Source of the DNA: Nibribacter ruber
GTDB lineage: Bacteria > Bacteroidota > Bacteroidia > Cytophagales > Hymenobacteraceae
Assembly (NCBI RefSeq): GCF_009913235.1
Contig: NZ_CP047897.1
Location: 1,693,501 to 1,757,500, forward strand
Direction: 5' to 3'
DNA length: 64,000 nucleotides
Part shown: positions 1 through 64,000 of the stretch, piece after piece
Numbering within the stretch: position 1 is the stretch's first letter
Layout: each line of letters starts with the position of its first letter
The notes under the pieces: model-generated
Seen by the model: only the letters and a program-made list of their open reading frames with translations
Told to the model about the DNA's origin: nothing
Database searches by the model: none
Translations under genes and position numbers: made by a program

Positions 1-878
1 CCATAAGGAACGTGCTGTTGCACCAATCTGGGCTGCAGGCCTATATTCCTTTCTGGAAGAAGACCTTGCTAAAGGGGCTGCCCAATCCCATCTATTATGA
101 TTCTGTCCAATCAGAAGCGTACCCCAATGCCGTGGCCAATGGTTTGTTTGCCAGCAGAAGGCTGGAAGACTCGGTTTGGACCTGGATTGTGAAGTCTGAG
201 TTGACGGGTTTAAGAACGGGTAACGGCGCCTATGAATACCGTTATTCAGACTTGGGGCTGCATTTAATGAAGCGAGTGGCCGAGCGCCTGCTCAACCAAA
301 CCATGCCCGACTTTCTGGAGCAGAACTTTTATGCCCCGCTGGGCGCGCGCAGCCTTACCTTTAACCCGCTGCAGAAATTCCTGAAAGAGCAGATTGCCCC
401 TACCGCTCAGGACAGCACCTTCAGGAAAACGGTGCTGCAGGGCACGGTGCATGATGACGGCGCGGCTATTCTAGGCGGCGTGGCGGGCCATGCCGGCTTG
501 TTCTCCAACGCCAATGACCTGGCCATTCTCTTGCAGATGGATTTGCAGAACGGTAACTACGGCGGGCATCAATACTTCAAGACGCCGGTGGTAACGGAGT
601 TTGCCCAGGAAGGCAGCAGCAACAGCCGCCGCGGCCTGGGTTGGGACAAAACCGATCCAGACGGCAACGGCCCAACGTCAGACTTGTCACCTACCACCAC
701 CTTTGGCCACACCGGTTTTACGGGTACCGGCGCCTGGATAGACCCAGAGAACAACATCATCTATATTTTCCTCTCCAACCGCATTCACCCAGACGCAGAG
801 AACACCAAGCTCCTCAAATACAACATCCGGACGCGTATTCATGACGTGGTGTACCAATCGTTAGAACCGAAACCATAA
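1..878 (+). CDS. Serine hydrolase, beta-lactamase (class C) fold, 5' truncated by window edge
   Basis: Only the C-terminal part is present; the frame is open from base 3, so the true start lies before the window. The text LLHQSG at the edge is the conserved stretch that follows the SxxK active-site block in class C beta-lactamase/PBP-like hydrolases. A YSDLG motif about 80 residues in stands at the place of the YxN motif, and FGHTGFTGT near residue 235 is the KTG-equivalent (HTG) box. The nucleophile Ser-Lys pair is outside the window. In Bacteroidota this domain is often the C-terminal half of a roughly 1000-residue protein whose N-terminal half is a family 3 glycoside hydrolase; that fusion cannot be tested here. 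Probable role is in cell-wall fragment processing in the periplasm, by inference. A terminator follows at 951-984. Confidence 0.8.
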   Translation, partial: IRNVLLHQSGLQAYIPFWKKTLLKGLPNPIYYDSVQSEAYPNAVANGLFASRRLEDSVWTWIVKSELTGLRTGNGAYEYRYSDLGLHLMKRVAERLLNQTMPDFLEQNFYAPLGARSLTFNPLQKFLKEQIAPTAQDSTFRKTVLQGTVHDDGAAILGGVAGHAGLFSNANDLAILLQMDLQNGNYGGHQYFKTPVVTEFAQEGSSNSRRGLGWDKTDPDGNGPTSDLSPTTTFGHTGFTGTGAWIDPENNIIYIFLSNRIHPDAENTKLLKYNIRTRIHDVVYQSLEPKP

Positions 879-1431
879 CCAACTGCTACTGAACTGGATA
901 AGTCAAATTACTGAGAAGCTTTCCTGAAGTCTGGAGAGAAATTTTTTATCAAAAAGGGAGAACCTGAGCAGGCTCTCCCTTTTTGATTCGGCTCAAACCT
1001 AGAAAATGAATAAGATGTGGCTTACATCCAAAGTAATAGGGAATCTCCCTTGATGCCGGTCAAGATGTAACAATAGCCTTCTATTTCTGTTTGTCTAGAG
1101 CAAAGCATAGGGATGCAGGCAAAGGCTCAAGATTCAGAGAATGAAAAGGACGTGAACATCAGCGCTCTTCTTCTGGCCCCTTTCACTGAGGAAACCAGCA
1201 GATTTTAGCAATTACATAGCAGCATACCCCCACATTCCCTTACTTTTGCTTCAAAGGTGACGCTCGGCTGGTCTCTCTGGCCTGCACCCCGTATACTGGC
1301 GGTAGTACCTTATTTTTGAAATAGTTTGACATGACGTGTTTTGACTGTTCGTTGACTGGTGGCCTTGGTCCAAAAGACCACCATGACAGCACACAAATCA
1401 GCACTTTCATGCAGCCATATAGCAGCAACAG
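879..1431. other. Intergenic region upstream of bshA
   Basis: No gene is seen in these 553 bases. They hold the terminator at 951-984 and, close to bshA, a small hairpin at about 1365-1380 (TGGTC/GACCA) that would lie in the bshA leader. TATTTTTG at 1311-1318 fits the Bacteroidota -7 box, but no -33 TTTG is found at the right distance. No copy of the 38-bp palindrome is present. Confidence 0.5.
951..984 (+). terminator. Intrinsic terminator after the serine hydrolase
   Basis: AAAAAGGGAGA pairs with TCTCCCTTTTT across a short inner stem (CCTG/CAGG), giving a strong hairpin with a T-run on the plus strand and an A-run on the other side. It can work in both directions. Confidence 0.85.
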
Positions 1432-2571
1432 ATGAAGATAGGAATAGTGTGCTACCCTACGTTTGGCGGTAGCGGCGTAGTGGCCACCGAACTTGGGAAA
1501 GCCCTGGCCCAAAAAGGCCACAAGATACATTTCATCACCTACAGCCAGCCTGCGCGGTTAGAGTTCTTCAATGAGAACCTGTTCTACCACGAGGTCAACA
1601 TTCCTGCGTACCCGCTGTTCCAGTATCCGCCGTATGAACTGGCCCTGGCCAGCAAGATGGTGGACATTGTGCAGTATGAGAAGCTGGATGTGCTGCACGT
1701 GCATTATGCCATTCCGCATGCCTCGGCGGCGTACATGGCCAAACAAATCCTGCTCACCAAAGGCATTCAGATTCCGGTCATCACTACGCTCCACGGCACA
1801 GACATTACGCTGGTGGGCAAAGACGCTTCCTATGAACCGGTGGTCACGTTCAGCATTAACCAGTCAGACGCAGTCACCTCGGTTTCTGAAGACCTCAAGA
1901 CCGAGACGTACAAGCACTTCCCCATCACCAAGGACATCAAGGTGATTCCCAACTTTGTGAACATTGAGCGGTTCCAGAAGCAGCGCAAAGATCATTTCAA
2001 GGCAGCCATTGCCCCCTTCGGCGAGAAGCTATTGGTGCACACCTCCAACTTCAGGGGTGTGAAACGGATAGGCGACATCATCAAAATTTTTTCTAAGGTG
2101 CGCGAAGTCATCCCCAGCAAGCTTTTGTTGGTGGGAGACGGTCCAGAGCGGCCCAAGATGGAAAACCTGTGCCGTAAACTGGGCATCTGCCAGGACGTGC
2201 GTTTTCTGGGCAAACTAGAAGCCGTAGAAGAATTACTGTCGGTGGCCGATGTCTTCTTGATGCCCTCAGAGAAAGAGAGCTTCGGGCTGGCGGCTTTGGA
2301 GGCCATGGCCTGTGAAGTTCCTGTCATCTCTTCCAACGCCGGCGGCCTGCCTGAGCTCAACATTCATGGCGTGACTGGTTTCGTGAGTAAGGTGGGCGAT
2401 GTGAAGGACATGGTCAAGAACACTCTGTTCCTGCTTCAGGACGACCAACTACCCACCTTCAAAGCCAACGCCCTGGCCAGGGCCAAGGAGTTTGAGATTG
2501 GCAAGATTGTCCCCATGTATGAAGACGTCTACCAACAAGCCATCGCAGACGTTCTAGGCAAAAAGGTTTAA
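1432..2571 (+). CDS. bshA: N-acetyl-alpha-D-glucosaminyl L-malate synthase (bacillithiol biosynthesis)
   Basis: A 379-residue GT4-family glycosyltransferase. It joins GlcNAc from UDP-GlcNAc to L-malate, the first step in making bacillithiol, the thiol that replaces glutathione in many Firmicutes and Bacteroidota. The N-terminus has the BshA-typical FGGSGVVATELGKALA (residues about 11-26), and the donor-binding block PSEKESFGLAALEAMA lies near residues 280-295, with the EX7E arrangement of retaining GT4 enzymes. Length and both ends match the family. The ATG at 1432 is the only sensible start. bshB and bshC are not in the window. A copy of the 38-bp palindrome begins 6 bases after the stop. 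Confidence 0.93.
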   Translation: MKIGIVCYPTFGGSGVVATELGKALAQKGHKIHFITYSQPARLEFFNENLFYHEVNIPAYPLFQYPPYELALASKMVDIVQYEKLDVLHVHYAIPHASAAYMAKQILLTKGIQIPVITTLHGTDITLVGKDASYEPVVTFSINQSDAVTSVSEDLKTETYKHFPITKDIKVIPNFVNIERFQKQRKDHFKAAIAPFGEKLLVHTSNFRGVKRIGDIIKIFSKVREVIPSKLLLVGDGPERPKMENLCRKLGICQDVRFLGKLEAVEELLSVADVFLMPSEKESFGLAALEAMACEVPVISSNAGGLPELNIHGVTGFVSKVGDVKDMVKNTLFLLQDDQLPTFKANALARAKEFEIGKIVPMYEDVYQQAIADVLGKKV

Positions 2572-2576
2572 TACAC

Positions 2577-2614
2577 TGTTTTTAGGCTGTTTTCCAGAAA
2601 ATAAGCCAAAAACG
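2577..2614. repeat. 38-bp palindromic element, copy 1
   Basis: T-rich left arm with GGCTG core, centre CCAG, right arm AAGCCAAAAACG. It starts 6 bases after the bshA stop, with the right arm partly mismatched (AAATAAGCC). Confidence 0.85.
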
Positions 2615-2672
2615 AGATTCCTATTGGCTGGGACAGAGTAAACTTCCCGTTGAACACTTTGGTTTGCAAGAC

Positions 2673-3053
2673 ATGGAAAACTTTAAAATAGGGCAATACT
2701 TACTCCTGATCGTGGTCATACAGGCCCTGACCACGCTGGGCTTTGGGTTCATTCAGGAAGGCGGGGACTGGGAGGTCGTTCCTATGTACCCAGTGGTGTA
2801 CCTGCTGCCTGCCGTCTTCATCAATTACCTGTATGGCTTGCTGCTGCAGATTTTCAGCCCTAAGCTGCCCGCCAACGGCTTCTGGATTCTGTGGTTCATC
2901 CTAGGCACCGGGTTTCTGCTGGTGAATGAGCTGTTCATTCAGGGAGCCACGGTCATGGTGCATTTCATTGTTCTGGCCGCTGCTTTTTTGAACCTCGTCT
3001 ACTTCTACAAAGACCTGGGCAGAAAGAAACCTACCTACCAAAATCCATCCTAG
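2673..3053 (+). CDS. Small membrane protein of unknown function
   Basis: A 126-residue protein that is mostly hydrophobic, with four likely membrane segments at about residues 9-27, 38-58, 68-87 and 92-111, and a basic C-terminal tail (YKDLGRKKPTYQ). The start is taken as ATG 2673; an in-frame TTG lies three codons upstream but has nothing to recommend it. I do not recognise the family. It sits alone between two copies of the palindromic element, so it is probably a single-gene transcript. Confidence 0.6.
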   Translation: MENFKIGQYLLLIVVIQALTTLGFGFIQEGGDWEVVPMYPVVYLLPAVFINYLYGLLLQIFSPKLPANGFWILWFILGTGFLLVNELFIQGATVMVHFIVLAAAFLNLVYFYKDLGRKKPTYQNPS

Positions 3054-3058
3054 CCCTT

Positions 3059-3096
3059 CGTTTTTGGCTTCTTTTCCAGAAAACAGCCCAAAAACG
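3059..3096. repeat. 38-bp palindromic element, copy 2
   Basis: Starts 6 bases after the stop at 3053. Centre CCAG, right arm ends CAGCCCAAAAACG. Confidence 0.88.
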
Positions 3097-3180
3097 ACAA
3101 TGGAGCCATCTCCACATTTTCAAATCATCAAATTGAGAAAATAGCACATCGGCACATTAACTCATTAGCACTTTAAATAT
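3097..3180. repeat. Low-complexity repeat of CACAT/TTCAAAT units
   Basis: Runs of words such as CTCCACATTTTCAAATC and AGCACAT... of the same kind as at 11372-11453, 36050-36130 and 60383-60583. Such tracts are frequent between genes in this window; no gene is seen in it. Confidence 0.6.
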
Positions 3181-3183
3181 CCC

Positions 3184-3753
3184 GTGAAACCATCGCATTC
3201 TACAGAGAACCCCTGGACCACCCTTCAGACCGAACCAAAATACAGCAACCCCTGGATTAGCGTGCGCGAAGACCAGGTCATCAATCCTGCCGGTGGAAAA
3301 GGCATTTACGGCGTGGTTTCCATGAAAAACAAGGCCATTGGCATCATCCCGATAGACGCGGAAGGCAATACGTGGCTGGTGGGCCAGTACCGCTATCCTT
3401 TGAACGAATACTCCTGGGAGATTCCCATGGGCGGCGGACCGGTGGAACTGGATGTGCTGGAGTCTGCGCAACGCGAGTTGAAGGAAGAAACGGGCTTCAC
3501 GGCTGCCCGCTGGACCAAGATTGCGCGCGTGCACACGTCTAACTCGGTCACAGATGAAGAAGGCTTCATTTTTTTAGCCGAAGACCTGACTGCCGGCGAG
3601 ACTGAGTTTGAGGAAACCGAGGACATTAAAATATGGAAGATTCCTTTGGCTGAGGCGGTGGAAATGGCCATGCGCGACGAGATCACAGACTGTATTTCGG
3701 TGGCGGGACTGCTGAAGGCCGAGCGCTTTCTGGCCGCCCGAAAGAACAAATAA
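3184..3753 (+). CDS. Nudix hydrolase (ADP-ribose pyrophosphatase-like)
   Basis: A 189-residue Nudix protein, likely hydrolysing a nucleoside diphosphate linked to another moiety such as ADP-ribose. The Nudix helix ends in RELKEETGF (residues about 95-103), which carries the metal-binding REUXEEXGU. The upstream part, GGGPVELDVLESAQ, has Leu where the box normally has its first Glu, a small departure from the canonical motif; the metal-binding glutamates are intact. The start is GTG 3184, since no ATG lies before the conserved N-terminal beta strands. Single gene between palindromic copies 2 and 3. Substrate is not settled by sequence alone. Confidence 0.85.
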   Translation: MKPSHSTENPWTTLQTEPKYSNPWISVREDQVINPAGGKGIYGVVSMKNKAIGIIPIDAEGNTWLVGQYRYPLNEYSWEIPMGGGPVELDVLESAQRELKEETGFTAARWTKIARVHTSNSVTDEEGFIFLAEDLTAGETEFEETEDIKIWKIPLAEAVEMAMRDEITDCISVAGLLKAERFLAARKNK

Positions 3754-3792
3754 TTTCCTGGAGGTAGCACTAAATGCACAGGCAGGCTGTTC

Positions 3793-3830
3793 CGTTTTTG
3801 CCCTGTTTTCCTGAAAACACTCTAAAAACG
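3793..3830. repeat. 38-bp palindromic element, copy 3
   Basis: Lies 40 bases after the Nudix gene. Left arm CGTTTTTGCCCTGTTTTC, centre CT; right arm GAAAACACTCTAAAAACG is partly decayed. Confidence 0.8.
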
Positions 3831-3872
3831 GCAAAGGCAGACGGTGTGCGTGGTACTATTTTAAATTATTTG

Positions 3873-3880
3873 TAATTTTG
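3873..3880 (+). promoter_or_regulatory. Possible -7 promoter box before plsC
   Basis: TAATTTTG fits the Bacteroidota -7 consensus TAnnTTTG, but it ends only 5 bases before the ATG at 3886. If it is used, the mRNA would be leaderless or nearly so. No clear -33 TTTG is present, so this is tentative. Confidence 0.35.
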
Positions 3881-3885
3881 AAGAG

Positions 3886-4680
3886 ATGAACTGGCTAAAG
3901 AAAACCGGAAAGAGAGCGTATTCTGTGTGGTGTACCACATGGTTCGTGCTGCCATTTATCACCTCCTATCCCCTGTTCAGGCTTTTCGTCTCCAAACCTA
4001 AATGGTACCGCCACGGCCACATGCTCAACCGCATTTGGTCTAAAGTGCAGTTGCGCATGTACCTGATGCCCGTGAAAGTACGCGGCCGTGAGTTCTTGGA
4101 CCCCAACCAGAAATACGTTTTCGCGCCCAATCACAGTTCGTTCATAGATATTCCCATGGTGTTGGCGGCCATTCCCGGCTTCCTTAATTTTGTGGGCAAG
4201 AAGTCGCTCACCAAAGTGCCGTTGTGGGGCCTGATCTATGACCGTCTGTACATTTCTGTGGACCGTAAAAGCGCCGTCAGCAGTGCCAAAGCCTATATCT
4301 CCAGCAAGAAAAGTCTGGAAGAAGGACGCAGCGTGGTGATTTTCCCGGAGGGGACCATTTCTGAGGAAGCTGGCAAGGAACTGCTGCCTTTCAAGGACGG
4401 TCCGTTTAAACTAGCCATTGAGAAGCAGGTGCCGCTGGTACCCATCTCCATGCCGTACAACCATCTCTTTCTGCCAGACGTGAAAGGGAAACTGGTGATC
4501 AGATACCATCGTCTGGAGATGACCATTCACAGACCCATACCTACTGAAGGCCTCACGTTGCAAGATGTTGAGTTTTTGAAACAGCAGACCTTTTCCATTA
4601 TTCAAGAAGAATTACACGCCAAGAACCATGAGCACCAATATAGAAACACTCCGTCAGTTAGCGCACTTAGCCCGGCTTGA
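3886..4680 (+). CDS. plsC: 1-acyl-sn-glycerol-3-phosphate acyltransferase
   Basis: A 264-residue PlsC-family acyltransferase that adds the second acyl chain to lysophosphatidic acid at the inner membrane. The HX4D catalytic motif is NHSSFID (residues about 82-88), and the FPEGTIS substrate block is near residue 153. A hydrophobic segment near residues 15-32 probably anchors it. The last 53 bases overlap the next gene, gatC, in another frame; the overlapping tail (after AKNHEHQY) is low in recognisable conservation. This suggests translational coupling, or an over-long tail caused by loss of an earlier stop. Confidence 0.9.
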   Translation: MNWLKKTGKRAYSVWCTTWFVLPFITSYPLFRLFVSKPKWYRHGHMLNRIWSKVQLRMYLMPVKVRGREFLDPNQKYVFAPNHSSFIDIPMVLAAIPGFLNFVGKKSLTKVPLWGLIYDRLYISVDRKSAVSSAKAYISSKKSLEEGRSVVIFPEGTISEEAGKELLPFKDGPFKLAIEKQVPLVPISMPYNHLFLPDVKGKLVIRYHRLEMTIHRPIPTEGLTLQDVEFLKQQTFSIIQEELHAKNHEHQYRNTPSVSALSPA

Positions 4681-4915
4681 GTTTGATGAGACCAAAGAGC
4701 AGGAAATGCTCAAAGGCTTAAATGAGATCCTGGACTGGGTGGACCAACTGCGCCAGCTGGACACGGCCAACGTAGAACCGCTGGTGCACATGTCTGAAGA
4801 AGTGAACGTGCTGCGCGAAGACGTAGCCCAGAACACCGTGAGCCATGAAGACGCCCTGCGTCTGGCCCCGCGCAAAGACTCAGATTATTTCAGGGTTCCT
4901 AAAGTGATGGAATAG
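4628..4915 (+). CDS. gatC: Aspartyl/glutamyl-tRNA amidotransferase subunit C
   Basis: A 95-residue GatC. In the GatCAB complex it helps GatA and GatB convert mischarged Glu-tRNA(Gln) or Asp-tRNA(Asn) to the right amide form. The family pattern is clear: LRQLAHLARLEF at the N-terminus, ILDWVDQL in the middle and the conserved C-terminal LREDVA ... APRKDSDYFRVPKV. The ATG at 4628 lies inside plsC, giving a 53-base overlap. gatA and gatB are not in the window. The following gene starts 6 bases after the stop, so gatC is in an operon with the membrane TPR protein. Confidence 0.93.
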   Translation: MSTNIETLRQLAHLARLEFDETKEQEMLKGLNEILDWVDQLRQLDTANVEPLVHMSEEVNVLREDVAQNTVSHEDALRLAPRKDSDYFRVPKVME

Positions 4916-4920
4916 GCTTG

Positions 4921-7900
4921 ATGGCTTTCGTTGCTTTCTGGAAAAACATAGAGAAGGGCCCGCGTGCCCTTTATCTTTTACTATTGGTTGCCGTTCTGGC
5001 CGCCGTGGGTTTGGGCTTCTACGGATTTTACAAAGGCGACCAGCTGGTGTTTCCGTTGGAGAGACAGGCCGAGCTGTATCCCGCCGAGGCCCATTTGGAT
5101 GCTTCCTCTCCCCTGCTCACGCTTATCAGGATTGAGGCCAACGCCTATCTGGTCTCTGAACGCTACACCGTGGGTGCCATGCAATTACCCGTCTGGGCCG
5201 TTTGGGCGGTATTGGCCGGTATGGGCGCGGCGCTCACTTTCTTCTGGAGCATTATCAGTTCTTTAAAGCGCATGCCGTTTTACGTGGCCATTGGCCTGGG
5301 CATGCTGTGGCTGGCTACCTTCAACCTGGATCTGCTGGGCATTTTTTCTGAGACCGGCCGTACCCTTCTTCTCATTGTGCTGGGGGTGTTGGGTGGAGTG
5401 AGCTATCTGTTTCATTCTTTCCTGCCGCAGGTAAGTTTCATCAAACGGTTCTTGGTCTTCGCCCTGCTGGTGATTGGCCTAGGACTGGCTATTTTTTATG
5501 CGTCTCCATTTCCGGCAGAACAGACGGCCATGCACCTGGTCAATTACAGTACCATGGGCAGTATGGTGGCCTCAGCCCTGTTCTTGTTATTGGTGGCGTA
5601 TGAGAATTTGCATGGATTGCTTTGGTTCAATACGCAGGCCCAGCAGCCGCAGCGCCGTTTTGGTTTGCCGCAGTTTGTGCTCATCAGTGTGCTGTATCTG
5701 GGCAACCTGTTGTTGCTTTACCTAAAACAGAACAACGTCCTGGACCTGGACATTTTCCTGCTGCACCCCTTCCTGATTTTGCTTTGCTCTGCGCTGGTGG
5801 GTTTCTGGGGCTTGCGTCAACGGCAGCTGCATTACTCCCGCTTCCTGCGTTTTGAGACAGAAGCGGCGCCCATTTACTTGGTGCTGGCTTTACTTACCGC
5901 TCTCAACCTGGCCTACGCCTTGTTATTAGCCAATGACGCCTTCCTGAAATCTTACGCCAACCTGATCGTTCTCACCCACCTGGCATACGGAGTACCTTTC
6001 CTGATTTACGTGCTGGTGAACTTCGCGCCTTTGATTAAGCAAAAGCTGCGCGTGTATAAAGTAGTGTATGAACCCCGGCGTCTGCAATATTACACGGTGT
6101 ATTTGATGGGATCAGTGATTCTGGTGATCCTCATCATGCAGTCCTACTATGCGGTGCAGCACCAGGCCATGGCCGGCTATTATACTTACTTAGGAGATTT
6201 ATACCGCCAGACCGAAGCCAAGCCCTTATTGGCAGAACAGTATTACGCAGAAGGCGCAGACCGAAGCAGAACCAGCCAGCGCGCCCGGCTTTCGCTTCTG
6301 GACATGTACCACCAGGGCGGCATGCGCACCCTGGAACTGAGAATGCTGGAAAACTTATTGCAACAGAATCCGGCCCCGGCCCATTACCTGCGGTACGCCA
6401 ACTTACTCACAGACCAGGCAGACTTGTTTGCGCACCTGCAGTTGCTCCGCGACGGCGTGAAAGCATTTCCGGAGAACGGGCCGCTGTTGAATAACCTGGC
6501 CTTGTTGTATGGCACTACCACCTTCCAGGATTCGGCGGCGCTTTACCTGGATGAAGCCCTTTCCCATGCGGTGGATCCAGAGGTAGTGCAGGCCAACCAA
6601 CTGGCTTTCCTGCTTCGGCATGGCTATGAGGCGCAGGCCAAAGAGTTTGCCAACAAGTATGAGGGAACCTATAGCCCGCTATTGACCAACAAACTAGCCA
6701 TTGCCTATCTCCTGAAACAGAGTACCCCCAGTGAGTTGCCTGGCGTTTTGAAGGATAGTGTTTTGACGCCACAGTCGTTTGCTGGCTTTTACCTGCGGCA
6801 TTTGGTGCCCACAGTCAAAGCAGACACAGCCGCCGTTACCACCATTGATCATCTGCTATCACAGGAGGCCAATCAGCCTTACGCAGATGATTTGATCTTG
6901 CTCAAAGGGTTGCTGCAACAGCGCCAAGGCTTGGCGCGTGAGGCCAAGGCCACTTTAACCCGGTTGGCCACCTCCAGCGAGGCCGGAGCCGGATATTACA
7001 AAGACATTCTGGGACAATGGATGTTGCAGGCCCAATTATACCCCCTAGCATTGCAGTACTTTCAGGAGGCTGGCCAGGCCCGCTATAAGGATGCGCAGTT
7101 GCACGGGGCCATCGCGGCCGCGTTAAACCAGGACTTTGGGCTGGCCGCTCAGATTGCCTTGCAGCCGGCCAGTGCGTTTCCAGACCAGGGCCAGCAACAG
7201 GCGGCCACGGCCATTGTCATTGCTTCCCAGCTCACGGCAGAACAAGCCACCTCGGCGCCAGATTCGCTTAAAGTGCGGTTCCTGCAATTGCAGGCTTCCC
7301 AATTACCCGTGGCAGAAGTGGAGAGGGTGGCTCAGCAGATTACCACGCCTGCTTTGGCACCGGTGGCGGCGCTTCCGTTGGTAGCCAGGTACGTGCAGGA
7401 AGGTAACCTGCTGGAGGCGCAGCGGCAGTTGAACACGCACTTCCCTAAGAATTTCCCCAACAACCTGCTCAAATCTCAGGCGCATGTGCTGCAAGGGCAT
7501 ATCTGGCAAAAGGCGGGGCAGTGGAAGGAACTGGAACAGACCTTGCCCAAGCTGTATTTTGCGCAGCAGCACCTGGGGACTAAACTTTATTTACAGGCGC
7601 AGGTTGCTCAGCGTAATAAACAGAGTAAACAAGCGACTAATCTCTATAACCAGCTTTCAGAAAAGGCCCCGGGGCATGAGCAAGGCCAATTGGCCGCGGC
7701 TTCTTTCTTTAGTGCCCAGAAGCAGGGATTACGCGCGTATGACATTTTACTAGAGGCGGTTAACTACAACCCATTGTCGGTTACCCTCAGGAAAGCCTAT
7801 ATCAAAGAGGCACTCCAACAGGGTTTGAAAGACTATGCCTTGCAGGGGTTGGAAGGGTTACAACCTTTGGTTAGTCCTACGGAATACCTTACCTTTAAAA

Positions 7901-7956
7901 GAGAAATAGACGCCCACCTGCAGGCCAGTGATTCACTGAACCAGAGTTGGCAGTAA
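4921..7956 (+). CDS. Large polytopic membrane protein with C-terminal TPR-like repeats
   Basis: A 1011-residue protein I cannot assign to a named family. The first 420 residues hold about eleven hydrophobic segments (for example near 18-38, 85-108, 118-138, 148-168, 178-196, 250-270, 318-340 and 395-412). The remaining 590 are soluble, Ala/Leu/Gln-rich helical pairs of the TPR type (for example [14 protein letters not shown] and [26 protein letters not shown]), presumably facing the periplasm or cytoplasm as a protein-binding arm. ATG 4921 is preferred over the TTG just before it. The gene lies between gatC and an ABC ATPase with short gaps (5 and 13 bases), so it may work with that ATPase; this is inference from position only. 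Confidence 0.7.
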
Positions 7957-7969
7957 GGACACACAGCCT

Positions 7970-8704
7970 ATGAGCACCATCATTCAAACCAATGAGATTT
8001 CGCGCATGTACCAGATGGGCACCGAGACCATCCATGCCCTCAGGTCTATTTCCATTGAGATTCAGAAAGGCGAATACGTGGCGTTCATGGGACCGTCTGG
8101 TTCTGGAAAGTCCACGCTCATGAACATCATTGGCTGCCTGGACACGCCCACCAGCGGCACCTATATTCTGAACGGCAAGGATGTGAGCAACATGGTAGAC
8201 AATGAGCTGGCCACGGTGCGTAACCGGGAGATTGGCTTCGTGTTCCAAACGTTCAACCTGTTGCCCCGGTCTTCATCTCTTGAGAATGTGGCCTTGCCTT
8301 TGATTTATGCCGGCTACAGCAAATCTGACCGCGAAGAAAAAGCCATGGAAGCCCTGAGAAGCGTAGGTCTGGACACCCGGGCCAAGCACAAGCCCAATGA
8401 ACTGTCGGGTGGGCAGCGCCAACGTGTGGCCATTGCCCGCGCCTTGGTGAATGACCCCAGCATTATCCTGGCAGATGAGCCAACTGGTAACCTGGACTCC
8501 AAGACCTCTTATGAGATCATGGAGCTGTTTGAGAACCTTTACGCCAAGGGCAACACCATCATCATGGTAACCCACGAAGACGACATAGCCCATTACGCGC
8601 ACCGCATAGTGCGCCTGCGCGATGGCCTGATTGAGTCTGACGTAATTAATGACAACGTGACGATCCCTCATTTACAGGCCGCCGCGCACAACGCATCTAT
8701 CTAG
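7970..8704 (+). CDS. ABC transporter ATP-binding protein (MacB/LolD type)
   Basis: A 244-residue ABC ATPase of the group that powers lipoprotein release, MacB-type export and FtsX-like permeases. It has Walker [10 protein letters not shown] (about 41-49), a Q-loop VFQTFNLLP, signature [15 protein letters not shown] (about 144-158), Walker [14 protein letters not shown] and the switch His in VTHEDD. The run DEPTGNLDS and the short Q-loop context are typical of the LolD/MacB group. No permease gene lies next to it; the upstream neighbour is a membrane/TPR protein and the downstream one a cobalamin adenosyltransferase 3 bases away. The transported substrate is unknown. Confidence 0.88.
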
Positions 8705-8707
8705 TTA

Positions 8708-9259
8708 ATGAAAATTTACACCAAGACCGGCGACAAAGGCGAAACCTCTTTGATTGGCGGCACCCGCGTTAAAAAATCACACGTCCGCATTGAGGCCTAC
8801 GGCACTGTAGACGAGCTCAACTCCTTTATTGGCGTAGTGCGTGACCAGGAAGTAAACCTAAAGCGCCAGGCCCTTTTCTCTGAAATACAGGACCGCCTGT
8901 TCACAATAGGTTCTACTTTGGCTACAGATCCAGAAAAAGACACCAAAATCCAGACCCCAGACCTGCACGAAGAAGACATTAAGCTGTTAGAGAAAGAGAT
9001 GGACGCTTTGGACCAGAACCTGCCGCCTTTGCGTAACTTCATCCTGCCGGGCGGCCACGTGGCTGTATCATTTTGTCATGTGGCGCGTACAGTGTGCAGA
9101 CGGGCAGAACGTCTTTCCATTGCCTTGCAAGAAGACTCTCCCGTAGATGATCTTATCATCAAGTACCTGAACAGACTTTCTGACTTCCTTTTTGTTCTAA
9201 GCCGCGCCATGAGCCAAGAGCTGGGCGCACAAGAAATAACCTGGAAGCCTCGTATCTGA
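8708..9259 (+). CDS. Cob(I)alamin adenosyltransferase, PduO/ATR type
   Basis: A 183-residue PduO-type ATP:cob(I)alamin adenosyltransferase, which makes adenosylcobalamin. The N-terminal MKIYTKTGDKGETSLIGG is the family's ATP-binding signature; the helical block with YGTVDELNSFIG and the conserved RRAERL (within CRRAERLSIAL) complete it. Length is normal. It starts 3 bases after the ABC ATPase stop and ends in a terminator that overlaps its stop codon. Its product is the cofactor of the methylmalonyl-CoA mutase at 40.9-45.5 kb, so the two loci are functionally tied though 32 kb apart. Confidence 0.92.
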   Translation: MKIYTKTGDKGETSLIGGTRVKKSHVRIEAYGTVDELNSFIGVVRDQEVNLKRQALFSEIQDRLFTIGSTLATDPEKDTKIQTPDLHEEDIKLLEKEMDALDQNLPPLRNFILPGGHVAVSFCHVARTVCRRAERLSIALQEDSPVDDLIIKYLNRLSDFLFVLSRAMSQELGAQEITWKPRI

Positions 9260-9270
9260 GGCTTTTTTTA
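9246..9270 (+). terminator. Intrinsic terminator overlapping the adenosyltransferase stop codon
   Basis: AGCCTC pairs with GAGGCT around a 6-base loop and is followed by TTTTTTT. The TGA stop lies in the stem, so it closes the gatC-to-adenosyltransferase operon. Confidence 0.85.
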
Positions 9271-9314
9271 TTGGAGCATTACCTAAAAACCGTACATACT
9301 CACCTATTGTTTTT

Positions 9315-10385
9315 ATGCAATCAGACATCATGACTATTCATACCCAAGTAACCACCGCCAGCCGGTTGGCAGACCTGGACATGGAGAACATCCAGTTCGG
9401 GAAAATCTTTGCAGACCACATGGTTTCCATTGACTATGCAAACGGCGAGTGGCAGACACCCCAGATCTTACCGTATGGCCCTATTGAACTAAGCCCGGCC
9501 ACGGCAGCATTGCATTATGGCCAAGCTTTGTTTGAAGGCATGAAAGCCTATAAAACCGTAGACGGCCAGGTTGTGTTGTTCCGGCCGCAAGCCAACTGGG
9601 CCCGCATGAACGAGTCTGCCAAGCGTCTGTGCATGCCAGAGATCCCGGAGGAGTTGTTCATGGAAAGCCTCAAGCAACTCATTGCCCTGGATGCAAACTG
9701 GGTACCTGGCAAAGTGGGTAACTCACTGTACATAAGACCCTTCATGTTTGCCAGTGATGCCTTGGTGGGTGTACGCCCGTCAGAGACGTATAAGTTCATG
9801 ATTTTCTGCAGCCCTGCCAGCCAGTATTACGCTGAGCCGGTGCGCGTGAAGATTGAAGAAAAATACACCCGCTCTGTAGAAGGCGGCGCCGGTTACGCCA
9901 AAGCAGCCGGTAACTACGGTGCCTCTCTATACCCAACCAAGTTGGCGCAGGAGAAAGGCTTCCATCAAGTGATCTGGACAGACGGCAAAGAGCACAACTT
10001 CATTGAAGAATCTGGTACCATGAACGTGATGTTTGTGATTGACGGCAAATTAATCACGCCTGCTTTGAGCTCCTCTATCCTGGCTGGTATCACCCGCGAC
10101 AGCGTGTTGCAACTGGCCCGCGACTGGGGAATGCCGGTGGAAGAGCGCCGCATCTCTGTACAGGAGATTGTAGACGCTCACGCCGCTGGTACCCTGGAAG
10201 ACGCCTTTGGCACCGGCACGGCCGCTACCATTGCGCCCATCAAGTCCATCATGTACAAAGAACATGAGATGGAATTGCCGGCCGTGGCCAACCGTACTTT
10301 CTCTAACAAAGTAGCCGCAGAACTAGACAAAATCAGACACGGCCAGGCAGAAGACGTGCACGGCTGGATGGTTCCGGTTCAGTAG
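9315..10385 (+). CDS. ilvE: Branched-chain amino acid aminotransferase
   Basis: A 356-residue fold-type IV PLP aminotransferase of the type II BCAT group, doing the last transamination of valine, leucine and isoleucine synthesis (or the first of their breakdown). Recognisable blocks are ALHYGQALFEGMKAY near residue 57, the PLP-lysine context YAKAAGNYGAS near residue 195, EESGTMNVMFV near 235 and the phosphate-binding SSSILAGITRDS near 253. A second ATG at 9330 is an equally possible start. It is followed by a long hairpin (10409-10470) and palindromic copy 4. Confidence 0.93.
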   Translation: MQSDIMTIHTQVTTASRLADLDMENIQFGKIFADHMVSIDYANGEWQTPQILPYGPIELSPATAALHYGQALFEGMKAYKTVDGQVVLFRPQANWARMNESAKRLCMPEIPEELFMESLKQLIALDANWVPGKVGNSLYIRPFMFASDALVGVRPSETYKFMIFCSPASQYYAEPVRVKIEEKYTRSVEGGAGYAKAAGNYGASLYPTKLAQEKGFHQVIWTDGKEHNFIEESGTMNVMFVIDGKLITPALSSSILAGITRDSVLQLARDWGMPVEERRISVQEIVDAHAAGTLEDAFGTGTAATIAPIKSIMYKEHEMELPAVANRTFSNKVAAELDKIRHGQAEDVHGWMVPVQ

Positions 10386-10408
10386 AGCTACGGTCAGACA
10401 CAAGCTAT

Positions 10409-10470
10409 AAGACGCAAGACACAAGGCCTTCTCAGGTAATCACATCTGAGAATCTTGTATCTTGCGTCTT
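10409..10470. repeat. Long imperfect hairpin of AAGACGCAAG type
   Basis: AAGACGCAAGACACAAG at 10409-10425 pairs with the arm at 10454-10470 with one mismatch (a G-T pair), with TCTCAG/CTGAGA inside. It is REP-like, and can act as 3'-end hairpin of ilvE. Confidence 0.75.
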
Positions 10471-10503
10471 TCCTATGTGAGAAGATTGTGAAATGAAGAA
10501 TGC

Positions 10504-10541
10504 CGTTTTTAGCCTGTTTTACAGAAAATAAGCCAAAAACG
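10504..10541. repeat. 38-bp palindromic element, copy 4
   Basis: Left arm CGTTTTTAGCCTGTTTTA, right arm GAAAATAAGCCAAAAACG. It lies between ilvE and the next plus-strand gene. Confidence 0.85.
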
Positions 10542-10582
10542 ACGGTTGAATCCAAACCAGAATCATTTTCTGACATTCATTT

Positions 10583-11353
10583 ATGCGCAGACTTGCCTTA
10601 GCTTTTCTCTTTCTTGTCGCTCTTACAACGGCCTCCTTCCAGGCTGCTCAAGATCCAGGTGCCATAGATTTTTATCCAAAAGTCCAGGCTTTTGATTTAA
10701 GCTCTGTTTTGGCCGCAGACAGCATTTCTATTGAAGATGAGCAGAGAAAGATTGAAAAGCAGGAGCCTTTTGGTTTTATTGGCGACGACTATCAAAGGTT
10801 CTTCATTCATTTTACGTCTGTTATAAAAAATCCAGACAATGCATATCAATACCTGGTCTATGGAAAATCAAGGGTTAAAGATACCGTTTGCGATTTTCAA
10901 GGAACCATCACGGTCAAAAGTGCCAGGCTCCTAAAGGAAAGTGACCACCCAACATTCAAGCAAGGCATGGTTGTAGGCGAATACAAGTTCTATGAAAATG
11001 GAAGGCTTCCCGCCACAGGCTTTCTACAAGGAAAAGTTACTACAGATTTTTACCTGGACGAGAAACAGAAAATCCATTACGACGACTTAATGTTCTCAGC
11101 GGACGGCTTCAAGAATAATCAGTTCCAAGGAACCTGGACGAGTTATAAAACAGGAATTACCAAGAAATGTAACTGGGGAGATTATAGAATCCCATCCAGC
11201 GGAGATTTAGACATTGGGGCCGGTGAATTCAGTGTAAATGGGAAATACATAAAAAACGGCTGGCAAAACTACATGAAGGCCTTTATTGGAAACCCTGATT
11301 TACCTGAAACCAAAAAGGCAAAAGCGACGGAAGAGGCGAAATGGTGGAAATAG
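10583..11353 (+). CDS. Secreted protein of unknown function
   Basis: A 256-residue protein with a clear signal peptide (MRRLALAFLFLVALTTASFQA, cut near residue 21). The rest is a soluble domain rich in beta-type sequence with motifs such as GMVVGEYKFYENGRLPATGFLQGKV... and a late cysteine in KKCNWGDYRI. The repeated GxYxFYENGRL-like and FQGTWTSY text recalls MORN-like toxin/antitoxin-neighbour repeats, but too few units are present to name it. Base composition is more A+T rich than its neighbours, consistent with a lineage-specific gene. Single gene between repeats. Confidence 0.6.
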   Translation: MRRLALAFLFLVALTTASFQAAQDPGAIDFYPKVQAFDLSSVLAADSISIEDEQRKIEKQEPFGFIGDDYQRFFIHFTSVIKNPDNAYQYLVYGKSRVKDTVCDFQGTITVKSARLLKESDHPTFKQGMVVGEYKFYENGRLPATGFLQGKVTTDFYLDEKQKIHYDDLMFSADGFKNNQFQGTWTSYKTGITKKCNWGDYRIPSSGDLDIGAGEFSVNGKYIKNGWQNYMKAFIGNPDLPETKKAKATEEAKWWK

Positions 11354-11371
11354 AAAGTATACACTAAATTC

Positions 11372-11453
11372 TCATTTTCACATCGTCACATTTCCAAATC
11401 TTCACATCAGAAAATAGCACATCAGCACATTAAAGTTTTAGCACATTAGCAGC
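11372..11453. repeat. Low-complexity CACAT-type repeat upstream of prfB
   Basis: Words CACATCGTCACAT, AGCACATCAGCACAT and AGCACATTAGC recur; same family as 3097-3180. It runs right up to the prfB start codon, so it forms the prfB leader. Confidence 0.6.
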
Positions 11454-12531
11454 ATGACCCAAGAGCAGATAAAAGAGTTAAAAGGCCGCGTAGAGGCTTT
11501 GAGGAGGTATCTTTGACTACGATGCCAAGAAAGAACAAGTACTAGCCATTGAAGAGAAATCTACGGCACCCGACTTCTGGGATGACCCCAAGAAAGCCGA
11601 GGTAGTCTTGAAGGAAGCCAAAGGACTGAAAACCTGGACCGATGACTTTGAGAAGACCAACAAGGCAGTGGAAGACGTAGAAGTGCTCTTCGATTTCTAT
11701 AAAGAAGGCGACGTGTCTGAAGAAGACATTGCCGCTGAATATAAGTCTGCCCAGGATGTAGTAGAAGCCTTGGAGTTCAAGCGGATGCTGAGCAACGAGG
11801 AAGACCAACTGGGCGCCGTGCTGGAGGTAAACTCGGGCGCGGGTGGCACGGAGAGCCAGGACTGGGCCGAAATGCTGTACCGCATGTACCTCATGTGGGG
11901 CGAACGCAAAGGCTACACCGTCAAACAAATTGACTTCCAACCTGGCGAGGGCGCGGGTATCAAATCTGCCACGCTGCAGTTTGACGGAGACTTTGCGTAT
12001 GGCTACTTGAAAGCCGAGATTGGCGTGCACCGCTTGGTGCGTATCTCGCCGTTTGACTCGGGTGGACGTAGGCATACCTCTTTTGCCTCGGTGTTTGCCT
12101 ACCCGGTAGTGGATGACACCATTGAGATTACCGTGAACCCCGGTGACATTGAATGGGACACCTACCGCGCGGGCGGTGCTGGTGGCCAGAACGTGAACAA
12201 GGTAGAAACCGCGGTGCGCCTTAAGCACAAGCCAACTGGCATTACCATTGCCGTGCAGATTGAGCGCTCGCAGCTCATGAACAAGGAGCACGCCATCAGA
12301 ATGCTGAAGTCTCAGTTGTACCAGATTGAGATTAACAAGCGCAACGAGGAGCGGGACAAGGTAGAAAGCACCAAGAAGCGCATTGATTTCGGGTCGCAGA
12401 TCAGGAACTACGTATTGCACCCGTACAAGCTCATCAAAGACATACGCACCGGCGTAGAACGCACCGATGTGCAGAACGTGCTGGACGGTGACCTGGATGA
12501 TTACATCAAAGCCTTCCTGATGCAAAACTAA
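11454..12531 (+). CDS. prfB: Peptide chain release factor 2, expressed by programmed +1 frameshift
   Basis: RF2 reads UGA and UAA stops. Reading from ATG 11454 gives 20 codons ending in CTT, then an in-frame TGA at 11514-11516. Skipping one base (T 11514) continues in the +1 frame as DYDAKKEQ... to the stop at 12531, for 358 residues in all. The site is the classical one: an AGGAGG at 11502-11507, then TAT CTT TGA C, with the same spacing as in E. coli. When RF2 is scarce the ribosome shifts and makes more, so the gene controls itself. RF2 identity is shown by SPF (near residue 199, in RISPFDSGG) and the catalytic GGQ (near 243, in [12 protein letters not shown]). A typical gene finder would start it at 11608 and lose about 50 residues. 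Confidence 0.96.
11502..11517 (+). promoter_or_regulatory. prfB programmed +1 frameshift signal
   Basis: AGGAGG TAT CTT TGA C: an internal Shine-Dalgarno-like stimulator, slippery CTT and in-frame TGA stop. Notable because few genes in this window have an SD before their start codon. Confidence 0.95.
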
Positions 12532-12562
12532 GCGTCCAAGCCCAGAATGATGCATCAAAAGC

Positions 12563-12586
12563 GCCTTCTACTGTTGAGTAGAAGGC
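12563..12586 (+). terminator. Terminator hairpin after prfB
   Basis: GCCTTCTAC pairs with GTAGAAGGC across TGTTGA, followed by ACTTTCGTTTTT; the last seven bases are the left edge of palindromic copy 5. Confidence 0.8.
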
Positions 12587-12591
12587 ACTTT

Positions 12592-12629
12592 CGTTTTTAG
12601 GCTAATTTCTGCAAAACAGGCCAAAAACG
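12592..12629. repeat. 38-bp palindromic element, copy 5
   Basis: Left arm CGTTTTTAGGCTAATTTC (decayed), right arm CAAAACAGGCCAAAAACG. It sits directly behind the prfB terminator hairpin. Confidence 0.82.
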
Positions 12630-12760
12630 GCAGCAGGAAAGGCTTGATGAGTTGAACCGAGGTCCCTAGCCAAGTGTTCTTCTCATACGCCGCGCTTCAC
12701 GCAGAAGCCTTTCCCGGCAAAACACTTGGCTTGTCTATCATAGCGGGCTTTCCATCTTTT

Positions 12761-13960
12761 ATGAACCACTTTTATTACAGAACCTCTCCCCCAGTTCGCA
12801 GGCAATTGCGGCCCTTCAGGAAACCTTTTTTCTGGAAGCTGCTGTTGGCCGCCTTCCTTCTGTTAAACATTATTTTATTGATAGCCGCCGGAAAACCCAG
12901 TTCGGCTACCATTGCTCCTATTCAATTACGCGCCGAGAAACTGCCCTTCATCCCGAACGAGTTTCACATAGCCGAAGTGGTGGATGAAAGAGTTTCCCAA
13001 AAAACCATTGGCACGCTGGTGCCGCCGTTTACAACTCCTGCCTTGCCTCCGGCGGCTCAGACCGTAGACTTTCAGGGAGGTGCCGTGCTGGCCATTACAA
13101 CCTACCTTCAACAAAGCTTGGCGCAGAATGCCAGCCTGCGGCCCATTACGCTCAAGATCAAAGAATACCAGGTCACAGAAACACCCGGCGACAAAGGAAA
13201 GGTAAACGGGCAAGTGGCCATCTCTGTGGCATTTGAATTACGGCGCGAAGGCAAGCAGATTCACCTGTTGGATTACAAAAGTGGCGCCCGGTACATCCGC
13301 TCCAGCCATCAGTTGACGGTAGTAGAGTCCACGCTCAGAAAACTGTTGAACGGTTCTCTGGAATACCTGCATCTCTGGATGGAACGCGAAGCCGCCGGCA
13401 ACGAGAAACTGGCCAAAGGTCTACAGGTACACATCACAGACCACCTGGAGAATACCGAGCCAGACACGCTGTTCTATGACCCCAACCAGCCGTTGAACTT
13501 CAGTGACTTTAAGGGCCGAAGACCACCCAACAACTTCGCGGCCTCCATCTTTCCGGGTTTGTCATATGAAAGCACGGCCACCATGGACAAAGGCATCATC
13601 CATATCAAGATTCACGTAAAAGTATACGCCCTGCGCGAACTCACCCAAATACAAGATAATGCCCGAGACGCCCGTACCCTCAACCATGAGCAACGGCATT
13701 TTGACATCGTGAAAGTAGCCGCCGAACGCTTTAAGCAACGCATTCAGCCCCAGAAGCTTACTATAGAAGACTATGACTCCATGATTCAATACGAGTACCT
13801 GAAGGCGCTCTGGGAAATTGGCGATGAGCAGAAAAAGTACGACGCAGACACCAGCCACGGCATTTCCTCTGCAGGGCAGGCAAAGTGGAACGCCTACCTG
13901 GACGAGGAATTGAAAAAACTGGGTGTCTACCCTTCTTCCGGCCTGACGTCTTCTAATTAG
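12761..13960 (+). CDS. Membrane-anchored DUF922-like putative metalloprotease
   Basis: A 399-residue protein with one membrane segment at about residues 24-42 (KLLLAAFLLLNIILLIAA), so it is probably anchored with the bulk in the periplasm. The C-terminal 170 residues carry NFSDFKGRRPP and, near residues 309-313, HEQRH, an HExxH zinc motif followed by FDI; this matches the DUF922 group of predicted secreted Zn proteases. Upstream, residues 60-200 resemble a lipoprotein-type domain without a clear name. ATG 12761 is chosen; an upstream in-frame GTG at 12674 would add 29 residues that look non-coding. The gene ends in a very strong terminator. Confidence 0.7.
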   Translation: MNHFYYRTSPPVRRQLRPFRKPFFWKLLLAAFLLLNIILLIAAGKPSSATIAPIQLRAEKLPFIPNEFHIAEVVDERVSQKTIGTLVPPFTTPALPPAAQTVDFQGGAVLAITTYLQQSLAQNASLRPITLKIKEYQVTETPGDKGKVNGQVAISVAFELRREGKQIHLLDYKSGARYIRSSHQLTVVESTLRKLLNGSLEYLHLWMEREAAGNEKLAKGLQVHITDHLENTEPDTLFYDPNQPLNFSDFKGRRPPNNFAASIFPGLSYESTATMDKGIIHIKIHVKVYALRELTQIQDNARDARTLNHEQRHFDIVKVAAERFKQRIQPQKLTIEDYDSMIQYEYLKALWEIGDEQKKYDADTSHGISSAGQAKWNAYLDEELKKLGVYPSSGLTSSN

Positions 13961-13970
13961 CATAAGCAGT

Positions 13971-14016
13971 AAAAACGGTGGCCCATGCTTTTTGTAAAGC
14001 ATGGGCCACCGTTTTT
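13971..14016. terminator. Strong bidirectional terminator fused to palindromic copy 6
   Basis: Perfect 21-bp stem: AAAAACGGTGGCCCATGCTTT at 13971-13991 pairs with 13996-14016 around TTGT. The right arm ends in CGTTTTT, which is also the left end of copy 6. It lies between convergent genes. Confidence 0.92.
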
Positions 14017-14047
14017 GGCATCTTTTCCAGAAAACAGGCTAAAAACG
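14010..14047. repeat. 38-bp palindromic element, copy 6
   Basis: CGTTTTTGGCATCTTTTC, centre CA, right arm GAAAACAGGCTAAAAACG. Shares CGTTTTT with the preceding terminator; ends 3 bases before the minus-strand SDR stop. Confidence 0.88.
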
Positions 14048-14050
14048 ACT

Positions 14051-14779
14051 TTAAAAATCGCGCACAGAACAAACAACGCCATTGGCCAGGCTAGGCTTTT
14101 CCATCAACTGAATAACCTGCTGCGCGGCTTCTTCTGGTGAGGCCAGCGCTTTGTTCTGGTGCATGTCTTTAAAATTCTGCACACTGCTGAACTGCGCCAC
14201 GTCTGAACTTCTGATCTGCTCCTGCATATCTGTGTCAATCACCCCCGGCGACAGCGAGAACACCTTCACGCCCGTCTGCATCAAGTCCTGTTCTACCTGT
14301 GCTGTCTGGGACAACATATCCAGCGCGGCTTTTGAGGCACAGTAAGCCGCCCAACCGTCTATAGGCCGTTGCCCTGCCCCCGAACTTATGTTCACAATCA
14401 TCTTCTCACAGTCCTGCCGGTGTTGGTAGACTTGCAGGAACATGTTCATGAGCATGGCCGGCACCACCACGTTCACGTCAAAGACAAACTCAAAGTGCTC
14501 GTTCTGGCTCTGCCCCACGTAGCCAATATCGCCTACCACGCCGGCGTTGTTCACCAACACTATTTTCTGGGCATCGGGCAGAGGCTCAAATATCTTGTGC
14601 AGGTTGTGCTCCACGCCGGCCATGTCAGAAAAATCAAGCGGCTGGTGGCGGTAGTTCTTATGCGTAATGGAGCAGTTTCTGGACACGCCAATGACTCTGT
14701 TCTGGTCATCTTTCAATAAGGCTTCGGCAATAGCTTTGCCCAACCCGCGGCTGGCACCCGTGATGATATAGTAGTTCAT
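14051..14779 (-). CDS. Short-chain dehydrogenase/reductase (sepiapterin/benzil reductase-like)
   Basis: A 242-residue classical SDR, an NAD(P)-dependent oxidoreductase of the cytoplasm. It shows TGASRGLG at residues 7-14, NNAG near 88, the catalytic Ser in NISSGAG near 131 and YCASK (YxxxK) near 145, followed by SPGVIDTDM. The overall pattern is nearest to sepiapterin reductase/benzil reductase-type SDRs, but the substrate cannot be told from sequence. It is convergent with the DUF922-like gene; 4 bases separate its stop from palindromic copy 6. The ATG at 14779 immediately precedes the nucleotide-binding strand, as usual. Confidence 0.88.
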   Translation of the reverse strand: MNYYIITGASRGLGKAIAEALLKDDQNRVIGVSRNCSITHKNYRHQPLDFSDMAGVEHNLHKIFEPLPDAQKIVLVNNAGVVGDIGYVGQSQNEHFEFVFDVNVVVPAMLMNMFLQVYQHRQDCEKMIVNISSGAGQRPIDGWAAYCASKAALDMLSQTAQVEQDLMQTGVKVFSLSPGVIDTDMQEQIRSSDVAQFSSVQNFKDMHQNKALASPEEAAQQVIQLMEKPSLANGVVCSVRDF

Positions 14780-14935
14780 GATTTCTAATTAGAAATTAAA
14801 AATTAGAGATTAGAAATGGATATTCTAGTTTCCTCCTTGGCTTTGCATACGCAGAAGAGCGGGTAAAAAGTTGGGAGGCTTGATTGATCATGGGAGTGTT
14901 TGGAAGACCCAGGAGTGCCTTAACGAAAGTAAAAG

Positions 14936-14962
14936 GCCTCACGGGTTTTGAAAACCTGTGAG
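14936..14962. terminator. Hairpin, possible terminator
   Basis: GCCTCACGGGTTTTG and its partner AAAACCTGTGAGGC form a long stem with one or two mismatches just before palindromic copy 7. Direction is uncertain; it is 3' of hslU on the minus strand. Confidence 0.55.
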
Positions 14963-14975
14963 GCCTAAGGCAAAC

Positions 14976-15013
14976 CGTTTTTGGCCTTTTTTCTGGAAAA
15001 GAAGCCAAAAACG
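14976..15013. repeat. 38-bp palindromic element, copy 7
   Basis: Centre reads CTGG on the plus strand, that is CCAG on the minus strand, the sense of the neighbouring hslU and SDR genes. Right arm AAAAGAAGCCAAAAACG. Confidence 0.85.
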
Positions 15014-15025
15014 CCATACACTCTC

Positions 15026-15143
15026 CCGCAAGCTTGTAGCTTGTGGGTAAGATGAGGCAAGTTTACAAACTTGCGTGCCTCACCATGCAAGTCGTGCAAG
15101 TTGGAAACTTGCTCTATGATTGGCTCCAAGTTATAAACTTGAA
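15026..15143. repeat. REP-like array of CAAGTTnnnAACTTG palindromes
   Basis: Four palindromes in a row: GCAAGCTTGTAGCTTGTG, GCAAGTTTACAAACTTGC, GCAAGTTGGAAACTTGC and CAAGTTATAAACTTG, each with a variable centre. This is the build of REP/BIME clusters, and is a family different from the 38-bp element and from the GAGTC family at 45.5 kb. Confidence 0.8.
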
Positions 15144-15269
15144 GCAGGGCGTTTAATCACCGCCTGTCTAGCTGGCCCACAAGATCCCCCAAGTCAAGCC
15201 TGGGATGTCCCACTTTCAAGATGACAAAGAGGGAGGAACGGTCAAATCGGATTAATTCTTAATTCTTAA

Positions 15270-16667
15270 TTATAAAATATACTGGCTAAGGTCTCTGTTT
15301 TTGACCATGTCACGCAAGCGCTCTTCTACCATTTCTGGGGTGACCATGAGTTTGGCGTTGGTAGGAATGGTGTCTGGCACGTCATACAGAATGTCATTGA
15401 GCAGGCGGCTCATGACGGTGTGCAGACGGCGGGCGCCAATGTTCTCCACTTCGGCGTTTACCTCAAACGCGATTTCTGCAATCTTCTGCAGGGCTTCATC
15501 TGAAAAAGACAGCTCTACTTCTTCTGCTCTCAGCAGTTCTACATACTGCTTGGTGAGCGCATTCTTCGGGTACTTGAGAATCTGGTAGAAATCGTCTTTG
15601 CTCAGGCTCTGTAGTTCTACTCTAATCGGGAAACGTCCCTGCAACTCTGGAATCAAATCTGAGGGCTTGGCCACGTGGAAAGCTCCGGCGGCAATGAACA
15701 GGATATGATCGGTTTTGATGACGCCGTATTTGGTGTTGACGGTGCTTCCTTCCACAATAGGCAAAAGGTCCCGCTGAACGCCTTCGCGGCTCACGTCTGG
15801 GCCGCTGCCGCCTTTGCCGCTGGCGCTGGCTACTTTGTCAATCTCGTCAATGAAGATGACGCCGGCGTTCTCGGCTTTGGCAATGGCCTCTTCCTTCACC
15901 TCGTCCATGTCAATGAGCTTGGACGCTTCTTCTTCTAGCAGAATTTTGCGGGCCTCAGAGATGGTCACTTTGCGCTTCTTGGTCTTTTTGGGCATCATGT
16001 TGCCAATCATCTCCTGGATGCCGGCCATCTGCATTTCGTCCATGCCCGGTCCCATCACACCCACCCCCGAAGAAGCGCTTTGCGACACCTTGATTTCAAT
16101 CTTACGGTCTTCCAGTTCGCCGTTTCTTATTTTCTCCCGGAAGCGCTCACGCGTACGCTCGTTGAGTTCATAATCGCTATTGGGCTCCTCTGAACCAATA
16201 GAGCTGTCAAACCCCATTTCACGATTTCCTGGCTGGTTGATAGGCGGAATGAGGGCGTCCAGGATGATGTCTTCCACCATTTGGGCAGCCTGCGCTTTTA
16301 CGTCTTCCTTTTTGCGGGTCTTGACCATGTTCACGGCCTGTTCCACTAAGTCACGCACCATGCTTTCCACGTCGCGGCCTACATAGCCTACCTCGGTGAA
16401 CTTAGAAGCTTCTACTTTGGTGAAGGGCGCGTCTGCAATGCTGGCCAAACGGCGGGCAATCTCGGTCTTCCCCACGCCGGTGGCGCCAATCATCAAGATG
16501 TTGTTGGGCACAATCTCCTTCTGCATCTCAGGATCGGCGTGCATGCGGCGCCAGCGGTTACGTAAGGCAATGGCCACGTTGCGCTTGGCGTCATGCTGGC
16601 CAATGATGTATTTATCCAGTTCGGCTACAATTTGAGCGGGGGTCAAGTACTTGGTTGGATCTAACAT
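15270..16667 (-). CDS. hslU: ATP-dependent protease ATPase subunit HslU
   Basis: A 465-residue AAA+ unfoldase that feeds substrates to the HslV peptidase. It begins with TPAQIVAELDKYIIGQ, has Walker A GATGVGKT near residue 64, the pore motif GYVGRD, Walker B VIFIDEIDK near 270, and the HslU-specific I domain (residues about 110-240, with the Met/Gly-rich GVMGPGMDEMQMAG). It ends in RDLSQYIL, the C-terminal tail that docks into HslV. hslV is not adjacent. Length is normal. The region before the start (minus strand) holds palindromic copy 8. Confidence 0.96.
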   Translation of the reverse strand: MLDPTKYLTPAQIVAELDKYIIGQHDAKRNVAIALRNRWRRMHADPEMQKEIVPNNILMIGATGVGKTEIARRLASIADAPFTKVEASKFTEVGYVGRDVESMVRDLVEQAVNMVKTRKKEDVKAQAAQMVEDIILDALIPPINQPGNREMGFDSSIGSEEPNSDYELNERTRERFREKIRNGELEDRKIEIKVSQSASSGVGVMGPGMDEMQMAGIQEMIGNMMPKKTKKRKVTISEARKILLEEEASKLIDMDEVKEEAIAKAENAGVIFIDEIDKVASASGKGGSGPDVSREGVQRDLLPIVEGSTVNTKYGVIKTDHILFIAAGAFHVAKPSDLIPELQGRFPIRVELQSLSKDDFYQILKYPKNALTKQYVELLRAEEVELSFSDEALQKIAEIAFEVNAEVENIGARRLHTVMSRLLNDILYDVPDTIPTNAKLMVTPEMVEERLRDMVKNRDLSQYIL

Positions 16668-16778
16668 AGGTTAATTTTGAATGAGAGAATGAATGAATGA
16701 GAGAATGCAAAAGTCTCATGCATTCTTCTTCAAGTTTATACTCTATGCCCGAAGGCTATTTTTATTTCGGTTCTAATT

Positions 16779-16816
16779 CGTTTTTGGCCTATTTTCTAGA
16801 AAACAGGCCAAAAACA
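16779..16816. repeat. 38-bp palindromic element, copy 8
   Basis: CGTTTTTGGCCTATTTTC, TA, GAAAACAGGCCAAAAACA: close to consensus. It is 83 bases 3' of the minus-strand gene ending at 16899. Confidence 0.93.
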
Positions 16817-16898
16817 GCATGAAATTAACTAATGGTTTCTGCTACACTTCAGCACGAATTCTATCCTTACCATATTTCATATTAAAATGAATACGCTC

Positions 16899-17441
16899 TT
16901 ACATCCATTCTAACCTTCTTTCCATTGGTGCAAGATGTTCCATGATTGATTGGTTATCTCTTATGAAAAGTGTTAAATCTGCGATTGTTTCAGAGACACC
17001 CACTAAAAATTGTTGTCCATCTTCCTGAGTAAACAAAAATGCTGAATCGTATTTTACAGTTATCAGCTCTTTTCCTTCACTGTTCCACTCATCTACATCT
17101 TTATCTTCAAAGAGTTGTATTCTACTAATCGCACTTGATGGAGTGATATTTATTGAGCAGGAAGCGAGTAAATATCCTTCTTCGCTTATTTTTATTTCTT
17201 TTGGGGTTTTAGATTGACTTACCTCCAATTGATAGTATTCATAATCATCAAAATCTATCCAAGAGGTCTCAAAGTTGAGAAACCCCTTTTTTGAGGATAA
17301 TGAGAATGAGGATGATTCAAATAGATTGAGGTTTACATTTACTTGCAACCCATTGCTGTAAATCATAAACACATGTTCACCAATTAACTGTTGAACTAGT
17401 TCGATGCTTTGATTAGACAGGTAATTCTCTATTATTCTCAT
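16899..17441 (-). CDS. Hypothetical protein, A+T-rich gene
   Basis: A 180-residue protein with no signal peptide or membrane segment and no motif I know. It is acidic, with runs such as FDDYEYYQLEV and EDKDVDEWNSEGKE, and looks like a small cytoplasmic alpha/beta domain. Codon use is strongly A/T-ending (ttt, aat, gaa), clearly unlike porQ and hslU on either side, which suggests recent acquisition. Immunity-protein-like proteins of polymorphic toxin systems often look like this, but no toxin gene is nearby, so that is speculation. Confidence 0.6.
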   Translation of the reverse strand: MRIIENYLSNQSIELVQQLIGEHVFMIYSNGLQVNVNLNLFESSSFSLSSKKGFLNFETSWIDFDDYEYYQLEVSQSKTPKEIKISEEGYLLASCSINITPSSAISRIQLFEDKDVDEWNSEGKELITVKYDSAFLFTQEDGQQFLVGVSETIADLTLFIRDNQSIMEHLAPMERRLEWM

Positions 17442-17481
17442 ATCTTATAATATACCCAACAATTAGATAGTTGGCACATTA

Positions 17482-18531
17482 TCAAAGCTCCGGCGCTTTA
17501 CTCAAAAAGCTGTTCAGGTCGGTGGTGAGCGTGAGGTAATGACCGGCGCCGGCCACGTGAAACTTGGCGTAGCTGTAGTCAAACCGGAAGGCTTTGATAC
17601 GGATAGAACTCCCGAAGGAGAAACCCGCCATACCGCCCGCGTTTTCCTGAACCAGTTCCTGGTGCCGCAAATGGTTGTACCCCGCCCGCAATTGAAAGTT
17701 TTGACTCAAGAGAAATTCACCACCTACCACAAAGTGCCGGGCCAGCTGGTCCCCGAAGCTTTTTTCTTCCTTCACCTCCTCGTTGTTCTCATTGATGGTG
17801 CCTTTTTGGTTGGGGTCTAGATAGACAATATCCCATCTATGCAACTGATGTCCCGTCACCGACAATCTGAACGGCGCGTGCTCTGGTTTGTAGCTCACGC
17901 CCAGTTGTATATCCAAAGGCAGAGGCTCGCGGTCACTGCCGTCATAGGGTTTGAGCATAAGGCCCAAGTTTTTGATGGCCACACCTACAATCAGTTCTTT
18001 TTCTGGATGCTTGAACGAACCGCCCAAGTCTAAAGCTGTTGCGAAGGCCTGGTTTCCGGCAATGTTAGAAACCGCCCCTTTTAAGGTACCGCCCACCGTT
18101 ATATGTTCAATGGTAGACGCATGCGAAAGCGTGACCACGTAATCCCGCACGTTAAAGCTTCCTTCCTCCAGACCGGCGGCATCGCGTTGGGTGAAATCCC
18201 CATAGTCCAGATACTGTACACCCACGGCGTTTCTGCCGTATTTGGGGTGGTCAAAGGTGTACTGGACGTTGTTTTGGCTGATGTCTGAGAGGTAGTTGAG
18301 GTGTGTGAAAGACAAATGCCGATTGGTCTTGCCTTGCATCAGCGCCGGGTTTTCCGTGACGGCATTCACCTCTTCCAGCCCGGACGAAATATTGATGCCA
18401 CCCAAGGCCGCCACCCGTGCGTGGGTAGGGACTTGCAGAAACGAAAAAGCAGAACGCCCTCCTATCTGGGCATAGGTACACTGTAGCACAGCAACCCATA
18501 GAAGCCCCAGAAGGAAAAGGCGTTTTTGCAT
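17482..18531 (-). CDS. porQ: Type IX secretion system protein PorQ
   Basis: A 349-residue outer-membrane beta-barrel-type protein with a signal peptide (MQKRLFLLGLLWVAVLQCTYAQ, cut near residue 22). The mature start QIGGRSAFSFLQVPTHARVAALGG is the hallmark of PorQ, and many alternating beta strands follow, ending in an aromatic-rich C-terminus. In type IX secretion PorQ belongs with the PorU/V/Z attachment complex that fixes cargo to the cell surface. The start codon and first codons lie inside a decayed copy of the 38-bp palindrome (18521-18558), so the initiation region could fold into a hairpin. Confidence 0.85.
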   Translation of the reverse strand: MQKRLFLLGLLWVAVLQCTYAQIGGRSAFSFLQVPTHARVAALGGINISSGLEEVNAVTENPALMQGKTNRHLSFTHLNYLSDISQNNVQYTFDHPKYGRNAVGVQYLDYGDFTQRDAAGLEEGSFNVRDYVVTLSHASTIEHITVGGTLKGAVSNIAGNQAFATALDLGGSFKHPEKELIVGVAIKNLGLMLKPYDGSDREPLPLDIQLGVSYKPEHAPFRLSVTGHQLHRWDIVYLDPNQKGTINENNEEVKEEKSFGDQLARHFVVGGEFLLSQNFQLRAGYNHLRHQELVQENAGGMAGFSFGSSIRIKAFRFDYSYAKFHVAGAGHYLTLTTDLNSFLSKAPEL

Positions 18532-18558
18532 TGTTTTCGTGAAAATAGGCTAAAATCA
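18521..18558. repeat. 38-bp palindromic element, copy 9, overlapping the porQ start
   Basis: CGTTTTTGCATTGTTTTC, GT, GAAAATAGGCTAAAATCA. Decayed but of exact length. The porQ ATG (complement of 18529-18531) is inside the left arm. Confidence 0.7.
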
Positions 18559-18664
18559 GCTTTTCTAATGTAGATCCCTCGCTCGCCTCCGGAGAGTGTG
18601 AGAAACATGCGGTGTCTCGCCGTTTATTAGATTAACTTCATACACTCATAACGGCCAGAGGCCT

Positions 18665-18705
18665 AAGTAGCTCTCACTCGCCGGTGGCGAGGGAGAGCTA
18701 CTTTT
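18665..18705 (-). terminator. Terminator after lon
   Basis: AAGTAGCTCTC-A-CTCGCC pairs with GGCGAG-G-GAGAGCTACTT across GGT, with T/A runs at the edge. It overlaps the lon stop codon at 18704-18706. Confidence 0.88.
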
Positions 18706-21226
18706 AGTTGTCAGCGCGGGCCGGAACTGGTTCTTCAGTGACCTTTAATTCTAACGGTTTAGCAACTTTCTCTGGCAACAGCGCGAACTCCAGCACATCG
18801 TCCACGCGGTCTACGTAATGGATGTTGAGCCCGGCAATGTAGTGAGCGGCAATCTCATTCACCTCTTTGCGGTTCTTGTTGCACAGAATCACGTCTTTTA
18901 CTCCCGCACGTTTGGCCGCCAGAATCTTTTCTTTGATACCACCCACTGGCAATACCTTTCCGCGTAGTGTAATCTCACCGGTCATGGCCAGATGCGAGCG
19001 CACTTTGCGTTGCGTAAACACAGAGGCAATGGACGTGAAGATGGCAATACCGGCACTTGGCCCGTCCTTCGGCACGGCCCCTTCCGGGAAGTGGATGTGC
19101 AAGTCATACTGGTCAAACAGGCGGTAGTCAATGTCCAGCTCCTGGGCACGGGCGCGCAGGTAAGAAACGGCCGTCATGGCAGATTCCTTCATCACATCGC
19201 CTAGCTGTCCAGACAAGGTCAGCTTCCCTTTGCCGCGGCTCAATAGTGACTCAATGAACAGAATGTCGCCACCCACGCTGGTCCAGGCCAAGCCCGTCAC
19301 AACGCCTGCGGTTTCATTGTCCTGGTACAGTTCTTTGTCGAAGATTTCTGGGCCTAGTATGCGCACTATGTCTTTGGCTTCCAGCTTGGCCGGCCACTCC
19401 TCTTCCATGGCTTTGGATTTGGCAATGTTTCGGACAACAGCCCCCAGTTTACGTTCCAGATTCCTTACACCAGATTCACGGGTATAGTCTTCTATTACCT
19501 TCTGGATGGCTCCGGTGGAGAAAGCCACGTCTTTGGCTTGTAGGCCGTGGTCTTCTTTGAGCTTTGACAGCAAGTGGCGCTTGGCAATTTCAACCTTCTC
19601 TTCAATGGTATAGCCGGTCACCTCAATAATCTCCATGCGGTCACGCAGGGCTGGGTGAATGGTATCCAATGAGTTAGCCGTAGCAATGAACAAGACTTTA
19701 GAAAGGTCATACTCCACTTCCAGGTAATTGTCCACGAAGGTATGGTTCTGCTCTGGGTCCAACACCTCCAGCAAGGCAGAAGACGGGTCGCCTCTGAAGT
19801 CAGAATTAATCTTATCCACCTCGTCCAGAATCATGACCGGGTTAGAAGACTCAACTTTCTTAATCTGACTGATGATACGGCCCGGCATAGCGCCCACGTA
19901 GGTTTTGCGGTGCCCGCGAATCTCGGCTTCGTCGCGAACGCCGCCTAAGGCAATGCGCACGTATTTACGGCCCAAAGCTTTGGCTACAGAGCGTCCCAAC
20001 GAAGTTTTCCCCACGCCCGGAGGTCCGTACAAGCAAAGGATAGGCGCCTTCATATCGTTCTTCAGCTTCAAGACGGCCAAATACTCCAAGATGCGCTCTT
20101 TCACTTTCTCCAAGCCGTAATGGTCAGCGTCCAGAATTTTCTTGGTGCGCTTCAGGTTGAAGTTATCCTTGGTGTTTTCGTTCCAAGGCAGGTCCAGCAA
20201 GAACTCGCAGTAGTTCAAGGAGATAGGATACTCAGCGGCCTGCGGGTTCAGGCGGCCTAGTTTGTCTATCTCTTTGTTGAAGTGCTTGGCCACGGTTTCG
20301 GGCCATTTCTTTTTGGCGGCACGCAGACGCATCTTCTCCACTTCCTGCTCGGGGCCGTCCATGCCCAGCTCGTCCTGCAAGACTTTGATTTGCTGACGCA
20401 GGAAATAGTCGCGCTGTTGCTCATCAATGTCCAGGTGCACCTTGCTGTGGATTTCCTGCTTAATTTCCAGCATCTGGATTTCACGCATCATCAACTGCAA
20501 CAAGGTAGTGCCGCGCTCTACGCCGTCGTTAATCTCTAACAACTTCTGCTTCTGGGCTACCTCCACGTTGATGTTAGAGGACAGGAAATGCGTCAAGAAG
20601 CTTGGGCTGTCAATGTTGTCCAGAGCCACCTGGGCTTCCTGCGGAATTTCAGGGTTGAGCTTCAGAATCTTGGCGGCCGCCTCTTGCAGGGAGCGTACCA
20701 GGGCCTTCACTTCTTTGCTGGTTTTGTTGGGGAACACCTCTGGGCAATAGGACACTTTGGCCGTCAAAAACGGGTCTTCTTGCGTGACTTCTTCTACGGT
20801 AAAGCGGCTCTGCCCCTGAATGATGATGGTGGTGTTCCCGTCTGGCAGGACCAGCATTTTCAGGATTTTGGCCATGGTGCCCACGGTGTACAAATCTTCG
20901 CCGCCCGGCTCTTCAGCAGACATGTTCTTCTGGGCCACTACGCCCACAATCTTATCGCCGCGATAGGCTTTGCGCACCAGTTTCACAGACTTCTTTCTGG
21001 TCACGGTGATGGGTAGAACCACGCCCGGAAAAAGCACGGTGTTGCGAACCGGCAAAAGCGGCAGGGTATCTGGTTTATTCTTCTCAGAACCTTCTCCGTC
21101 TTCCAGATCAGTGGTGATAATGGAGATGATGTCTCCATTGCCATCGTCTGCCAAGTCGGCAAGCATGAGTTGGTGTAACAGCGTATCTTGGGTATTATTC
21201 ATAAAAGCGACCTCATTGAATGCCAT
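18704..21226 (-). CDS. lon: ATP-dependent protease La (Lon)
   Basis: An 840-residue Lon protease, which degrades misfolded and short-lived regulatory proteins in the cytoplasm. The N-terminal LON domain begins at LPLLPVRNTVLFPGVVLPITV (shown here as its first part LPLLPVRNTVLFPG), the AAA+ module has Walker A GPPGVGKTSLGRS near residue 405, and the protease domain holds the catalytic Ser in PKDGPSAG near residue 725 and the Lys in AAKRAGVKD downstream. A second in-frame ATG (residue 9, MNNTQDT) is an alternative start. It ends in a terminator overlapping the stop. Divergent from the PorE-like gene. Confidence 0.96.
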   Translation of the reverse strand: MAFNEVAFMNNTQDTLLHQLMLADLADDGNGDIISIITTDLEDGEGSEKNKPDTLPLLPVRNTVLFPGVVLPITVTRKKSVKLVRKAYRGDKIVGVVAQKNMSAEEPGGEDLYTVGTMAKILKMLVLPDGNTTIIIQGQSRFTVEEVTQEDPFLTAKVSYCPEVFPNKTSKEVKALVRSLQEAAAKILKLNPEIPQEAQVALDNIDSPSFLTHFLSSNINVEVAQKQKLLEINDGVERGTTLLQLMMREIQMLEIKQEIHSKVHLDIDEQQRDYFLRQQIKVLQDELGMDGPEQEVEKMRLRAAKKKWPETVAKHFNKEIDKLGRLNPQAAEYPISLNYCEFLLDLPWNENTKDNFNLKRTKKILDADHYGLEKVKERILEYLAVLKLKNDMKAPILCLYGPPGVGKTSLGRSVAKALGRKYVRIALGGVRDEAEIRGHRKTYVGAMPGRIISQIKKVESSNPVMILDEVDKINSDFRGDPSSALLEVLDPEQNHTFVDNYLEVEYDLSKVLFIATANSLDTIHPALRDRMEIIEVTGYTIEEKVEIAKRHLLSKLKEDHGLQAKDVAFSTGAIQKVIEDYTRESGVRNLERKLGAVVRNIAKSKAMEEEWPAKLEAKDIVRILGPEIFDKELYQDNETAGVVTGLAWTSVGGDILFIESLLSRGKGKLTLSGQLGDVMKESAMTAVSYLRARAQELDIDYRLFDQYDLHIHFPEGAVPKDGPSAGIAIFTSIASVFTQRKVRSHLAMTGEITLRGKVLPVGGIKEKILAAKRAGVKDVILCNKNRKEVNEIAAHYIAGLNIHYVDRVDDVLEFALLPEKVAKPLELKVTEEPVPARADN

Positions 21227-21346
21227 AATGACAGCATTCTGTGCGTAAACTGCACGGTTTTGGATGAAGATAGATATATGTCAAGTCCTATGCCAATGTA
21301 GGCCGTAAAACTTCTATATTTCCTGAGAGAACCCGGCAGAAAAACT

Positions 21347-21354
21347 TACATTTG
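21347..21354 (+). promoter_or_regulatory. -7 promoter box of the PorE-like gene
   Basis: TACATTTG fits TAnnTTTG exactly and lies 42 bases before ATG 21397, a sensible leader length. The -33 TTTG is not well matched. Confidence 0.45.
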
Positions 21355-21396
21355 ATATGTAATTAAGAATAGTATTCCCCCGGCAGCTATTTTACT

Positions 21397-23406
21397 ATGC
21401 CACTACTTCGACTCCTTTGCCTTTCCTTGCTGTTTGCAGCCTACAGTTTTGCCGCTGTGGGCCAGACGAAATCGCCCTTGCGTATTCGGCAGAAAGCTGT
21501 TTCTGATTCTCTTAGGGACCGTACCCCAGAGGCCGAGCTGGTCTTAGAATTCCCGAACCTCAACAAGGTGGCCTTCTACCAAAACTCCTCTAAGCTCAAC
21601 GCCATTCTAAAGCTGGAGAAAAAACAGAACTGGGCCAAAGTCCTACCATTGCTGGAGGACTACGTGGGCAACTTCGGGATTGACAACTTCTACCGTGACA
21701 CCAAACTGCTTTGGCGCCTGGGCCAGCTGTATGAGAAACTGGGCCAGCGCGAAAAAGCCATCGCCTATTACCGTCTGGTCCTTAAACACCACCGCACGGA
21801 CATTAAGCGCGTGCAATTGTACTATGACTCTCTGGAGCAGAAAAAGCAGGATTTGTACGTACCGCTTAAGCAGTATTATGAGATTGTAGAGTACCGCAAA
21901 AGTGTGGCCACCTACAAGCCCCCGCGCGGCGTGTACACTAATATGGGCGATGCCATCAACTCCAAGGCAGAAGACTACGGCCCTGCCGTGCACGCGGATA
22001 GTTCTTTGTTTATTTACACCTCGCGCCGCAAGGCCACCAAATCCACCGGCACCGACGAGGACCTGTATTTCTCTAAAAACGAGAACGGCTACTGGCATGA
22101 GGGGCAGTCCTTTGGCAAGCCCATCAACAGCATTTACAACGAAGGTTCTGCCTGCCTCAGCCGCGATGGCAAGACGCTGTACTTTGCCCGCTGCGAAAGC
22201 CCTGATGGTTACGGCAACTGTGACTTGTATTCTGCCAATAAACTTACCGACGGCTCCTGGGGGCAAATTAAGAACCTGGGGACTAGCGTGAACAGCAAGG
22301 CTTGGGATTCGCAGCCCACGCTTTCACCGCAGGAAGACACGCTCTACTTTGCCTCAGATAGACTGGGTGGCTTTGGTTTGTCAGATATTTATTACACGGT
22401 GAAACAGAAGAACGGCGATTGGTCCAATGCCAAGAACCTGGGACCGGTGGTGAACACCCGCGAGAGTGAGGTGAGTCCGTATTTCCATCCCTTGTACCAG
22501 GTGCTGTACTTCAGCTCACGGGGGCAGTTGCTCAACTTCGGGGATTTTGACATCTACAAGACTTACCGCGTGAACGGCCACTGGCAGGAGCCGCGCAACG
22601 TGGGTCCGCTGGTGAACGGCAAGGGAAGCGAGTACTACTTCACCATTGACGCTGAATCCAAAAACCTATATTACGCCCGCTCAGAGGAGACCAATCTCAA
22701 GAACCTGGACCTTTTCTCCTTCCCGCTGCCCATGGAGGCGCACCCGCTGGCCGTAACCAAACTCTCCGGCGTCCTCACAGACTCCATTACCAACAAACCG
22801 CTCAACGGCATCATTTCCATCATTGACATGGACAATGGCGTGGAAGTGGCCTCCAAATACCTGCGCGACGACGGTTCTTTTGACTTTGACCTCATTGACA
22901 ACAGCCGCTACATGATGCTCATCCAGAGCCCCGATTTCTTCTCCATTGAAAAAGAGGTGGACCTGAAAAGCGACACCGTCATGAAAATCATGACCACGCT
23001 CATTGACTACAGCATTCCGCTTATTTTCAAGAACCTGGAGTTTGACGAAGGCAAAGCCGACATCAAAAAAGACATGGAATCCAGCCTGGACCGCATTGTG
23101 CTGTTCATGGTGGATCATCCAGACATTAACCTGAGCATAGAAGGCCACACCGATGCTTCCGGAGACCCAGACGCCAACCTGGAACTCTCTAACTGGCGCG
23201 CCATCTCCATCAAGAAGTACATAGTGGACAAAGGCAAGCTGGATGAAAACCGAATCCACGCCGTGGGCAAAGGAAGCTCTGAACCCATTAAAGAAGAGTT
23301 TACCCTAGAAGACCGCGCCGTGAACCGACGAGTGGAGTTCAAGCTCATTAAACCGGGTTCAGGGACTTCTGAGGGAAAGAATGACGGCGGAGGCGGTTGG
23401 GAATAA
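21397..23406 (+). CDS. OmpA-family protein with TPR, propeller and carboxypeptidase-regulatory domains (PorE-like)
   Basis: A 669-residue exported protein: signal peptide to about residue 22; TPR-like helices at about 60-150; a WD40/PD40-type beta-propeller at about 180-440 with repeated TLYFASDRLGG-like and LYFSSRG strands; a carboxypeptidase-regulatory-like fold at about 455-530; and a C-terminal OmpA peptidoglycan-binding domain at about 545-655 with IEGHTDASGDPDANLELS. This domain order is that of PorE, the type IX secretion component that tethers the machine to peptidoglycan. Bacteroidota genomes often carry several such proteins, so PorE is likely but not certain. The C-terminal GKNDGGGGWE tail is low complexity. 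The stop is followed by a 74-base hairpin containing palindromic copy 10. Confidence 0.78.
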   Translation: MPLLRLLCLSLLFAAYSFAAVGQTKSPLRIRQKAVSDSLRDRTPEAELVLEFPNLNKVAFYQNSSKLNAILKLEKKQNWAKVLPLLEDYVGNFGIDNFYRDTKLLWRLGQLYEKLGQREKAIAYYRLVLKHHRTDIKRVQLYYDSLEQKKQDLYVPLKQYYEIVEYRKSVATYKPPRGVYTNMGDAINSKAEDYGPAVHADSSLFIYTSRRKATKSTGTDEDLYFSKNENGYWHEGQSFGKPINSIYNEGSACLSRDGKTLYFARCESPDGYGNCDLYSANKLTDGSWGQIKNLGTSVNSKAWDSQPTLSPQEDTLYFASDRLGGFGLSDIYYTVKQKNGDWSNAKNLGPVVNTRESEVSPYFHPLYQVLYFSSRGQLLNFGDFDIYKTYRVNGHWQEPRNVGPLVNGKGSEYYFTIDAESKNLYYARSEETNLKNLDLFSFPLPMEAHPLAVTKLSGVLTDSITNKPLNGIISIIDMDNGVEVASKYLRDDGSFDFDLIDNSRYMMLIQSPDFFSIEKEVDLKSDTVMKIMTTLIDYSIPLIFKNLEFDEGKADIKKDMESSLDRIVLFMVDHPDINLSIEGHTDASGDPDANLELSNWRAISIKKYIVDKGKLDENRIHAVGKGSSEPIKEEFTLEDRAVNRRVEFKLIKPGSGTSEGKNDGGGGWE

Positions 23407-23415
23407 CCAAGCCAT

Positions 23416-23489
23416 CTCTTGCCACAAATCTTCCGTTTTTGGCCTGTTTTCTAGGAATTAGCCCAAAAACGGAAGGTTTGTGGCAAGAG
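23416..23489. terminator. Extended hairpin enclosing palindromic copy 10
   Basis: The 18 bases left of copy 10 (23416-23433, CTCTTGCCACAAATCTTC) pair with the 18 bases to its right (23472-23489) with one G-T pair, so the whole 74 bases fold as one hairpin with the 38-bp element at its tip. Confidence 0.85.
23434..23471. repeat. 38-bp palindromic element, copy 10
   Basis: CGTTTTTGGCCTGTTTTC, TA, GGAATTAGCCCAAAAACG. It lies 28 bases after the PorE-like gene, at the tip of a longer stem. Confidence 0.9.
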
Positions 23490-23506
23490 GAGTAAAACAA
23501 AAGAAC

Positions 23507-24028
23507 ATGGAAAGGCTTTTACACGCAAAGCACTGGCAAATCTTTCTTATTACCATTTTCGCTCAACTTATAGGGAATGTCACACTGGAGCAATACCCCA
23601 TGGTAGACCTGCTCCTCTCGTTATCAGGAGTTCTGCTTTATTTCTCCTACCCAATGGTCATCGGGTACCTGTTACAGGGGTTCTTATCTCCTAAAGTCCA
23701 ATTAAGGTCCACCTACTTTCTTGTAAACTGCTTTGTTTGGTTTGGGGTCTATGTAATAACCATGGTTCTTTCTGAAGGGAAGAGCGTCCATTATAGTGGT
23801 CTGAAAGCGTTGCCTGGCTTTTACGTCTTCTTTGCCTTTCTCTACTCCACAAACATTTTTCCAGCCAAAACCATCAAGTCCATAGAGCTTTCAAAAGAAG
23901 CCAGGTTTGGAGACTACTTCTTCTATTCTTTTCTAATCCTCTTTCTGCCCTTCGGAATTTGGATTCTACAACCTAGAATCAACAGAATAGCGGCTGGGCA
24001 ATTGACTGAGCCTGCATCTTTCAACTAA
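23507..24028 (+). CDS. Membrane protein of unknown function
   Basis: A 173-residue protein with four likely membrane segments (about residues 9-27, 34-62 as a long hydrophobic stretch, 73-92, 105-122) and another near 140-158. No recognised motif. ATG 23507 is taken as start; an in-frame GTG at 23480 lies inside the right arm of the hairpin at 23416-23489 and is rejected. A+T-rich codon use compared with lon and the PorE-like gene. The C-terminal end is soluble. It is convergent with the following lipoprotein gene. Confidence 0.6.
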   Translation: MERLLHAKHWQIFLITIFAQLIGNVTLEQYPMVDLLLSLSGVLLYFSYPMVIGYLLQGFLSPKVQLRSTYFLVNCFVWFGVYVITMVLSEGKSVHYSGLKALPGFYVFFAFLYSTNIFPAKTIKSIELSKEARFGDYFFYSFLILFLPFGIWILQPRINRIAAGQLTEPASFN

Positions 24029-24051
24029 TCTTTCTATAAATACAAACCTCC

Positions 24052-24089
24052 CGTTTTTGGCTTGTTTTACAGAAAACAGGCCAAAAACG
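24052..24089. repeat. 38-bp palindromic element, copy 11
   Basis: CGTTTTTGGCTTGTTTTA, CA, GAAAACAGGCCAAAAACG. Flanking bases CAAACCTCC and GGAGTTTG pair with a one-base bulge, extending the stem. It lies between convergent genes. Confidence 0.92.
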
Positions 24090-24115
24090 GGAGTTTGTGT
24101 TTACGCTACTTCTGT

Positions 24116-24928
24116 CTAGTTCTTCTTCGGCAAACCAGGAATCTGAATAGCCGGCGTACGGTCTTCTGGCCTAGGAGCGTCTTTTCTAAGCTTTTTGCCG
24201 CCCACGTTCACAATTAAGCCAATGCTCATCACAGAGTTGCCGGCGGTCATAAAATCACGGTTTTTGAGGCCGAAGTTACTGCCGCTGGTATACTGCAATT
24301 GGATGTTGGGCGTCAGGTGCAAACGGGTATAGAAGACAGGCTCAAAGAAGATGTTGTCCTCGGTGGGCTGCTTCACATCGTTCCGGAAGAACTCAGACAT
24401 GCTCACCCGACTAATGCGCAAAGCGGTTCCGTAATTCAAGGTATGCTCGTTGCCAAAAAGCGTCAACACGCGCTTCTTTCTGGAAGAGTAATTGACCTGC
24501 AAAAACATCTTATTGAACTTAACCTCCTGCCGGTCATAGGTCATCATACCTTCGGGGGTGGACTCTTTGTAGGTACGGTCGCTGCTGCCGCGGCCCAGGC
24601 CGGCGTAGACTTCCAGAATGCGGTTTTGGTTGGGGCCAAACGTAGTGAAGTAGCCGCCGCCCGCCTCCAGCAGGTTATGCCGAAAGTCTTTTTTGCGGGA
24701 ATCATTGTTCATCATGGCTCCGCTTACCAACACACCCACATGGTCTGTAACCGCATAGGCTGAGTTGAAACTGGCATTGCCTTTTAAAGTAATGTGAGCG
24801 CTGGTACTCAATTCGCCTCGTGAAGTGAGCATGGGGGTGTTGGGCACGTTCGGCATGTACACGCTGGAACAGCCGGTGGCGGCAGTGCCCATAAGAAGGA
24901 CAATAATGCGGAGTAAGCTTTTTCTCAT
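24116..24928 (-). CDS. Lipoprotein with beta-barrel-like features, unknown function
   Basis: A 270-residue protein with a lipoprotein signal (lipobox ATGCSS, Cys near residue 20). After it come many alternating strands of outer-membrane type (HITLKGNASFNSAYAVTDHV, VLVSGAMMNND and similar) and a proline-rich tail ending in IPGLPKKN. Likely an outer-membrane-attached porin-like protein that faces the periplasm or surface; no named family recognised. It is a single minus-strand gene; upstream at 24976-25005 is an ATGCCTGA/TCAGGCAT hairpin that probably ends the preceding DUF6702 gene. Confidence 0.65.
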   Translation of the reverse strand: MRKSLLRIIVLLMGTAATGCSSVYMPNVPNTPMLTSRGELSTSAHITLKGNASFNSAYAVTDHVGVLVSGAMMNNDSRKKDFRHNLLEAGGGYFTTFGPNQNRILEVYAGLGRGSSDRTYKESTPEGMMTYDRQEVKFNKMFLQVNYSSRKKRVLTLFGNEHTLNYGTALRISRVSMSEFFRNDVKQPTEDNIFFEPVFYTRLHLTPNIQLQYTSGSNFGLKNRDFMTAGNSVMSIGLIVNVGGKKLRKDAPRPEDRTPAIQIPGLPKKN

Positions 24929-24975
24929 AAACTGCTAAATTCTATCCCTGTTTCTATTTCACGTGTAGTGTTGAG

Positions 24976-25005
24976 ATGCCTGAAAGCCTCCACTTTATCA
25001 GGCAT
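24976..25005 (-). terminator. Hairpin 3' of the DUF6702 gene
   Basis: ATGCCTGA pairs perfectly with TCAGGCAT across 14 bases. No T-run follows, so terminator function is only possible. Confidence 0.4.
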
Positions 25006-25090
25006 GCTTGGATTCTAATTTTCTAAAAGAACTGGCTCCTTCCCCTAGGAGTTTACCCATCTGCCCTAGTCAAGAGAAGAGGAAGTCAAC

Positions 25091-25594
25091 CTACAAGGAA
25101 ACCTCATGCTGGGTGTCTCCAACGCGGCTAAGCACCGACTTCTTCCTGGCGCCCACCTGCAGGTTGAGGATGTTGGTCTGGTCATCAAAGAGCTCCATCA
25201 AAAGATCATTCTGTACAAACAGGTTTTGCCCTGGTGCCTTGCCGGCGGGTATCTCAATGTAGAGCCAGATGGCGTCTGCCTCTTCCTGGGCGCCTACAAA
25301 CTTCTGAGTTGGCCGTGCGCCTTTTCCGGCAGAAATGGTAAAATGCGCTTGCAGGTACTCGGCAATGAGTTTGTTCACGCGCTCAGACTTGTCCAACCGG
25401 ATGCTGGTCTTGTGGCGCTTGCTGAGGGCGTCTTCCAGGTCATCGGCGAAGAGCCTGATGGACAACTCATAGCTCTGCGTCTTGGGGTTGTAGCGCGCAT
25501 CTGTGATGCTGGTATGGAAGTCATGCGCCCACGCTTGCACTGGCAACAGAAAACCGACCAGTAATGCAAAATATAAAGCCTTTCTAATATTCAT
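25091..25594 (-). CDS. DUF6702 family exported protein
   Basis: A 167-residue protein with a signal peptide (cut after PVQAWA, near residue 23) and the DUF6702 look: mature start HDFHTSITDARYNPKTQ, then LSIRLFADDLEDAL and the later ENDLLMELFDDQTN-like text. Bacteroidota genomes carry it near peptidases and HupE-type genes; its biochemical role is not known to me. Upstream on the same strand is rseP, separated by a terminator-like hairpin, so the two are probably separate transcripts. Confidence 0.75.
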   Translation of the reverse strand: MNIRKALYFALLVGFLLPVQAWAHDFHTSITDARYNPKTQSYELSIRLFADDLEDALSKRHKTSIRLDKSERVNKLIAEYLQAHFTISAGKGARPTQKFVGAQEEADAIWLYIEIPAGKAPGQNLFVQNDLLMELFDDQTNILNLQVGARKKSVLSRVGDTQHEVSL

Positions 25595-25610
25595 GTTCTC
25601 TTTTAAACAG

Positions 25611-25639
25611 GAAGAGACGCAAGTTTATTGCGTCTCTTC
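25611..25639 (-). terminator. Terminator hairpin between rseP and the DUF6702 gene
   Basis: GAAGAGACGCAA pairs perfectly with TTGCGTCTCTTC across GTTTA (12-bp stem). On the minus strand it is followed by CTGTTTAAAAG, a weak T-run. Confidence 0.65.
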
Positions 25640-25710
25640 TGGCTCAACAAATTAGGTACACTCCAAAAAAGAAGTCTTCCCTCTTGTGTCTTTTGATTTG
25701 AATCTAAATG

Positions 25711-27024
25711 CTATTTGAACAGCAACTTAAAGAAGTCATTGAAAATGGCGAAGGCCATCAAACCCAGCAGCAACACCATGCCCACCTTCTGCGCGTTCTC
25801 CAGGAACTTGTCTGACGGCTTACGGCCCGAGATGATCTCATACGTCAGGAACATCACGTGACCGCCGTCCAGCGCCGGAATGGGCAAGAAGTTCATAAAC
25901 GCCAGCACCATGGACAACATGGCCGTGATGGTCCAGAAGTTGATCCAGGAGAAGGTACCGCCAAAAATCTGGGCAATGCCAATTGGGCCGCTCAAGGCTT
26001 TGGAGGCAGAAACCTCGGCTCTGAAGATCTTCCCGAAGCCTTTGATGTTGGTTATGATCACCGAGAAGGCTTTCTCAGCTCCCAGCGGAATGGACTCCAG
26101 GAACCCGTAGTGGTGGGTAGCACGGGGCAATAGCAGTTCTGGGAAGAAACCAAGGGTGCCGTCTTCGTACACGGTTGGGTTCAAAGTCATAGGCTTGCCG
26201 GCTCTCTCAATCTGCAAAGGAACCGTCTTGGCCTTGTAGTGACTCAAGGCCGCCTGAAACTCATGGAAAAACTGGATAGGCTGGTTGCCAATCTTCACAA
26301 TCTTGTCACCGGCCTTCAACCCGGCTTTGTCTGCGGCACTGCCAGATTTCACGCTGCCAATCACAAACGGCTCCCGCGGCAAGATAAAGCCAATCTTGTC
26401 GTTGTCGGCGAGTTTGTCCATCAAATCTGCCGGCACGGGAACGGTCATGCGCTGGCCGTCACGCTCTACGGTGTAAGAACCGTTTCTATCCAAGAGCACC
26501 TCTGGGCTGTACACATCCTGGAACTCCACCAAAGGTTTTCCGTTGATGCCCACCACTTTGTCACCGTCCTTGAGGCCAATCTGTTGACCAATCTCATTGG
26601 TGACAATGCCGTATTTCACGTCTTCGGCCAGCAGGTAACGATCCCCGTAGTACCAGGTGAGGCCCGCGTAAATGACAATACCGGTGATTACGTTGAAGAT
26701 GATACCACCCATCATGACAATCAGTCGCTGCCAGGCCGGCTTGGCTCTGAACTCCCAAGGCTGAGGCTCGGCATTGAGCATGGCCGTGTCCAGAGACTCA
26801 TCCACCATGCCGGAGATTTTCACGAAGCCGCCCAGCGGAATCATGCCAATCATATACTCGGTCTCACCCACTTGCTTGCTTACTAATTTAGGCGGGAACC
26901 CGATGGCGTATTTCTCCACGCGCATGCCAAACCACTTGGCGGTGAGCATGTGACCCAGTTCATGTATTCCTACTAAGATGGTCAGCCCCAGAATTAACTG
27001 GCCGGCCATTACTAAAGCATCCAT
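25711..27024 (-). CDS. rseP: RIP metalloprotease RseP (site-2 protease)
   Basis: A 437-residue intramembrane zinc protease that cuts membrane-bound anti-sigma factors and leftover signal peptides. The catalytic HELGH is at residues 21-25 in the first membrane helix, and the second zinc/active-site block NFLPIPALDGG is near residue 378. Between them are two PDZ-type domains (about 120-205 and 210-290; GSAADKAGLKAGDKIVKI is in the second). Length and membrane layout match the family. It lies 93 bases downstream of dxr on the same strand, a pairing common in bacteria, so they are probably co-transcribed. Confidence 0.94.
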   Translation of the reverse strand: MDALVMAGQLILGLTILVGIHELGHMLTAKWFGMRVEKYAIGFPPKLVSKQVGETEYMIGMIPLGGFVKISGMVDESLDTAMLNAEPQPWEFRAKPAWQRLIVMMGGIIFNVITGIVIYAGLTWYYGDRYLLAEDVKYGIVTNEIGQQIGLKDGDKVVGINGKPLVEFQDVYSPEVLLDRNGSYTVERDGQRMTVPVPADLMDKLADNDKIGFILPREPFVIGSVKSGSAADKAGLKAGDKIVKIGNQPIQFFHEFQAALSHYKAKTVPLQIERAGKPMTLNPTVYEDGTLGFFPELLLPRATHHYGFLESIPLGAEKAFSVIITNIKGFGKIFRAEVSASKALSGPIGIAQIFGGTFSWINFWTITAMLSMVLAFMNFLPIPALDGGHVMFLTYEIISGRKPSDKFLENAQKVGMVLLLGLMAFAIFNDFFKLLFK

Positions 27025-27117
27025 TTGTTATGGTTATAAGGTTTTACGGCCCACAAGCGTAGTCTCTGGGCCGCGGTATTTGTCTCTTCTATTTTGTCTG
27101 CGCGAAAAGGGCACCGG

Positions 27118-28272
27118 CTAGGCGTGTACTCTTTCCTGCGCTAAACGACGGGCTTCCTGGTCTGTCTGGATGTAATCCTCCAAAGAAGGACTGGCAATAT
27201 ACGCAACTTTGGCGAGACAGTCAGAAATGAGGTCAGACATCTCTAGAAAGCCTATCTCCTCGCGCAAAAATGCGGCTACGGCCACCTCATTGGCAGCATT
27301 GAGCACGCACGGCGCGTTGCCACCCTTCTCCATGGCCGCAAACGCCAAGCCCAGGTTTTGGAAGGTCTCCAAATCCGGTTTCTCAAAGGTGAGTTGCGGA
27401 TAATCCATGAAGTTGAACCGTGGGTAATTGGATTTCAAGCGGTTAGGGTAGCCCAGCGCGTATTGAATGGGCAGTTTCATGTCGGGCAAGCCCATCTGTG
27501 CCTTTAAAGAGCCGTCCTCAAACTGAACGAGCGAGTGCACAATAGATTGCGGATGCACGATGACTTCTATCTGATTATTCTGCAAGCCAAACAGCCACTT
27601 CGCCTCAATCACCTCTAAACCCTTATTCATAAGCGAGGCCGAATCAATGGTAATCTTGGCGCCCATCTCCCAGTTAGGGTGCTTCAAGGCCTGTGCTCTG
27701 GTCACAGTTTCTAAGAACGTGCGGTCCTTTCCCCTGAACGGGCCACCCGAGGCAGTGAGGATGATTTTCTCAATGGGGTTATGGAATTCGCCAGTGAGGC
27801 ACTGAAAGATGGCGCTATGCTCAGAATCAACGGGATAGATGTTCACCGCTTTCTCCTTGGCCAGATCCGTAATCAACTGCCCCGCCACCACCAGCGTCTC
27901 TTTGTTGGCCAGCGCAATGGTCTTGCCCGCCTCAATGGCTTTGATGGTAGGCAACAGCCCCGCATAGCCCACCATGGCCGTCAAGACAATGTCCACGGTG
28001 TCCATCTGCACCACAGAACTCACCGAATTCAAACCAGCGTACACCTTAATTGGGTGCGAAGCCAAGGCGTCCCGCACTTTTTCGTACAAGTCTTCCTGCG
28101 TGATGACCACCGCGTTGGGCTGTACCGCAATGGCTTGAGTGATGAGCAGGTCTGCGTTGGAGTGGGCGGTGAGCACCTCCACCTCAAACGCCTCTGCCTG
28201 CGCTTGAATCACTTCCAGGGCCTGGGTGCCTATGGAGCCGGTTGAGCCAAGAATGGCTACTCGTTTCTTCAT
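27118..28272 (-). CDS. dxr: 1-deoxy-D-xylulose 5-phosphate reductoisomerase
   Basis: A 384-residue enzyme that makes 2-C-methyl-D-erythritol 4-phosphate, the committed step of the non-mevalonate isoprenoid pathway, in the cytoplasm with NADPH and a divalent metal. It begins KKRVAILGSTGSIGTQALEV (nucleotide-binding GSTGSIG), has the metal-binding PVDSEHSAIFQ near residue 148, the substrate loop LTASGGPFRG near 175, and SASLMNKGLEVIEA near 210 with HPQSIVHS near 242. All are canonical. Only dxr and rseP of this group are present here. Palindromic copy 12 lies just upstream. Confidence 0.96.
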   Translation of the reverse strand: MKKRVAILGSTGSIGTQALEVIQAQAEAFEVEVLTAHSNADLLITQAIAVQPNAVVITQEDLYEKVRDALASHPIKVYAGLNSVSSVVQMDTVDIVLTAMVGYAGLLPTIKAIEAGKTIALANKETLVVAGQLITDLAKEKAVNIYPVDSEHSAIFQCLTGEFHNPIEKIILTASGGPFRGKDRTFLETVTRAQALKHPNWEMGAKITIDSASLMNKGLEVIEAKWLFGLQNNQIEVIVHPQSIVHSLVQFEDGSLKAQMGLPDMKLPIQYALGYPNRLKSNYPRFNFMDYPQLTFEKPDLETFQNLGLAFAAMEKGGNAPCVLNAANEVAVAAFLREEIGFLEMSDLISDCLAKVAYIASPSLEDYIQTDQEARRLAQERVHA

Positions 28273-28288
28273 GTAAAAAAGTAAAAGC

Positions 28289-28326
28289 CGTTTTTGGGCT
28301 GCTTTTGCGAAATTAGGCTAAAAACG
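28289..28326. repeat. 38-bp palindromic element, copy 12
   Basis: CGTTTTTGGGCTGCTTTT, GC, GAAATTAGGCTAAAAACG. It is 16 bases before dxr and 62 bases 3' of the minus-strand lipoprotein gene. Confidence 0.82.
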
Positions 28327-28387
28327 CAAGTTACCTATTATCTATTTATCACTTTAAACCCGAGCAGACTGCTTTTTTGCAGTTATC

Positions 28388-28975
28388 CTAGCAACCGCAC
28401 TCACCCACAAAAGGCACGCTTTGGGAAGCCCCAGTCTTTAGATCCTTAACCATCAAAGTACCTTTCTTGGAGGCCACCTCGTCGCCGGTTTGTTGGCTAT
28501 CCTGAATAGTCACGGTCACTTCATAATGGCCTTTTGAGTCTTTGTAAGGCGAATTCAAGGTGGATGGGTTTCCTTTTGCTGCACCTACCAAGGAGATTCT
28601 GGAACCATTGATGGATACCAAAGCCTTTTGCTGGTAGTCATTGAAGTAGATGAATTTCTCTTGTTTCAATTCCTCCTGATTTCTGGCGAAGTAGCAGGCA
28701 CAGCCTCTAAAATCGTCCAGGTACCCATTGATAACATCCACTTCCACGGAAGGTTTTTGGGGCTCCAGGCTGGTGATGACTTTCTCCTGTTCTGGTTCTT
28801 GTGGCCTGTTACTAGTACCAGCCTTTTCACGCACGGGCTCAAAAATTGAATCGATCGGCATTTCCTGGTCAGCCTGGTTGGTGGTAGCAATAGCTTCCTG
28901 ACCCGATCTATCCTCATGGCAACCTACCAACACAGTAACGCAAAGGCCTAAAACAAGGGATTGAAGGTATCGCAT
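28388..28975 (-). CDS. Lipoprotein of unknown function
   Basis: A 195-residue protein with lipobox LVGC (Cys near residue 19). Residues 20-75 are a low-complexity, acidic, Gln/Glu/Pro-rich linker; the folded part follows with GYLDDFRGCACYFARN and ends in PFVGECGC. The paired cysteines CAC and CGC at the two ends of the domain suggest disulfides or metal binding. I do not recognise the family. Probably attached to the outer membrane facing the periplasm. Confidence 0.65.
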   Translation of the reverse strand: MRYLQSLVLGLCVTVLVGCHEDRSGQEAIATTNQADQEMPIDSIFEPVREKAGTSNRPQEPEQEKVITSLEPQKPSVEVDVINGYLDDFRGCACYFARNQEELKQEKFIYFNDYQQKALVSINGSRISLVGAAKGNPSTLNSPYKDSKGHYEVTVTIQDSQQTGDEVASKKGTLMVKDLKTGASQSVPFVGECGC

Positions 28976-29078
28976 AATCGTTTATAAATTGGTCTTAGAC
29001 CGCATACGGGCGTTTTTACGAAAAGCTTCTTTTCCTAGCTTAGCTCCCATCACTTTTTTGGATAGGTACCATACTGCA

Positions 29079-30572
29079 TTACAAATTGGCCAGCAACCCA
29101 TCTGCCAGCGTCCGGTCGTTGCTCAGGCGCGGCACCTTGTTCTGGCCGCCCAGCTTGCCTTGCTGTTTCATGTACTCCTGAAATGCGTTGGGGGCCAAGG
29201 CTGTCACCTTCAAAGTGCTGAGAATATTACCGGCAATGAGGTCATCGTAATACGCATTACGCTTGCGCAGATGCACGTCTAACGCCTTGGCAAACTGCTC
29301 TGGCTCCTGCGGAGCTTGCGCGAAGGCAATCAGCCACTCATGATACGATGCCCCGGCATCTGGACTCACGTACGGAGCGACGGTAAACTCGGTGACGGCC
29401 ACCTCCGGAAACTCTTTCATGGCATCCTGTAAGGCACCTTCCACCTCTTCGGCAATGACGTGCTCGCCAAACGCTGAGATGAAATGTTTTAAACGGCCAC
29501 TGACTACCAATTTATGTGGAAACAGGGACGTGAACTTAACCGTGTCGCCAATGGAGTAGCCCCAAAGACCGGCGTTGCTGTTGATGATGAGTGCGTAGTT
29601 GACATCGGTCTTCACTTCGGCCACGGTCAGGCGCGTGGGATTTGGGTTATGGAATTCCTCCACGGGCACAAACTCGAAGAAAATGCCACTGTCAGCCATC
29701 AAAAGCAAACCCGGGTCTTCCTGCAGGTTCTGGTAGGCGAAGAAGCCCTCAGAAGCTGGAAACGTCTCTATAGAATCTACCTTGCGGCCGATGCTCTCAT
29801 ACAGCTTGGCACGATACGGCGCGAAGTTCACGCCGCCGTACACAAACAGGTTAAAGTCTGGAAACACGTCCTTTATCTGCTTGCCCGTGCGCGCCATGAT
29901 CTTATCAAAGTACATCTGCACCCACGGCGGAATACCCGAGATGAGCGTCATGCGCTGGTCTATGGTTTCATTGATGATGGCGTCCAGCTTGGTTTCCCAG
30001 TCGTCTATGCAATTTGTTTTATAGCTAGGCAACTGGTCGCGGCGCAGGTAGCCCGGCACGTGGTGGTTGATAATGCCCGATAACCTGCCGGTATTAATGC
30101 CGCTCACTTTCTCCAGCTCGGGACTGCCGCTCAAGAAAATCAATTTGCCATCCAGAAACTGCGACCGGCCCGTCTCATGAATGTAGCTGAGCAAGGCGCT
30201 TTTGCCGCCGCTCACGTGATTGGGCATGGAATCTTGGGTGATTGGAATGTACTTGGTGCCCGAGGTAGTGCCAGAGGTTTTGGCAAAGTACAGCGGCTGG
30301 CCCGGCCAAAGCACGTTCTTCTCCCCTTCCTTGACGCGGTCAAAGTAGGGTTTGAGCGCTTCATAATCGCCCACGGGCACGGCCTGCGCAAACTCCTGGT
30401 GGTTCTGTATGTCTTTGAAATGATGGTCTTTTCCGAAGGCAGTGTTCGCGCCTTTCTGCAAAAGATTCTGTAGGATTTTCTGCTGAGCTTCTGCCGGATT
30501 CTGCATCCAGGATTGTTGACGGCTGTGGGCCAGAGCCGCCAGTGGTTTACTCAAGAAAGCCTTTACGCCCAT
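29079..30572 (-). CDS. GH3 auxin-responsive promoter family protein (acyl-adenylating fold)
   Basis: A 497-residue member of the GH3 family. In plants GH3 enzymes adenylate a carboxylic acid and join it to an amino acid; the bacterial role is not established. The ATP-binding loop is FAKTSGTTSGTKYIPIT near residues 96-110, followed by the family blocks SGIPPWVQMYFDKI near 210, FVYGGVNFAPY near 240 and ETFPASEGFFAYQ near 265, plus the C-terminal lid with VSGRLKHFISAFGEHV near 385. Complete in length. It is divergent from osmC with a 315-base gap that holds palindromic copy 13. Confidence 0.88.
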   Translation of the reverse strand: MGVKAFLSKPLAALAHSRQQSWMQNPAEAQQKILQNLLQKGANTAFGKDHHFKDIQNHQEFAQAVPVGDYEALKPYFDRVKEGEKNVLWPGQPLYFAKTSGTTSGTKYIPITQDSMPNHVSGGKSALLSYIHETGRSQFLDGKLIFLSGSPELEKVSGINTGRLSGIINHHVPGYLRRDQLPSYKTNCIDDWETKLDAIINETIDQRMTLISGIPPWVQMYFDKIMARTGKQIKDVFPDFNLFVYGGVNFAPYRAKLYESIGRKVDSIETFPASEGFFAYQNLQEDPGLLLMADSGIFFEFVPVEEFHNPNPTRLTVAEVKTDVNYALIINSNAGLWGYSIGDTVKFTSLFPHKLVVSGRLKHFISAFGEHVIAEEVEGALQDAMKEFPEVAVTEFTVAPYVSPDAGASYHEWLIAFAQAPQEPEQFAKALDVHLRKRNAYYDDLIAGNILSTLKVTALAPNAFQEYMKQQGKLGGQNKVPRLSNDRTLADGLLANL

Positions 30573-30887
30573 AGGTAGGTGGTTGGTAAGTTGGTAAAGA
30601 TAAGAATCTAGGGCTTGTATCCAGAAAAGAGATGCCCACTAATTTACATCGCCATGGCTAAAATTGCTCCTGCCGGGTTCTTTTTAATGCACCTTCCGCT
30701 TTTTGCCAGTTTCCTAGAAAAGAAGCCAAAAACGGCATCAATACTCTATTTCTTCCTTCGCCAGAAATGCCCTTTTCTTTTAACCAGATGCCTTTGCTCT
30801 GGCTTGCCTAGTTTTTTTAAAACAGGAAAACTTCTAACTTAAACAGCGCAAACAAGTACACATCAACACATTTAACCATCTACAACT
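30573..30887. other. Divergent intergenic region between the GH3 gene and osmC
   Basis: No gene is seen in these 315 bases. It holds palindromic copy 13 at 30697-30734, one of only two copies in the window that lie between divergent genes, so copy 13 is not at a 3' end. No convincing promoter box found. Confidence 0.5.
30697..30734. repeat. 38-bp palindromic element, copy 13
   Basis: CGCTTTTTGCCAGTTTCC, TA, GAAAAGAAGCCAAAAACG. Decayed left arm. Confidence 0.72.
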
Positions 30888-31325
30888 ATGGCAAACAATA
30901 CTGGAAAAGCCGTCTGGAACGGCGGCCTGAAAGAAGGCAAGGGAACAGTCTCTACGCAAAGCGGTGCTTTGGATGCGCGCTATTCCTTCGGGTCTAGGTT
31001 TGAGGACGACGTGACGGGCACCAACCCAGAAGAACTGATTGGTGCCGCGCATGCAGGCTGTTATTCAATGTTCTTGTCTGCCCTGTTAGAAGGTGCTGGC
31101 AAAACTGCCACTTCTGTGACCACTGAGGCCAAAGTCACACTGGGCAAAGACGACACCGGTCCGTTCATCAGTAAGATTGCATTGACGTGTGAGGCAGAAG
31201 TGCCGGGCTTGACCAATGAAGAATTGCAGGAGTTTGCCCAAAAAGCCAAAGACGGCTGCCCTATCTCCAGAGCCTTGGGCGCTGTCAAGGAAATAACCCT
31301 TCAGGCGAGCTTGAAAAACGCGTAG
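30888..31325 (+). CDS. osmC: OsmC family peroxiredoxin
   Basis: A 145-residue organic hydroperoxide-reducing protein of the OsmC group. The two redox cysteines are Cys58 in AAHAGCYSM and Cys124 in DGCPISRAL, at the usual spacing, and the N-terminal WNGGLKEGKGT matches OsmC rather than Ohr. In a BshA-containing organism bacillithiol may serve as reductant; that is inference. Start ATG 30888 fits the family. Confidence 0.92.
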   Translation: MANNTGKAVWNGGLKEGKGTVSTQSGALDARYSFGSRFEDDVTGTNPEELIGAAHAGCYSMFLSALLEGAGKTATSVTTEAKVTLGKDDTGPFISKIALTCEAEVPGLTNEELQEFAQKAKDGCPISRALGAVKEITLQASLKNA

Positions 31326-31367
31326 AAGACTTCAGAAGTCCCATTCAAGGTAGTATAGAAAAATTAG

Positions 31368-31375
31368 TATCTTTG
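31368..31375 (+). promoter_or_regulatory. -7 promoter box before the gene at 31393
   Basis: TATCTTTG matches TAnnTTTG, 17 bases before the ATG. A good -33 box is not visible. Confidence 0.45.
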
Positions 31376-31392
31376 CTCAATAGACGTTTTGC

Positions 31393-31887
31393 ATGAGATC
31401 ATTGGCTAGAGTAGGGTTGCGCCCGTCGCGCGATCATAAGATTTCCTTCGGGGTACAGTTATCATTGGTACTGCTGTGGATTGTGTACAGTTTGTTTCTG
31501 CTCTTCACAGAACCGGAGAACGGCACCAATGACCGCCACTTCATCCATTACATTTTCCTGGCGCTGGCGGCCGGCTACCTGATTTTCATTCTGGCGCAGA
31601 ATACGTCCCTGTTTGGCTCTCAGTCGTATCTGGAGATTACGCCGGCCTACGTGGTGGAGAAACGCGGTCACTTCAAGAAAAAGGTAGCTATTCACCTGCA
31701 AGACGTCACCGGCATCACGTTCAACAACACCACGGCCCGTTTTGACATGCGCGACAATACCCGCTGCCAACTGGACCTAAAACTGGTGCGTAGCCGCAAA
31801 AGCCTGAAACTGGTGAAGGAGAAAATCAAAGAAGTAGCCGATAAGCACGCGATTCCGGTCACTGATAATTCTAACAATAGACGATAA
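31393..31887 (+). CDS. Small membrane protein with PH-like C-terminal domain
   Basis: A 164-residue protein with two membrane segments at about residues 18-38 and 50-70, then a soluble 90-residue domain (YLEITPAYVVEKRGHFKKKVAIHLQ... and TGITFNNTTARFDMRDN) with the strand pattern of bacterial PH-like/YdbT-type domains. Function unknown. Palindromic copy 14 begins 8 bases after its stop, and a strong terminator follows. Confidence 0.65.
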   Translation: MRSLARVGLRPSRDHKISFGVQLSLVLLWIVYSLFLLFTEPENGTNDRHFIHYIFLALAAGYLIFILAQNTSLFGSQSYLEITPAYVVEKRGHFKKKVAIHLQDVTGITFNNTTARFDMRDNTRCQLDLKLVRSRKSLKLVKEKIKEVADKHAIPVTDNSNNRR

Positions 31888-31894
31888 CATCAAC

Positions 31895-31932
31895 CGTTCT
31901 CGGGCTATTTTCCCGGAAACAGCGTAAAAACA
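31895..31932. repeat. 38-bp palindromic element, copy 14 (decayed)
   Basis: CGTTCTCGGGCTATTTTC, CC, GGAAACAGCGTAAAAACA. Its right end AAAAACA is also the left end of the next terminator. Confidence 0.65.
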
Positions 31933-31971
31933 GAATCGGCCACTCTACCCAGGGTGGCCGATTCTGTTTTT
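31926..31971. terminator. Bidirectional terminator sharing an edge with copy 14
   Basis: AAAAACAGAATCGGCCAC (31926-31943) pairs perfectly with GTGGCCGATTCTGTTTTT (31954-31971); A-run and T-run at the two ends. Confidence 0.9.
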
Positions 31972-31982
31972 AAGGGAATTTG

Positions 31983-32020
31983 CGTTTTTGGCCTGATTTC
32001 AGGAAATCAGGCTAAAAACG
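31983..32020. repeat. 38-bp palindromic element, copy 15
   Basis: CGTTTTTGGCCTGATTTC, AG, GAAATCAGGCTAAAAACG. A14-T25 replaces the consensus T-A pair on both sides, a compensatory change. Confidence 0.93.
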
Positions 32021-32045
32021 GATAATTAGAGTGGGAAATGATTAT

Positions 32046-32068
32046 GGCGCAAGCGTCCGCTTGTGTCC
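32046..32068. repeat. REP-like palindrome, GCGTCCGC family
   Basis: GGCGCAAGCGTCCGCTTGTG: AAGCG and CGCTT arms around TC. Looks like a single REP of another family. Confidence 0.55.
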
Positions 32069-32217
32069 GCACGCCTGCCAAATCATCGATGCGTGCGAGA
32101 CAAGGCAATGTCATCGGTTCTATAATCAACAACGCATTCCGTCCCCCTTCGGAGGCCCGGGAGGACGACTCTAAAAGATAAGCGGCAAATGCGCACTGGT
32201 TTCGCGGTGCCCGCTAG

Positions 32218-32270
32218 GGTAGTCTGGAGACTACCCTCCATCCTCAGTCACGAGTCAGGAGACTCGCGCC
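32218..32270. repeat. GAGTC-family BIME unit
   Basis: GGTAGTCTGGAGACTACC and GTCACGAGTC...GACTCGCGCC joined by a CTCCATCCTCA spacer. It matches the right half of the repeat pair next to the RAYT at 45557-45616. Confidence 0.85.
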
Positions 32271-32306
32271 AGATAAAGCCCCTCTCCACGGGGAAGGGGT
32301 TGGGGC

Positions 32307-32344
32307 CATTTTTAGGTTGTTTTCTGGAAATCAGGCCAAAAACG
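32307..32344. repeat. 38-bp palindromic element, copy 16
   Basis: CATTTTTAGGTTGTTTTC, TG, GAAATCAGGCCAAAAACG. It ends 2 bases before the peroxiredoxin stop (minus strand); its centre reads CCAG in that gene's sense. Confidence 0.85.
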
Positions 32345-32346
32345 GC

Positions 32347-32985
32347 TTAGTTTAAATTAGGCTGAGGCGTCATGCGCAGGTACGGCTTGAGCACGGTGTG
32401 GCCTTTCGGGAATTTCTCCTCTACCTGCTCCTGCGGCACCGATGGCAGAATCACGCAGTCCTGGCCGTTTTCCCAGTTGGCTGGCGTGGCCACGCTGTGG
32501 TTGGCAGTCAGTTGCAGGGAGTCTATTACCCTGATTATCTCGGCGAAGTTTCTTCCTGTAGACGCCGGATAGGTCAAGGTCAGTTTAATCTTCTTGTCTG
32601 GCCCAATCACGAACACAGAGCGCACAGTGGCGGTATCGCTGGCGTTGGGGTGAATCATGTCATACAAATCGGCTACCTTCTTCTCTGGGTCGGCAATGAT
32701 AGGGAAGTTGACGTTGGTGTTCTGCGTCTCATTGATGTCCTGAATCCAGCCGTGGTGCGAGTCTACGGGGTCTACGCTGATGGCGGCTACCTTCACGTTG
32801 CGCTGGTCAAATTGGTCTTTGATGCGGGCTACGGCACCCAGTTCTGTGGTACAAACCGGCGTGTAATCTCTTGGGTGCGAAAACAAAACGGCCCAACCGT
32901 CGCCAATCCATTCATGGAAAGAAAGCGGGCCTAATGAGGTGTCTGCGGTGAAATCTGGGGCGATGTCGCCTAAACGTAATGCCAT
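32347..32985 (-). CDS. 1-Cys peroxiredoxin (Prx6 family)
   Basis: A 212-residue peroxiredoxin that reduces hydrogen peroxide and organic hydroperoxides. The peroxidatic Cys45 lies in HPRDYTPVCTTELG; there is no resolving Cys at the 2-Cys position, and the C-terminal extension (SVPQEQVEEKFPKGHTVLKPYLR) is that of the Prx6 group. Full length. Convergent with the gene at 31393 across the repeat hotspot. It and osmC 1 kb away form a local peroxide-defence group, by position only. Confidence 0.92.
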   Translation of the reverse strand: MALRLGDIAPDFTADTSLGPLSFHEWIGDGWAVLFSHPRDYTPVCTTELGAVARIKDQFDQRNVKVAAISVDPVDSHHGWIQDINETQNTNVNFPIIADPEKKVADLYDMIHPNASDTATVRSVFVIGPDKKIKLTLTYPASTGRNFAEIIRVIDSLQLTANHSVATPANWENGQDCVILPSVPQEQVEEKFPKGHTVLKPYLRMTPQPNLN

Positions 32986-33131
32986 GTGGTTGTGGGTTAA
33001 GGATGAAAAATATTAACACTTTACTAGCCTTCCCTCCCAACTACACAACCAAACTCTTCTTCAGGGGAAATCATTAACATCTAATCCCTATAGATGTAGT
33101 AGACAAATAGAATAAATAAAAAGGAGAAGTC

Positions 33132-33569
33132 CTAGGCCTCAGCCTCTACTAAGGTTCTTACCTTGGTTAAATCTGTGAGAAAGGTGGTGTCCAGAATAGC
33201 GCAAGTAGCGTCTCTTACCTGTTTCATGAGGATTCTAATCTCACAGGTGGTCTCGTCCACGCACTCTTCGCACTTGCGGTAATAGAGATGGCTCACGCAA
33301 TGCACCGGCGCCAAAGGGCCGTCAATCATGCGGATGACGTTGCCGACTGAGATTTGGGAAGGGTCTTTGACCAAGGTGTAGCCGCCGTTCTTGCCGCGCG
33401 TGCTCTGCACCACCTGCTGTACTTTCAGATCCACCAGAATGGCTTCTAAGAATTTACGGGGAATGCGCTCGCCTTCGGCAATCTCAGAGATGAGCACCAA
33501 TGGTTTTTCTGAGTTCTTGGCAAGGTAGAGTAGCGCCTTGAGGGCGTACTTGGCTTTCTTGGAAATCAT
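33132..33569 (-). CDS. Rrf2 family transcriptional regulator
   Basis: A 145-residue Rrf2-type repressor/activator with an N-terminal winged helix (KKAKYALKALLYLAKNS, recognition helix near IPRKFLEAILVDL, wing STRGKNGGY). Cysteines 91, 100, 103 and 109 in the effector region could hold an Fe-S cluster, as in IscR/NsrR/RsrR, though the spacing is not the IscR one; a fifth Cys is at 123. It starts 15 bases after dnaA on the same strand and is probably in its transcript, an unusual partner. Targets are unknown. Confidence 0.85.
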   Translation of the reverse strand: MISKKAKYALKALLYLAKNSEKPLVLISEIAEGERIPRKFLEAILVDLKVQQVVQSTRGKNGGYTLVKDPSQISVGNVIRMIDGPLAPVHCVSHLYYRKCEECVDETTCEIRILMKQVRDATCAILDTTFLTDLTKVRTLVEAEA

Positions 33570-33584
33570 ACCAGATAGGGAAGC

Positions 33585-35015
33585 TTAGCCGGCTTTGACC
33601 TTGAATTTCTTCTGCAACTCTTGGATAGAAGCTTTGAATTTCTTGTCGGTGTCAATGAGGTCAGACACGGTCTGCACCGAGTGAATCACGGTAGAGTGGT
33701 CACGTCCGCCAAAATGATAGCCAATAGACTTAAGCGAGTGGCTGGTGTATTCTTTGGCGAAGTACATGGCTACCTGACGGGCCGTTACAATCTCTTTCTT
33801 GCGTGTTTTGGCTTTCAGAGACTCCAGGGTTACGTCAAAGTACTCGGCCACCGTCTTCTGGATGAAGTCCAGGTTCACCTCGGTCTCCACATCTTCAATG
33901 ATGTGCTTGAGTGCGGCTTTGGCCAGTTCCAGGTCAATTTCCTTGCGGTTCAAAGACGACTGGGCAATTAAAGAAATGAGCACACCTTCCAGTTCACGCA
34001 CGTTGGTATCTACGCTGTAGGCCAGGTACTCAATCACATTGTCTGGAATATGAATACCGTCTGACTGCATCTTTTTGTAGATGATGGCCATGCGGGTCTC
34101 AAAGTCCGGGCTCTGCAAATCTGCCGTCAAACCCCACTTGAAACGGGACAACAGACGCTCCTCCAAGCCTTTCAGGTCACGCGGTGGACAGTCTGAGGTC
34201 ATCACAATCTGCTTGCCAGACTGGTGCAGGTGGTTGAAGATATGGAAGAACATTTCCTGCGTCTTTTCTTTCCCGCTCAGAAACTGCACATCGTCAATAA
34301 TGAGAATATCTACCAACAGATAGAAGTTGGCGAAGTCTTGTACGCTGTTGGTCTTTAAGGATTCAATGAACTGGTTCACGAACTTCTCTGAAGACACGTA
34401 CAACACAAACTTGTCTGGGTTGTTGCTCTTGATGTGGTTACCAATGGCCTGCACCAAATGCGTCTTGCCCAGTCCCACGCCACCATACACCATCAATGGG
34501 TTGAAGGACGTTGTACCCGGCTTGTTGGCCACAGCATAGCCCGCAGAACGCGCTAAGCGGTTGCAGTCACCCTCAATGTAATTGTCAAAGGTATAGCTCT
34601 GGTTGAGTTGCGAGTTGAAGAAGTGCCGGTCAATGGCTTTGCTCTCAAACGGGTTCTTTAAGAAAGAACGCTCTGGACTGTATGAATTCACTACCGCAGA
34701 AGGCACCTTCTTGGTAGGGATGTTCACCGTTTGTGGTTTGCTGTGGTCGTTGCCCTGGTCTACAATGATAGAGTACTCCAAGCGGCCCTCAGAACCCAAC
34801 TCCTGAAACACCACTTTCTTAAGAAGGCCCACATAGTGCTCCTCCAGCCACTCATAGAAGAATTGGCTAGGGACTTGAATAGTCAATACGTTACCGGTCA
34901 AAGACAAAGGCACAATCGGCTCGAACCACGTTTTGTAGCTCTGCTCTCCTATGCTGTCCTTGATAACCTGTAAACAGTTATGCCAGACGGTTGTACAGTC
35001 TTTTACCATTAACAT
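33585..35015 (-). CDS. dnaA: Chromosomal replication initiator DnaA
   Basis: A 476-residue DnaA, which binds oriC, melts it and loads the replicative helicase. Walker A GGVGLGKTHL, Walker B ILIIDDVQFLSGKEKTQ and the C-terminal DNA-binding signature GGRDHSTVIHS are all present. ATG 35015 (MLMVKDC) or ATG 35009 (MVKDC) is the likely start; an in-frame TTG at 35027 is less likely. dnaN is not adjacent. No DnaA-box cluster lies in the 90 bases upstream or the 150 downstream, so the origin does not appear to be here. The gene is followed at 15 bases by an Rrf2 regulator. Confidence 0.96.
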   Translation of the reverse strand: MLMVKDCTTVWHNCLQVIKDSIGEQSYKTWFEPIVPLSLTGNVLTIQVPSQFFYEWLEEHYVGLLKKVVFQELGSEGRLEYSIIVDQGNDHSKPQTVNIPTKKVPSAVVNSYSPERSFLKNPFESKAIDRHFFNSQLNQSYTFDNYIEGDCNRLARSAGYAVANKPGTTSFNPLMVYGGVGLGKTHLVQAIGNHIKSNNPDKFVLYVSSEKFVNQFIESLKTNSVQDFANFYLLVDILIIDDVQFLSGKEKTQEMFFHIFNHLHQSGKQIVMTSDCPPRDLKGLEERLLSRFKWGLTADLQSPDFETRMAIIYKKMQSDGIHIPDNVIEYLAYSVDTNVRELEGVLISLIAQSSLNRKEIDLELAKAALKHIIEDVETEVNLDFIQKTVAEYFDVTLESLKAKTRKKEIVTARQVAMYFAKEYTSHSLKSIGYHFGGRDHSTVIHSVQTVSDLIDTDKKFKASIQELQKKFKVKAG

Positions 35016-35105
35016 CGCTTCTTCCAATCCCGCGTTTATTTGAGTGATGATTTTTTCAGAGGGCTACAAAAATGAAAAAAAACTCTTGAACAAAAAACTT
35101 GAACC

Positions 35106-36041
35106 TTACGAAATATTGACACTATGATTCAAGGGCAGAACCGAGGCCGTAGACCCTGTTTTTACTTTCTTCTTTCTGTCAAAGGTGAAGTCTATGCGCC
35201 CCAGGTTGATACCCGACCAGCCTACTTGGTTCACTAAAGTGGTATGCCTATCTGAATGTACCACTTTTTCTGGTTCATCCAAGAACGTATGCGTGTGCCC
35301 GCCAATAATCAAGTCAATGCCACTCACCTGCTTAGCCAGTTTGAGGTCGTCAATTTTAGCGCTCTCATATTTAAAGCCCAGGTGGCTCAGGCAAATTATC
35401 AAGTCCACCTTCTCCTGCTCACGCAAGGTTTTGACCATGCTCTGGGCCGTAGCCACTGGGTCTAAGTATTTGGTACCGCCAAAGTTTTTGTCTGCTACCA
35501 ATCCGGCCAGTTCAATGCCCAAGCCGAAGACACCTACGCGTACGCCTTCTTTAACAAAGACCTTATAAGGCTTGAAGTCACTCTTCAAAGGGGTGTCAGT
35601 GAAGTCATAGTTGGCGGTCAGGAACGGAAAACCGGCGTGAGGCAATTGCTTTTGCAATCCTTCCAGCCCATTGTCAAAGTCGTGGTTGCCCAGGGTTGCC
35701 GCATCATACCCCATCTGGGTCATCAACTTGAACTCCAGCTCGCCCCCGAAGAAGTTGAAATACGGAGTTCCCTGCCAGATGTCACCGGCGTCCAACAATA
35801 GCACGTTGGGTTCCTGCTGTCTAATCTGCTTGACCAAAGTAGCTCTGCGCGCCATGCCGCCCATGCCTCCGTTCTTGCGTCCGTCATTCGGGAACGGGTC
35901 AATGCGCGAGTGCATGTCATTGGTGTGCAGAATAGTCAACTTGATAGGCGAAGCCGCTGCATTGGCTAGGCTCGGCAGACCCAACACCGCCAAACCCGCG
36001 GTACCTACCACGGTGCTCTTTATAAATTCACGACGTTTCAT
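35106..36041 (-). CDS. 5'-nucleotidase, metallophosphoesterase half (UshA N-terminal domain)
   Basis: A 311-residue exported phosphoesterase. The N-terminus MKRREFIKSTVVGTAGLAV is a twin-arginine (Tat)-type signal. Metal-binding motifs are LHTNDMHS near residue 37, DAGDIWQG near 86, LGNHDFDNG near 117, SHLGFK near 220 and GGHTHTF near 246, the order found in UshA-type 5'-nucleotidases. It stops where the phosphoesterase domain ends; the substrate-binding C-terminal domain is a separate gene directly upstream (36131-36901). The two proteins probably work as a pair on nucleotides or sugar nucleotides in the periplasm. Confidence 0.9.
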   Translation of the reverse strand: MKRREFIKSTVVGTAGLAVLGLPSLANAAASPIKLTILHTNDMHSRIDPFPNDGRKNGGMGGMARRATLVKQIRQQEPNVLLLDAGDIWQGTPYFNFFGGELEFKLMTQMGYDAATLGNHDFDNGLEGLQKQLPHAGFPFLTANYDFTDTPLKSDFKPYKVFVKEGVRVGVFGLGIELAGLVADKNFGGTKYLDPVATAQSMVKTLREQEKVDLIICLSHLGFKYESAKIDDLKLAKQVSGIDLIIGGHTHTFLDEPEKVVHSDRHTTLVNQVGWSGINLGRIDFTFDRKKKVKTGSTASVLPLNHSVNIS

Positions 36042-36049
36042 GTTTTCAA

Positions 36050-36130
36050 ATTTGGAGATTTGAAGATGTGGAAATTTGGAGATGGATATGATTCAATTTT
36101 CAAATCTTCTCATCTTCAAATTTTCAAATC
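36050..36130. repeat. Low-complexity inverted repeat, TTTGGAGAT/ATCTTCAAA words
   Basis: TTTGGAGATTTGAAGATGTGG on the left (only first 19 quoted words matter: TTTGGAGATTTGAAGATG) faces CATCTTCAAATTTTCAAATC on the right, forming a loose inverted repeat between the two 5'-nucleotidase genes. Same family as 60383-60583. Confidence 0.55.
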
Positions 36131-36901
36131 TTAATTAATCACTTTCACTCTTCCGTCCTTGGCGCCGGTTACGGGCTTGCCTTGGGCAGTGAGCTGTTTT
36201 ACTTCCTGCATGATGGCATCACGGGCCAGCAGGCTGGCTTTTTCAGATTGGAGCGCGTCTTTCAAGAAGCCCATGTTGTCGCCGCCGTTGGCCAGGTAGT
36301 CAGAGATGGCCAGCGTATAGGTTTTATCAGGGTCAAAGGGCTTGCCGCCAATCATGATGTTCAAGGGCTTGCCATTCTGTACCGTAAATGTGGCGTTAGA
36401 CACTGACAAGATTTTGCGGGCCGCGGCAAAGTCAAACATCTCCTGCACGGTTTTGCCAGACAGGGTCAGGACCATCATCTCGTTTTCAAAGGGCATCAAC
36501 TCAAAGATGTCGCCCACGGTCACGGGGCCCTGGTCAATGGGGTTGCGCAGGGCTCCGCTGGTGATGGCGCCCATGTCAATGGGTTTGCCATAGGCGACCA
36601 TGGTCTGGGTGCGTGTCAAATCGGCTACAAAATTACCCAACGTAGATTCAAGGCCGTCCTTCTCCAAAGCCTTGGGGGCCTGCCCAATCACTTCGTTCAT
36701 GGTCTTATCCACGCGCTCGCGGTACGGGGCAATGGTGGTCTCTGCCTTGGGATCTGTTGCCACCTGGGTATTCACCGGAATGTCTGTGTTTTGCCCAAGC
36801 TGGGCCGAGGGGCTTAAAGGCTTCTGACAGCCTGTAAAGGCCAGCGAAAGGCCTAGGGCCAACGCCCCCCATGTATGTGGTATCCGTTTAATTGAAAGCA
36901 T
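36131..36901 (-). CDS. 5'-nucleotidase C-terminal domain lipoprotein
   Basis: A 256-residue lipoprotein (signal with lipobox FTGC, Cys near residue 25) consisting of the 5'_nucleotid_C domain that holds the nucleoside-binding site in UshA. Matching text is ESTLGNFVADLTRTQ near residue 86, TSGALRNPIDQGPVTVGDIFELMPFEN near 112 (first part TSGALRNPIDQGPVT), and the later LAISDYLANGGDNM, which supplies the aromatic/Asn recognition loop. It lies upstream of the metallophosphoesterase gene with an 89-base gap, so the two halves are separately exported, one acylated and one Tat-type. Confidence 0.88.
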   Translation of the reverse strand: MLSIKRIPHTWGALALGLSLAFTGCQKPLSPSAQLGQNTDIPVNTQVATDPKAETTIAPYRERVDKTMNEVIGQAPKALEKDGLESTLGNFVADLTRTQTMVAYGKPIDMGAITSGALRNPIDQGPVTVGDIFELMPFENEMMVLTLSGKTVQEMFDFAAARKILSVSNATFTVQNGKPLNIMIGGKPFDPDKTYTLAISDYLANGGDNMGFLKDALQSEKASLLARDAIMQEVKQLTAQGKPVTGAKDGRVKVIN

Positions 36902-37534
36902 GCGGTTGAGGTTTTACCAAAGATACGGCCCTTGCCGCTATAAACCCAAAGAACTCTCCCGCTCCCGCCTAAAGTAGGTCCTGAGCACTTGCACCCATTT
37001 TATAAAGTCACTGGATAATTTTTATAGGTAAGTCATTGACAATTAAGATGTTTTTACGTACACTTGTCTAACCCTTTCTGGTTATTGGAGAACTAATTCA
37101 CTGCCCATCTAACCACATGCTACGTTTACTTTTAATGCTGTTCCGTCAGGTAAGACGATGGGCGCCCGGCTTGTTCCGGAGCATAGCAAGCGTGTGCACT
37201 TACCGTCCGGTGTTGGGCCAATGGCGAGCCCGGGCTAAAAAAGTTTTGCGTTTTGTGCTTCGTTCTATAAGCGCATCCAAACACCTGCCTTTCTCCTTAT
37301 GGCAAAGACAGGAATGCAGATTTTTGAAGCACGCAAAGCGCTCAGTATCACAGGCGGTGCACCTTTCGCTTTACCTGTTGCACCACCGCATTCTCACCTA
37401 GCATTCTCCCCCGTCCTACCGCTTACTTCCTCTCTCCGTTCTATCCAGCCGCAACCATTTGGGCAATGGATGGTTATCTGACAGCGTTCTCATTTTATCA
37501 AAAGCCATTTAATTTCCTCCACATTCTACCTATC
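36902..37534. other. Long intergenic region, possible leader of a small gene
   Basis: These 633 bases hold no gene I can support. A 94-residue open frame at 37117-37401 is very basic and has no family look. A promoter-like pair (37036-37066) could drive a long leader or a small RNA. I checked for RNase P, tmRNA and SRP-type signatures and saw none. Confidence 0.4.
37036..37066 (+). promoter_or_regulatory. Promoter-like sequence
   Basis: TTG at 37036-37038, then 20 bases, then TACACTTG at 37059-37066 (one mismatch to TAnnTTTG). Spacing is right for Bacteroidota sigma-A. Confidence 0.4.
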
Positions 37535-37762
37535 ATGAGCACTTCTTACTTACAGTACAGCAAGTTGATTCTATTAAAAGTTAGTTTTGATGTCACCCTT
37601 TTTGAAAAAGAACTCCGAAAGTGCCTTCGTCAGTTGATGACCCACGAGATCCGGGAACTCAGACACTGGTGCCGGGCCACCTTCCCCAAAAACTTCCGCC
37701 GTATCATGTCCCGTTGTTTCAGGTACTTCAACTGGAAGAAGAAATCAATGAACAGTGACTAA
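37535..37762 (+). CDS. Small conserved-looking protein of unknown function
   Basis: A 75-residue protein from ATG 37535. It begins MSTSYLQYSKLILLKVSFD and continues FEKELRKCLRQLMTHEI and LRHWCRATFP; short proteins with this QYSKLIL.KVSFD pattern recur, as I recall, in Cytophagales and related groups, but I have no function for it. It is helical and basic, has no signal peptide, and two cysteines. An in-frame upstream ATG at 37466 would add unlike sequence and is not used. Palindromic copy 17 lies 92 bases after the stop. Confidence 0.55.
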   Translation: MSTSYLQYSKLILLKVSFDVTLFEKELRKCLRQLMTHEIRELRHWCRATFPKNFRRIMSRCFRYFNWKKKSMNSD

Positions 37763-38037
37763 TGGATAATGACCAGGGACCAGTGATTAATGATTGATCA
37801 CCAATGGTTAGGGCTTCACTGGTTTATAAATCATTTACCCCAATAACAAACTCCGTTTTTGGCCTAGTTTCTAGAAAACAGGCCAAAAACGGAGTTTGCC
37901 TTTTTAGACTTTTCTATTCACGCTACTTCTTTTTCTGCCTTCTGCTTTACAAATTAGCCCATTTCCATATTTTCCATTAGTCATTATTCATTAATCACTA
38001 TTAAGTATCTTGCACCTTCCGCAAACGGACTTTACCC
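37763..38037. repeat. Inverted low-complexity tracts flanking copy 17
   Basis: GACTAATGGATAATGACC and GTGATTAATGATTGATC on the left (about 37757-37800) mirror TTAGTCATTATTCATTAATC and CACTATTAA on the right (about 37975-38003), with copy 17 between. No gene seen. Confidence 0.5.
37854..37891. repeat. 38-bp palindromic element, copy 17
   Basis: CGTTTTTGGCCTAGTTTC, TA, GAAAACAGGCCAAAAACG. Flanks CAAACTC and GAGTTTG extend it to a 52-base palindrome, followed by CCTTTTTAG, a terminator-like end. Confidence 0.95.
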
Positions 38038-38982
38038 ATGGAAAACAAGCTCCCTTTACATACAGATTATCCTTTGGCCAACCAGGTTATGTTGGTGAGA
38101 CCCGCTGGCTTCGGCTATAACCCAGAGACGGCTGCTACCAACGCGTTTCAGCAGGAATTAGGCGAGAACACGCCCGAGCAAGTACAGCAGAAGGCCCTGG
38201 ATGAGTTTAACCAGTTTCTGCTCAACCTGTGGGCCAACCGCATTGATGCCATAGTGCTGGAAGACACGCCTGAGCCTCGCACCCCCGACGCTATTTTTCC
38301 TAACAACTGGATTTCCTTTCATGAAGGCGGCAAAGTGGTCTTGTACCCCATGATGGCCACCGCCCGAAGACAGGAACGTCATCCAGATATTCTGAAGCAG
38401 TTGCAGGAAGAGCACAACCTGCCCTTCACCGAAGTGATTGATCTTACCTATTTTGAGGAGCAAGGCAAGTTTCTGGAAGGCACCGGCAGTTTGGTCCTGG
38501 ACCGGAAAAACAAGATTGCCTTTGCCTGTATTTCTGAGCGCACCCACCCCGAGGTGGTGGAAGCCTTCTGCGAAAAGCTAGGCTACCGCGCCATTCTGTT
38601 CCATGCCACCGACGAGCAGGGACTGCCCATTTACCACACCAACGTCATCATGAGCATAGGCGCAGACTTCGCGCTGATTTGCCTGGAGTCCATCCAAAGC
38701 GAAGAAGAGCAGGGCGAAATTCTGGAAGCATTGGTAGACGCCGGCAAAGACATCATTGACCTGAGTTTAAAGCAAATCAGGAAGATGGCTGGCAACATGC
38801 TCCAGGTCCGTAACCGCGTGGGCGAGCCGGTTTTGGTCATGTCTGAAAAAGCCTACAAAGCCCTTCGCAAAGACCAGTTTGAAGAACTCAAAAAACTCAC
38901 CAAGATGATGCGCTCAGACCTTCGCACCATTGAAGCCCACGGCGGCGGAAGCGCCCGTTGCATGCTGGCGGAGATTTTTTAA
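38038..38982 (+). CDS. ctlX: Citrulline utilization hydrolase CtlX (guanidino-modifying superfamily)
   Basis: A 314-residue protein of the arginine deiminase/amidinotransferase superfamily. Landmarks are TPDAIFPNNW near residue 81, EGTGSLVLDR near 145, the catalytic His context YHTNVIMSIG near 201 and the nucleophile-Cys block GGGSARCMLAE near 304. CtlX is annotated in this phylum as a citrulline-utilising hydrolase; the exact reaction is inferred from family and not proven here. Start ATG 38038 fits. No other arginine or citrulline gene is adjacent. Confidence 0.85.
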   Translation: MENKLPLHTDYPLANQVMLVRPAGFGYNPETAATNAFQQELGENTPEQVQQKALDEFNQFLLNLWANRIDAIVLEDTPEPRTPDAIFPNNWISFHEGGKVVLYPMMATARRQERHPDILKQLQEEHNLPFTEVIDLTYFEEQGKFLEGTGSLVLDRKNKIAFACISERTHPEVVEAFCEKLGYRAILFHATDEQGLPIYHTNVIMSIGADFALICLESIQSEEEQGEILEALVDAGKDIIDLSLKQIRKMAGNMLQVRNRVGEPVLVMSEKAYKALRKDQFEELKKLTKMMRSDLRTIEAHGGGSARCMLAEIF

Positions 38983-39012
38983 TTGTTAATTGCTGATTGT
39001 CGATTGTTCAAC
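38983..39012. repeat. Low-complexity TTGTTAATTGCTGATTGTC tract
   Basis: ATTGTTAATTGCTGATTGTCG directly after ctlX; same word family as 48763-48835 and 54543-54616. (First 20 bases are the tract.). Confidence 0.5.
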
Positions 39013-39024
39013 ATAAAAGATGCC

Positions 39025-39097
39025 GTAGGGGCAATCCCTTGTGGTTGCCCTAATACGTTTGCCATCGCCAAAGGGCAACCACAAGGGATTGCCCTAC
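39025..39097. repeat. Long inverted repeat, GGGCAATCCCTTGTGGTTGCCC type
   Basis: Arm 39025-39051 pairs with arm 39072-39097 (26 bases, one extra G) around a 20-base loop. Each arm is itself weakly palindromic (GGGCAA/TTGCCC). REP-like pair of a family separate from the others. Confidence 0.85.
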
Positions 39098-39107
39098 TTT
39101 ATGATCC

Positions 39108-39145
39108 CGTTTTTGGGCTGTTTTCATGAAAACAGCCCAAAAACG
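39108..39145. repeat. 38-bp palindromic element, copy 18 (perfect palindrome)
   Basis: CGTTTTTGGGCTGTTTTC, AT, GAAAACAGCCCAAAAACG. C10-G29 is swapped to G10-C29, so pairing is kept. Flanked by CC and GG. Confidence 0.95.
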
Positions 39146-39249
39146 GGTTTCTTAATATTGATAATTAAAACTCCACTTTCAGCAAGCAGAGACTAAATAT
39201 TAATCACAAATTATTAAGAATACTAAATACAAGAGATAGCAAAGTCCTC

Positions 39250-39507
39250 ATGCAAATAATAACCACTAAGGAGAAAAATGCGGCACTAGCGCTTCTTACA
39301 CTATCTATCCTACCTCAGTTGTTTTTATTTTTTCAAGTTCTTTCCGGGCAATTCGCCTTCAGTATTATACCAGGCTGGCACACCCCAATTTTTCCGCCAT
39401 TCTTTATTTTTTACTTATCAGCACCTACAATAGCGCTCGGCATTATTGCCACTTATATCTTATTTAAGCTTCTTTATTTAGGTATCAGGATTTCATTAAA
39501 AAAATAG
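39250..39507 (+). CDS. Small membrane protein, unknown
   Basis: An 85-residue, A+T-rich gene encoding two or three membrane segments (about residues 11-30, 50-78) and a Lys-rich end. No known motif. Its codon use is unlike the neighbours. Coding status rests on the ATG, hydrophobic pattern and clean stop only. Confidence 0.45.
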   Translation: MQIITTKEKNAALALLTLSILPQLFLFFQVLSGQFAFSIIPGWHTPIFPPFFIFYLSAPTIALGIIATYILFKLLYLGIRISLKK

Positions 39508-39575
39508 ATAGCTGCCATAGCTTACCCAATCGTATTCATCCTTAGAAAGTAAAAAAGTTCTTATTACGCACTTCC

Positions 39576-39965
39576 ATGTGGCAGAAACTGAAACAATGGG
39601 CGAAGCAACTCAAAGCAGACATTCAGGCGCTAGCTTTAGCGGTGCAGGATGCGCGGGTGCCGTGGTATGCTAAGGTGATGGCCGGTATTACGGTGGCCTA
39701 CGCCCTCAGCCCCATTGACCTCATCCCCGACTTCATTCCCATCTTAGGCTATCTGGACGACTTGCTCCTTCTGCCCATTGGCATCTGGCTGAGCATCAAG
39801 CTCATTCCGCCGGCGCTGTTCCAAGAGTTTCAGGAGCAGGTGGCCTTGACCGGAAAACAGAAATTACCTCAAAGTAAAACCGCCGCTGTCTTGATTATTC
39901 TTCTTTGGTTAGTAGTTCTTTGGTGGGCCGGTGGATTAGCGTGGCACTGGTACCAAAACCGTTAG
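39576..39965 (+). CDS. DUF1232 (YkvA-like) membrane protein
   Basis: A 129-residue protein with the DUF1232 signature: VPWYAKVMAGITVAYALSPIDLIPDFIP (its core is YALSPIDLIPDFIPILGYLDD) at residues about 28-65, then a hydrophobic helix and a C-terminal membrane segment (AAVLIILLWLVVLWWAGGL). Function unknown, found across bacteria. Its stop codon overlaps that of the convergent DUF72 gene: the four bases TTAG carry TAG on the plus strand and TAA on the minus strand. Confidence 0.85.
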   Translation: MWQKLKQWAKQLKADIQALALAVQDARVPWYAKVMAGITVAYALSPIDLIPDFIPILGYLDDLLLLPIGIWLSIKLIPPALFQEFQEQVALTGKQKLPQSKTAAVLIILLWLVVLWWAGGLAWHWYQNR

Positions 39966-40711
39966 AGGTTGAGAATGGCCTGCTTTAATCTGTCTGCGTC
40001 TGCGGTGGCGTTGCCGCCAATGGTGTTGTTGAAAAAAGCCCAGACCGTTTTTCCGTCCATCAGCCAATCCTGCGCCATATAGGCAAACCGCTCCATCTCC
40101 TCGGCTGGGTAGGCGCCGCGGTACAGTTGCTCATGGCCGTGCAGGCGCATGTAAACCGTATTGGTAGTTGAGGTGGCCAGGGCTGGCCAGCGTTTTCCAG
40201 CACTAATCACTACCAATGAAACCTCAAATTCCTCCAACAGTTCCAGTACTTCCTCGGTATGCCAGGACGCGTGCCGAACCTCCAAGGCAAACACCGTGTT
40301 TGGGTACAGCTCCCGTAGGAGGGTGAAAAAGTGTTTGGCAATGAGTTCGTTGTAATGGAAGCTTCCGGGTAGTTGCACCAGCACGGGCCCCAGGCGGTCG
40401 CCCATCACCAGAAAGCGGTCCATCCATTTGCGAAGCGGCTCTTCCACGTTTTGTAGGCGGTTTTCATGGGTGATGGAGCGGTGCAGCTTGGGCGCAAACT
40501 TGAAATGCGCGGGCGTAGTGTCCAGCCATTTTTGGATGGTCTTCTCCATGGTGAAATGGTAGAAACTGCTGTTCACCTCGGTGCAGTTAAAGTGCTCGGC
40601 GTAAAACGGAAGCATGTCCGCAGATTTCAAATCCTCTGGGTAAAAGATGCCGCGCCAGGCGTAGCTCCAGCCCGAGGTGCCTATGTAGAGTTGGTTCGGT
40701 TCAAGGTCCAT
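39962..40711 (-). CDS. DUF72 family protein (YecE-like)
   Basis: A 249-residue TIM-barrel-like DUF72 protein. It opens with LYIGTSGWSYAWRGIFYPEDL, has EVNSSFYHF near residue 46, the KFAPKLHRSITH block near 72 and RLGPVLVQLPGSFHYN near 112, with VYMRLHGHEQLYRG near 197. The biochemical role of DUF72 is not firmly known; a nucleic-acid or cofactor link has been suggested for relatives. It overlaps the DUF1232 gene tail to tail by 4 bases and is divergent from the mutase operon. Confidence 0.9.
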   Translation of the reverse strand: MDLEPNQLYIGTSGWSYAWRGIFYPEDLKSADMLPFYAEHFNCTEVNSSFYHFTMEKTIQKWLDTTPAHFKFAPKLHRSITHENRLQNVEEPLRKWMDRFLVMGDRLGPVLVQLPGSFHYNELIAKHFFTLLRELYPNTVFALEVRHASWHTEEVLELLEEFEVSLVVISAGKRWPALATSTTNTVYMRLHGHEQLYRGAYPAEEMERFAYMAQDWLMDGKTVWAFFNNTIGGNATADADRLKQAILNL

Positions 40712-40748
40712 GCCCCATACAGACGCAGAAACTATTATAGAGTTCTTG

Positions 40749-40786
40749 CGTTTTTGGCCTATTTCTCAGAAAACAGGCTAAAACCG
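40749..40786. repeat. 38-bp palindromic element, copy 19
   Basis: CGTTTTTGGCCTATTTCT, CA, GAAAACAGGCTAAAACCG. Lies in a divergent promoter region (DUF72 and mutase small subunit), so a pure terminator role does not explain it. Confidence 0.85.
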
Positions 40787-40863
40787 AATAGCGGATTTCA
40801 GGCTGAAGCCGTAGAAGTATATGGGCAAAAAACTATCTTTACCCCATAATACAGCATCTCTTT

Positions 40864-42699
40864 ATGATGAATACCTCCGCTTCTGATTCCCTTTTCCCCG
40901 AGTTCACCGGCCCTTCGCCCGCGCAGTGGGAAGAAAAAATCAGCAAAGACTTAAAAGGCATTGACCCTCAAGAACTGCATTGGCAGAGCTATGAAGGCAT
41001 TGACGTGGCGCCTTTCTATACCAAAGAAAACCTGCCGCAAGGACTCCAATACCAAACCCAGCCCGGCGAATTCCCTTTTTTGCGCTCCCCTAAAACGGGC
41101 ACCAACACATGGTTGAACCTACAGGCCATCCGGGTGACCGGCAAAGGCCATGACGCCGTGGACAAAGCCGCCGATGCCCTCACCCGCGGCGCCGATGGCA
41201 TCCATTTCATCATTGAGAATGGGATTGACTTTGACGTGGACTACCTGATGCGGCACATTGCGCTGGCAGAGGTGCCCGTATCCTATACCGTCTCTACAGA
41301 AGCCGCTAACTTCCTGCACCATCTGGTGACGGGGCTGTACCGCAAAGGCCTTTCCTTGAACCAACTGACTGGCTTTTTAAAGTGCGCGCCTATCCTTTCT
41401 TCGGAGAGCTACAAGGCGCTGGACATGGAGCACGTGAAACACCTGCTGGAGCAAACCCTGGATGCGCCTAACTTCTACGCCCTTACCATCAACGGTTCGC
41501 ATTTCAGTAACAAAGGCGCCACGCTGGTGCAGGAGATTGCCATTTCTCTGGCCATTGCGGTGTGCTACACCAACGGCCTGACGAATGAGATTCTGCCGGT
41601 AGAGCGCTTGTTCAGAGACATGCAGTTTCATTTGTCTGTGGGCACCAATTACTTTTTTGAGATTGCCAAGTTTAGAGCCGTTAGGTTGCTTTGGTCTAAA
41701 GTGGTAGAAGCCTACAAAGCTCCGCTAGAGTCGGCGGCGCATCTGCGCATCCATGCCTCCACCTCGCGCTGGCACCAAGCCACGCTGGACCCGCACACCA
41801 ACCTGTTGCGCCATACCACTGAGCTGATGAGCGCCATCATGGGCGGCGTTGATTCTGTAGAAGTGGAGCCGTTCGACAGCACCTATAAAGAACCGAATGC
41901 CTTTAGTGAGCGCATTGCCCGCAATATTTCCATTATCTTAAAGGAAGAGGCGTACCTGCACCAGGCAATTGACCCGGCCGCTGGTTCCTATTATATAGAG
42001 TACCTCACCCAAGAGATTGCCGAAAAAGCCTGGGCGCTGTTCCAGGAAATTGAGGGCTTGGGCGGTTTCATGGCGGCCTCCAACTCGGGCTTCATCCAGG
42101 ATTTAATTAAAGACGCCAGCAACGAGAAGTTCAAGAACATTGCCAGCGGCAAAGAGGTTATTCTGGGCACCAACAAATATCCCAATACCAACGAAAAGCA
42201 CGACTACAACCCCGAGGCGTTAATGCAAAGCCGGGACTTCGACAATACCCGCGCCGCTTACCCATATGAGGTCATGCGCCTGGCCACCGAAATGCACCTG
42301 CGTAAGAAACAGCGCCGTCCATTGGCAGTGGTGGTACACATGGGCACCGCCATTCAAGAGCACATTCATGCCTCCTTCGCGCGCGAGTTCTTCACCTGCT
42401 CTGGCTTTACCACGCAGGTAGTGAAGGCAGATACGGTTCAAGAGGCCTTAACTTCTGTCAAATCCTTGGACGCGCAGGTGATTGTGATGGCCACGCCAGA
42501 AAAGGCTTTCTCAGACTTCGCAGATGAGTTTGCCCGCGGCATGCGTGCCCAGCACAAACAAGGCCCAGCCTTGATTCTGGCAGATGATCCCATGCACCTG
42601 AAAGATGAACTGCGCGCCAACGGTTTTGACGAATTCCTCTTCCAAGGCTGTGACACCAAAGAAATCATCACCCGCATTCAGGAACGCCTAGGCGCGTAA
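40864..42699 (+). CDS. mutA: Methylmalonyl-CoA mutase small subunit
   Basis: A 611-residue non-catalytic beta subunit of adenosylcobalamin-dependent methylmalonyl-CoA mutase. The barrel part is recognisable (TSRWHQATLDPHTNLLRHTTE, here seen near residue 298; SERIARNISIILKEE near 347; DPAAGSYYIE near 370). The C-terminal flavodoxin-like domain lacks the DxHxxG cobalamin motif, reading VHMGTAIQEHIHASF instead, as expected for the small subunit. It pairs with the product of 43345-45477; the enzyme interconverts methylmalonyl-CoA and succinyl-CoA in propionate metabolism. Start ATG 40864, with another ATG next to it. Confidence 0.93.
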   Translation: MMNTSASDSLFPEFTGPSPAQWEEKISKDLKGIDPQELHWQSYEGIDVAPFYTKENLPQGLQYQTQPGEFPFLRSPKTGTNTWLNLQAIRVTGKGHDAVDKAADALTRGADGIHFIIENGIDFDVDYLMRHIALAEVPVSYTVSTEAANFLHHLVTGLYRKGLSLNQLTGFLKCAPILSSESYKALDMEHVKHLLEQTLDAPNFYALTINGSHFSNKGATLVQEIAISLAIAVCYTNGLTNEILPVERLFRDMQFHLSVGTNYFFEIAKFRAVRLLWSKVVEAYKAPLESAAHLRIHASTSRWHQATLDPHTNLLRHTTELMSAIMGGVDSVEVEPFDSTYKEPNAFSERIARNISIILKEEAYLHQAIDPAAGSYYIEYLTQEIAEKAWALFQEIEGLGGFMAASNSGFIQDLIKDASNEKFKNIASGKEVILGTNKYPNTNEKHDYNPEALMQSRDFDNTRAAYPYEVMRLATEMHLRKKQRRPLAVVVHMGTAIQEHIHASFAREFFTCSGFTTQVVKADTVQEALTSVKSLDAQVIVMATPEKAFSDFADEFARGMRAQHKQGPALILADDPMHLKDELRANGFDEFLFQGCDTKEIITRIQERLGA

Positions 42700-42702
42700 A
42701 CA

Positions 42703-42735
42703 GAGTCGCGAGTTTTGAGTCTTGAGTCGCGAGCC
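42703..42735. repeat. Short GAGTCGCGAG direct repeats
   Basis: GAGTCGCGAG occurs twice with TTTTGAGTCTT between, 3' of mutA. Related in letters to the GAGTC BIME family but not clearly palindromic. Confidence 0.4.
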
Positions 42736-42751
42736 ATGGATTTTTAAACTT

Positions 42752-42789
42752 CGTTTTTGGCCTGTTTTCCAAGAATCAGGCTAAAAACG
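42752..42789. repeat. 38-bp palindromic element, copy 20
   Basis: CGTTTTTGGCCTGTTTTC, CA, AGAATCAGGCTAAAAACG, with AACTT/AAGTT flanks that extend the stem by 5 bp. Confidence 0.93.
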
Positions 42790-42809
42790 AAGTTACCACC
42801 AACAGTATT

Positions 42810-43268
42810 TTGAAACGATTACTTCTTCTATTTACTATTCTGCTTACGCACCTAACTATGGCTGACTCTTTGGAAAACGAGCTAACTTCTATCACCGCTG
42901 AAAGCCCCCTAGAAGGTGCCAGAAAAGGCTTGGACGGACAAGTGAACGCTTGGAACGCAGGCAATTTGGAAGAGGCGATGGGTTTCTACTGGAATTCACC
43001 GGAAATGCTCTGGATTAGTAAAAATGGCGTAGAAAAAGGCTGGCAACCGGTACTGGAAATGTTTGAACAGGACTTCAAAGACCGAAGCACCATGGGTACT
43101 TATTCCTATGAGCCGTTGCACTTAGAAGCCTTGGGGAAAGAAGCCGCTTTGTATGTAATTAAGTGGAAGATTGAGCTGAACGGCAAACGACTGATGGGCG
43201 GCATTTCGTCCCAAGTCTGGCAGAAGCTGAACGGCAAATGGGTGATTACCTCTGAGCATGCCAGCTAA
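42810..43268 (+). CDS. Exported NTF2-like (SnoaL/DUF4440-type) protein
   Basis: A 152-residue protein with a signal peptide (MKRLLLLFTILLTHLTMA) and an NTF2-like domain: LDGQVNAWNAGNLEEAMGFYW near residue 41 (core NAWNAGNLEEAMGFYW) and the strand LYVIKWKIELNGKRLMGG near 112. Such domains are small cones that bind ligands or act as enzymes; no activity can be named. TTG 42810 must be the start, because the signal peptide begins there and no ATG lies upstream in frame; the first ATG (residue 17) would remove the signal. It sits between the two mutase subunit genes but palindromic copy 20 separates it from mutA. Confidence 0.75.
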   Translation: MKRLLLLFTILLTHLTMADSLENELTSITAESPLEGARKGLDGQVNAWNAGNLEEAMGFYWNSPEMLWISKNGVEKGWQPVLEMFEQDFKDRSTMGTYSYEPLHLEALGKEAALYVIKWKIELNGKRLMGGISSQVWQKLNGKWVITSEHAS

Positions 43269-43344
43269 TCTCTCCGATTGAGCATATTATAAAAGAATTT
43301 ACTCAAGTCGTGCCTAGCGCTACTTGATTTAAGATACCAACCAC

Positions 43345-45477
<2,133 letters not shown>

Positions 45478-45489
45478 AGAGTAGCCTCA

Positions 45490-45616
45490 GGCGCGAGTCT
45501 TCAGACTCGTGACTTGGGATGGTTGGAGTCTTCAGACTCCAGTTAATAATACCTGATTGTTTCAGTGAGTCTGGAGACTCACTTCATCCTTGGTCACGAG
45601 TCTGAAGACTCGCGCC
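45490..45616. repeat. BIME: inverted pair of GAGTC-type REPs upstream of the RAYT
   Basis: GGCGCGAGTCTTCAGACTCG plus TGAC at 45490-45513 is matched perfectly, in reverse complement, at 45593-45616 (24 bases). Inside are a second palindrome on each side (TGGAGTCTTCAGACTCCA and GTGAGTCTGGAGACTCAC) and a GGATGG/CATCC spacer. This is the classical REP-pair structure. Confidence 0.93.
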
Positions 45617-45624
45617 AGAAGTTA

Positions 45625-45687
45625 GCAAACCTCCGTTTTTGGCTTGTTTTCTAGAAAACAAGCCAAAAACGGAGGTTTGCTTTTTTT
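45625..45687. terminator. 56-bp perfect palindrome with T-run, around copy 22
   Basis: GCAAACCTC and GAGGTTTGC flank copy 22, making a perfect 56-base inverted repeat (45625-45680), followed by TTTTTTT. It would end transcription from the mutase side. Confidence 0.92.
45634..45671. repeat. 38-bp palindromic element, copy 22 (perfect palindrome)
   Basis: CGTTTTTGGCTTGTTTTC, TA, GAAAACAAGCCAAAAACG. C11-G28 is replaced by T-A on both sides. Confidence 0.96.
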
Positions 45688-45710
45688 AAGTACTTGCGTA
45701 TACCCATGCC

Positions 45711-46262
45711 ATGAGCACCAAGTACAAAACTTCTAATCCAGAGGGGATATACTTTCTAAGCATGGCTACCGTGGAATGGGTAGACGTCTTTACCAGGCGG
45801 GAGTATTGTCAGATAGTCCTTGATAGCCTCAAGTTTTGTATAGAGCAGAAAGGTCTTGTGCTGCACGCTTGGGTCATCATGCCTAATCACCTACATCTGA
45901 TTGCCTCAGCGGCCGAAGGAAAGCTTCTGTCACATATTCTCAGAGACTTCAAGAAATTTACGGCCATTAAGCTTCTTACCGCTATCCAAGAAAACCCGCA
46001 AGAAAGTAGGAAAAATTGGTTGCAATGGATTTTTGAAAGCAATGGGAAGCGCAATCCAAACAACGACCATCAGCAGTTTTGGCAACAGAACAGCCATCCC
46101 ATAGAATTAGATTCTAATTTCCTGATGGAGCAGAAGTTGGAGTATCTGCATCATAATCCTGTAAAAGCTGGATTTGTAGAGGAACCTACGCATTGGCGGT
46201 ATAGTAGTGCAGGTGATTACGAAGGCGGTAAAGGGTTGCTGCCTTTAGTTCTGATTGGCTAA
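45711..46262 (+). CDS. REP-associated tyrosine transposase (RAYT, Y1/HUH superfamily)
   Basis: A 183-residue single-domain Y1 transposase of the IS200/IS605-related RAYT group. The HUH motif is HLH in WVIMPNHLHLIAS (residues about 54-66) and the nucleophile is Tyr145 in EQKLEYLHHNPVKAGFV, the RAYT signature; the end is WRYSSAGDY. RAYTs cut and mobilise REP sequences in trans and are usually single, domesticated genes. Here a perfect inverted REP pair lies just upstream (45490-45616) and a decayed one downstream (46295-46370), so these GAGTC repeats are its likely substrate. It is not a complete IS: no terminal structures or second gene are seen. Confidence 0.93.
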   Translation: MSTKYKTSNPEGIYFLSMATVEWVDVFTRREYCQIVLDSLKFCIEQKGLVLHAWVIMPNHLHLIASAAEGKLLSHILRDFKKFTAIKLLTAIQENPQESRKNWLQWIFESNGKRNPNNDHQQFWQQNSHPIELDSNFLMEQKLEYLHHNPVKAGFVEEPTHWRYSSAGDYEGGKGLLPLVLIG

Positions 46263-46294
46263 TTGAAGGTTGTAAGATGATTAAAAGTAATTAT

Positions 46295-46370
46295 GTGGAG
46301 TCTGGAAACTACAACCATTCCCTATCACTATTCTCCCGAAATCCTTCAGGCTAAATTACGACTCGCACCA
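46295..46370. repeat. Decayed GAGTC-family BIME downstream of the RAYT
   Basis: GTGGAGTCTGGAAACTAC then, 45 bases on, ACGACTCGCACCA: eroded forms of GTGAGTCTGGAGACTCAC and GAAGACTCGCGCCA from the upstream pair. Confidence 0.65.
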
Positions 46371-46382
46371 AATTCTAATCCC

Positions 46383-46420
46383 CGTTTTTGGCCTGTTTTC
46401 CAGAAAACAGGCCAAAAATG
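46383..46420. repeat. 38-bp palindromic element, copy 23
   Basis: CGTTTTTGGCCTGTTTTC, CA, GAAAACAGGCCAAAAATG. Nearly consensus; CCAG centre; T-rich tail follows. Confidence 0.94.
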
Positions 46421-46632
46421 GACTTTTTCTTTTTCTACTTAACCTAAATAAGCTGTTACCTAAAAAGGCAAGATTTCCCAATAGGTTAGCATGCTTCCTC
46501 CTAAAATTCCCTGTTTACGGCTTAGAAACAAGTAATTATCCAGATTATACAAGTTACGGATTAGGTTTTTCCTTCCTGTGGGCGGTAAAAGGGAAAGGGC
46601 ATCTTTGTAAGACCACTCCCCTACTGCCCTTT

Positions 46633-46806
46633 ATGAAGAAGTTATTGATATGTGTCTTGACTAGCCTGCTCATCTTGAGCTGTGCCACGCACCTCGCCGA
46701 AAGCAGGCAGCGTCCCGATCAAAATACCTCGTCCCAGAAGCTTAGTTTACAAAAGCAACCGCCCGCCACGCCGGGGTATTCCGCCTACATTCTTCCAACC
46801 AGATAG
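46633..46806 (+). CDS. Small lipoprotein, 57 residues
   Basis: A short gene from ATG 46633 to TAG 46804-46806. The product starts MKKLLICVLTSLLILSCATH, a full lipoprotein signal with lipobox LILSC (Cys17), then about 40 polar residues (AESRQRPDQNTSSQK...) ending in AYILPTR. It is too short for a catalytic domain; entericidin-like or surface-anchored peptide is possible but not supported. Good lipobox and an isolated position make it likely real. Confidence 0.6.
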   Translation: MKKLLICVLTSLLILSCATHLAESRQRPDQNTSSQKLSLQKQPPATPGYSAYILPTR

Positions 46807-46846
46807 AAAGCTGGCCACCAGTACCTAAGTAGTGGCACAAAGTCTT

Positions 46847-47269
46847 TTATGATTGTTCGTATTCCAGTTGGTGGGACTTAAGCCAGGCGGTGGCCTCTTC
46901 TATGTCGCCAAAAATCTGCATCGCAAATCCGTCTGCGGTTTGTTTCATTTCCTCGCTGGACAGTTTGGCCAGGGAATCTGCGTCTACCACATGAGCGAAG
47001 TACCGAAGGCCGGCGGCAATGGCTCTGGGCGTCCAGTCGGTGGCAATCCATTCCACGGCGTGGTTCCAGGGGCCAATGATCTGACGGTTGTCGTTGAGCA
47101 GGAAGGAGCAGTTATGTTGCTGGAGGATTTCGGCGCAGGCGTTGGCCCCCGCCACAATACTTTCATAGGACTGGTAGCCTATCCAGTTGTTATAGACCCA
47201 GTTGGCTTTCTCATCATATTCAACAGTGAGAAAAACCCGTCCTAAGGCATTTGTGAGTTCTTTCTTCAT
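46847..47269 (-). CDS. STAS/SpoIIAA-like domain protein
   Basis: A 140-residue soluble protein. The order of strands and helices, with WVYNNWIGYQSYESIVAGANAC early (core IGYQSYESIVAG), SFLLNDNRQIIGPWNHAVEW in the middle and FGDIEEATAWLKSH at the end, fits the small STAS/SpoIIAA-like proteins common in Hymenobacteraceae. Function is unknown; there is no partner anti-sigma gene nearby. Single gene on the minus strand. Confidence 0.6.
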   Translation of the reverse strand: MKKELTNALGRVFLTVEYDEKANWVYNNWIGYQSYESIVAGANACAEILQQHNCSFLLNDNRQIIGPWNHAVEWIATDWTPRAIAAGLRYFAHVVDADSLAKLSSEEMKQTADGFAMQIFGDIEEATAWLKSHQLEYEQS

Positions 47270-47597
47270 GAGGGAAGCGTATTATGTTACAAAAGGCATT
47301 TCATCTTAGTCTTTCGTCCAACAGCTTTTACCCATTTTAGAAACTACCCGGCGCCAGAGCGCTTACATGAGCAGCTAAGATACTGAAAGGTAGGGCTTTT
47401 CTGGCGAGGATTCTAATCTAATCTTCCTATTGTCTAATTTACAGTAGTTATTCCGGCTCACTCAGGTTCTGAATTGGTCAGTTTAAATTCTGGCAAGCAT
47501 GTACCAAGGGCGCATTTCAGCGTTAAGAAGAGAAGAGGCCCATCCATTTTGGCCTAATCTTTGAATTCTGGAGGATAGACTTTTTGTTCTGTGTAAG
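47270..47597. other. Intergenic region, divergent
   Basis: 328 bases between divergent genes. I see no gene, no palindrome copy and no firm promoter box. TAGACTTTTTG about 25 bases before ATG 47598 is weakly promoter-like. Confidence 0.4.
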
Positions 47598-48761
47598 ATG
47601 AAGACTTTAAAGACGTATTTCCTGCTTGGCACCTTCTGCCTTTTGTCTGGGGTGACCTGGGCGCAGAAGGAGGCAACTTTCTGGTACTTCGGTAGAAATG
47701 CCGCGCTCTCATTTGCAGATGGTACGCCCAAAGCCGTGAAACCAGGAAACCTCTTCAGTGAGGAAGGCAGCGCTACGGCCTCAGACGCCCGCGGCAACCT
47801 CTTGTTTTACAGCAACGGCATGCGCGTCTGGAACCGCAACGGCGAGTTGATGGCCAACGGCGATGAGCTCAAAGGCCACGAGTCTTCTACCCAGGCTGCC
47901 CTCATCCTGCCCAAACCGGGTTCCTCTTCTACCTACTACCTCTTCACCACAGACTTTCAGGGCATGAGCAACGGCTTGCAATACCATTTGGTAGACATGA
48001 GCAAGAACGGCGGCCTGGGCGAAGTCATCACCAAGAACAACCTCATTTTTGCCCCTGTGGCCGAGAAACTGACCGCCGTGCGCCATGAAAACGGCCGCGA
48101 CTACTGGATCATCACGCACCGTTGGAACAGCAGTGCCTTCTACGCTTACCTGCTCACCGCCAACGGCCTCACCTTCACGCCGGTAGAAAGCCGTTTGGGC
48201 AGTATGTCTGCCGGCGATGACGGTGCCGCCATTGGCTACCTGAAAGCCTCGCCGGCGGGTGATAAACTGGCCATGGCCACCTGGGCCACCGTGAACAAGC
48301 TGGAACTCTTTGATTTTGACCGGGCCACCGGCGTAGTGTCCAACGCCTTAGACTTAGGCCGTTTTGACGAAGCCTACGGCGTAGAGTTCTCCTCTGACGG
48401 CTCTAAACTGTACGGCGCTAAAAACGGATTGTCAGGGGGCGAGGCGCGCATCTTCCAGTTTAACCTGGAGGCCGGAAACGCCGAAGCCATCAAGCTGTCT
48501 GGCCAGCAAGTCGCCAAAAGCATGAGCCGCAAAATTGGCGCCCTGCAACTGGGCCCAGATGGACGCATCTACGTGGCGCGCAGCGGAAACAACTGGCTGG
48601 GCGTTATCCAGGAACCTAACAAACTAGGCAAGGACTGCAACTACAAAGACGCCGGCGTGAGCCTGGGCAACCAAAAAAGCGAGTTGGGCCTTCCTAACTT
48701 CCCGGGTTTCTATTTTCAAAACATCTTACCTACCACCGGCCAGGTAGTCCAGAAACAATAG
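47598..48761 (+). CDS. Secreted beta-propeller-like protein
   Basis: A 387-residue exported protein, signal peptide cut after VTWA (near residue 22). Mature text begins QKEATFWYFGRNAALSF, the usual opening of the propeller module found at the front of many type IX-secreted Bacteroidota proteins; strands LLFYSNGMRVWNRNGELM, IGYLKASPAGDKLAMATW and LQLGPDGRIYVARS are the later blades. The protein ends after the propeller at IVQKQ-like text (TTGQVVQKQ) without a type IX sorting domain, so it is likely periplasmic or released, or is a shortened member of the family. Confidence 0.75.
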   Translation: MKTLKTYFLLGTFCLLSGVTWAQKEATFWYFGRNAALSFADGTPKAVKPGNLFSEEGSATASDARGNLLFYSNGMRVWNRNGELMANGDELKGHESSTQAALILPKPGSSSTYYLFTTDFQGMSNGLQYHLVDMSKNGGLGEVITKNNLIFAPVAEKLTAVRHENGRDYWIITHRWNSSAFYAYLLTANGLTFTPVESRLGSMSAGDDGAAIGYLKASPAGDKLAMATWATVNKLELFDFDRATGVVSNALDLGRFDEAYGVEFSSDGSKLYGAKNGLSGGEARIFQFNLEAGNAEAIKLSGQQVAKSMSRKIGALQLGPDGRIYVARSGNNWLGVIQEPNKLGKDCNYKDAGVSLGNQKSELGLPNFPGFYFQNILPTTGQVVQKQ

Positions 48762-48762
48762 C

Positions 48763-48835
48763 TTGATTGTTGATTGTCAATTGCTAATTGTTGGTTCACA
48801 TAAAGTAGAAACAACTATCAGCAATCAACAATTAT
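48763..48835. repeat. Low-complexity inverted repeat of ATTGTTGATTGTC words
   Basis: GATTGTTGATTGTCAATTGC and CTATCAGCAATCAACAATTA face each other across a short gap. Same family as 54543-54616. It forms the leader of the DUF1801 gene. Confidence 0.55.
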
Positions 48836-48852
48836 TTAGGTACTTTTCATGC

Positions 48853-49263
48853 ATGGAATCTCTGGTGTTTTCTCCGCAGGTTACGGCCTATGTACAGCAA
48901 CAGGAAAGTGAATTGCAGCCTTTGCTACAACGCATGAGGCAATTTGTTCTGCAGGCGGCCCCGCAGGTAGAAGAACGTTTCATTTACAAGTGCCCTTTCT
49001 ATTATTACCTGGGCCAAATGTGCTACATGAGTACCACCAAAACCGGGTCCGTTTACCTGGGTTTTGTGAAGGGATTGCATCTCAGCAATGACCAAGGTCT
49101 CTTCGCGGAGGCAGATACCAAGCAAATCAGGAAGGTGTTTTTCCGTCCAGGTCTGCCCTTCCCCGAGGCCGCTTTGCGGGAATTACTGCAGGAAGCCATT
49201 CTGTACAACGAGTTGAAACCTTCGCAACAAATCCAATGCAAACGCCGGGCGCTGACTCAGTAG
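48853..49263 (+). CDS. DUF1801-like protein (YdhG/YjbR-type fold)
   Basis: A 136-residue cytoplasmic protein with the DUF1801 pattern: an N-terminal helix pair (LQPLLQRMRQFVLQAAPQVEERFIYKCPFYYY; core PQVEERFIYKCPFYYY) and YLGFVKGLHLSND. It folds as a small lipocalin-unlike alpha/beta domain of unknown function. ATG 48853 is used; the upstream extension to 48763 reads through the low-complexity repeat and is rejected. Confidence 0.75.
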   Translation: MESLVFSPQVTAYVQQQESELQPLLQRMRQFVLQAAPQVEERFIYKCPFYYYLGQMCYMSTTKTGSVYLGFVKGLHLSNDQGLFAEADTKQIRKVFFRPGLPFPEAALRELLQEAILYNELKPSQQIQCKRRALTQ

Positions 49264-49319
49264 GTTTCAAATCACGCCCGAGGCTTAGAAAGTAGTAAGG
49301 CCATTTTGCGGCTTCTTCG

Positions 49320-49357
49320 TACTTTTAGCGTAGTTTCCAGAAAATAGCCTAAAAACG
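49320..49357. repeat. 38-bp palindromic element, copy 24 (decayed)
   Basis: TACTTTTAGCGTAGTTTC, CA, GAAAATAGCCTAAAAACG. It ends one base before the meaB start codon. Confidence 0.7.
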
Positions 49358-49358
49358 A

Positions 49359-50342
49359 GTGCCCAAAAGATTTACCCCAGAAGAGTACGCCCAGGGCGTG
49401 TTGGCCGGTAACCGCGTGTTGCTGAGCAGAGCCATTACGCTGGTAGAAAGCACCCTGCCCTCAGACCAAACTTTGGCCCATGAAGTGATGGAACTGGTAT
49501 TGCCGCATGCGGGAAAATCTGTCAGGGTGGGTATTACGGGCGTGCCAGGCGTGGGCAAGAGTACGTTTATTGAAGCCTTCGGGAATTACTTATTAGAACA
49601 GCACGGCAAGAAACTGGCGGTGCTGGCCATTGATCCCACCAGCCAGCGCACCGGCGGAAGCATCCTGGGAGACAAAACCCGCATGGAGACTTTGGCTGCT
49701 AATCCTTCTGCGTACATCAGGCCTTCACCGGCTGGCAAAACTTTAGGCGGCGTTGCCCGCAGCACCCGCGAGAGCATTTTGCTTTGTGAGGCCGCCGGTT
49801 ATGATGTCATCTTCGTAGAGACCGTGGGCGTGGGCCAGTCTGAAACGGCCGTGCATGAGATGGTAGACTTCTTCCTGCTCTTAATGCTAGCCGGCGCAGG
49901 CGATGAACTGCAGGGCATTAAGAAAGGCATCATGGAAATGGCCGATGCCGTGGCCATCACCAAGGCAGATGGCGCCAACCTGCACCCCGCTACCAGCGCG
50001 CAGGCAGAATACCAGGGCGCTTTGCACCTCTTCCCGTTGGGCGCTTCTAAATGGAGCCCGCGCGTGACGGTCTGCTCTGCGTATGACAAAACCGGATTAG
50101 CCCCGCTCTGGGAAACCGTCATGGATTATGTGACGCTCACCCAAGAAAACGGCTCCTTCGCGCAGAGAAGAAAAGACCAAAACCTGCACTGGCTCAAGCA
50201 CAGCATCCGGCAGAGTCTGGAGGAGCGTTTTTATCAGCATCCCTTCGTGCAAGAGCAATGGGAACAGATGGCCCAGCAGGTGGTGCAAGGTCAAAAGTCT
50301 CCGTTTGCTGCGGCGGAAGAATTGTTGCAAGGCACCAAATAG
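49359..50342 (+). CDS. meaB: Methylmalonyl-CoA mutase-associated GTPase MeaB
   Basis: A 327-residue G3E-type P-loop GTPase that loads and protects adenosylcobalamin on methylmalonyl-CoA mutase. Walker A is GVPGVGKST near residues 61-69, the base-2/3 region is IDPTSQRTGGSILGDKTRM near 90-108 and ETVGVGQSE near 155 (DxxG-like), with the guanine block ITKADGAN near 205. Start is GTG 49359, one base after palindromic copy 24, so the mRNA leader is or contains the hairpin. Good functional match to mutA/mutB 4 kb upstream. Confidence 0.92.
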   Translation: MPKRFTPEEYAQGVLAGNRVLLSRAITLVESTLPSDQTLAHEVMELVLPHAGKSVRVGITGVPGVGKSTFIEAFGNYLLEQHGKKLAVLAIDPTSQRTGGSILGDKTRMETLAANPSAYIRPSPAGKTLGGVARSTRESILLCEAAGYDVIFVETVGVGQSETAVHEMVDFFLLLMLAGAGDELQGIKKGIMEMADAVAITKADGANLHPATSAQAEYQGALHLFPLGASKWSPRVTVCSAYDKTGLAPLWETVMDYVTLTQENGSFAQRRKDQNLHWLKHSIRQSLEERFYQHPFVQEQWEQMAQQVVQGQKSPFAAAEELLQGTK

Positions 50343-50351
50343 GCAAGCGGT

Positions 50352-50389
50352 AGTTTTTGGCCTCTTTTTCAGAAAAGAGCCTAAAAACG
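50352..50389. repeat. 38-bp palindromic element, copy 25
   Basis: AGTTTTTGGCCTCTTTTT, CA, GAAAAGAGCCTAAAAACG. G13-C26 of the consensus is changed to C13-G26: a compensatory swap. It is 10 bases after meaB. Confidence 0.88.
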
Positions 50390-50475
50390 CAATTTCTCAA
50401 GAAAATTTTCTTTGGCTTTTTGCTAACCTTCCGGAATCTGCGGTTATTAATGGAAATATTCCATAACCCTTTATT

Positions 50476-53400
50476 ATGCAATCGCATTCTTCCCTTCTTC
50501 GCCGGTGGACCGCCGTGTTTCTGCTGTTGGTCTATCTGCTTCCGGCCTTGCCTGCCCTGGCGGCTCCGGCTGCCTCTCCCTTAGCGGAGGCTTGGCTTAA
50601 GTTCCATGAAAACAAGCGTACCGAGGCCCGGGAGCTTTTCAAAAAAGCCACCCAGGACAGCGCTACCAAAGCAGAAGCCCATCTGGGCCTGTCGTTGCTG
50701 GCCTCTCTTGATAAAACCTCTCCCGAGGCCTTTGACGAATTCCAGCAGTTCTTCAAGGCTTCCAGCAATCCTTATCCATATGTGTATGCGCTGTGGTCTT
50801 CGCCTTCCATCATAGATGAGACGGGCAAGAAAAGTGTAGCGCAGGTGGCTTTCCTGAAGCAGCTCATCACGGACGCTAAGGCAGACGGCACCATTAAAGC
50901 CCTGGCTTACGGCGCCCTGGGCGACCACTACATGAGCAGCAACCAGATGAGCACCGCCCAGCAGATGTTCGCGCAGATTGGCGCATTGGACAAGTGGCAG
51001 GTAGTAGGCGAGTTTGAGAACATGTCCAGCAGTGGCTTTAGCAAGGACTTCGGGCCATTGCAGAACGCCCAGCCGGCGGCCACGTTCATCAACAAGCACG
51101 GCGCTCCGGTATCTTGGTTTGTGCTGCCTGCCACCCGCAACAACAAATGGGTAGACTTTACCTATCACTTCTACGCCAGTGATGCCACCGTTTTTGCGCA
51201 GACCTTTGTCAACAGCCCCAAAGAACAGACGGCTCAATTGCGTCTGGGGGTTTCTGGCTCCATCAAGGCCTGGGTGAATGACCGTCTGGTGTTTGCCGAT
51301 GACATGGAACGCAACAATGACCTGGACACCTACATTACGCCTGTCACCTTGAAACAAGGCTTCAACCGCGTCCTGGTTCAGGTGGGTGAAAGCTACGCCG
51401 GTCGTTCCAACTTCCTGGCGCGCCTTACAGATGACAAGGGCCAGCCGTTGGCAAATGTAACCACTACGGCCGCCACGCAGGCGTACACCAAAGATGCCGG
51501 CACTATGCCCGCGGCCCTGCCTCTGCCCTATGAAGAATTCTTCCAAGCGCAGATCAAACAAGATCCTAAGCAAGTGTTGCCGTACCTGCTGCTGGGCCAG
51601 ACCTACCTGCGCAATGACAAAACCGCCGAGGCCCGCCGCGTCTACCGCCAAGTGCAGAAAATGGTACCGGCCAACACCTACCTTACCATGCGCCAGATAG
51701 AAGCCTACCAGCGCGAAGAAAACCGCACCTCTCTGGCCACCGCCCTGGAATGGCTCAAAGAGCATGACCCAGAATTGCCTTTCTCCCTGGATCTGCTCTA
51801 TGAAGAAGAGATAGAAAAAGAGAACTACACGCAAGCCCTGGCCCTGGTAGACCAAATGGAACGCCAGCAGGGACAGACAGAGACCACCTTGTCTAAACGC
51901 ATTCAGGTGCTGTCTAAAAAGCAGGAGTACAATGACGTGATCAAACTAGCCGAGCAGGGGTACCAGAAGTATCCGCAGAACGGTAATTTCATTGAGCTCA
52001 AGTACACCATTGAGAAGAACGTGAACAAGAGCCAGGCCAACGCCGCCAACGTGCTCAAGAAGTTCCTGAAAGACAACCGCAACCTGGCCGCCTCTCAGAA
52101 ACTGGCTTCGCTTTACTTTGACAAAGGCTCTATTGCAGACGGTATCAAGCTGTACCAGCAGTATATTCAGGAAGAGCCTATTTCTGTGGGTGTGCAGCAT
52201 ACCTTGGGTAACATCTACTCGCAGGCCCAGAACTACAAAATGGCCGAGGATTCTTACCGCAAGACCCTGGCCATTGCCCCGTACATTGGTACCTACTGGG
52301 CAGACCTGGCCAAGACCCTGAAAGCCCAGGAGAAGAAAGCCGAAGCCATGCAGGCCTTCCAGAAGGCGGTGCAGCTGGACCCTACGGATTATGAAAGCTT
52401 GAGAGACCTGCGCCAACTGGAGAATAAAAAGGAAATCTTCAGCTACTTCCCGCAGAATGACGTGTACGCCTTGATCAAGAAAGCCCCTAACGCCGCGGCC
52501 TTCCCAGAAGACAACAGCTTGATTTTGCTGGACGATGTGCAGAAAGTGGTTTACAAAGGCGGCGCCTCTGAAGAGAAGCGCACCATGGTGGTGAAAGTCT
52601 TCAACCAGCAGGGCGTGGAGCACTGGAAAGAATACGGCGTGTCCTACCACAACATGCAGCGCTTTGTAGTGGAGAAGGCCGAGGTAGTGAAGCAGAACGG
52701 CAGCAAAGTACCCGCTGAGAGCAACGACGACCAACTGGTGTTCACCAACTTGGAGCCCGGCGATGCCATTCACATCAGCTACAAACTAGAGAACCACCTG
52801 AAAGGCAAACTGGCCCCGCACTTCTGGGACCGTCAGTTCTTCAGCCATTTCTTGCCGTACCAAACCACGCGGTACAGCCTGTTGGTAGACCCAGAGCTCA
52901 AGTTCCAGCACAAGATGACGCAATCTCCCCTGGAGCCCAAGGTACAGTCCGCTGACGAGTTCAAGCTGTACGTTTGGGAGCAGAAAGACCACCCCGGCCT
53001 GAAGAGCGAAGACAAAATGCCGGTCTTGGCAGACGTAGGACAAACCTTGTACCTGTCTTCTTTCCCAGACTGGAAATTCATCTCTAACTGGTACGCAGAC
53101 CTGGCCTCGTCCAAGGCCCGCCCAGATTTTGAGGTGAAAGAAGCCGTAGAAGAACTGTTTGCCGGTAAAAAGAACCTCACGCCTATCCAGAAGGCCAAGG
53201 CCATCTATGAGTACATCACCACCAACATCACCTACAGCTCCATCTCCTTCAGACAAAGCGGTTTGATTCCGCAGAAGCCTGCAGATGTGTTGAACACCAA
53301 GATTGGCGATTGCAAGGACGTGTCTACCCTGTTTGTGGCCATGTGCCGCGAGGCCGGCGTGCCCGCCCAGTTGGTACTGGTGAACACCCGTGACAACGGT

Positions 53401-54252
53401 TTGTATGACCTCACTTTGCCGTCCATTGACTTTAACCACTGCATTGCCAAGGTGACCTTGCCCGGCAAAGAGACCTACGTGGAGTTGACGTCTAACTTCC
53501 TGCCGTTTGGCACATTCCACCAGAGCATGCTCAAGTCGGGCATCTTGGAGATTGACGATGAGAAAACGCCTGTTACCCGCACGCTTACGCAGTTAAACCC
53601 GGGCAACCGTCCGTTGAACATCATTGACCGCAAGGCTACCGTGAAACTGGTAGGCAACAACATGACCGTAGACGAAAGCTATTACAGAACCGGGGCTCTG
53701 GCCGCCGATGCCAAGCAACGCTACCGTGATGCCAGCCAGAAAGAGCGCGAAAAGATGATTCATGAGGCCTACGGCTCCGTGCTGACCGGCTTTAAGCTGA
53801 CCAACCTATCCTTCACCGGACTGGAAGGCACGCAGGACACCGTGAAAAGCAAAATAGCCTATCAGTCTACAGACCAGGTGACGCAGGTGGGTGGCTTGTC
53901 TTTGTTCTCATTGCCGTGGTTCAACAAGGCGTCTGCCCAGGACTTCACGTTCAATGACACCCGCACCGCGCCGGTAGACTTGTCTCAGTCTCTGTACGCA
54001 GACCATGACCGGGCCACCATCACCATGACCCTGCCAGACAAGAAAGTGTTAGCTGAACTGCCCCAGCCCGTAAAGCTGAGCTGTCCGGTGGCCGAGTATT
54101 CATTGACCTTCAAGAAGGTGAACAACCAATTGGTATTCACCAGAGAGTTACGCTTCACGAAGGACATTATTGAGCCTCAGCAGATGGCTGCCTTCCAGGA
54201 GTTTTACAAGAAAGTGATTGCCGCAGACGCTAAACAACTAGCCCTCAAGTAA
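50476..54252 (+). CDS. Secreted TPR, DUF3857 and transglutaminase-like protein
   Basis: A 1258-residue exported protein: signal peptide to about residue 30 (ends LPALPALAAPA); TPR-rich region from about 35 to 640 (for example YLLLGQTYLRNDKTAEARRVYRQ and SVGVQHTLGNIYSQAQNYKMAEDSYRKTLAI); a DUF3857 domain at about 655-830; and a transglutaminase-like domain at about 900-1010 with the catalytic Cys in GDCKDVSTLF (near 946), His in DFNHCIAKV (near 988), then a C-terminal DUF3858-like region. DUF3857/transglutaminase proteins are typical of Bacteroidota and are thought to act as periplasmic cysteine proteases or cross-linkers; the substrate is unknown. The N-terminal TPR part is unusually long. 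Confidence 0.88.
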   Translation: MQSHSSLLRRWTAVFLLLVYLLPALPALAAPAASPLAEAWLKFHENKRTEARELFKKATQDSATKAEAHLGLSLLASLDKTSPEAFDEFQQFFKASSNPYPYVYALWSSPSIIDETGKKSVAQVAFLKQLITDAKADGTIKALAYGALGDHYMSSNQMSTAQQMFAQIGALDKWQVVGEFENMSSSGFSKDFGPLQNAQPAATFINKHGAPVSWFVLPATRNNKWVDFTYHFYASDATVFAQTFVNSPKEQTAQLRLGVSGSIKAWVNDRLVFADDMERNNDLDTYITPVTLKQGFNRVLVQVGESYAGRSNFLARLTDDKGQPLANVTTTAATQAYTKDAGTMPAALPLPYEEFFQAQIKQDPKQVLPYLLLGQTYLRNDKTAEARRVYRQVQKMVPANTYLTMRQIEAYQREENRTSLATALEWLKEHDPELPFSLDLLYEEEIEKENYTQALALVDQMERQQGQTETTLSKRIQVLSKKQEYNDVIKLAEQGYQKYPQNGNFIELKYTIEKNVNKSQANAANVLKKFLKDNRNLAASQKLASLYFDKGSIADGIKLYQQYIQEEPISVGVQHTLGNIYSQAQNYKMAEDSYRKTLAIAPYIGTYWADLAKTLKAQEKKAEAMQAFQKAVQLDPTDYESLRDLRQLENKKEIFSYFPQNDVYALIKKAPNAAAFPEDNSLILLDDVQKVVYKGGASEEKRTMVVKVFNQQGVEHWKEYGVSYHNMQRFVVEKAEVVKQNGSKVPAESNDDQLVFTNLEPGDAIHISYKLENHLKGKLAPHFWDRQFFSHFLPYQTTRYSLLVDPELKFQHKMTQSPLEPKVQSADEFKLYVWEQKDHPGLKSEDKMPVLADVGQTLYLSSFPDWKFISNWYADLASSKARPDFEVKEAVEELFAGKKNLTPIQKAKAIYEYITTNITYSSISFRQSGLIPQKPADVLNTKIGDCKDVSTLFVAMCREAGVPAQLVLVNTRDNGLYDLTLPSIDFNHCIAKVTLPGKETYVELTSNFLPFGTFHQSMLKSGILEIDDEKTPVTRTLTQLNPGNRPLNIIDRKATVKLVGNNMTVDESYYRTGALAADAKQRYRDASQKEREKMIHEAYGSVLTGFKLTNLSFTGLEGTQDTVKSKIAYQSTDQVTQVGGLSLFSLPWFNKASAQDFTFNDTRTAPVDLSQSLYADHDRATITMTLPDKKVLAELPQPVKLSCPVAEYSLTFKKVNNQLVFTRELRFTKDIIEPQQMAAFQEFYKKVIAADAKQLALK

Positions 54253-54270
54253 GCGCTTTCCTCAACTAAC

Positions 54271-54310
54271 GGAACGCCCCGCAGAACTCTCTGCGGGGCG
54301 TTCCGTTTTT
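54271..54310. terminator. Terminator joined to palindromic copy 26
   Basis: GGAACGCCCCGCAGA (54271-54285) pairs perfectly with 54290-54304 around ACTC, then GTTTTTAG. The last C of the stem is the first base of copy 26. Confidence 0.93.
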
Positions 54311-54341
54311 AGCCTGTTTTACCGAAAACAGGCTAAAAACG
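54304..54341. repeat. 38-bp palindromic element, copy 26
   Basis: CGTTTTTAGCCTGTTTTA, CC, GAAAACAGGCTAAAAACG. A8-T31 replaces the consensus G-C pair on both sides. Confidence 0.94.
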
Positions 54342-54462
54342 GCAACCAAGACCTAATTTCTTTTCTTCCCAGAAACAACGGCATCACCTTTAAGACACAC
54401 GTAGAAAAGCTCCAGACCTGGTGGATGAAGAAGCACATTAACTATACAATTCACCATCTACC

Positions 54463-54510
54463 TAAAAACGGAAGGCCCGCTGATGTATGTCAGCGGGCCT
54501 TCCGTTTTTA
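54463..54510. terminator. Bidirectional terminator joined to palindromic copy 27
   Basis: TAAAAACGGAAGGCCCGCTG plus A (54463-54483) pairs perfectly over 21 bp with 54490-54510 across TGTATG. The right arm's CGTTTTTA is the left edge of copy 27. Confidence 0.93.
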
Positions 54511-54540
54511 GGCTATTTCCCAGAAAAGAAGCTAAAAACG
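54503..54540. repeat. 38-bp palindromic element, copy 27
   Basis: CGTTTTTAGGCTATTTCC, CA, GAAAAGAAGCTAAAAACG. Left edge doubles as the terminator tail. Confidence 0.86.
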
Positions 54541-54542
54541 AT

Positions 54543-54616
54543 AAATGCTGATTGTTGAAGGGCTTTAATATCAACTAACAATTAGCAATCAACAACTAGC
54601 AATTAACAATCAGCAA
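54543..54616. repeat. Low-complexity AATTAGCAATCAAC-type tract
   Basis: AACAATTAGCAATCAACAAC and related words, inverted relative to GCTGATTGTTG at the left end. It abuts the xerD stop. Confidence 0.55.
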
Positions 54617-55516
54617 CTAACTCCTAGGATGGAACTCGTGGATGACCTGCTTGAGGTAGTCACGGTCCAGGTGGGTGTAAATCTCAGTGGTGGTGATGGA
54701 CTCATGGCCCAGCATTTCCTGCACGGCCCGTAAATCGGCGCCGCCTTCAATGAGGTGCGTGGCAAAGGAGTGCCGGAACGTGTGCGGACTAATGCTTTTC
54801 TGCATGCCCACCTTGGCGCTCAGGTCTTTGATGATGTTGAACACCATGACGCGGGTGAGGCTGGAGCCCCGGCGGTTCAGGAAGATGAAGTCCTCCTGCC
54901 CTTTTTTGATGGTCTGGTGCCGGCGCACGCCGTCCAGATACAAGCGTATGTATTTGAGGGCATCGCGGCCAATAGGCACCAGGCGCTCTTTGCTGCCTTT
55001 ACCCGTCACGCGCACAAAACCCAGGTCTTCATAGAGATTGCTCAGCTTGAGCTCAATCAACTCAGAAACACGCAGGCCAGAGCTGTAGAGCGTCTCTAGC
55101 ATGGCTTTGTTGCGGGTGCCTTCTGGGGTGCTCACATCTACGGCCTCAAAGAGCATGACAATCTCATCATAGCTGAGGGTGTCTGGTAGTTTGCGCTGCA
55201 GTTTGGGGGCCTCAATGGTTTCCATGGGGTCTGCGTGCAGCAGGTCTTCCATGATGAGAAACTTGAAGAATGCCCGTATGCCGGAAAGCGTGCGGGCCTG
55301 CGAGTGCGAGGTCATGCCCAGCTCGTTGATCCATTCCAGGAATCCGTGCAAATGGATGGGCTGCACCTCCAGCGGGCCTACTTTTTGCTGCGTGAGTTCA
55401 AAATACTGATACAGCTTTTTGACGTCGCGCAGGTATGCCTCCACAGAATTGCCCGAAAGCGATTTCTCTAACTGGAGGTATGCTTGAAACTGTTTTAAAC
55501 CTGTTGACCAATTCAT
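54617..55516 (-). CDS. xerD: Tyrosine recombinase XerD
   Basis: A 299-residue tyrosine recombinase that resolves chromosome dimers at dif with a partner. The N-terminal SAM-like domain (FQAYLQLEKSLSGNSVEAYLRD) and the catalytic domain with Arg in SSGLRVSELIELK near 148, Lys in TGKGSKERLVP near 172, HTFRHSFATH near 246 (H-x-x-R), His in MLGHESITTTEIYTHLD near 269 and Tyr near 279 (in EIYTHLD) are all present. Length is standard. Divergent from aroQ, an arrangement I recall as common in Bacteroidota. A dif site is not visible nearby. Confidence 0.93.
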   Translation of the reverse strand: MNWSTGLKQFQAYLQLEKSLSGNSVEAYLRDVKKLYQYFELTQQKVGPLEVQPIHLHGFLEWINELGMTSHSQARTLSGIRAFFKFLIMEDLLHADPMETIEAPKLQRKLPDTLSYDEIVMLFEAVDVSTPEGTRNKAMLETLYSSGLRVSELIELKLSNLYEDLGFVRVTGKGSKERLVPIGRDALKYIRLYLDGVRRHQTIKKGQEDFIFLNRRGSSLTRVMVFNIIKDLSAKVGMQKSISPHTFRHSFATHLIEGGADLRAVQEMLGHESITTTEIYTHLDRDYLKQVIHEFHPRS

Positions 55517-55988
55517 GGGGGATAGAATGGAATGTAAAGCGGGCTATCACCCTCCTCTGGTTTGCTGTACCAAGGTAGGCGGCGCTTTTCTTTGGAATGA
55601 AACGCCAGCAAACCAAGTCTATTGCCAAAATTAAAGCCGTTCCCGGACTTTCTCCTAATGGCGCAGCAGTTTTTTCTTCCTTTTGACTCGCGTTGGAGTT
55701 TCGTTGGGCCAGCACAGGAAGCGGGCGTTTTACTACCCAATAGGCGGCGGTTGCCCTTCTTCCCTCACCTATAAGACACGCACTAGGCCCGTTACCCCTA
55801 CGCCAACATATAAAAAAGATATGTTTTCTTTCTCATTGGCTTCTGATGTGGACATTTTCACGTCAGGGAAATGGAAATCACGTATGAATGTTGGCTTTGG
55901 CTTCTGAGAAAAGCGGGTGTTTGGGTACCAGAAAGATTCTGTACCTTACTTACCTTTGCATGTTGCTACTACCATTGACGCCCTACCT
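55517..55988. other. Divergent region between xerD and aroQ
   Basis: 472 bases with no gene I can support; a 74-residue frame at 55683-55907 has no family look. It holds the likely aroQ -7 box (55951-55958) and no palindrome copies. Confidence 0.5.
55951..55958 (+). promoter_or_regulatory. -7 promoter box of aroQ
   Basis: TACCTTTG matches TAnnTTTG, 30 bases before the ATG at 55989; the expected leader would be about 25 bases. TTTG at 55920-55923 is too far upstream to be an ideal -33. Confidence 0.5.
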
Positions 55989-56447
55989 ATGAAGATATTG
56001 ATATTAAATGGCCCCAACCTCAACCTGCTGGGCAAGCGTGAGAAAAGCATTTACGGCTCCCGTTCCTTTGAAGACTATTTTGAAAAAGACCTGTTGCCGG
56101 CCTTCCCAGACTTGGAGCTGGAGTACTTTCAGTCTAATGTGGAGGGGATACTCATAGACAAATTACAGGAGGTAGGCTATCATTACCAGGGCATCGTCTT
56201 TAATGCGGGCGCTTATACGCACACGTCGCTGGCTTTAATGGACACCATTGCCGCCATTGAGACGCCCGTGGTGGAGGTGCACATCTCCAATGTGTATGCG
56301 AGAGAGGCCGCCCGCCACGTCACCTACATTGGCGGAAGAGCCGTGGGCAGCATCAGTGGGTTTGGTCTTGAAAGTTATCGGCTTGCCTTACAATACTTTG
56401 AACGTCTGAAGCCCTCTAAAGTGGGATTTAATTACAAGAAGGCGTAA
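55989..56447 (+). CDS. aroQ: 3-dehydroquinate dehydratase, type II
   Basis: A 152-residue type II dehydroquinase of the shikimate pathway, a dodecamer of flavodoxin-like subunits. It opens MKILILNGPNLNLLGKRE with the Tyr-lid region KSIYGS, then the active-site FNAGAYTHTS near residue 75, EVHISNVYARE near 97 and the C-terminal GFGLESYRLAL. ATG 55989 is used: the 24 upstream codons in frame are non-homologous and the -7 box lies within them. Palindromic copy 28 follows. Confidence 0.95.
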   Translation: MKILILNGPNLNLLGKREKSIYGSRSFEDYFEKDLLPAFPDLELEYFQSNVEGILIDKLQEVGYHYQGIVFNAGAYTHTSLALMDTIAAIETPVVEVHISNVYAREAARHVTYIGGRAVGSISGFGLESYRLALQYFERLKPSKVGFNYKKA

Positions 56448-56488
56448 CCGAAGCGCGTTTTTACCGTGTAGGAGATTTCGGCGAAATT

Positions 56489-56526
56489 CGTTTTTGGCCT
56501 CTTTTCTAAGAAACAGGCTAAAAACG
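56489..56526. repeat. 38-bp palindromic element, copy 28
   Basis: CGTTTTTGGCCTCTTTTC, TA, AGAAACAGGCTAAAAACG, 42 bases after aroQ. Confidence 0.87.
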
Positions 56527-56603
56527 GAGGGCCCTTGTGAACGAGCCCCGGGCTCCCCTACTGCGCTACAACTCAAACACCCAACCCTTCAATCATCTCC
56601 CTC

Positions 56604-57668
56604 ATGCTCAATTTTTATCCTGGGCCTTCTAAAGTTTATCCGCAGGTGCGGGACTATCTCACCATGGCCTATGATGAGGGCATTCTCAGCATTCCGCACC
56701 GCAGCGAGCGTTTTGTGCTCATGATGCGCGACCTGGTGGGTCTGCTCAGGAAGAAGCTCAACATTCCCCAGGACTATTACCTGTTCTTCACCTCCTCGGC
56801 CACGGAGTGCTGGGAAATCATTTCGCAGAGCCTCACGCCCACCAAAAGCCTGCATTTGTACAACGGCGCGTTTGGAGAGAAGTGGTACCAGTACGCCAAG
56901 CGGCTTCGGCCCGACTGCTACGGCCAGGCGTTTGACGTGAACGAATTGCTGGACGTACCCAACATTCCGGTGGAGGATGACACGGATCTAATCTGCGTCA
57001 CCCAGACTGAAACCTCCAACGGCACGCAGGTGAGCATGGAGACGCTCTTGAAACTACAGAACCAGTTCAAAGACCCTTTGCTGGCCGTGGATGCCACCTC
57101 CAGTATGGCGGGTCTGAACTTGAAGTTTATACGCGCGGATATCTGGTTTGCCTCTGTGCAGAAGTGTTTTGGGTTGCCCGCGGGCTTGAGCGTGTTGGTC
57201 TGCTCACCAAGAACCTTGCAACGTGCCAAGGCCCTCAATGACCGCAGGCACTACAACAGCCTGGTGTTTTTGTACGAGAAGATGCTCAACTACCAGACTG
57301 GCCATACCCCCAATGTGCTGGACTTGTATCTCATGCGCCAGACGCTGGAGCAACTGCCCCTCATCAAGCAGGTAGACCAGCACCTGGTTAAACGCGCGCA
57401 TGACCTGTACGCCTTTTTTGAAGAAATGCCCGGCGATGTGCGCCTGCTGGTAGAAAACCCCGAGGTCCGTTCCCAAACCGTTCTCACCTTATCTGCCCCT
57501 GACAAGAAAGTGCAGGAACTCAAACGCGTGGCCCAAACGCATGGCATCACGCTAGGCAACGGCTACGGAACCTGGGCCAAGAACACCTTCAGAATCGCCA
57601 ACTTTCCGGCTATTGAAGACAGCGAGTATGACACCTTGAAAGACTTCTTCGGAAAGCTTTATATTTAG
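56604..57668 (+). CDS. Class V aminotransferase (phosphoserine/alanine-glyoxylate aminotransferase-like)
   Basis: A 354-residue PLP enzyme of class V. The N-terminus LNFYPGPSKVYPQVRDYL is the SerC-like GPS/T opening; FTSSATECWEIISQSL near residue 56 binds the phosphate; TQTETSNGTQV near 133; DATSSMAGLNLKF near 155 holds the cofactor Asp; and the PLP lysine is in SVQKCFGLPAGLSVLV near residue 187. SerC proper reads differently in the lysine region, so phosphoserine aminotransferase is likely but not sure. The next gene starts 2 bases after the stop. Confidence 0.82.
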   Translation: MLNFYPGPSKVYPQVRDYLTMAYDEGILSIPHRSERFVLMMRDLVGLLRKKLNIPQDYYLFFTSSATECWEIISQSLTPTKSLHLYNGAFGEKWYQYAKRLRPDCYGQAFDVNELLDVPNIPVEDDTDLICVTQTETSNGTQVSMETLLKLQNQFKDPLLAVDATSSMAGLNLKFIRADIWFASVQKCFGLPAGLSVLVCSPRTLQRAKALNDRRHYNSLVFLYEKMLNYQTGHTPNVLDLYLMRQTLEQLPLIKQVDQHLVKRAHDLYAFFEEMPGDVRLLVENPEVRSQTVLTLSAPDKKVQELKRVAQTHGITLGNGYGTWAKNTFRIANFPAIEDSEYDTLKDFFGKLYI

Positions 57669-57670
57669 AA

Positions 57671-58150
57671 GTGAGAGACCATATTAAAACCAAGCCTGAC
57701 CTAGGTGTACCTCTATTGATTATCTGCGTAGGATTTCTATTTCTAGCAGTTATTATTCTACCCTCTAAGTTTGAGTTAACCAACGCAGGCTACATAATCT
57801 GTGGTTTTATCTCATTTTTCATCTTTTCAGGCCTCTGGAAGATTGGGCACTTTGAACTGAAGGACCACTTGTTGACCAAATACCAACTTTTAGGGCTGGT
57901 GAAGCGGACAGTAGATTTAAAGTATCTGGTAAAGTATCGAACAAAAACCTATAACCTTACCAGAGTGCAAAGTATAACAAGTTTGATTCCGTCCAAGTCT
58001 GATAAATATCGCAACCCTCGTGAGGCTACTTTGCATTTCACCAACTCAAGTAAAATGGTACTGGATGAAGAACTCATTCCAACTAAGGACTTTGACTTAC
58101 TTCTAGAAAAAATCAGTCTGTTCTCAACAGAAAGCACTCTGCTGGCATAA
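57671..58150 (+). CDS. Small membrane protein with PH-like domain
   Basis: A 159-residue protein, GTG start 57671, only 2 bases after the aminotransferase stop, so probably co-transcribed. Two membrane segments at about residues 13-31 and 38-58, then a soluble domain (FELKDHLLTKYQLLGLVKRTVDLKYL; core LKDHLLTKYQLLGL) with PH-like strand order. A+T-rich codon use. It resembles in layout the protein at 31393-31887 but shares no clear sequence. Confidence 0.6.
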   Translation: MRDHIKTKPDLGVPLLIICVGFLFLAVIILPSKFELTNAGYIICGFISFFIFSGLWKIGHFELKDHLLTKYQLLGLVKRTVDLKYLVKYRTKTYNLTRVQSITSLIPSKSDKYRNPREATLHFTNSSKMVLDEELIPTKDFDLLLEKISLFSTESTLLA

Positions 58151-58240
58151 TTACAAATTGGATTTTTCTCTACAACTCCCGCTTTCTGTGAAAATCACTA
58201 GCTTTGCGCTTTGTTTTTTGCTCCTGAAATCTACCAGCCT

Positions 58241-58813
58241 ATGATCAGCTTCAGCTTTAAAGAGATTGTTTCTGTTAGCCTCATTCTGTTTGCCATCATA
58301 GATATTCTGGGCTCTATTCCCATCATCATTCAGTTGCGTCAGCGCGAAGGCGTGATTCAGTCTGAGAAGGCGACGCTGGTGGCAGGCGTGCTCATGATTG
58401 TGTTCCTGTTTGTGGGCGATGGTATTTTAAAACTCTTCGGGATTGACTTTGCCTCGTTTGCCATTGCCGGGGCCATCATCATCTTCTTGATGGGTATGGA
58501 AATGGTATTGGGCATACACCTGTTTCACTCCAACCCCGAGGTAAAAACCGGTTCCATCGTGCCCCTGGCCTTTCCGCTAATTGTGGGGGCCGGAACCATG
58601 ACCACCTTGCTTTCTTTGCGTTCTGCCTATGCGCTGCCCAATGTGCTGGTGGGCATTCTATTGAACCTCATCTTTGTCTATCTGGTACTCAAGAGTTCTA
58701 ACTGGCTGGAGCGCAAGCTGGGCCAGAACGGCACCGAGGTGCTGCGCAAGGTTTTTGGCGTCATTCTGCTGGCCATTGCCATCAAGCTCTTCAAGACCAA
58801 CGTCACGTTCTAA
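58241..58813 (+). CDS. MarC family integral membrane protein
   Basis: A 190-residue MarC/UPF0056 protein with six membrane helices. Typical text is FAIIDILGSIPIIIQL near the N-terminus, IFLMGMEMVLGIH near 83 and PLAFPLIVGAGTMTTLLSL near 110. The family's function is unsettled. ATG 58241 is chosen; a TTG at 58211 would add ten unconserved residues. Confidence 0.9.
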   Translation: MISFSFKEIVSVSLILFAIIDILGSIPIIIQLRQREGVIQSEKATLVAGVLMIVFLFVGDGILKLFGIDFASFAIAGAIIIFLMGMEMVLGIHLFHSNPEVKTGSIVPLAFPLIVGAGTMTTLLSLRSAYALPNVLVGILLNLIFVYLVLKSSNWLERKLGQNGTEVLRKVFGVILLAIAIKLFKTNVTF

Positions 58814-58893
58814 GCCCAGAATATTTTTTTTCATATATAGACCAGGCAACCTGCCTAAGGCGTTCTGCATCTAACCTGCAAGAACCCTACTAT

Positions 58894-59718
58894 ATGAAAA
58901 ATATTCTTCTCGTTTGCGTGCTTCTCATCTCTACCCTGGCACAGGCGCAGCAATTCCAGGGCAAGATCCTGGACCCGCTCAACGCCCCGCTAGAATATGT
59001 CAACATTGGCGTTATTGGCAGGGATGTGGGCACGGTTTCCTCGGCGAAAGGCACGTTTACCTTGGCCTTGCATGATTCCCTCAACGCAGAAACGATTCTT
59101 TTCTCCGCCATCGGGTATAAACCGGTTCAATGGAAGGTGAGCGAGTTCAAGCAGAAATTTGCCGGTCAGATGGCGTCTATTCACTTGCAGGAAGACGTGG
59201 TGGCCTTGAACGAGGTGGTGGTACGGCCCAGGAAATACAAGACCAAAGTAGTGGGCAACACCACAGACTCCAAAGCCATGATGGCCGGTTTCAAGATCAA
59301 CGGCCTGGGCAGCGAGGTGGGTTCTGTGCTCAAAATCAACAAGCCCTCCTTTGTAGAAAAAATCACGGTAAACGTTGCCCGCAACCAGTATGACACGCTT
59401 TTCCTGCGCATCAACTTTTACAAGATGGGCAAGAACGGTCCCGAAGAAAACCTGTTAAGAGAGCCTATCTTCATCAATCTGGCCAAGCAAGACGTAGGCA
59501 ATTCCCTTTCCGTGGACCTATCCAAGCACAACATCTACCTGGACTCTGACTCGTTTTTAGCCCTGGAGTTGGTCAAGGATCTGGGCGATGGCGGCCTATG
59601 GTTCAGCGCCGGTCTTTTCAACAAGGACTCCTACTTCAGAAAAGCGAGCCAAGGCAACTGGGAGAGCATTCCCGTGGTGGGCCTTGGTTTCAATGCCACT
59701 ATTAGTCAAGAAAGATAG
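58894..59718 (+). CDS. Exported protein with carboxypeptidase-regulatory-like domain
   Basis: A 274-residue protein: signal peptide cut near ALAQAQ (residue 19); a CarbopepD_reg_2 beta sandwich at about 20-110 with GKILDPLNAPLEYVNIGVIG, TVSSAKGTFTLAL and SAIGYKP, the sequence that also begins SusC/TonB-dependent receptors and related proteins; the linker LNEVVVRPRKYKTKVVGNT; and a C-terminal beta domain. No TonB receptor barrel follows, so it is a free-standing relative. Function unknown. Palindromic copy 29 follows the stop. Confidence 0.82.
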   Translation: MKNILLVCVLLISTLAQAQQFQGKILDPLNAPLEYVNIGVIGRDVGTVSSAKGTFTLALHDSLNAETILFSAIGYKPVQWKVSEFKQKFAGQMASIHLQEDVVALNEVVVRPRKYKTKVVGNTTDSKAMMAGFKINGLGSEVGSVLKINKPSFVEKITVNVARNQYDTLFLRINFYKMGKNGPEENLLREPIFINLAKQDVGNSLSVDLSKHNIYLDSDSFLALELVKDLGDGGLWFSAGLFNKDSYFRKASQGNWESIPVVGLGFNATISQER

Positions 59719-59748
59719 AGCCATCACTTCTTACTTAACCCCAAGCCA

Positions 59749-59786
59749 GTTTTTGGTCAGTTTTTTTGAGAAACAAGCCAAAAACG
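59749..59786. repeat. 38-bp palindromic element, copy 29 (decayed)
   Basis: GTTTTTGGTCAGTTTTTT, TG, AGAAACAAGCCAAAAACG; left end has lost the CG. Confidence 0.75.
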
Positions 59787-59890
59787 GACTTCTTCATTGA
59801 ATGGCTTCTTTTATCCCCACGTTTGGCAATCCAACTACCTACCTTGAAAATAATCTTGTGGCGGGTTAGGACGGCTGGCGTGGCAAGTGG

Positions 59891-59898
59891 TAATTTTG
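59891..59898 (+). promoter_or_regulatory. -7 promoter box of rnhA
   Basis: TAATTTTG fits TAnnTTTG, 22 bases before the TTG start at 59921, a typical short leader. Confidence 0.5.
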
Positions 59899-59920
59899 CG
59901 GTCCACTAACCTTTCATGCT

Positions 59921-60382
59921 TTGATTGAGATTTTTACCGATGGCGCCTCCCGAGGCAATCCGGGTCCGGGTGGCTACGGCGTGATTCTGCGCTACGGCCC
60001 GCATGTGAAGGAACTAAGCGAAGGCTTTAGAAAGACCACCAACAACCGCATGGAGCTGCTGGCCGTGATTGTGGCCCTGGAGTCCATCACCAAACCGGGC
60101 ATTCCCGTCACCGTCTACTCAGACTCAAAATACGTGATTGATGCCGTGGAAAAGCGCTGGGTGTTTGGCTGGGAGAAGAAAGGCTTCACCGGCAAGGCCA
60201 ACCCAGACCTTTGGCAGCGCTTCCTGAAGATTTACCGAAAGCACCAGGTGCGCTTCGTGTGGGTACGCGGCCACAACGGCCACCCCGAAAACGAACGCTG
60301 CGATGAACTAGCCGTCGCCGCTGCCCTGCAACCCCACCTCCCCCCAGACAAAGGTTTCGAAGCCAATCCTACCAAAGGTTGA
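59921..60382 (+). CDS. rnhA: Ribonuclease HI
   Basis: A 153-residue RNase HI that removes the RNA strand of RNA-DNA hybrids. The four metal-binding acidic residues are clear: Asp in IFTDGASRGNPG (Asp7), Glu in NRMELLAV near 45, Asp in VYSDSKYV near 67 and Asp in NERCDELAVA near 131. The TTG at 59921 is the start: the only earlier ATG (59916) is in another frame, and the fold begins immediately. C-terminal ten residues are low complexity. Confidence 0.94.
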   Translation: MIEIFTDGASRGNPGPGGYGVILRYGPHVKELSEGFRKTTNNRMELLAVIVALESITKPGIPVTVYSDSKYVIDAVEKRWVFGWEKKGFTGKANPDLWQRFLKIYRKHQVRFVWVRGHNGHPENERCDELAVAAALQPHLPPDKGFEANPTKG

Positions 60383-60583
60383 TTTGGAGATGTGAAGATT
60401 TGAAAATGTGGAGATTTGGAGATGGGATAAATTTCTAAAAAGTTGAATTCCTAAATTTTATAATCAATTCTCTACTAGCAACTTAATAATGCTGTTTTGG
60501 GCTTAGTTTCTGAAAAATAGGCCAAAAACGAATAACAATTTTTCAATCTGCACATCTCCACATTTTCAAATCTGCACATCTAA
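60383..60583. repeat. Inverted low-complexity tracts flanking copy 30
   Basis: TTTGGAGATGTGAAGATTTG at about 60383-60425 mirrors CACATCTCCACATTTTCAAA at about 60545-60575, with palindromic copy 30 near the middle. No gene seen. Confidence 0.65.
60493..60530. repeat. 38-bp palindromic element, copy 30
   Basis: TGTTTTGGGCTTAGTTTC, TG, AAAAATAGGCCAAAAACG; decayed left arm, good right arm. Confidence 0.78.
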
Positions 60584-60588
60584 TAAAA

Positions 60589-61305
60589 GTGGCCAACGAT
60601 TATTTCCAGTTCAAGCAGTTCTTGATCAAGCAGGACCAATGTGCCATGAAAGTGTGCACGGATTCTTGCGTGCTGGGAGCATCGGTGGAGGTGGACGGGG
60701 CTACCCGTGTTCTGGACATTGGGGCGGGCACCGGCCTGTTGAGCCTGATGGTGGCACAGCGCACTTCTGAAGAAACGCAGATAGAGGCTGTGGAGATTGA
60801 CGCGGCAGCGGCGCAGCAGGCCAAAACCAATATTTCGGCCAGTCCTTGGGCCAATCGCATTCAGTTGCACGCGCAGAGTTTGCAGGAGTTTGCACAGACC
60901 CAGCCCGAGCCGTTTGACGTGATCATCAGCAATCCGCCGTTTTTTCAAGCCTCTCTTAAGTCTGCAGACAGTGCCAAAAACGTGGCCAAGCACACAGAAA
61001 CGCTTTCTTTTAATGAGCTTCTGCAATTTGCCCACCAATATTTAACCCCCTCCGGAAGACTGCACATTCTGTTGCCACCCCATGAGGCCAAAGTGCTGGA
61101 AAGAGAAGCACACCGGCTGGGTTTTCACACCTACCACATCCTCTGGTTAGAAGCCACGCCTGGCGGAAAACTTTTGCGGGCCATTCATTCCTATGCTAAG
61201 ACGCCCGCGGCGCTCAGCCAAACCCGCCTGGCCGTTCGGGAGAAAGACAACGCCTACACGGCAGAATTTCAGGCGCTGCTCAGGCCCTTCTACCTTATTT
61301 TTTAA
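60589..61305 (+). CDS. trmN6: tRNA1(Val) adenine-37 N6-methyltransferase (TrmN6/YfiC)
   Basis: A 238-residue SAM-dependent methyltransferase that methylates A37 of valine tRNA. It opens FQFKQFLIKQDQCAMKVCTDSCVLGASV (core QFLIKQDQCAMKVCTD), the YfiC hallmark; SAM motif I is VLDIGAGTGLLSL near residue 42, and the adenine-methylase motif IV is IISNPPFF near 111. GTG 60589 starts just before the conserved N-terminus; there is no better codon. Low-complexity repeat lies in front of it. Palindromic copy 31 starts 8 bases after the stop. Confidence 0.9.
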   Translation: MANDYFQFKQFLIKQDQCAMKVCTDSCVLGASVEVDGATRVLDIGAGTGLLSLMVAQRTSEETQIEAVEIDAAAAQQAKTNISASPWANRIQLHAQSLQEFAQTQPEPFDVIISNPPFFQASLKSADSAKNVAKHTETLSFNELLQFAHQYLTPSGRLHILLPPHEAKVLEREAHRLGFHTYHILWLEATPGGKLLRAIHSYAKTPAALSQTRLAVREKDNAYTAEFQALLRPFYLIF

Positions 61306-61312
61306 TTAATGC

Positions 61313-61350
61313 CGTTTTTGGGCTCTTTTCCAGAAAACAGCCCAAAAACG
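61313..61350. repeat. 38-bp palindromic element, copy 31
   Basis: CGTTTTTGGGCTCTTTTC, CA, GAAAACAGCCCAAAAACG. C10-G29 becomes G10-C29, compensatory. Centre CCAG. Confidence 0.93.
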
Positions 61351-61472
61351 AGTCTTTGTAAGAGAAGTAGGCTTTCCCAGGCCCTTCGGTTTTATGCGTC
61401 CCCACTAAATATAGCCTTCTTGCAATGCTTTGGTTTAGAGCGATTTTCTGAAAGGCTTTGGCAAATTCTGCT

Positions 61473-61480
61473 TAATTTTG
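61473..61480 (+). promoter_or_regulatory. -7 promoter box of the glycoside-hydrolase-like gene
   Basis: TAATTTTG fits the consensus. With transcription starting near 61487 the ATG at 61485 would be lost, which favours ATG 61506 as start. Confidence 0.45.
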
Positions 61481-61505
61481 AAAGATGATTAACCCTCTCT
61501 CAGGG

Positions 61506-63815
61506 ATGAAACGATTCTGCTTAAGCTTCCTCTTTCTTACCATAACCCTTGCCGCCTCCTTCGCCGGAAAACCCGGAAACACGCCCAAGCGCGAGTTCAG
61601 AGGCGTCTGGATTACCACCTATGCCAACATTGACTGGCCCAAGCGCAACCAGACGCCGGCTCAGCAGCAAAGCGCCCTGCTCACCATCCTGGACACCCAC
61701 AAAGCCACCGGCATCAATGCTGTTTTCCTGCAGGTAAGAAGCCAGTGCGATGCCCTCTATGAAAGCCGTCTGGAGCCCTGGACCGCCGATTTGACCGGTA
61801 TTCAAGGCAAAGCGCCGGCCCCGGCCTGGGACCCGCTGGCCTTCGCCATTGAAGAGTCTCATAAAAGAGGCATGGAATTTCACGCCTGGATCAATCCGTA
61901 CCGGGCGGTGGGACACGTCATGAACCTGTCCAGCTTCTCGCCCAACCACGTGGCCAGGCAGCATCCGGAATGGCTCATGGCCGCGGGCAACCTGCGCACG
62001 CTCAACCCCGGCCTGCGCGACGTGCGCAACTACATCCAGACGGTCATCCAGGACATTGTGCAGCGCTATGACGTGGACGGCATTCACTTTGACGATTATT
62101 TCTACCCCAGCGGAAGTTTTAATGATGATGCCGCCTACGCCGCAGACCCGCGCGGTTTCCAGAACCGGGCAGACTGGCGCCGTGACAACGTGAACCTGCT
62201 CATTAAACAGACAGACGCCACCATCAAGCACGTGAAGCCCTGGGTCAAGTTCGGGATTTCACCGTCTGGCATTTACCGCAACAGCCTCAACCCTGCCATT
62301 GGGACGCCCACCGCGGGTCTGGAGCATTACAATGAACTGTATGCAGATACCAAAAAGTGGCTGCAAGAAGGCTGGATAGACTATCTGGCGCCGCAGGTGT
62401 ACTGGTACATGGGGCAGGCACGCGCCAATTACAGCCAGATTGTGCCCTGGTGGAACAACAATAACTATGGCCGGCACATGTACATTGGTTTGGGCAGTTA
62501 CAAGATCAATGACCCTGCATCTGGCATCAACTGGGCTAATCCGTCGCAGATTCCTAACCAGATACGCTTTAACCGCCAGCCGGGCCACCCTAACATCCAT
62601 GGCCAGATCATGTACAACACCGGCAGCATGAGCGCCAACCAAAAACACGGTTTCCGGGATTCTTTGCGGGAGAACTTCTACCAGAAGCCGGCTTTGCTGC
62701 CCACCATGCCCTGGCGGGATAATACGCCGCCGGCCTCTCCTAAGAGCCTCACCGCCAGCATGGCCGCGGCAGACTCTGTCCTTCTCTCCTGGAAGGCGCC
62801 CTCCAACGGCAAGACTGAATTTGATAAAGTGCGCCAATATGCCATCTACCGTTCTTCTAAGCCTCAGGTAGACTGGCAGACGGCAGACAACCTGGTGGCC
62901 ATTACTGAGTCGCCCACGTTCACAGACAAGGTACCTGACACCCGCAAACCCTACTACTACCTGGTTACCGCCTTGGATCGTTATCATAATGAAAGCGTAC
63001 CCTCCAACATTACCAGCTTCTCTGTTCTGCCGGCCATTGCCCAGGTGCAAAAGACAGAAAAGGCAGCCCCAAAGAAAGACGCGCAGGAGCAGGAAAAACC
63101 GTTGTTAACCCTGGAAACCGGCGCCCCAGAGGTGGCATCTCCTATTGAAGAAACTGTGGTTGAGAAGGTGGCACCTATCATTAGCTACCGCAACGTTTCC
63201 CGCACGCTACAAAACGGATCTGTCACAATCACCCCCACTGACGTCAACGACGGTACGCAAGACAATGACACGCCCCCCGAGGACATACGGCTGTCTCTTT
63301 CCCAAACCGATTTCACCTCGGCACATCTGGGCAAAAACAACGTCACCCTCACGGCCATTGACAAGTACGGCAATACCTCCACGGCCACCGTGGTAGTGAC
63401 CATTGAATTGGTGAGCGCCGCCACTATTCCGTTTAAGTTAGAGCTGGAGAACTCCCTTAAGACTGCGCCCATCGCTCCCAAGCCCATCCCCAGGGAAGCC
63501 GCCCGGCATTTGACCGCGATTCCGGTAGATGTAACCACCCCAGATGGAAAGAAGATGAACTTTCAGGTGCTGCCCTTCCCTAACTCCAGCCAGATGATGG
63601 TGCAGTTTTCATTGGAGAAATCAGACAAGAAGACCTACCTGGAAGTCTATGACTCCAACGGGGTGAAACTGGTTTCTCTCTTCTCTGGCAAGGCCAAAGC
63701 CGACGAGCTCAACAAGTACCAAGTGAACCTAGAACCCTGGACCGGCACCCTCTTCTACGTAAGGCTCACCACCTCCAAAAAAGTCTACACCTACAGATTG
63801 GTGCGGGCTGAGTAG
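61506..63815 (+). CDS. Exported family 10-type glycosyl hydrolase-like protein (GHL10/DUF187)
   Basis: A 769-residue exported protein. Signal peptide MKRFCLSFLFLTITLAASFAG; GHL10 (DUF187) TIM-barrel at about 30-380 with EFRGVWITTYANIDWP near 32, GINAVFLQVRSQCDALY near 75, FHAWINPYRAVG near 132, YDVDGIHFDDYFYPSG near 198 and YLAPQVYWYMG near 310; a fibronectin III-like region at about 415-510; a Glu/Pro/Lys-rich linker; and a last 75-residue beta domain (LEVYDSNGVKLVSLFSG and FYVRLTTSKKVYTYRLVRAE) like a type IX sorting domain. Such hydrolases are thought to act on cell-wall or surface glycans. An upstream ATG at 61485 is possible but less likely. Confidence 0.88.
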   Translation: MKRFCLSFLFLTITLAASFAGKPGNTPKREFRGVWITTYANIDWPKRNQTPAQQQSALLTILDTHKATGINAVFLQVRSQCDALYESRLEPWTADLTGIQGKAPAPAWDPLAFAIEESHKRGMEFHAWINPYRAVGHVMNLSSFSPNHVARQHPEWLMAAGNLRTLNPGLRDVRNYIQTVIQDIVQRYDVDGIHFDDYFYPSGSFNDDAAYAADPRGFQNRADWRRDNVNLLIKQTDATIKHVKPWVKFGISPSGIYRNSLNPAIGTPTAGLEHYNELYADTKKWLQEGWIDYLAPQVYWYMGQARANYSQIVPWWNNNNYGRHMYIGLGSYKINDPASGINWANPSQIPNQIRFNRQPGHPNIHGQIMYNTGSMSANQKHGFRDSLRENFYQKPALLPTMPWRDNTPPASPKSLTASMAAADSVLLSWKAPSNGKTEFDKVRQYAIYRSSKPQVDWQTADNLVAITESPTFTDKVPDTRKPYYYLVTALDRYHNESVPSNITSFSVLPAIAQVQKTEKAAPKKDAQEQEKPLLTLETGAPEVASPIEETVVEKVAPIISYRNVSRTLQNGSVTITPTDVNDGTQDNDTPPEDIRLSLSQTDFTSAHLGKNNVTLTAIDKYGNTSTATVVVTIELVSAATIPFKLELENSLKTAPIAPKPIPREAARHLTAIPVDVTTPDGKKMNFQVLPFPNSSQMMVQFSLEKSDKKTYLEVYDSNGVKLVSLFSGKAKADELNKYQVNLEPWTGTLFYVRLTTSKKVYTYRLVRAE

Positions 63816-63833
63816 CATTCCCTGAAAAAAAGA

Positions 63834-63862
63834 GAAGGCCTCCTGCAGAACAGGAGGCCTTC
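63834..63862. terminator. Terminator between convergent genes
   Basis: GAAGGCCTCCTG pairs perfectly with CAGGAGGCCTTC across CAGAA, followed by TTCTTTT on the plus strand. It separates the GHL10 gene from the minus-strand gene at the window end. Confidence 0.9.
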
Positions 63863-63888
63863 TTCTTTTAACTGGTATGAGGTGGAGA

Positions 63889-64000
63889 TTACAATTTCTT
63901 TAAGCCTTTCAAGTCAGAAGCCTTGCCTTCTTTCACACTCACGGCAATACCACCGCCAGAGGCCAGTCCTTGTTTTAAGATGCTCTTGGAGTTCACCTTC
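63889..64000 (-). CDS. C-terminal end of an unidentified minus-strand gene
   Basis: The minus strand is open from the window edge to a TAA at 63889-63891 and encodes the last 36 residues or so of a protein: ...LKQGLASGGGIAVSVKEGKA (then SDLKGLKKL and stop). The Gly-rich run and basic tail are not enough to name it. Confidence 0.5.
   Translation of the reverse strand, partial: KVNSKSILKQGLASGGGIAVSVKEGKASDLKGLKKL

What the first reader, a model, noticed from the sequence alone, without database searches (positions are those of the whole stretch)
2577..61350. A 38-bp palindrome repeated about 31 times in 64 kb, mostly at gene 3' ends
Seen directly: left arm CGTTTTTGGCCTGTTTTC, a 2-base centre and its reverse complement, at 2577, 3059, 3793, 10504, 12592, 14010, 14976, 16779, 18521, 23434, 24052, 28289, 30697, 31895, 31983, 32307, 37854, 39108, 40749, 42752, 43376, 45634, 46383, 49320, 50352, 54304, 54503, 56489, 59749, 60493 and 61313 (start positions). 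Most copies are 38 bases exactly. About 27 lie within 200 bases 3' of a stop codon; two are between divergent genes (30697, 40749) and two touch coding sequence. Copies are absent inside the gatC-to-adenosyltransferase operon and the rseP-dxr pair. If the density holds genome-wide there would be thousands. I know of no described element with this sequence. It could be a terminator/3'-stabiliser, a nucleoid-protein site or a non-autonomous mobile palindrome.
Basis: seen in the sequence. Interest (0 to 1): 0.88.

Follow-up and report, generated by a model that had tools for sequence, protein, structure and literature searches.

The report
Thousand-fold DNA dyad at gene ends
In the bacterial genus Rufibacter, many gene ends carry a copy of one 38-base symmetric DNA sequence that has stayed in place while its neighbours changed, and its pattern of variation points to a docking site for an unknown chromosome-binding protein rather than an RNA hairpin or a jumping element.

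Summary
All 31 dyads are there, and a 464-kb sample holds 185, about 400 per Mb or about 1,700 per genome by extrapolation, with 0 in the reversed control. They sit mostly just after stop codons and between convergent genes.

The arms do not covary in 182 copies. G.U and A.C mismatches are about equal on the transcribed strand, 118 against 108. Orthologous copies show 104 one-sided changes and 5 two-sided changes that keep pairing. This speaks against an RNA or ssDNA hairpin as the main object of selection and fits a double-stranded site read by a symmetric protein.

Copies keep their place across the genus while flanks turn over and the consensus drifts between species. Outside the genus the motif is almost absent: 2 of 104 family genomes, one match each. 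One close relative has the dyads but no Y1 (RAYT-type) transposase. 19 of 107 co-directional copies (18%) have been built into terminator-like longer stems.

Most likely it is the site of an unidentified abundant chromosomal protein acting at transcription-unit boundaries. Protein and function are inferred, not shown.

The parts
2577..2614 (.). dyad copy, 5 bp after a stop
   Evidence: ortholog in G012
3059..3096 (.). dyad copy, 5 bp after a stop
   Evidence: ortholog in G012
3793..3830 (.). dyad copy, 39 bp after a stop
   Evidence: ortholog in G012
10504..10541 (.). dyad copy, 118 bp after a stop
   Evidence: ortholog in G012
12592..12629 (.). dyad copy, 60 bp after a stop
   Evidence: ortholog in G012
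14010..14047 (.). dyad copy between convergent genes
   Evidence: ortholog in G012
14976..15013 (.). dyad copy, co-directional gap
   Evidence: ortholog in G012
16779..16816 (.). dyad copy, co-directional gap
   Evidence: ortholog in G012
18521..18558 (.). dyad copy overlapping by 11 bases the longest reading of a minus-strand ORF (17482-18531)
   Evidence: ortholog in G012, 0.97 identical
23434..23471 (.). dyad copy, convergent gap, stem extended by flanks
   Evidence: ortholog in G012
24052..24089 (.). dyad copy, convergent gap, long flank-extended stem
   Evidence: ortholog in G012
28289..28326 (.). dyad copy, co-directional gap
   Evidence: two dyads in the orthologous interval of G012
30697..30734 (.). 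dyad copy between divergent genes
   Evidence: ortholog in G012
31895..31932 (.). dyad copy 7 bp after a stop
   Evidence: ortholog in G012
31983..32020 (.). dyad copy in a DNA segment absent from G012, G006, G003 and G007
32307..32344 (.). dyad copy in the same lineage-specific segment
37854..37891 (.). dyad copy with extended stem and T-tract
   Evidence: ortholog in G012
39108..39145 (.). dyad copy with extended stem (terminator-like)
   Evidence: ortholog in G012
40749..40786 (.). dyad copy between divergent genes
   Evidence: ortholog in G012
42752..42789 (.). dyad copy, co-directional gap
   Evidence: ortholog in G012
43376..43413 (.). dyad copy inside the first codons of methylmalonyl-CoA mutase
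   Evidence: same place in five relatives
45634..45671 (.). dyad copy, all 19 pairs, extended stem plus T-tract
   Evidence: ortholog in G012
46383..46420 (.). dyad copy on the other side of the RAYT-like ORF
49320..49357 (.). dyad copy just before a meaB-like gene
   Evidence: ortholog in G012
50352..50389 (.). dyad copy 9 bp after a stop
   Evidence: ortholog in G012
54304..54341 (.). dyad copy, convergent gap
   Evidence: ortholog in G012
54503..54540 (.). dyad copy, convergent gap, absent in G012
56489..56526 (.). dyad copy, co-directional gap
   Evidence: present in all five relatives
59749..59786 (.). degenerate dyad copy, register shifted by one base
   Evidence: score 13.5; ortholog in G012
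60493..60530 (.). dyad copy, co-directional gap
   Evidence: ortholog in G012, absent in the other four relatives
61313..61350 (.). dyad copy 7 bp after a stop
   Evidence: ortholog in G012

Best explanation
The element is a double-stranded, two-fold symmetric protein site of about 38 bp. Each arm carries two GTTTT tracts 11 bp apart, on the same face of the helix, with a species-specific G/C block between them. An abundant symmetric DNA-binding protein of Rufibacter, not yet identified, docks on about 1,700 copies at transcription-unit ends and between converging genes, and probably acts there as an architectural or boundary factor, for example confining or relieving the torsion that RNA polymerase pushes ahead of it. 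Shown here: copy number in a sample, placement, independent variation of the arms, conservation in place, near-restriction to the genus within its family, drift of the consensus between species. Inferred: that a protein binds it (about 0.8), and that the role is architectural at transcription-unit ends (about 0.45). A minority of copies has secondarily been built into intrinsic terminators.
For: Arms vary independently: over 18 pairs and 182 copies, Watson-Crick pairing lies within 2 sd of the permuted expectation at 17 pairs; the outlier, pair 15 with z 4.3, rests on a single two-sided change. Oriented by transcription, G.U 118 and A.C 108 of 1,926 cells (107 copies). In 26 one-to-one G000/G012 pairs, 104 one-sided changes against 19 two-sided, of which 5 keep pairing. 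No general core covariation in 10 genomes, 549 copies. Solo half-sites nearly absent: at 16 bits or more 339 of 364 arms inside copies pass, against 4 solo and 1 in the control, so both arms are needed together. Sites stay while flanks turn over: 25 pairs outside called genes, site identity 0.83, ungapped flanks 0.53 and 0.44. In G015 the interior is variable and mainly the phased T and A tracts remain. Placement: 85 of 107 within 100 bp of a stop; convergent gaps of 60 bp or more 31 of 43 occupied, co-directional gaps under 60 bp 3 of 57, divergent gaps under 250 bp 3 of 17.
Against: No binding protein was identified and nothing was measured. 20 of 182 copies lie in divergent gaps and 12 inside called genes, so a 3' end is not strictly required; part of the 3' bias may come from avoiding promoters and coding sequence. 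Left and right arm scores correlate weakly (rho 0.19, p 0.012). Of 180 core tests in ten genomes, five reach z 2.5 or more (G000 pair 15, G012 pair 12, G006 pair 6, G007 pair 15, G002 pair 17) and one reaches -2.5 (G007 pair 14); pair 12 is above 2 in three genomes. Flank positions just outside the core do covary in G000, G012, G006 and G003. How one protein could re-tune about 1,700 sites between species is unexplained. GapR, the nearest functional model, is not encoded.
Confidence: 0.6

Rival explanations
1. RNA element: each dyad is transcribed as a hairpin that terminates transcription or protects the mRNA 3' end.
For: 3'-end placement. 19 of 107 co-directional copies have a stem extended by 4 bp or more (1.3 expected by re-pairing flanks), 17 of those 19 followed by a T-tract (8 of 19 on the opposite strand), with G.U 19 over A.C 10 in that class. 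Flank positions covary in four species.
Against: The other 88 copies show G.U 99 and A.C 98 and near-equal T-tracts on both strands, 36 and 29. No general core covariation; one-sided changes dominate in orthologs. In the core hairpin the run after the G/C part is A, not T. Other terminator-like hairpins are as common in gaps with a dyad as without: co-directional 18 of 88 and 19 of 96, convergent 15 of 29 and 5 of 10 (gaps of 60-800 bp). No Rfam family at gathering score in the window.
Confidence: 0.12
2. Protein roadblock terminator: the bound protein stops RNA polymerase at gene ends.
For: Same protein-site evidence; close behind many stops; frequent in convergent gaps.
Against: 34 of 107 co-directional copies start within 15 bp of the stop codon, 28 within 9 bp; a polymerase halted in front of these would leave mRNAs without the stop codon (inference from polymerase footprint size, recalled). 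20 copies lie between divergent genes. Rho is encoded and ordinary terminator-like hairpins exist.
Confidence: 0.13
3. Self-recognition (DNA uptake) sequence spread by transformation, as DUS/USS.
For: Similar copy number, species dialects, some copies built into terminators, as reported for DUS (PMC3630211, passages). Fewer spacings under 500 bp than in the null (16 against 21.3, sd 1.9), which could mean some spreading out. ComEC is present.
Against: Symmetric 38-bp site with both arms required rather than a 10-12-nt asymmetric word; no T2SSE/PilB-PilT type ATPase over the curated cut-off in 16 of 16 Rufibacter genomes searched, 13 of 14 controls over it. The ComEC family also rings in 10 of 14 control genomes, so it says little. 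Overall spacing is as variable as random gap occupancy (CV 0.90 against 0.88, sd 0.05).
Confidence: 0.07
4. Mobile or formerly mobile palindrome (REP/RAYT, MITE).
For: Extragenic, many copies; three Y1 transposase genes in this genome, one (45711-46262) flanked by two dyads, the other two with one and two dyads within their 3.2-kb loci; 15 of 16 genus genomes have a Y1_Tnp match.
Against: Orthologous placement across the genus (26 one-to-one pairs with G012); G012 has 44 dyads in 100 kb and no Y1_Tnp match; no GTAG/CGTC-type unpaired tag in flanks; no hairpin covariation; scores sharply bimodal with few decayed copies. The window RAYT-like gene has short GAGTC...GACTC palindromes next to it; that motif was absent from the G012 sample, though also from samples of four genus members that do have Y1_Tnp.
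Confidence: 0.05
5. Non-protein mutational or repair drive (as proposed for HIP1) that creates and homogenises the dyads.
For: Concerted drift: in R. immobilis (G003) ortholog identity 0.658 is close to non-ortholog cross identity 0.627, and within-species identities are 0.740 and 0.681 (16 pairs).
Against: 38 bp with phased tracts and gene-end placement is far longer and more position-bound than the 8-bp HIP1; only 12 of 182 copies lie inside called genes.
Confidence: 0.04

Closest known systems
REP elements and RAYT (repetitive extragenic palindromes)
   Same: Short extragenic palindrome in many copies, often downstream of genes (PMC3733652, passages).
   Different: No hairpin covariation, no one-sided GTAG/CGTC tag, conserved positions, present in a genome without a Y1 transposase match.
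DNA uptake sequences of Neisseriaceae and Pasteurellaceae (DUS/USS)
   Same: Thousands of copies, species dialects, partial reuse in terminators (PMC3630211, passages).
   Different: Long symmetric site needing both arms; none of 16 genus genomes has the type IV pilus/T2SS ATPase family over cut-off.
HIP1 of cyanobacteria
   Same: Highly iterated palindrome of uncertain role, replaced by alternates in some species (PMC4390886, abstract).
   Different: HIP1 is 8 bp and tied to methyltransferases; this is 38 bp and tied to gene ends.
GapR, nucleoid-associated protein of Caulobacter
   Same: Acts downstream of transcribed units and between convergent genes (PMC8360656, passages); [quoted passage not shown]
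   Different: GapR follows overtwisting, which A/T content alone does not predict; no GapR family protein in this genome.
Chromosome-organising dyads such as matS, SlmA sites, parS (recalled)
   Same: Dispersed symmetric sites for an architectural protein.
   Different: Those number tens to hundreds, are regional and do not mark gene ends (recalled, not tested).
PhoP/OmpR-type boxes, TGTTTA-N5-TGTTTA direct repeats (recalled)
   Same: GTTT words repeated every 11 bp within an arm.
   Different: Here two such arms face each other and occur some 1,700 times, mostly away from promoters; only a lead to the type of binding domain.

Membership tests
REP/RAYT | associated tyrosine transposase in the genome | tested here: not met
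   G012 has dyads (44 in 100 kb) and no Y1_Tnp match; the other 15 genus genomes have one or more
REP/RAYT | unpaired GTAG or CGTC tag at one end | tested here: not met
   flank base counts nearly symmetric, no tag
REP/RAYT | hairpin with complementary stem variants | tested here: not met
DUS/USS | short asymmetric word functional alone | tested here: not met
   solo half-sites near background: 4 against 1 control at 16 bits or more; function itself not tested
DUS/USS | type IV pilus machinery for uptake | tested here: not met
   0 of 16 genomes over the PF00437 cut-off; 8 of 16 have sub-threshold matches of 38-61 of 370 positions; other pilus families not searched
DUS/USS | raises transformation | not testable with these tools
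   needs experiment
Intrinsic terminator | RNA stem kept by compensatory change, followed by U-tract | tested here: not met
   not met for the bulk: 88 of 107 oriented copies lack an extended stem and show G.U 99, A.C 98; 19 of 107 have extended stems, 17 of these with a T-tract
GapR system | GapR-family protein encoded | tested here: not met
   PF10073: none in G000, Caulobacter control positive
HIP1 | short palindrome matched to an orphan methyltransferase | not tested
   length differs; methyltransferases not surveyed
Operator-like dyad of a symmetric protein | arms vary independently around one symmetric consensus, both present | tested here: met
Operator-like dyad of a symmetric protein | cognate protein binds | not testable with these tools
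   no candidate identified

The most novel reading that the evidence does not exclude
Rufibacter marks the greater part of its longer transcription-unit ends with a dedicated, sequence-specific chromatin-like boundary: one abundant protein bound at about 1,700 fixed dyads, whose recognition sequence drifts genome-wide between species. It would be a bacterial insulator or torsion-control system for which I know no described counterpart.
Probability: 0.35. Interest if true: 0.9.

Novelty: new variant of a known kind. Interest (0 to 1): 0.74.

Why it matters
If a protein sits on these sites, a bacterium has a fixed site-specific landmark at many of its gene ends, which would make the role of transcription-unit boundaries in chromosome folding and supercoiling directly testable by deleting one gene or one site. 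The concerted drift of some 1,700 sites that keep their places is a puzzle in its own right, and the 549 copies taken here from ten genomes are a ready start for a data set.

Tried and rejected
RNA terminator or stabiliser for the bulk of copies: rejected on arm independence, G.U/A.C equality and T-tract symmetry. REP/RAYT or MITE: rejected on orthologous placement and on G012 without Y1_Tnp; the GAGTC palindromes by the RAYT-like gene are a side argument, since Y1_Tnp-bearing G001, G003, G007 and G015 showed none in their samples. DUS: no pilus ATPase over cut-off, no solo sites, no regular spacing overall, although spacings under 500 bp are fewer than in the null, 16 against 21.3 with sd 1.9. 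Replacement of ordinary terminators: no association. Iterated dyads of their own in other family genera: none found in 40-80 kb of one genome from each of five genera (best z 7, five copies). Plasmids: no match to a 44-base query at E 0.01, a weak test. Viral contigs: 1 stretch only. tRNA 3' ends: only two tRNAs in the 24 stretches scanned, too few. Unoriented G.U/A.C sums are not informative and were not used; the centre-spacing scan was blank or nearly so for G015 and G001 under its scaled model and was not used. In perfect pattern matches of several relatives the interior N positions look compensatory; the full PWM-selected sets do not show it, so I read those as the terminator-like subset, an interpretation. 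Rows dropped: 3 of 185 copies scoring under 14 and 5 edge copies in placement counts; non-one-to-one pairs; six of 16 genus genomes not sampled for PWM (for G009 only two 288-base contigs came back). Nine literature searches: no listed title or abstract start reports this element; the library holds open-licence PMC papers only, and listings of larger result sets were cut. I found no way to name the binding protein without a full proteome comparison.

Full report
Observation. The 31 window copies are real. The window is part of a 4.35-Mb single-contig genome. A symmetric PWM finds 185 copies in 464 kb and none with the final reversed PWM; scores are sharply bimodal, 185 at 5 or more and 169 at 35 or more. 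An unsupervised count of 5-base words paired with their own reverse complement gives the same spacings with z up to 104.

Placement. With rough gene calls (364 genes, 78% coding), 182 copies fall 107 co-directional, 38 convergent, 20 divergent, 12 inside called genes, 5 at edges. Occupied gaps: co-directional under 60 bp 3 of 57, 60-120 bp 11 of 49, 120-250 bp 42 of 73, 250 bp or more 43 of 75; convergent 0 of 3, 10 of 13, 9 of 13, 12 of 17; divergent 0 of 4 (60-120), 3 of 13 (120-250), 16 of 26 (250 or more). In co-directional gaps of 200-300 bp 13 of 26 copies lie in the first quarter after the stop, and in gaps of 500-1000 bp 8 of 13, so the 3' bias looks like more than promoter avoidance, although long divergent gaps are also used. 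Overall spacing is not regular (CV 0.90, null 0.88), but short spacings under 500 bp are somewhat fewer than in the null, 16 against 21.3 with sd 1.9.

Double-strand site, not hairpin. This is the main result. At 17 of 18 pairs the Watson-Crick count is that expected if the arms vary independently (182 copies); the one high z, at pair 15, rests on one copy. Oriented by transcription, G.U about equals A.C (118 and 108); RNA selection would favour G.U. In 26 orthologous pairs with G012 there are 104 one-sided changes and 19 two-sided, 5 of these keeping pairing. The same independence holds in nine other genomes apart from scattered positive and negative pairs. Solo arms are nearly absent.

A terminator subset. 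19 of 107 co-directional copies have outer stems of 4-12 bp (1.3 expected), 17 of these with a downstream T-tract (8 on the opposite strand) and G.U over A.C 19 to 10; the other 88 have 99 and 98. Some dyads have thus been built into intrinsic terminators. Other terminator-like hairpins occur with the same frequency with and without a dyad: co-directional 18 of 88 and 19 of 96, convergent 15 of 29 and 5 of 10.

Evolution. The ten of 16 genus genomes sampled (40-464 kb each) hold 390-700 PWM-defined copies per Mb, with consensus dialects; reversed controls are 0-3. Scores are low in G015, G001, G002, G004 and G007 (medians 25-31 against 44-53 in the others). A relaxed pattern finds 20-1,527 copies in 16 of 16 genus genomes and single matches in 2 of 104 other family genomes, reversed control 0 throughout. 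Window sites are present in orthologous intervals of G012 28 of 31, G006 25 of 30, G003 25 of 28, G007 22 of 27, G015 25 of 30 (copies without anchors left out of the denominators); some intervals are wide or shared by neighbouring copies, and one-to-one pairs number 26, 17, 16, 12 and 12. With G012, 25 pairs outside called genes keep 83% identity in the site against 53% and 44% in ungapped flanks. Ortholog identity falls toward cross-copy identity with distance (G012 0.836 and 0.747; G003 0.658 and 0.627), so sites stay while their sequence follows the species consensus. In G015 mainly the phased tracts remain and a 1-bp centre is suggested (TTTTC-1-GAAAA seen 12 times, 0.6 expected; a 37-bp model gives 60 copies with 6 in the control, so this is weak).

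Not mobile, not uptake. G012 has no Y1_Tnp match; 15 of 16 genus genomes have. The RAYT-like gene at 45711-46262 (PF01797, 24 bits) lies beside four short GAGTC...GACTC palindromes (45495-45611), a motif seen 10 times in the G000 sample, 4 times in G006 and not in the samples of G012, G003, G007, G015 or G001: a possible partner for it. 0 of 16 genus genomes have a T2SS/pilus ATPase over cut-off. One site-poor stretch (L012, 1 of 7 eligible gaps occupied) carries a phage-type integrase, consistent with acquired DNA lacking the sites; this is a single case.

Mechanism. Four GTTTT/AAAAC tracts, 11 bp apart within each arm, suggest two contacts per arm on one face of the helix, four in all. I infer a dimer of two-domain subunits or a tetramer. 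Placement resembles GapR, which is found downstream of transcribed units and between convergent genes (PMC8360656, passages), but no GapR is encoded. A roadblock terminator is less likely since 34 of 107 copies lie within 15 bp of the stop. The binding protein is unknown.

Papers: PMC3630211, PMC8360656, PMC3733652 and PMC2267715 seen as passages (the last also as abstract and outline), PMC4390886 as abstract and outline; PMC8510090 as title and start of abstract in a listing only.

Noticed in passing
window 45495-45611 and 32252-32265: Short palindromes GAGTC-N-GACTC: four beside the RAYT-like ORF 45711-46262 and one inside a segment (about 31983-32345) missing from four relatives; possibly the true REP of this RAYT.
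   Followed up: partly
window 3098-3175, 11364-11448, 36027-36139, 60367-60581: Degenerate 8-bp-period arrays (CAAATCTTCACATC and its complement), on both strands.
   Followed up: no
window 43376-43413: A dyad lies within codons 11-23 of methylmalonyl-CoA mutase and is found at the same place in five relatives.
   Followed up: partly
L004 5978-6052; L040 13050-13125: An ordinary G/C-rich hairpin directly abuts a dyad.
   Followed up: no
L012: Site-poor stretch (2 copies in 20 kb) with a phage-type integrase at 10757-12097 among small genes.
   Followed up: partly
L009 1235-16296: 15 kb without a dyad, holding a tRNA-Leu gene at 2390-2471.
   Followed up: no
L206: The only viral contig stretch found with an exact relaxed dyad.
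   Followed up: no
window 45634-46420: G012 has one dyad in a 174-base interval and no Y1_Tnp match, where this genome has two dyads with the RAYT-like ORF between them.
   Followed up: partly
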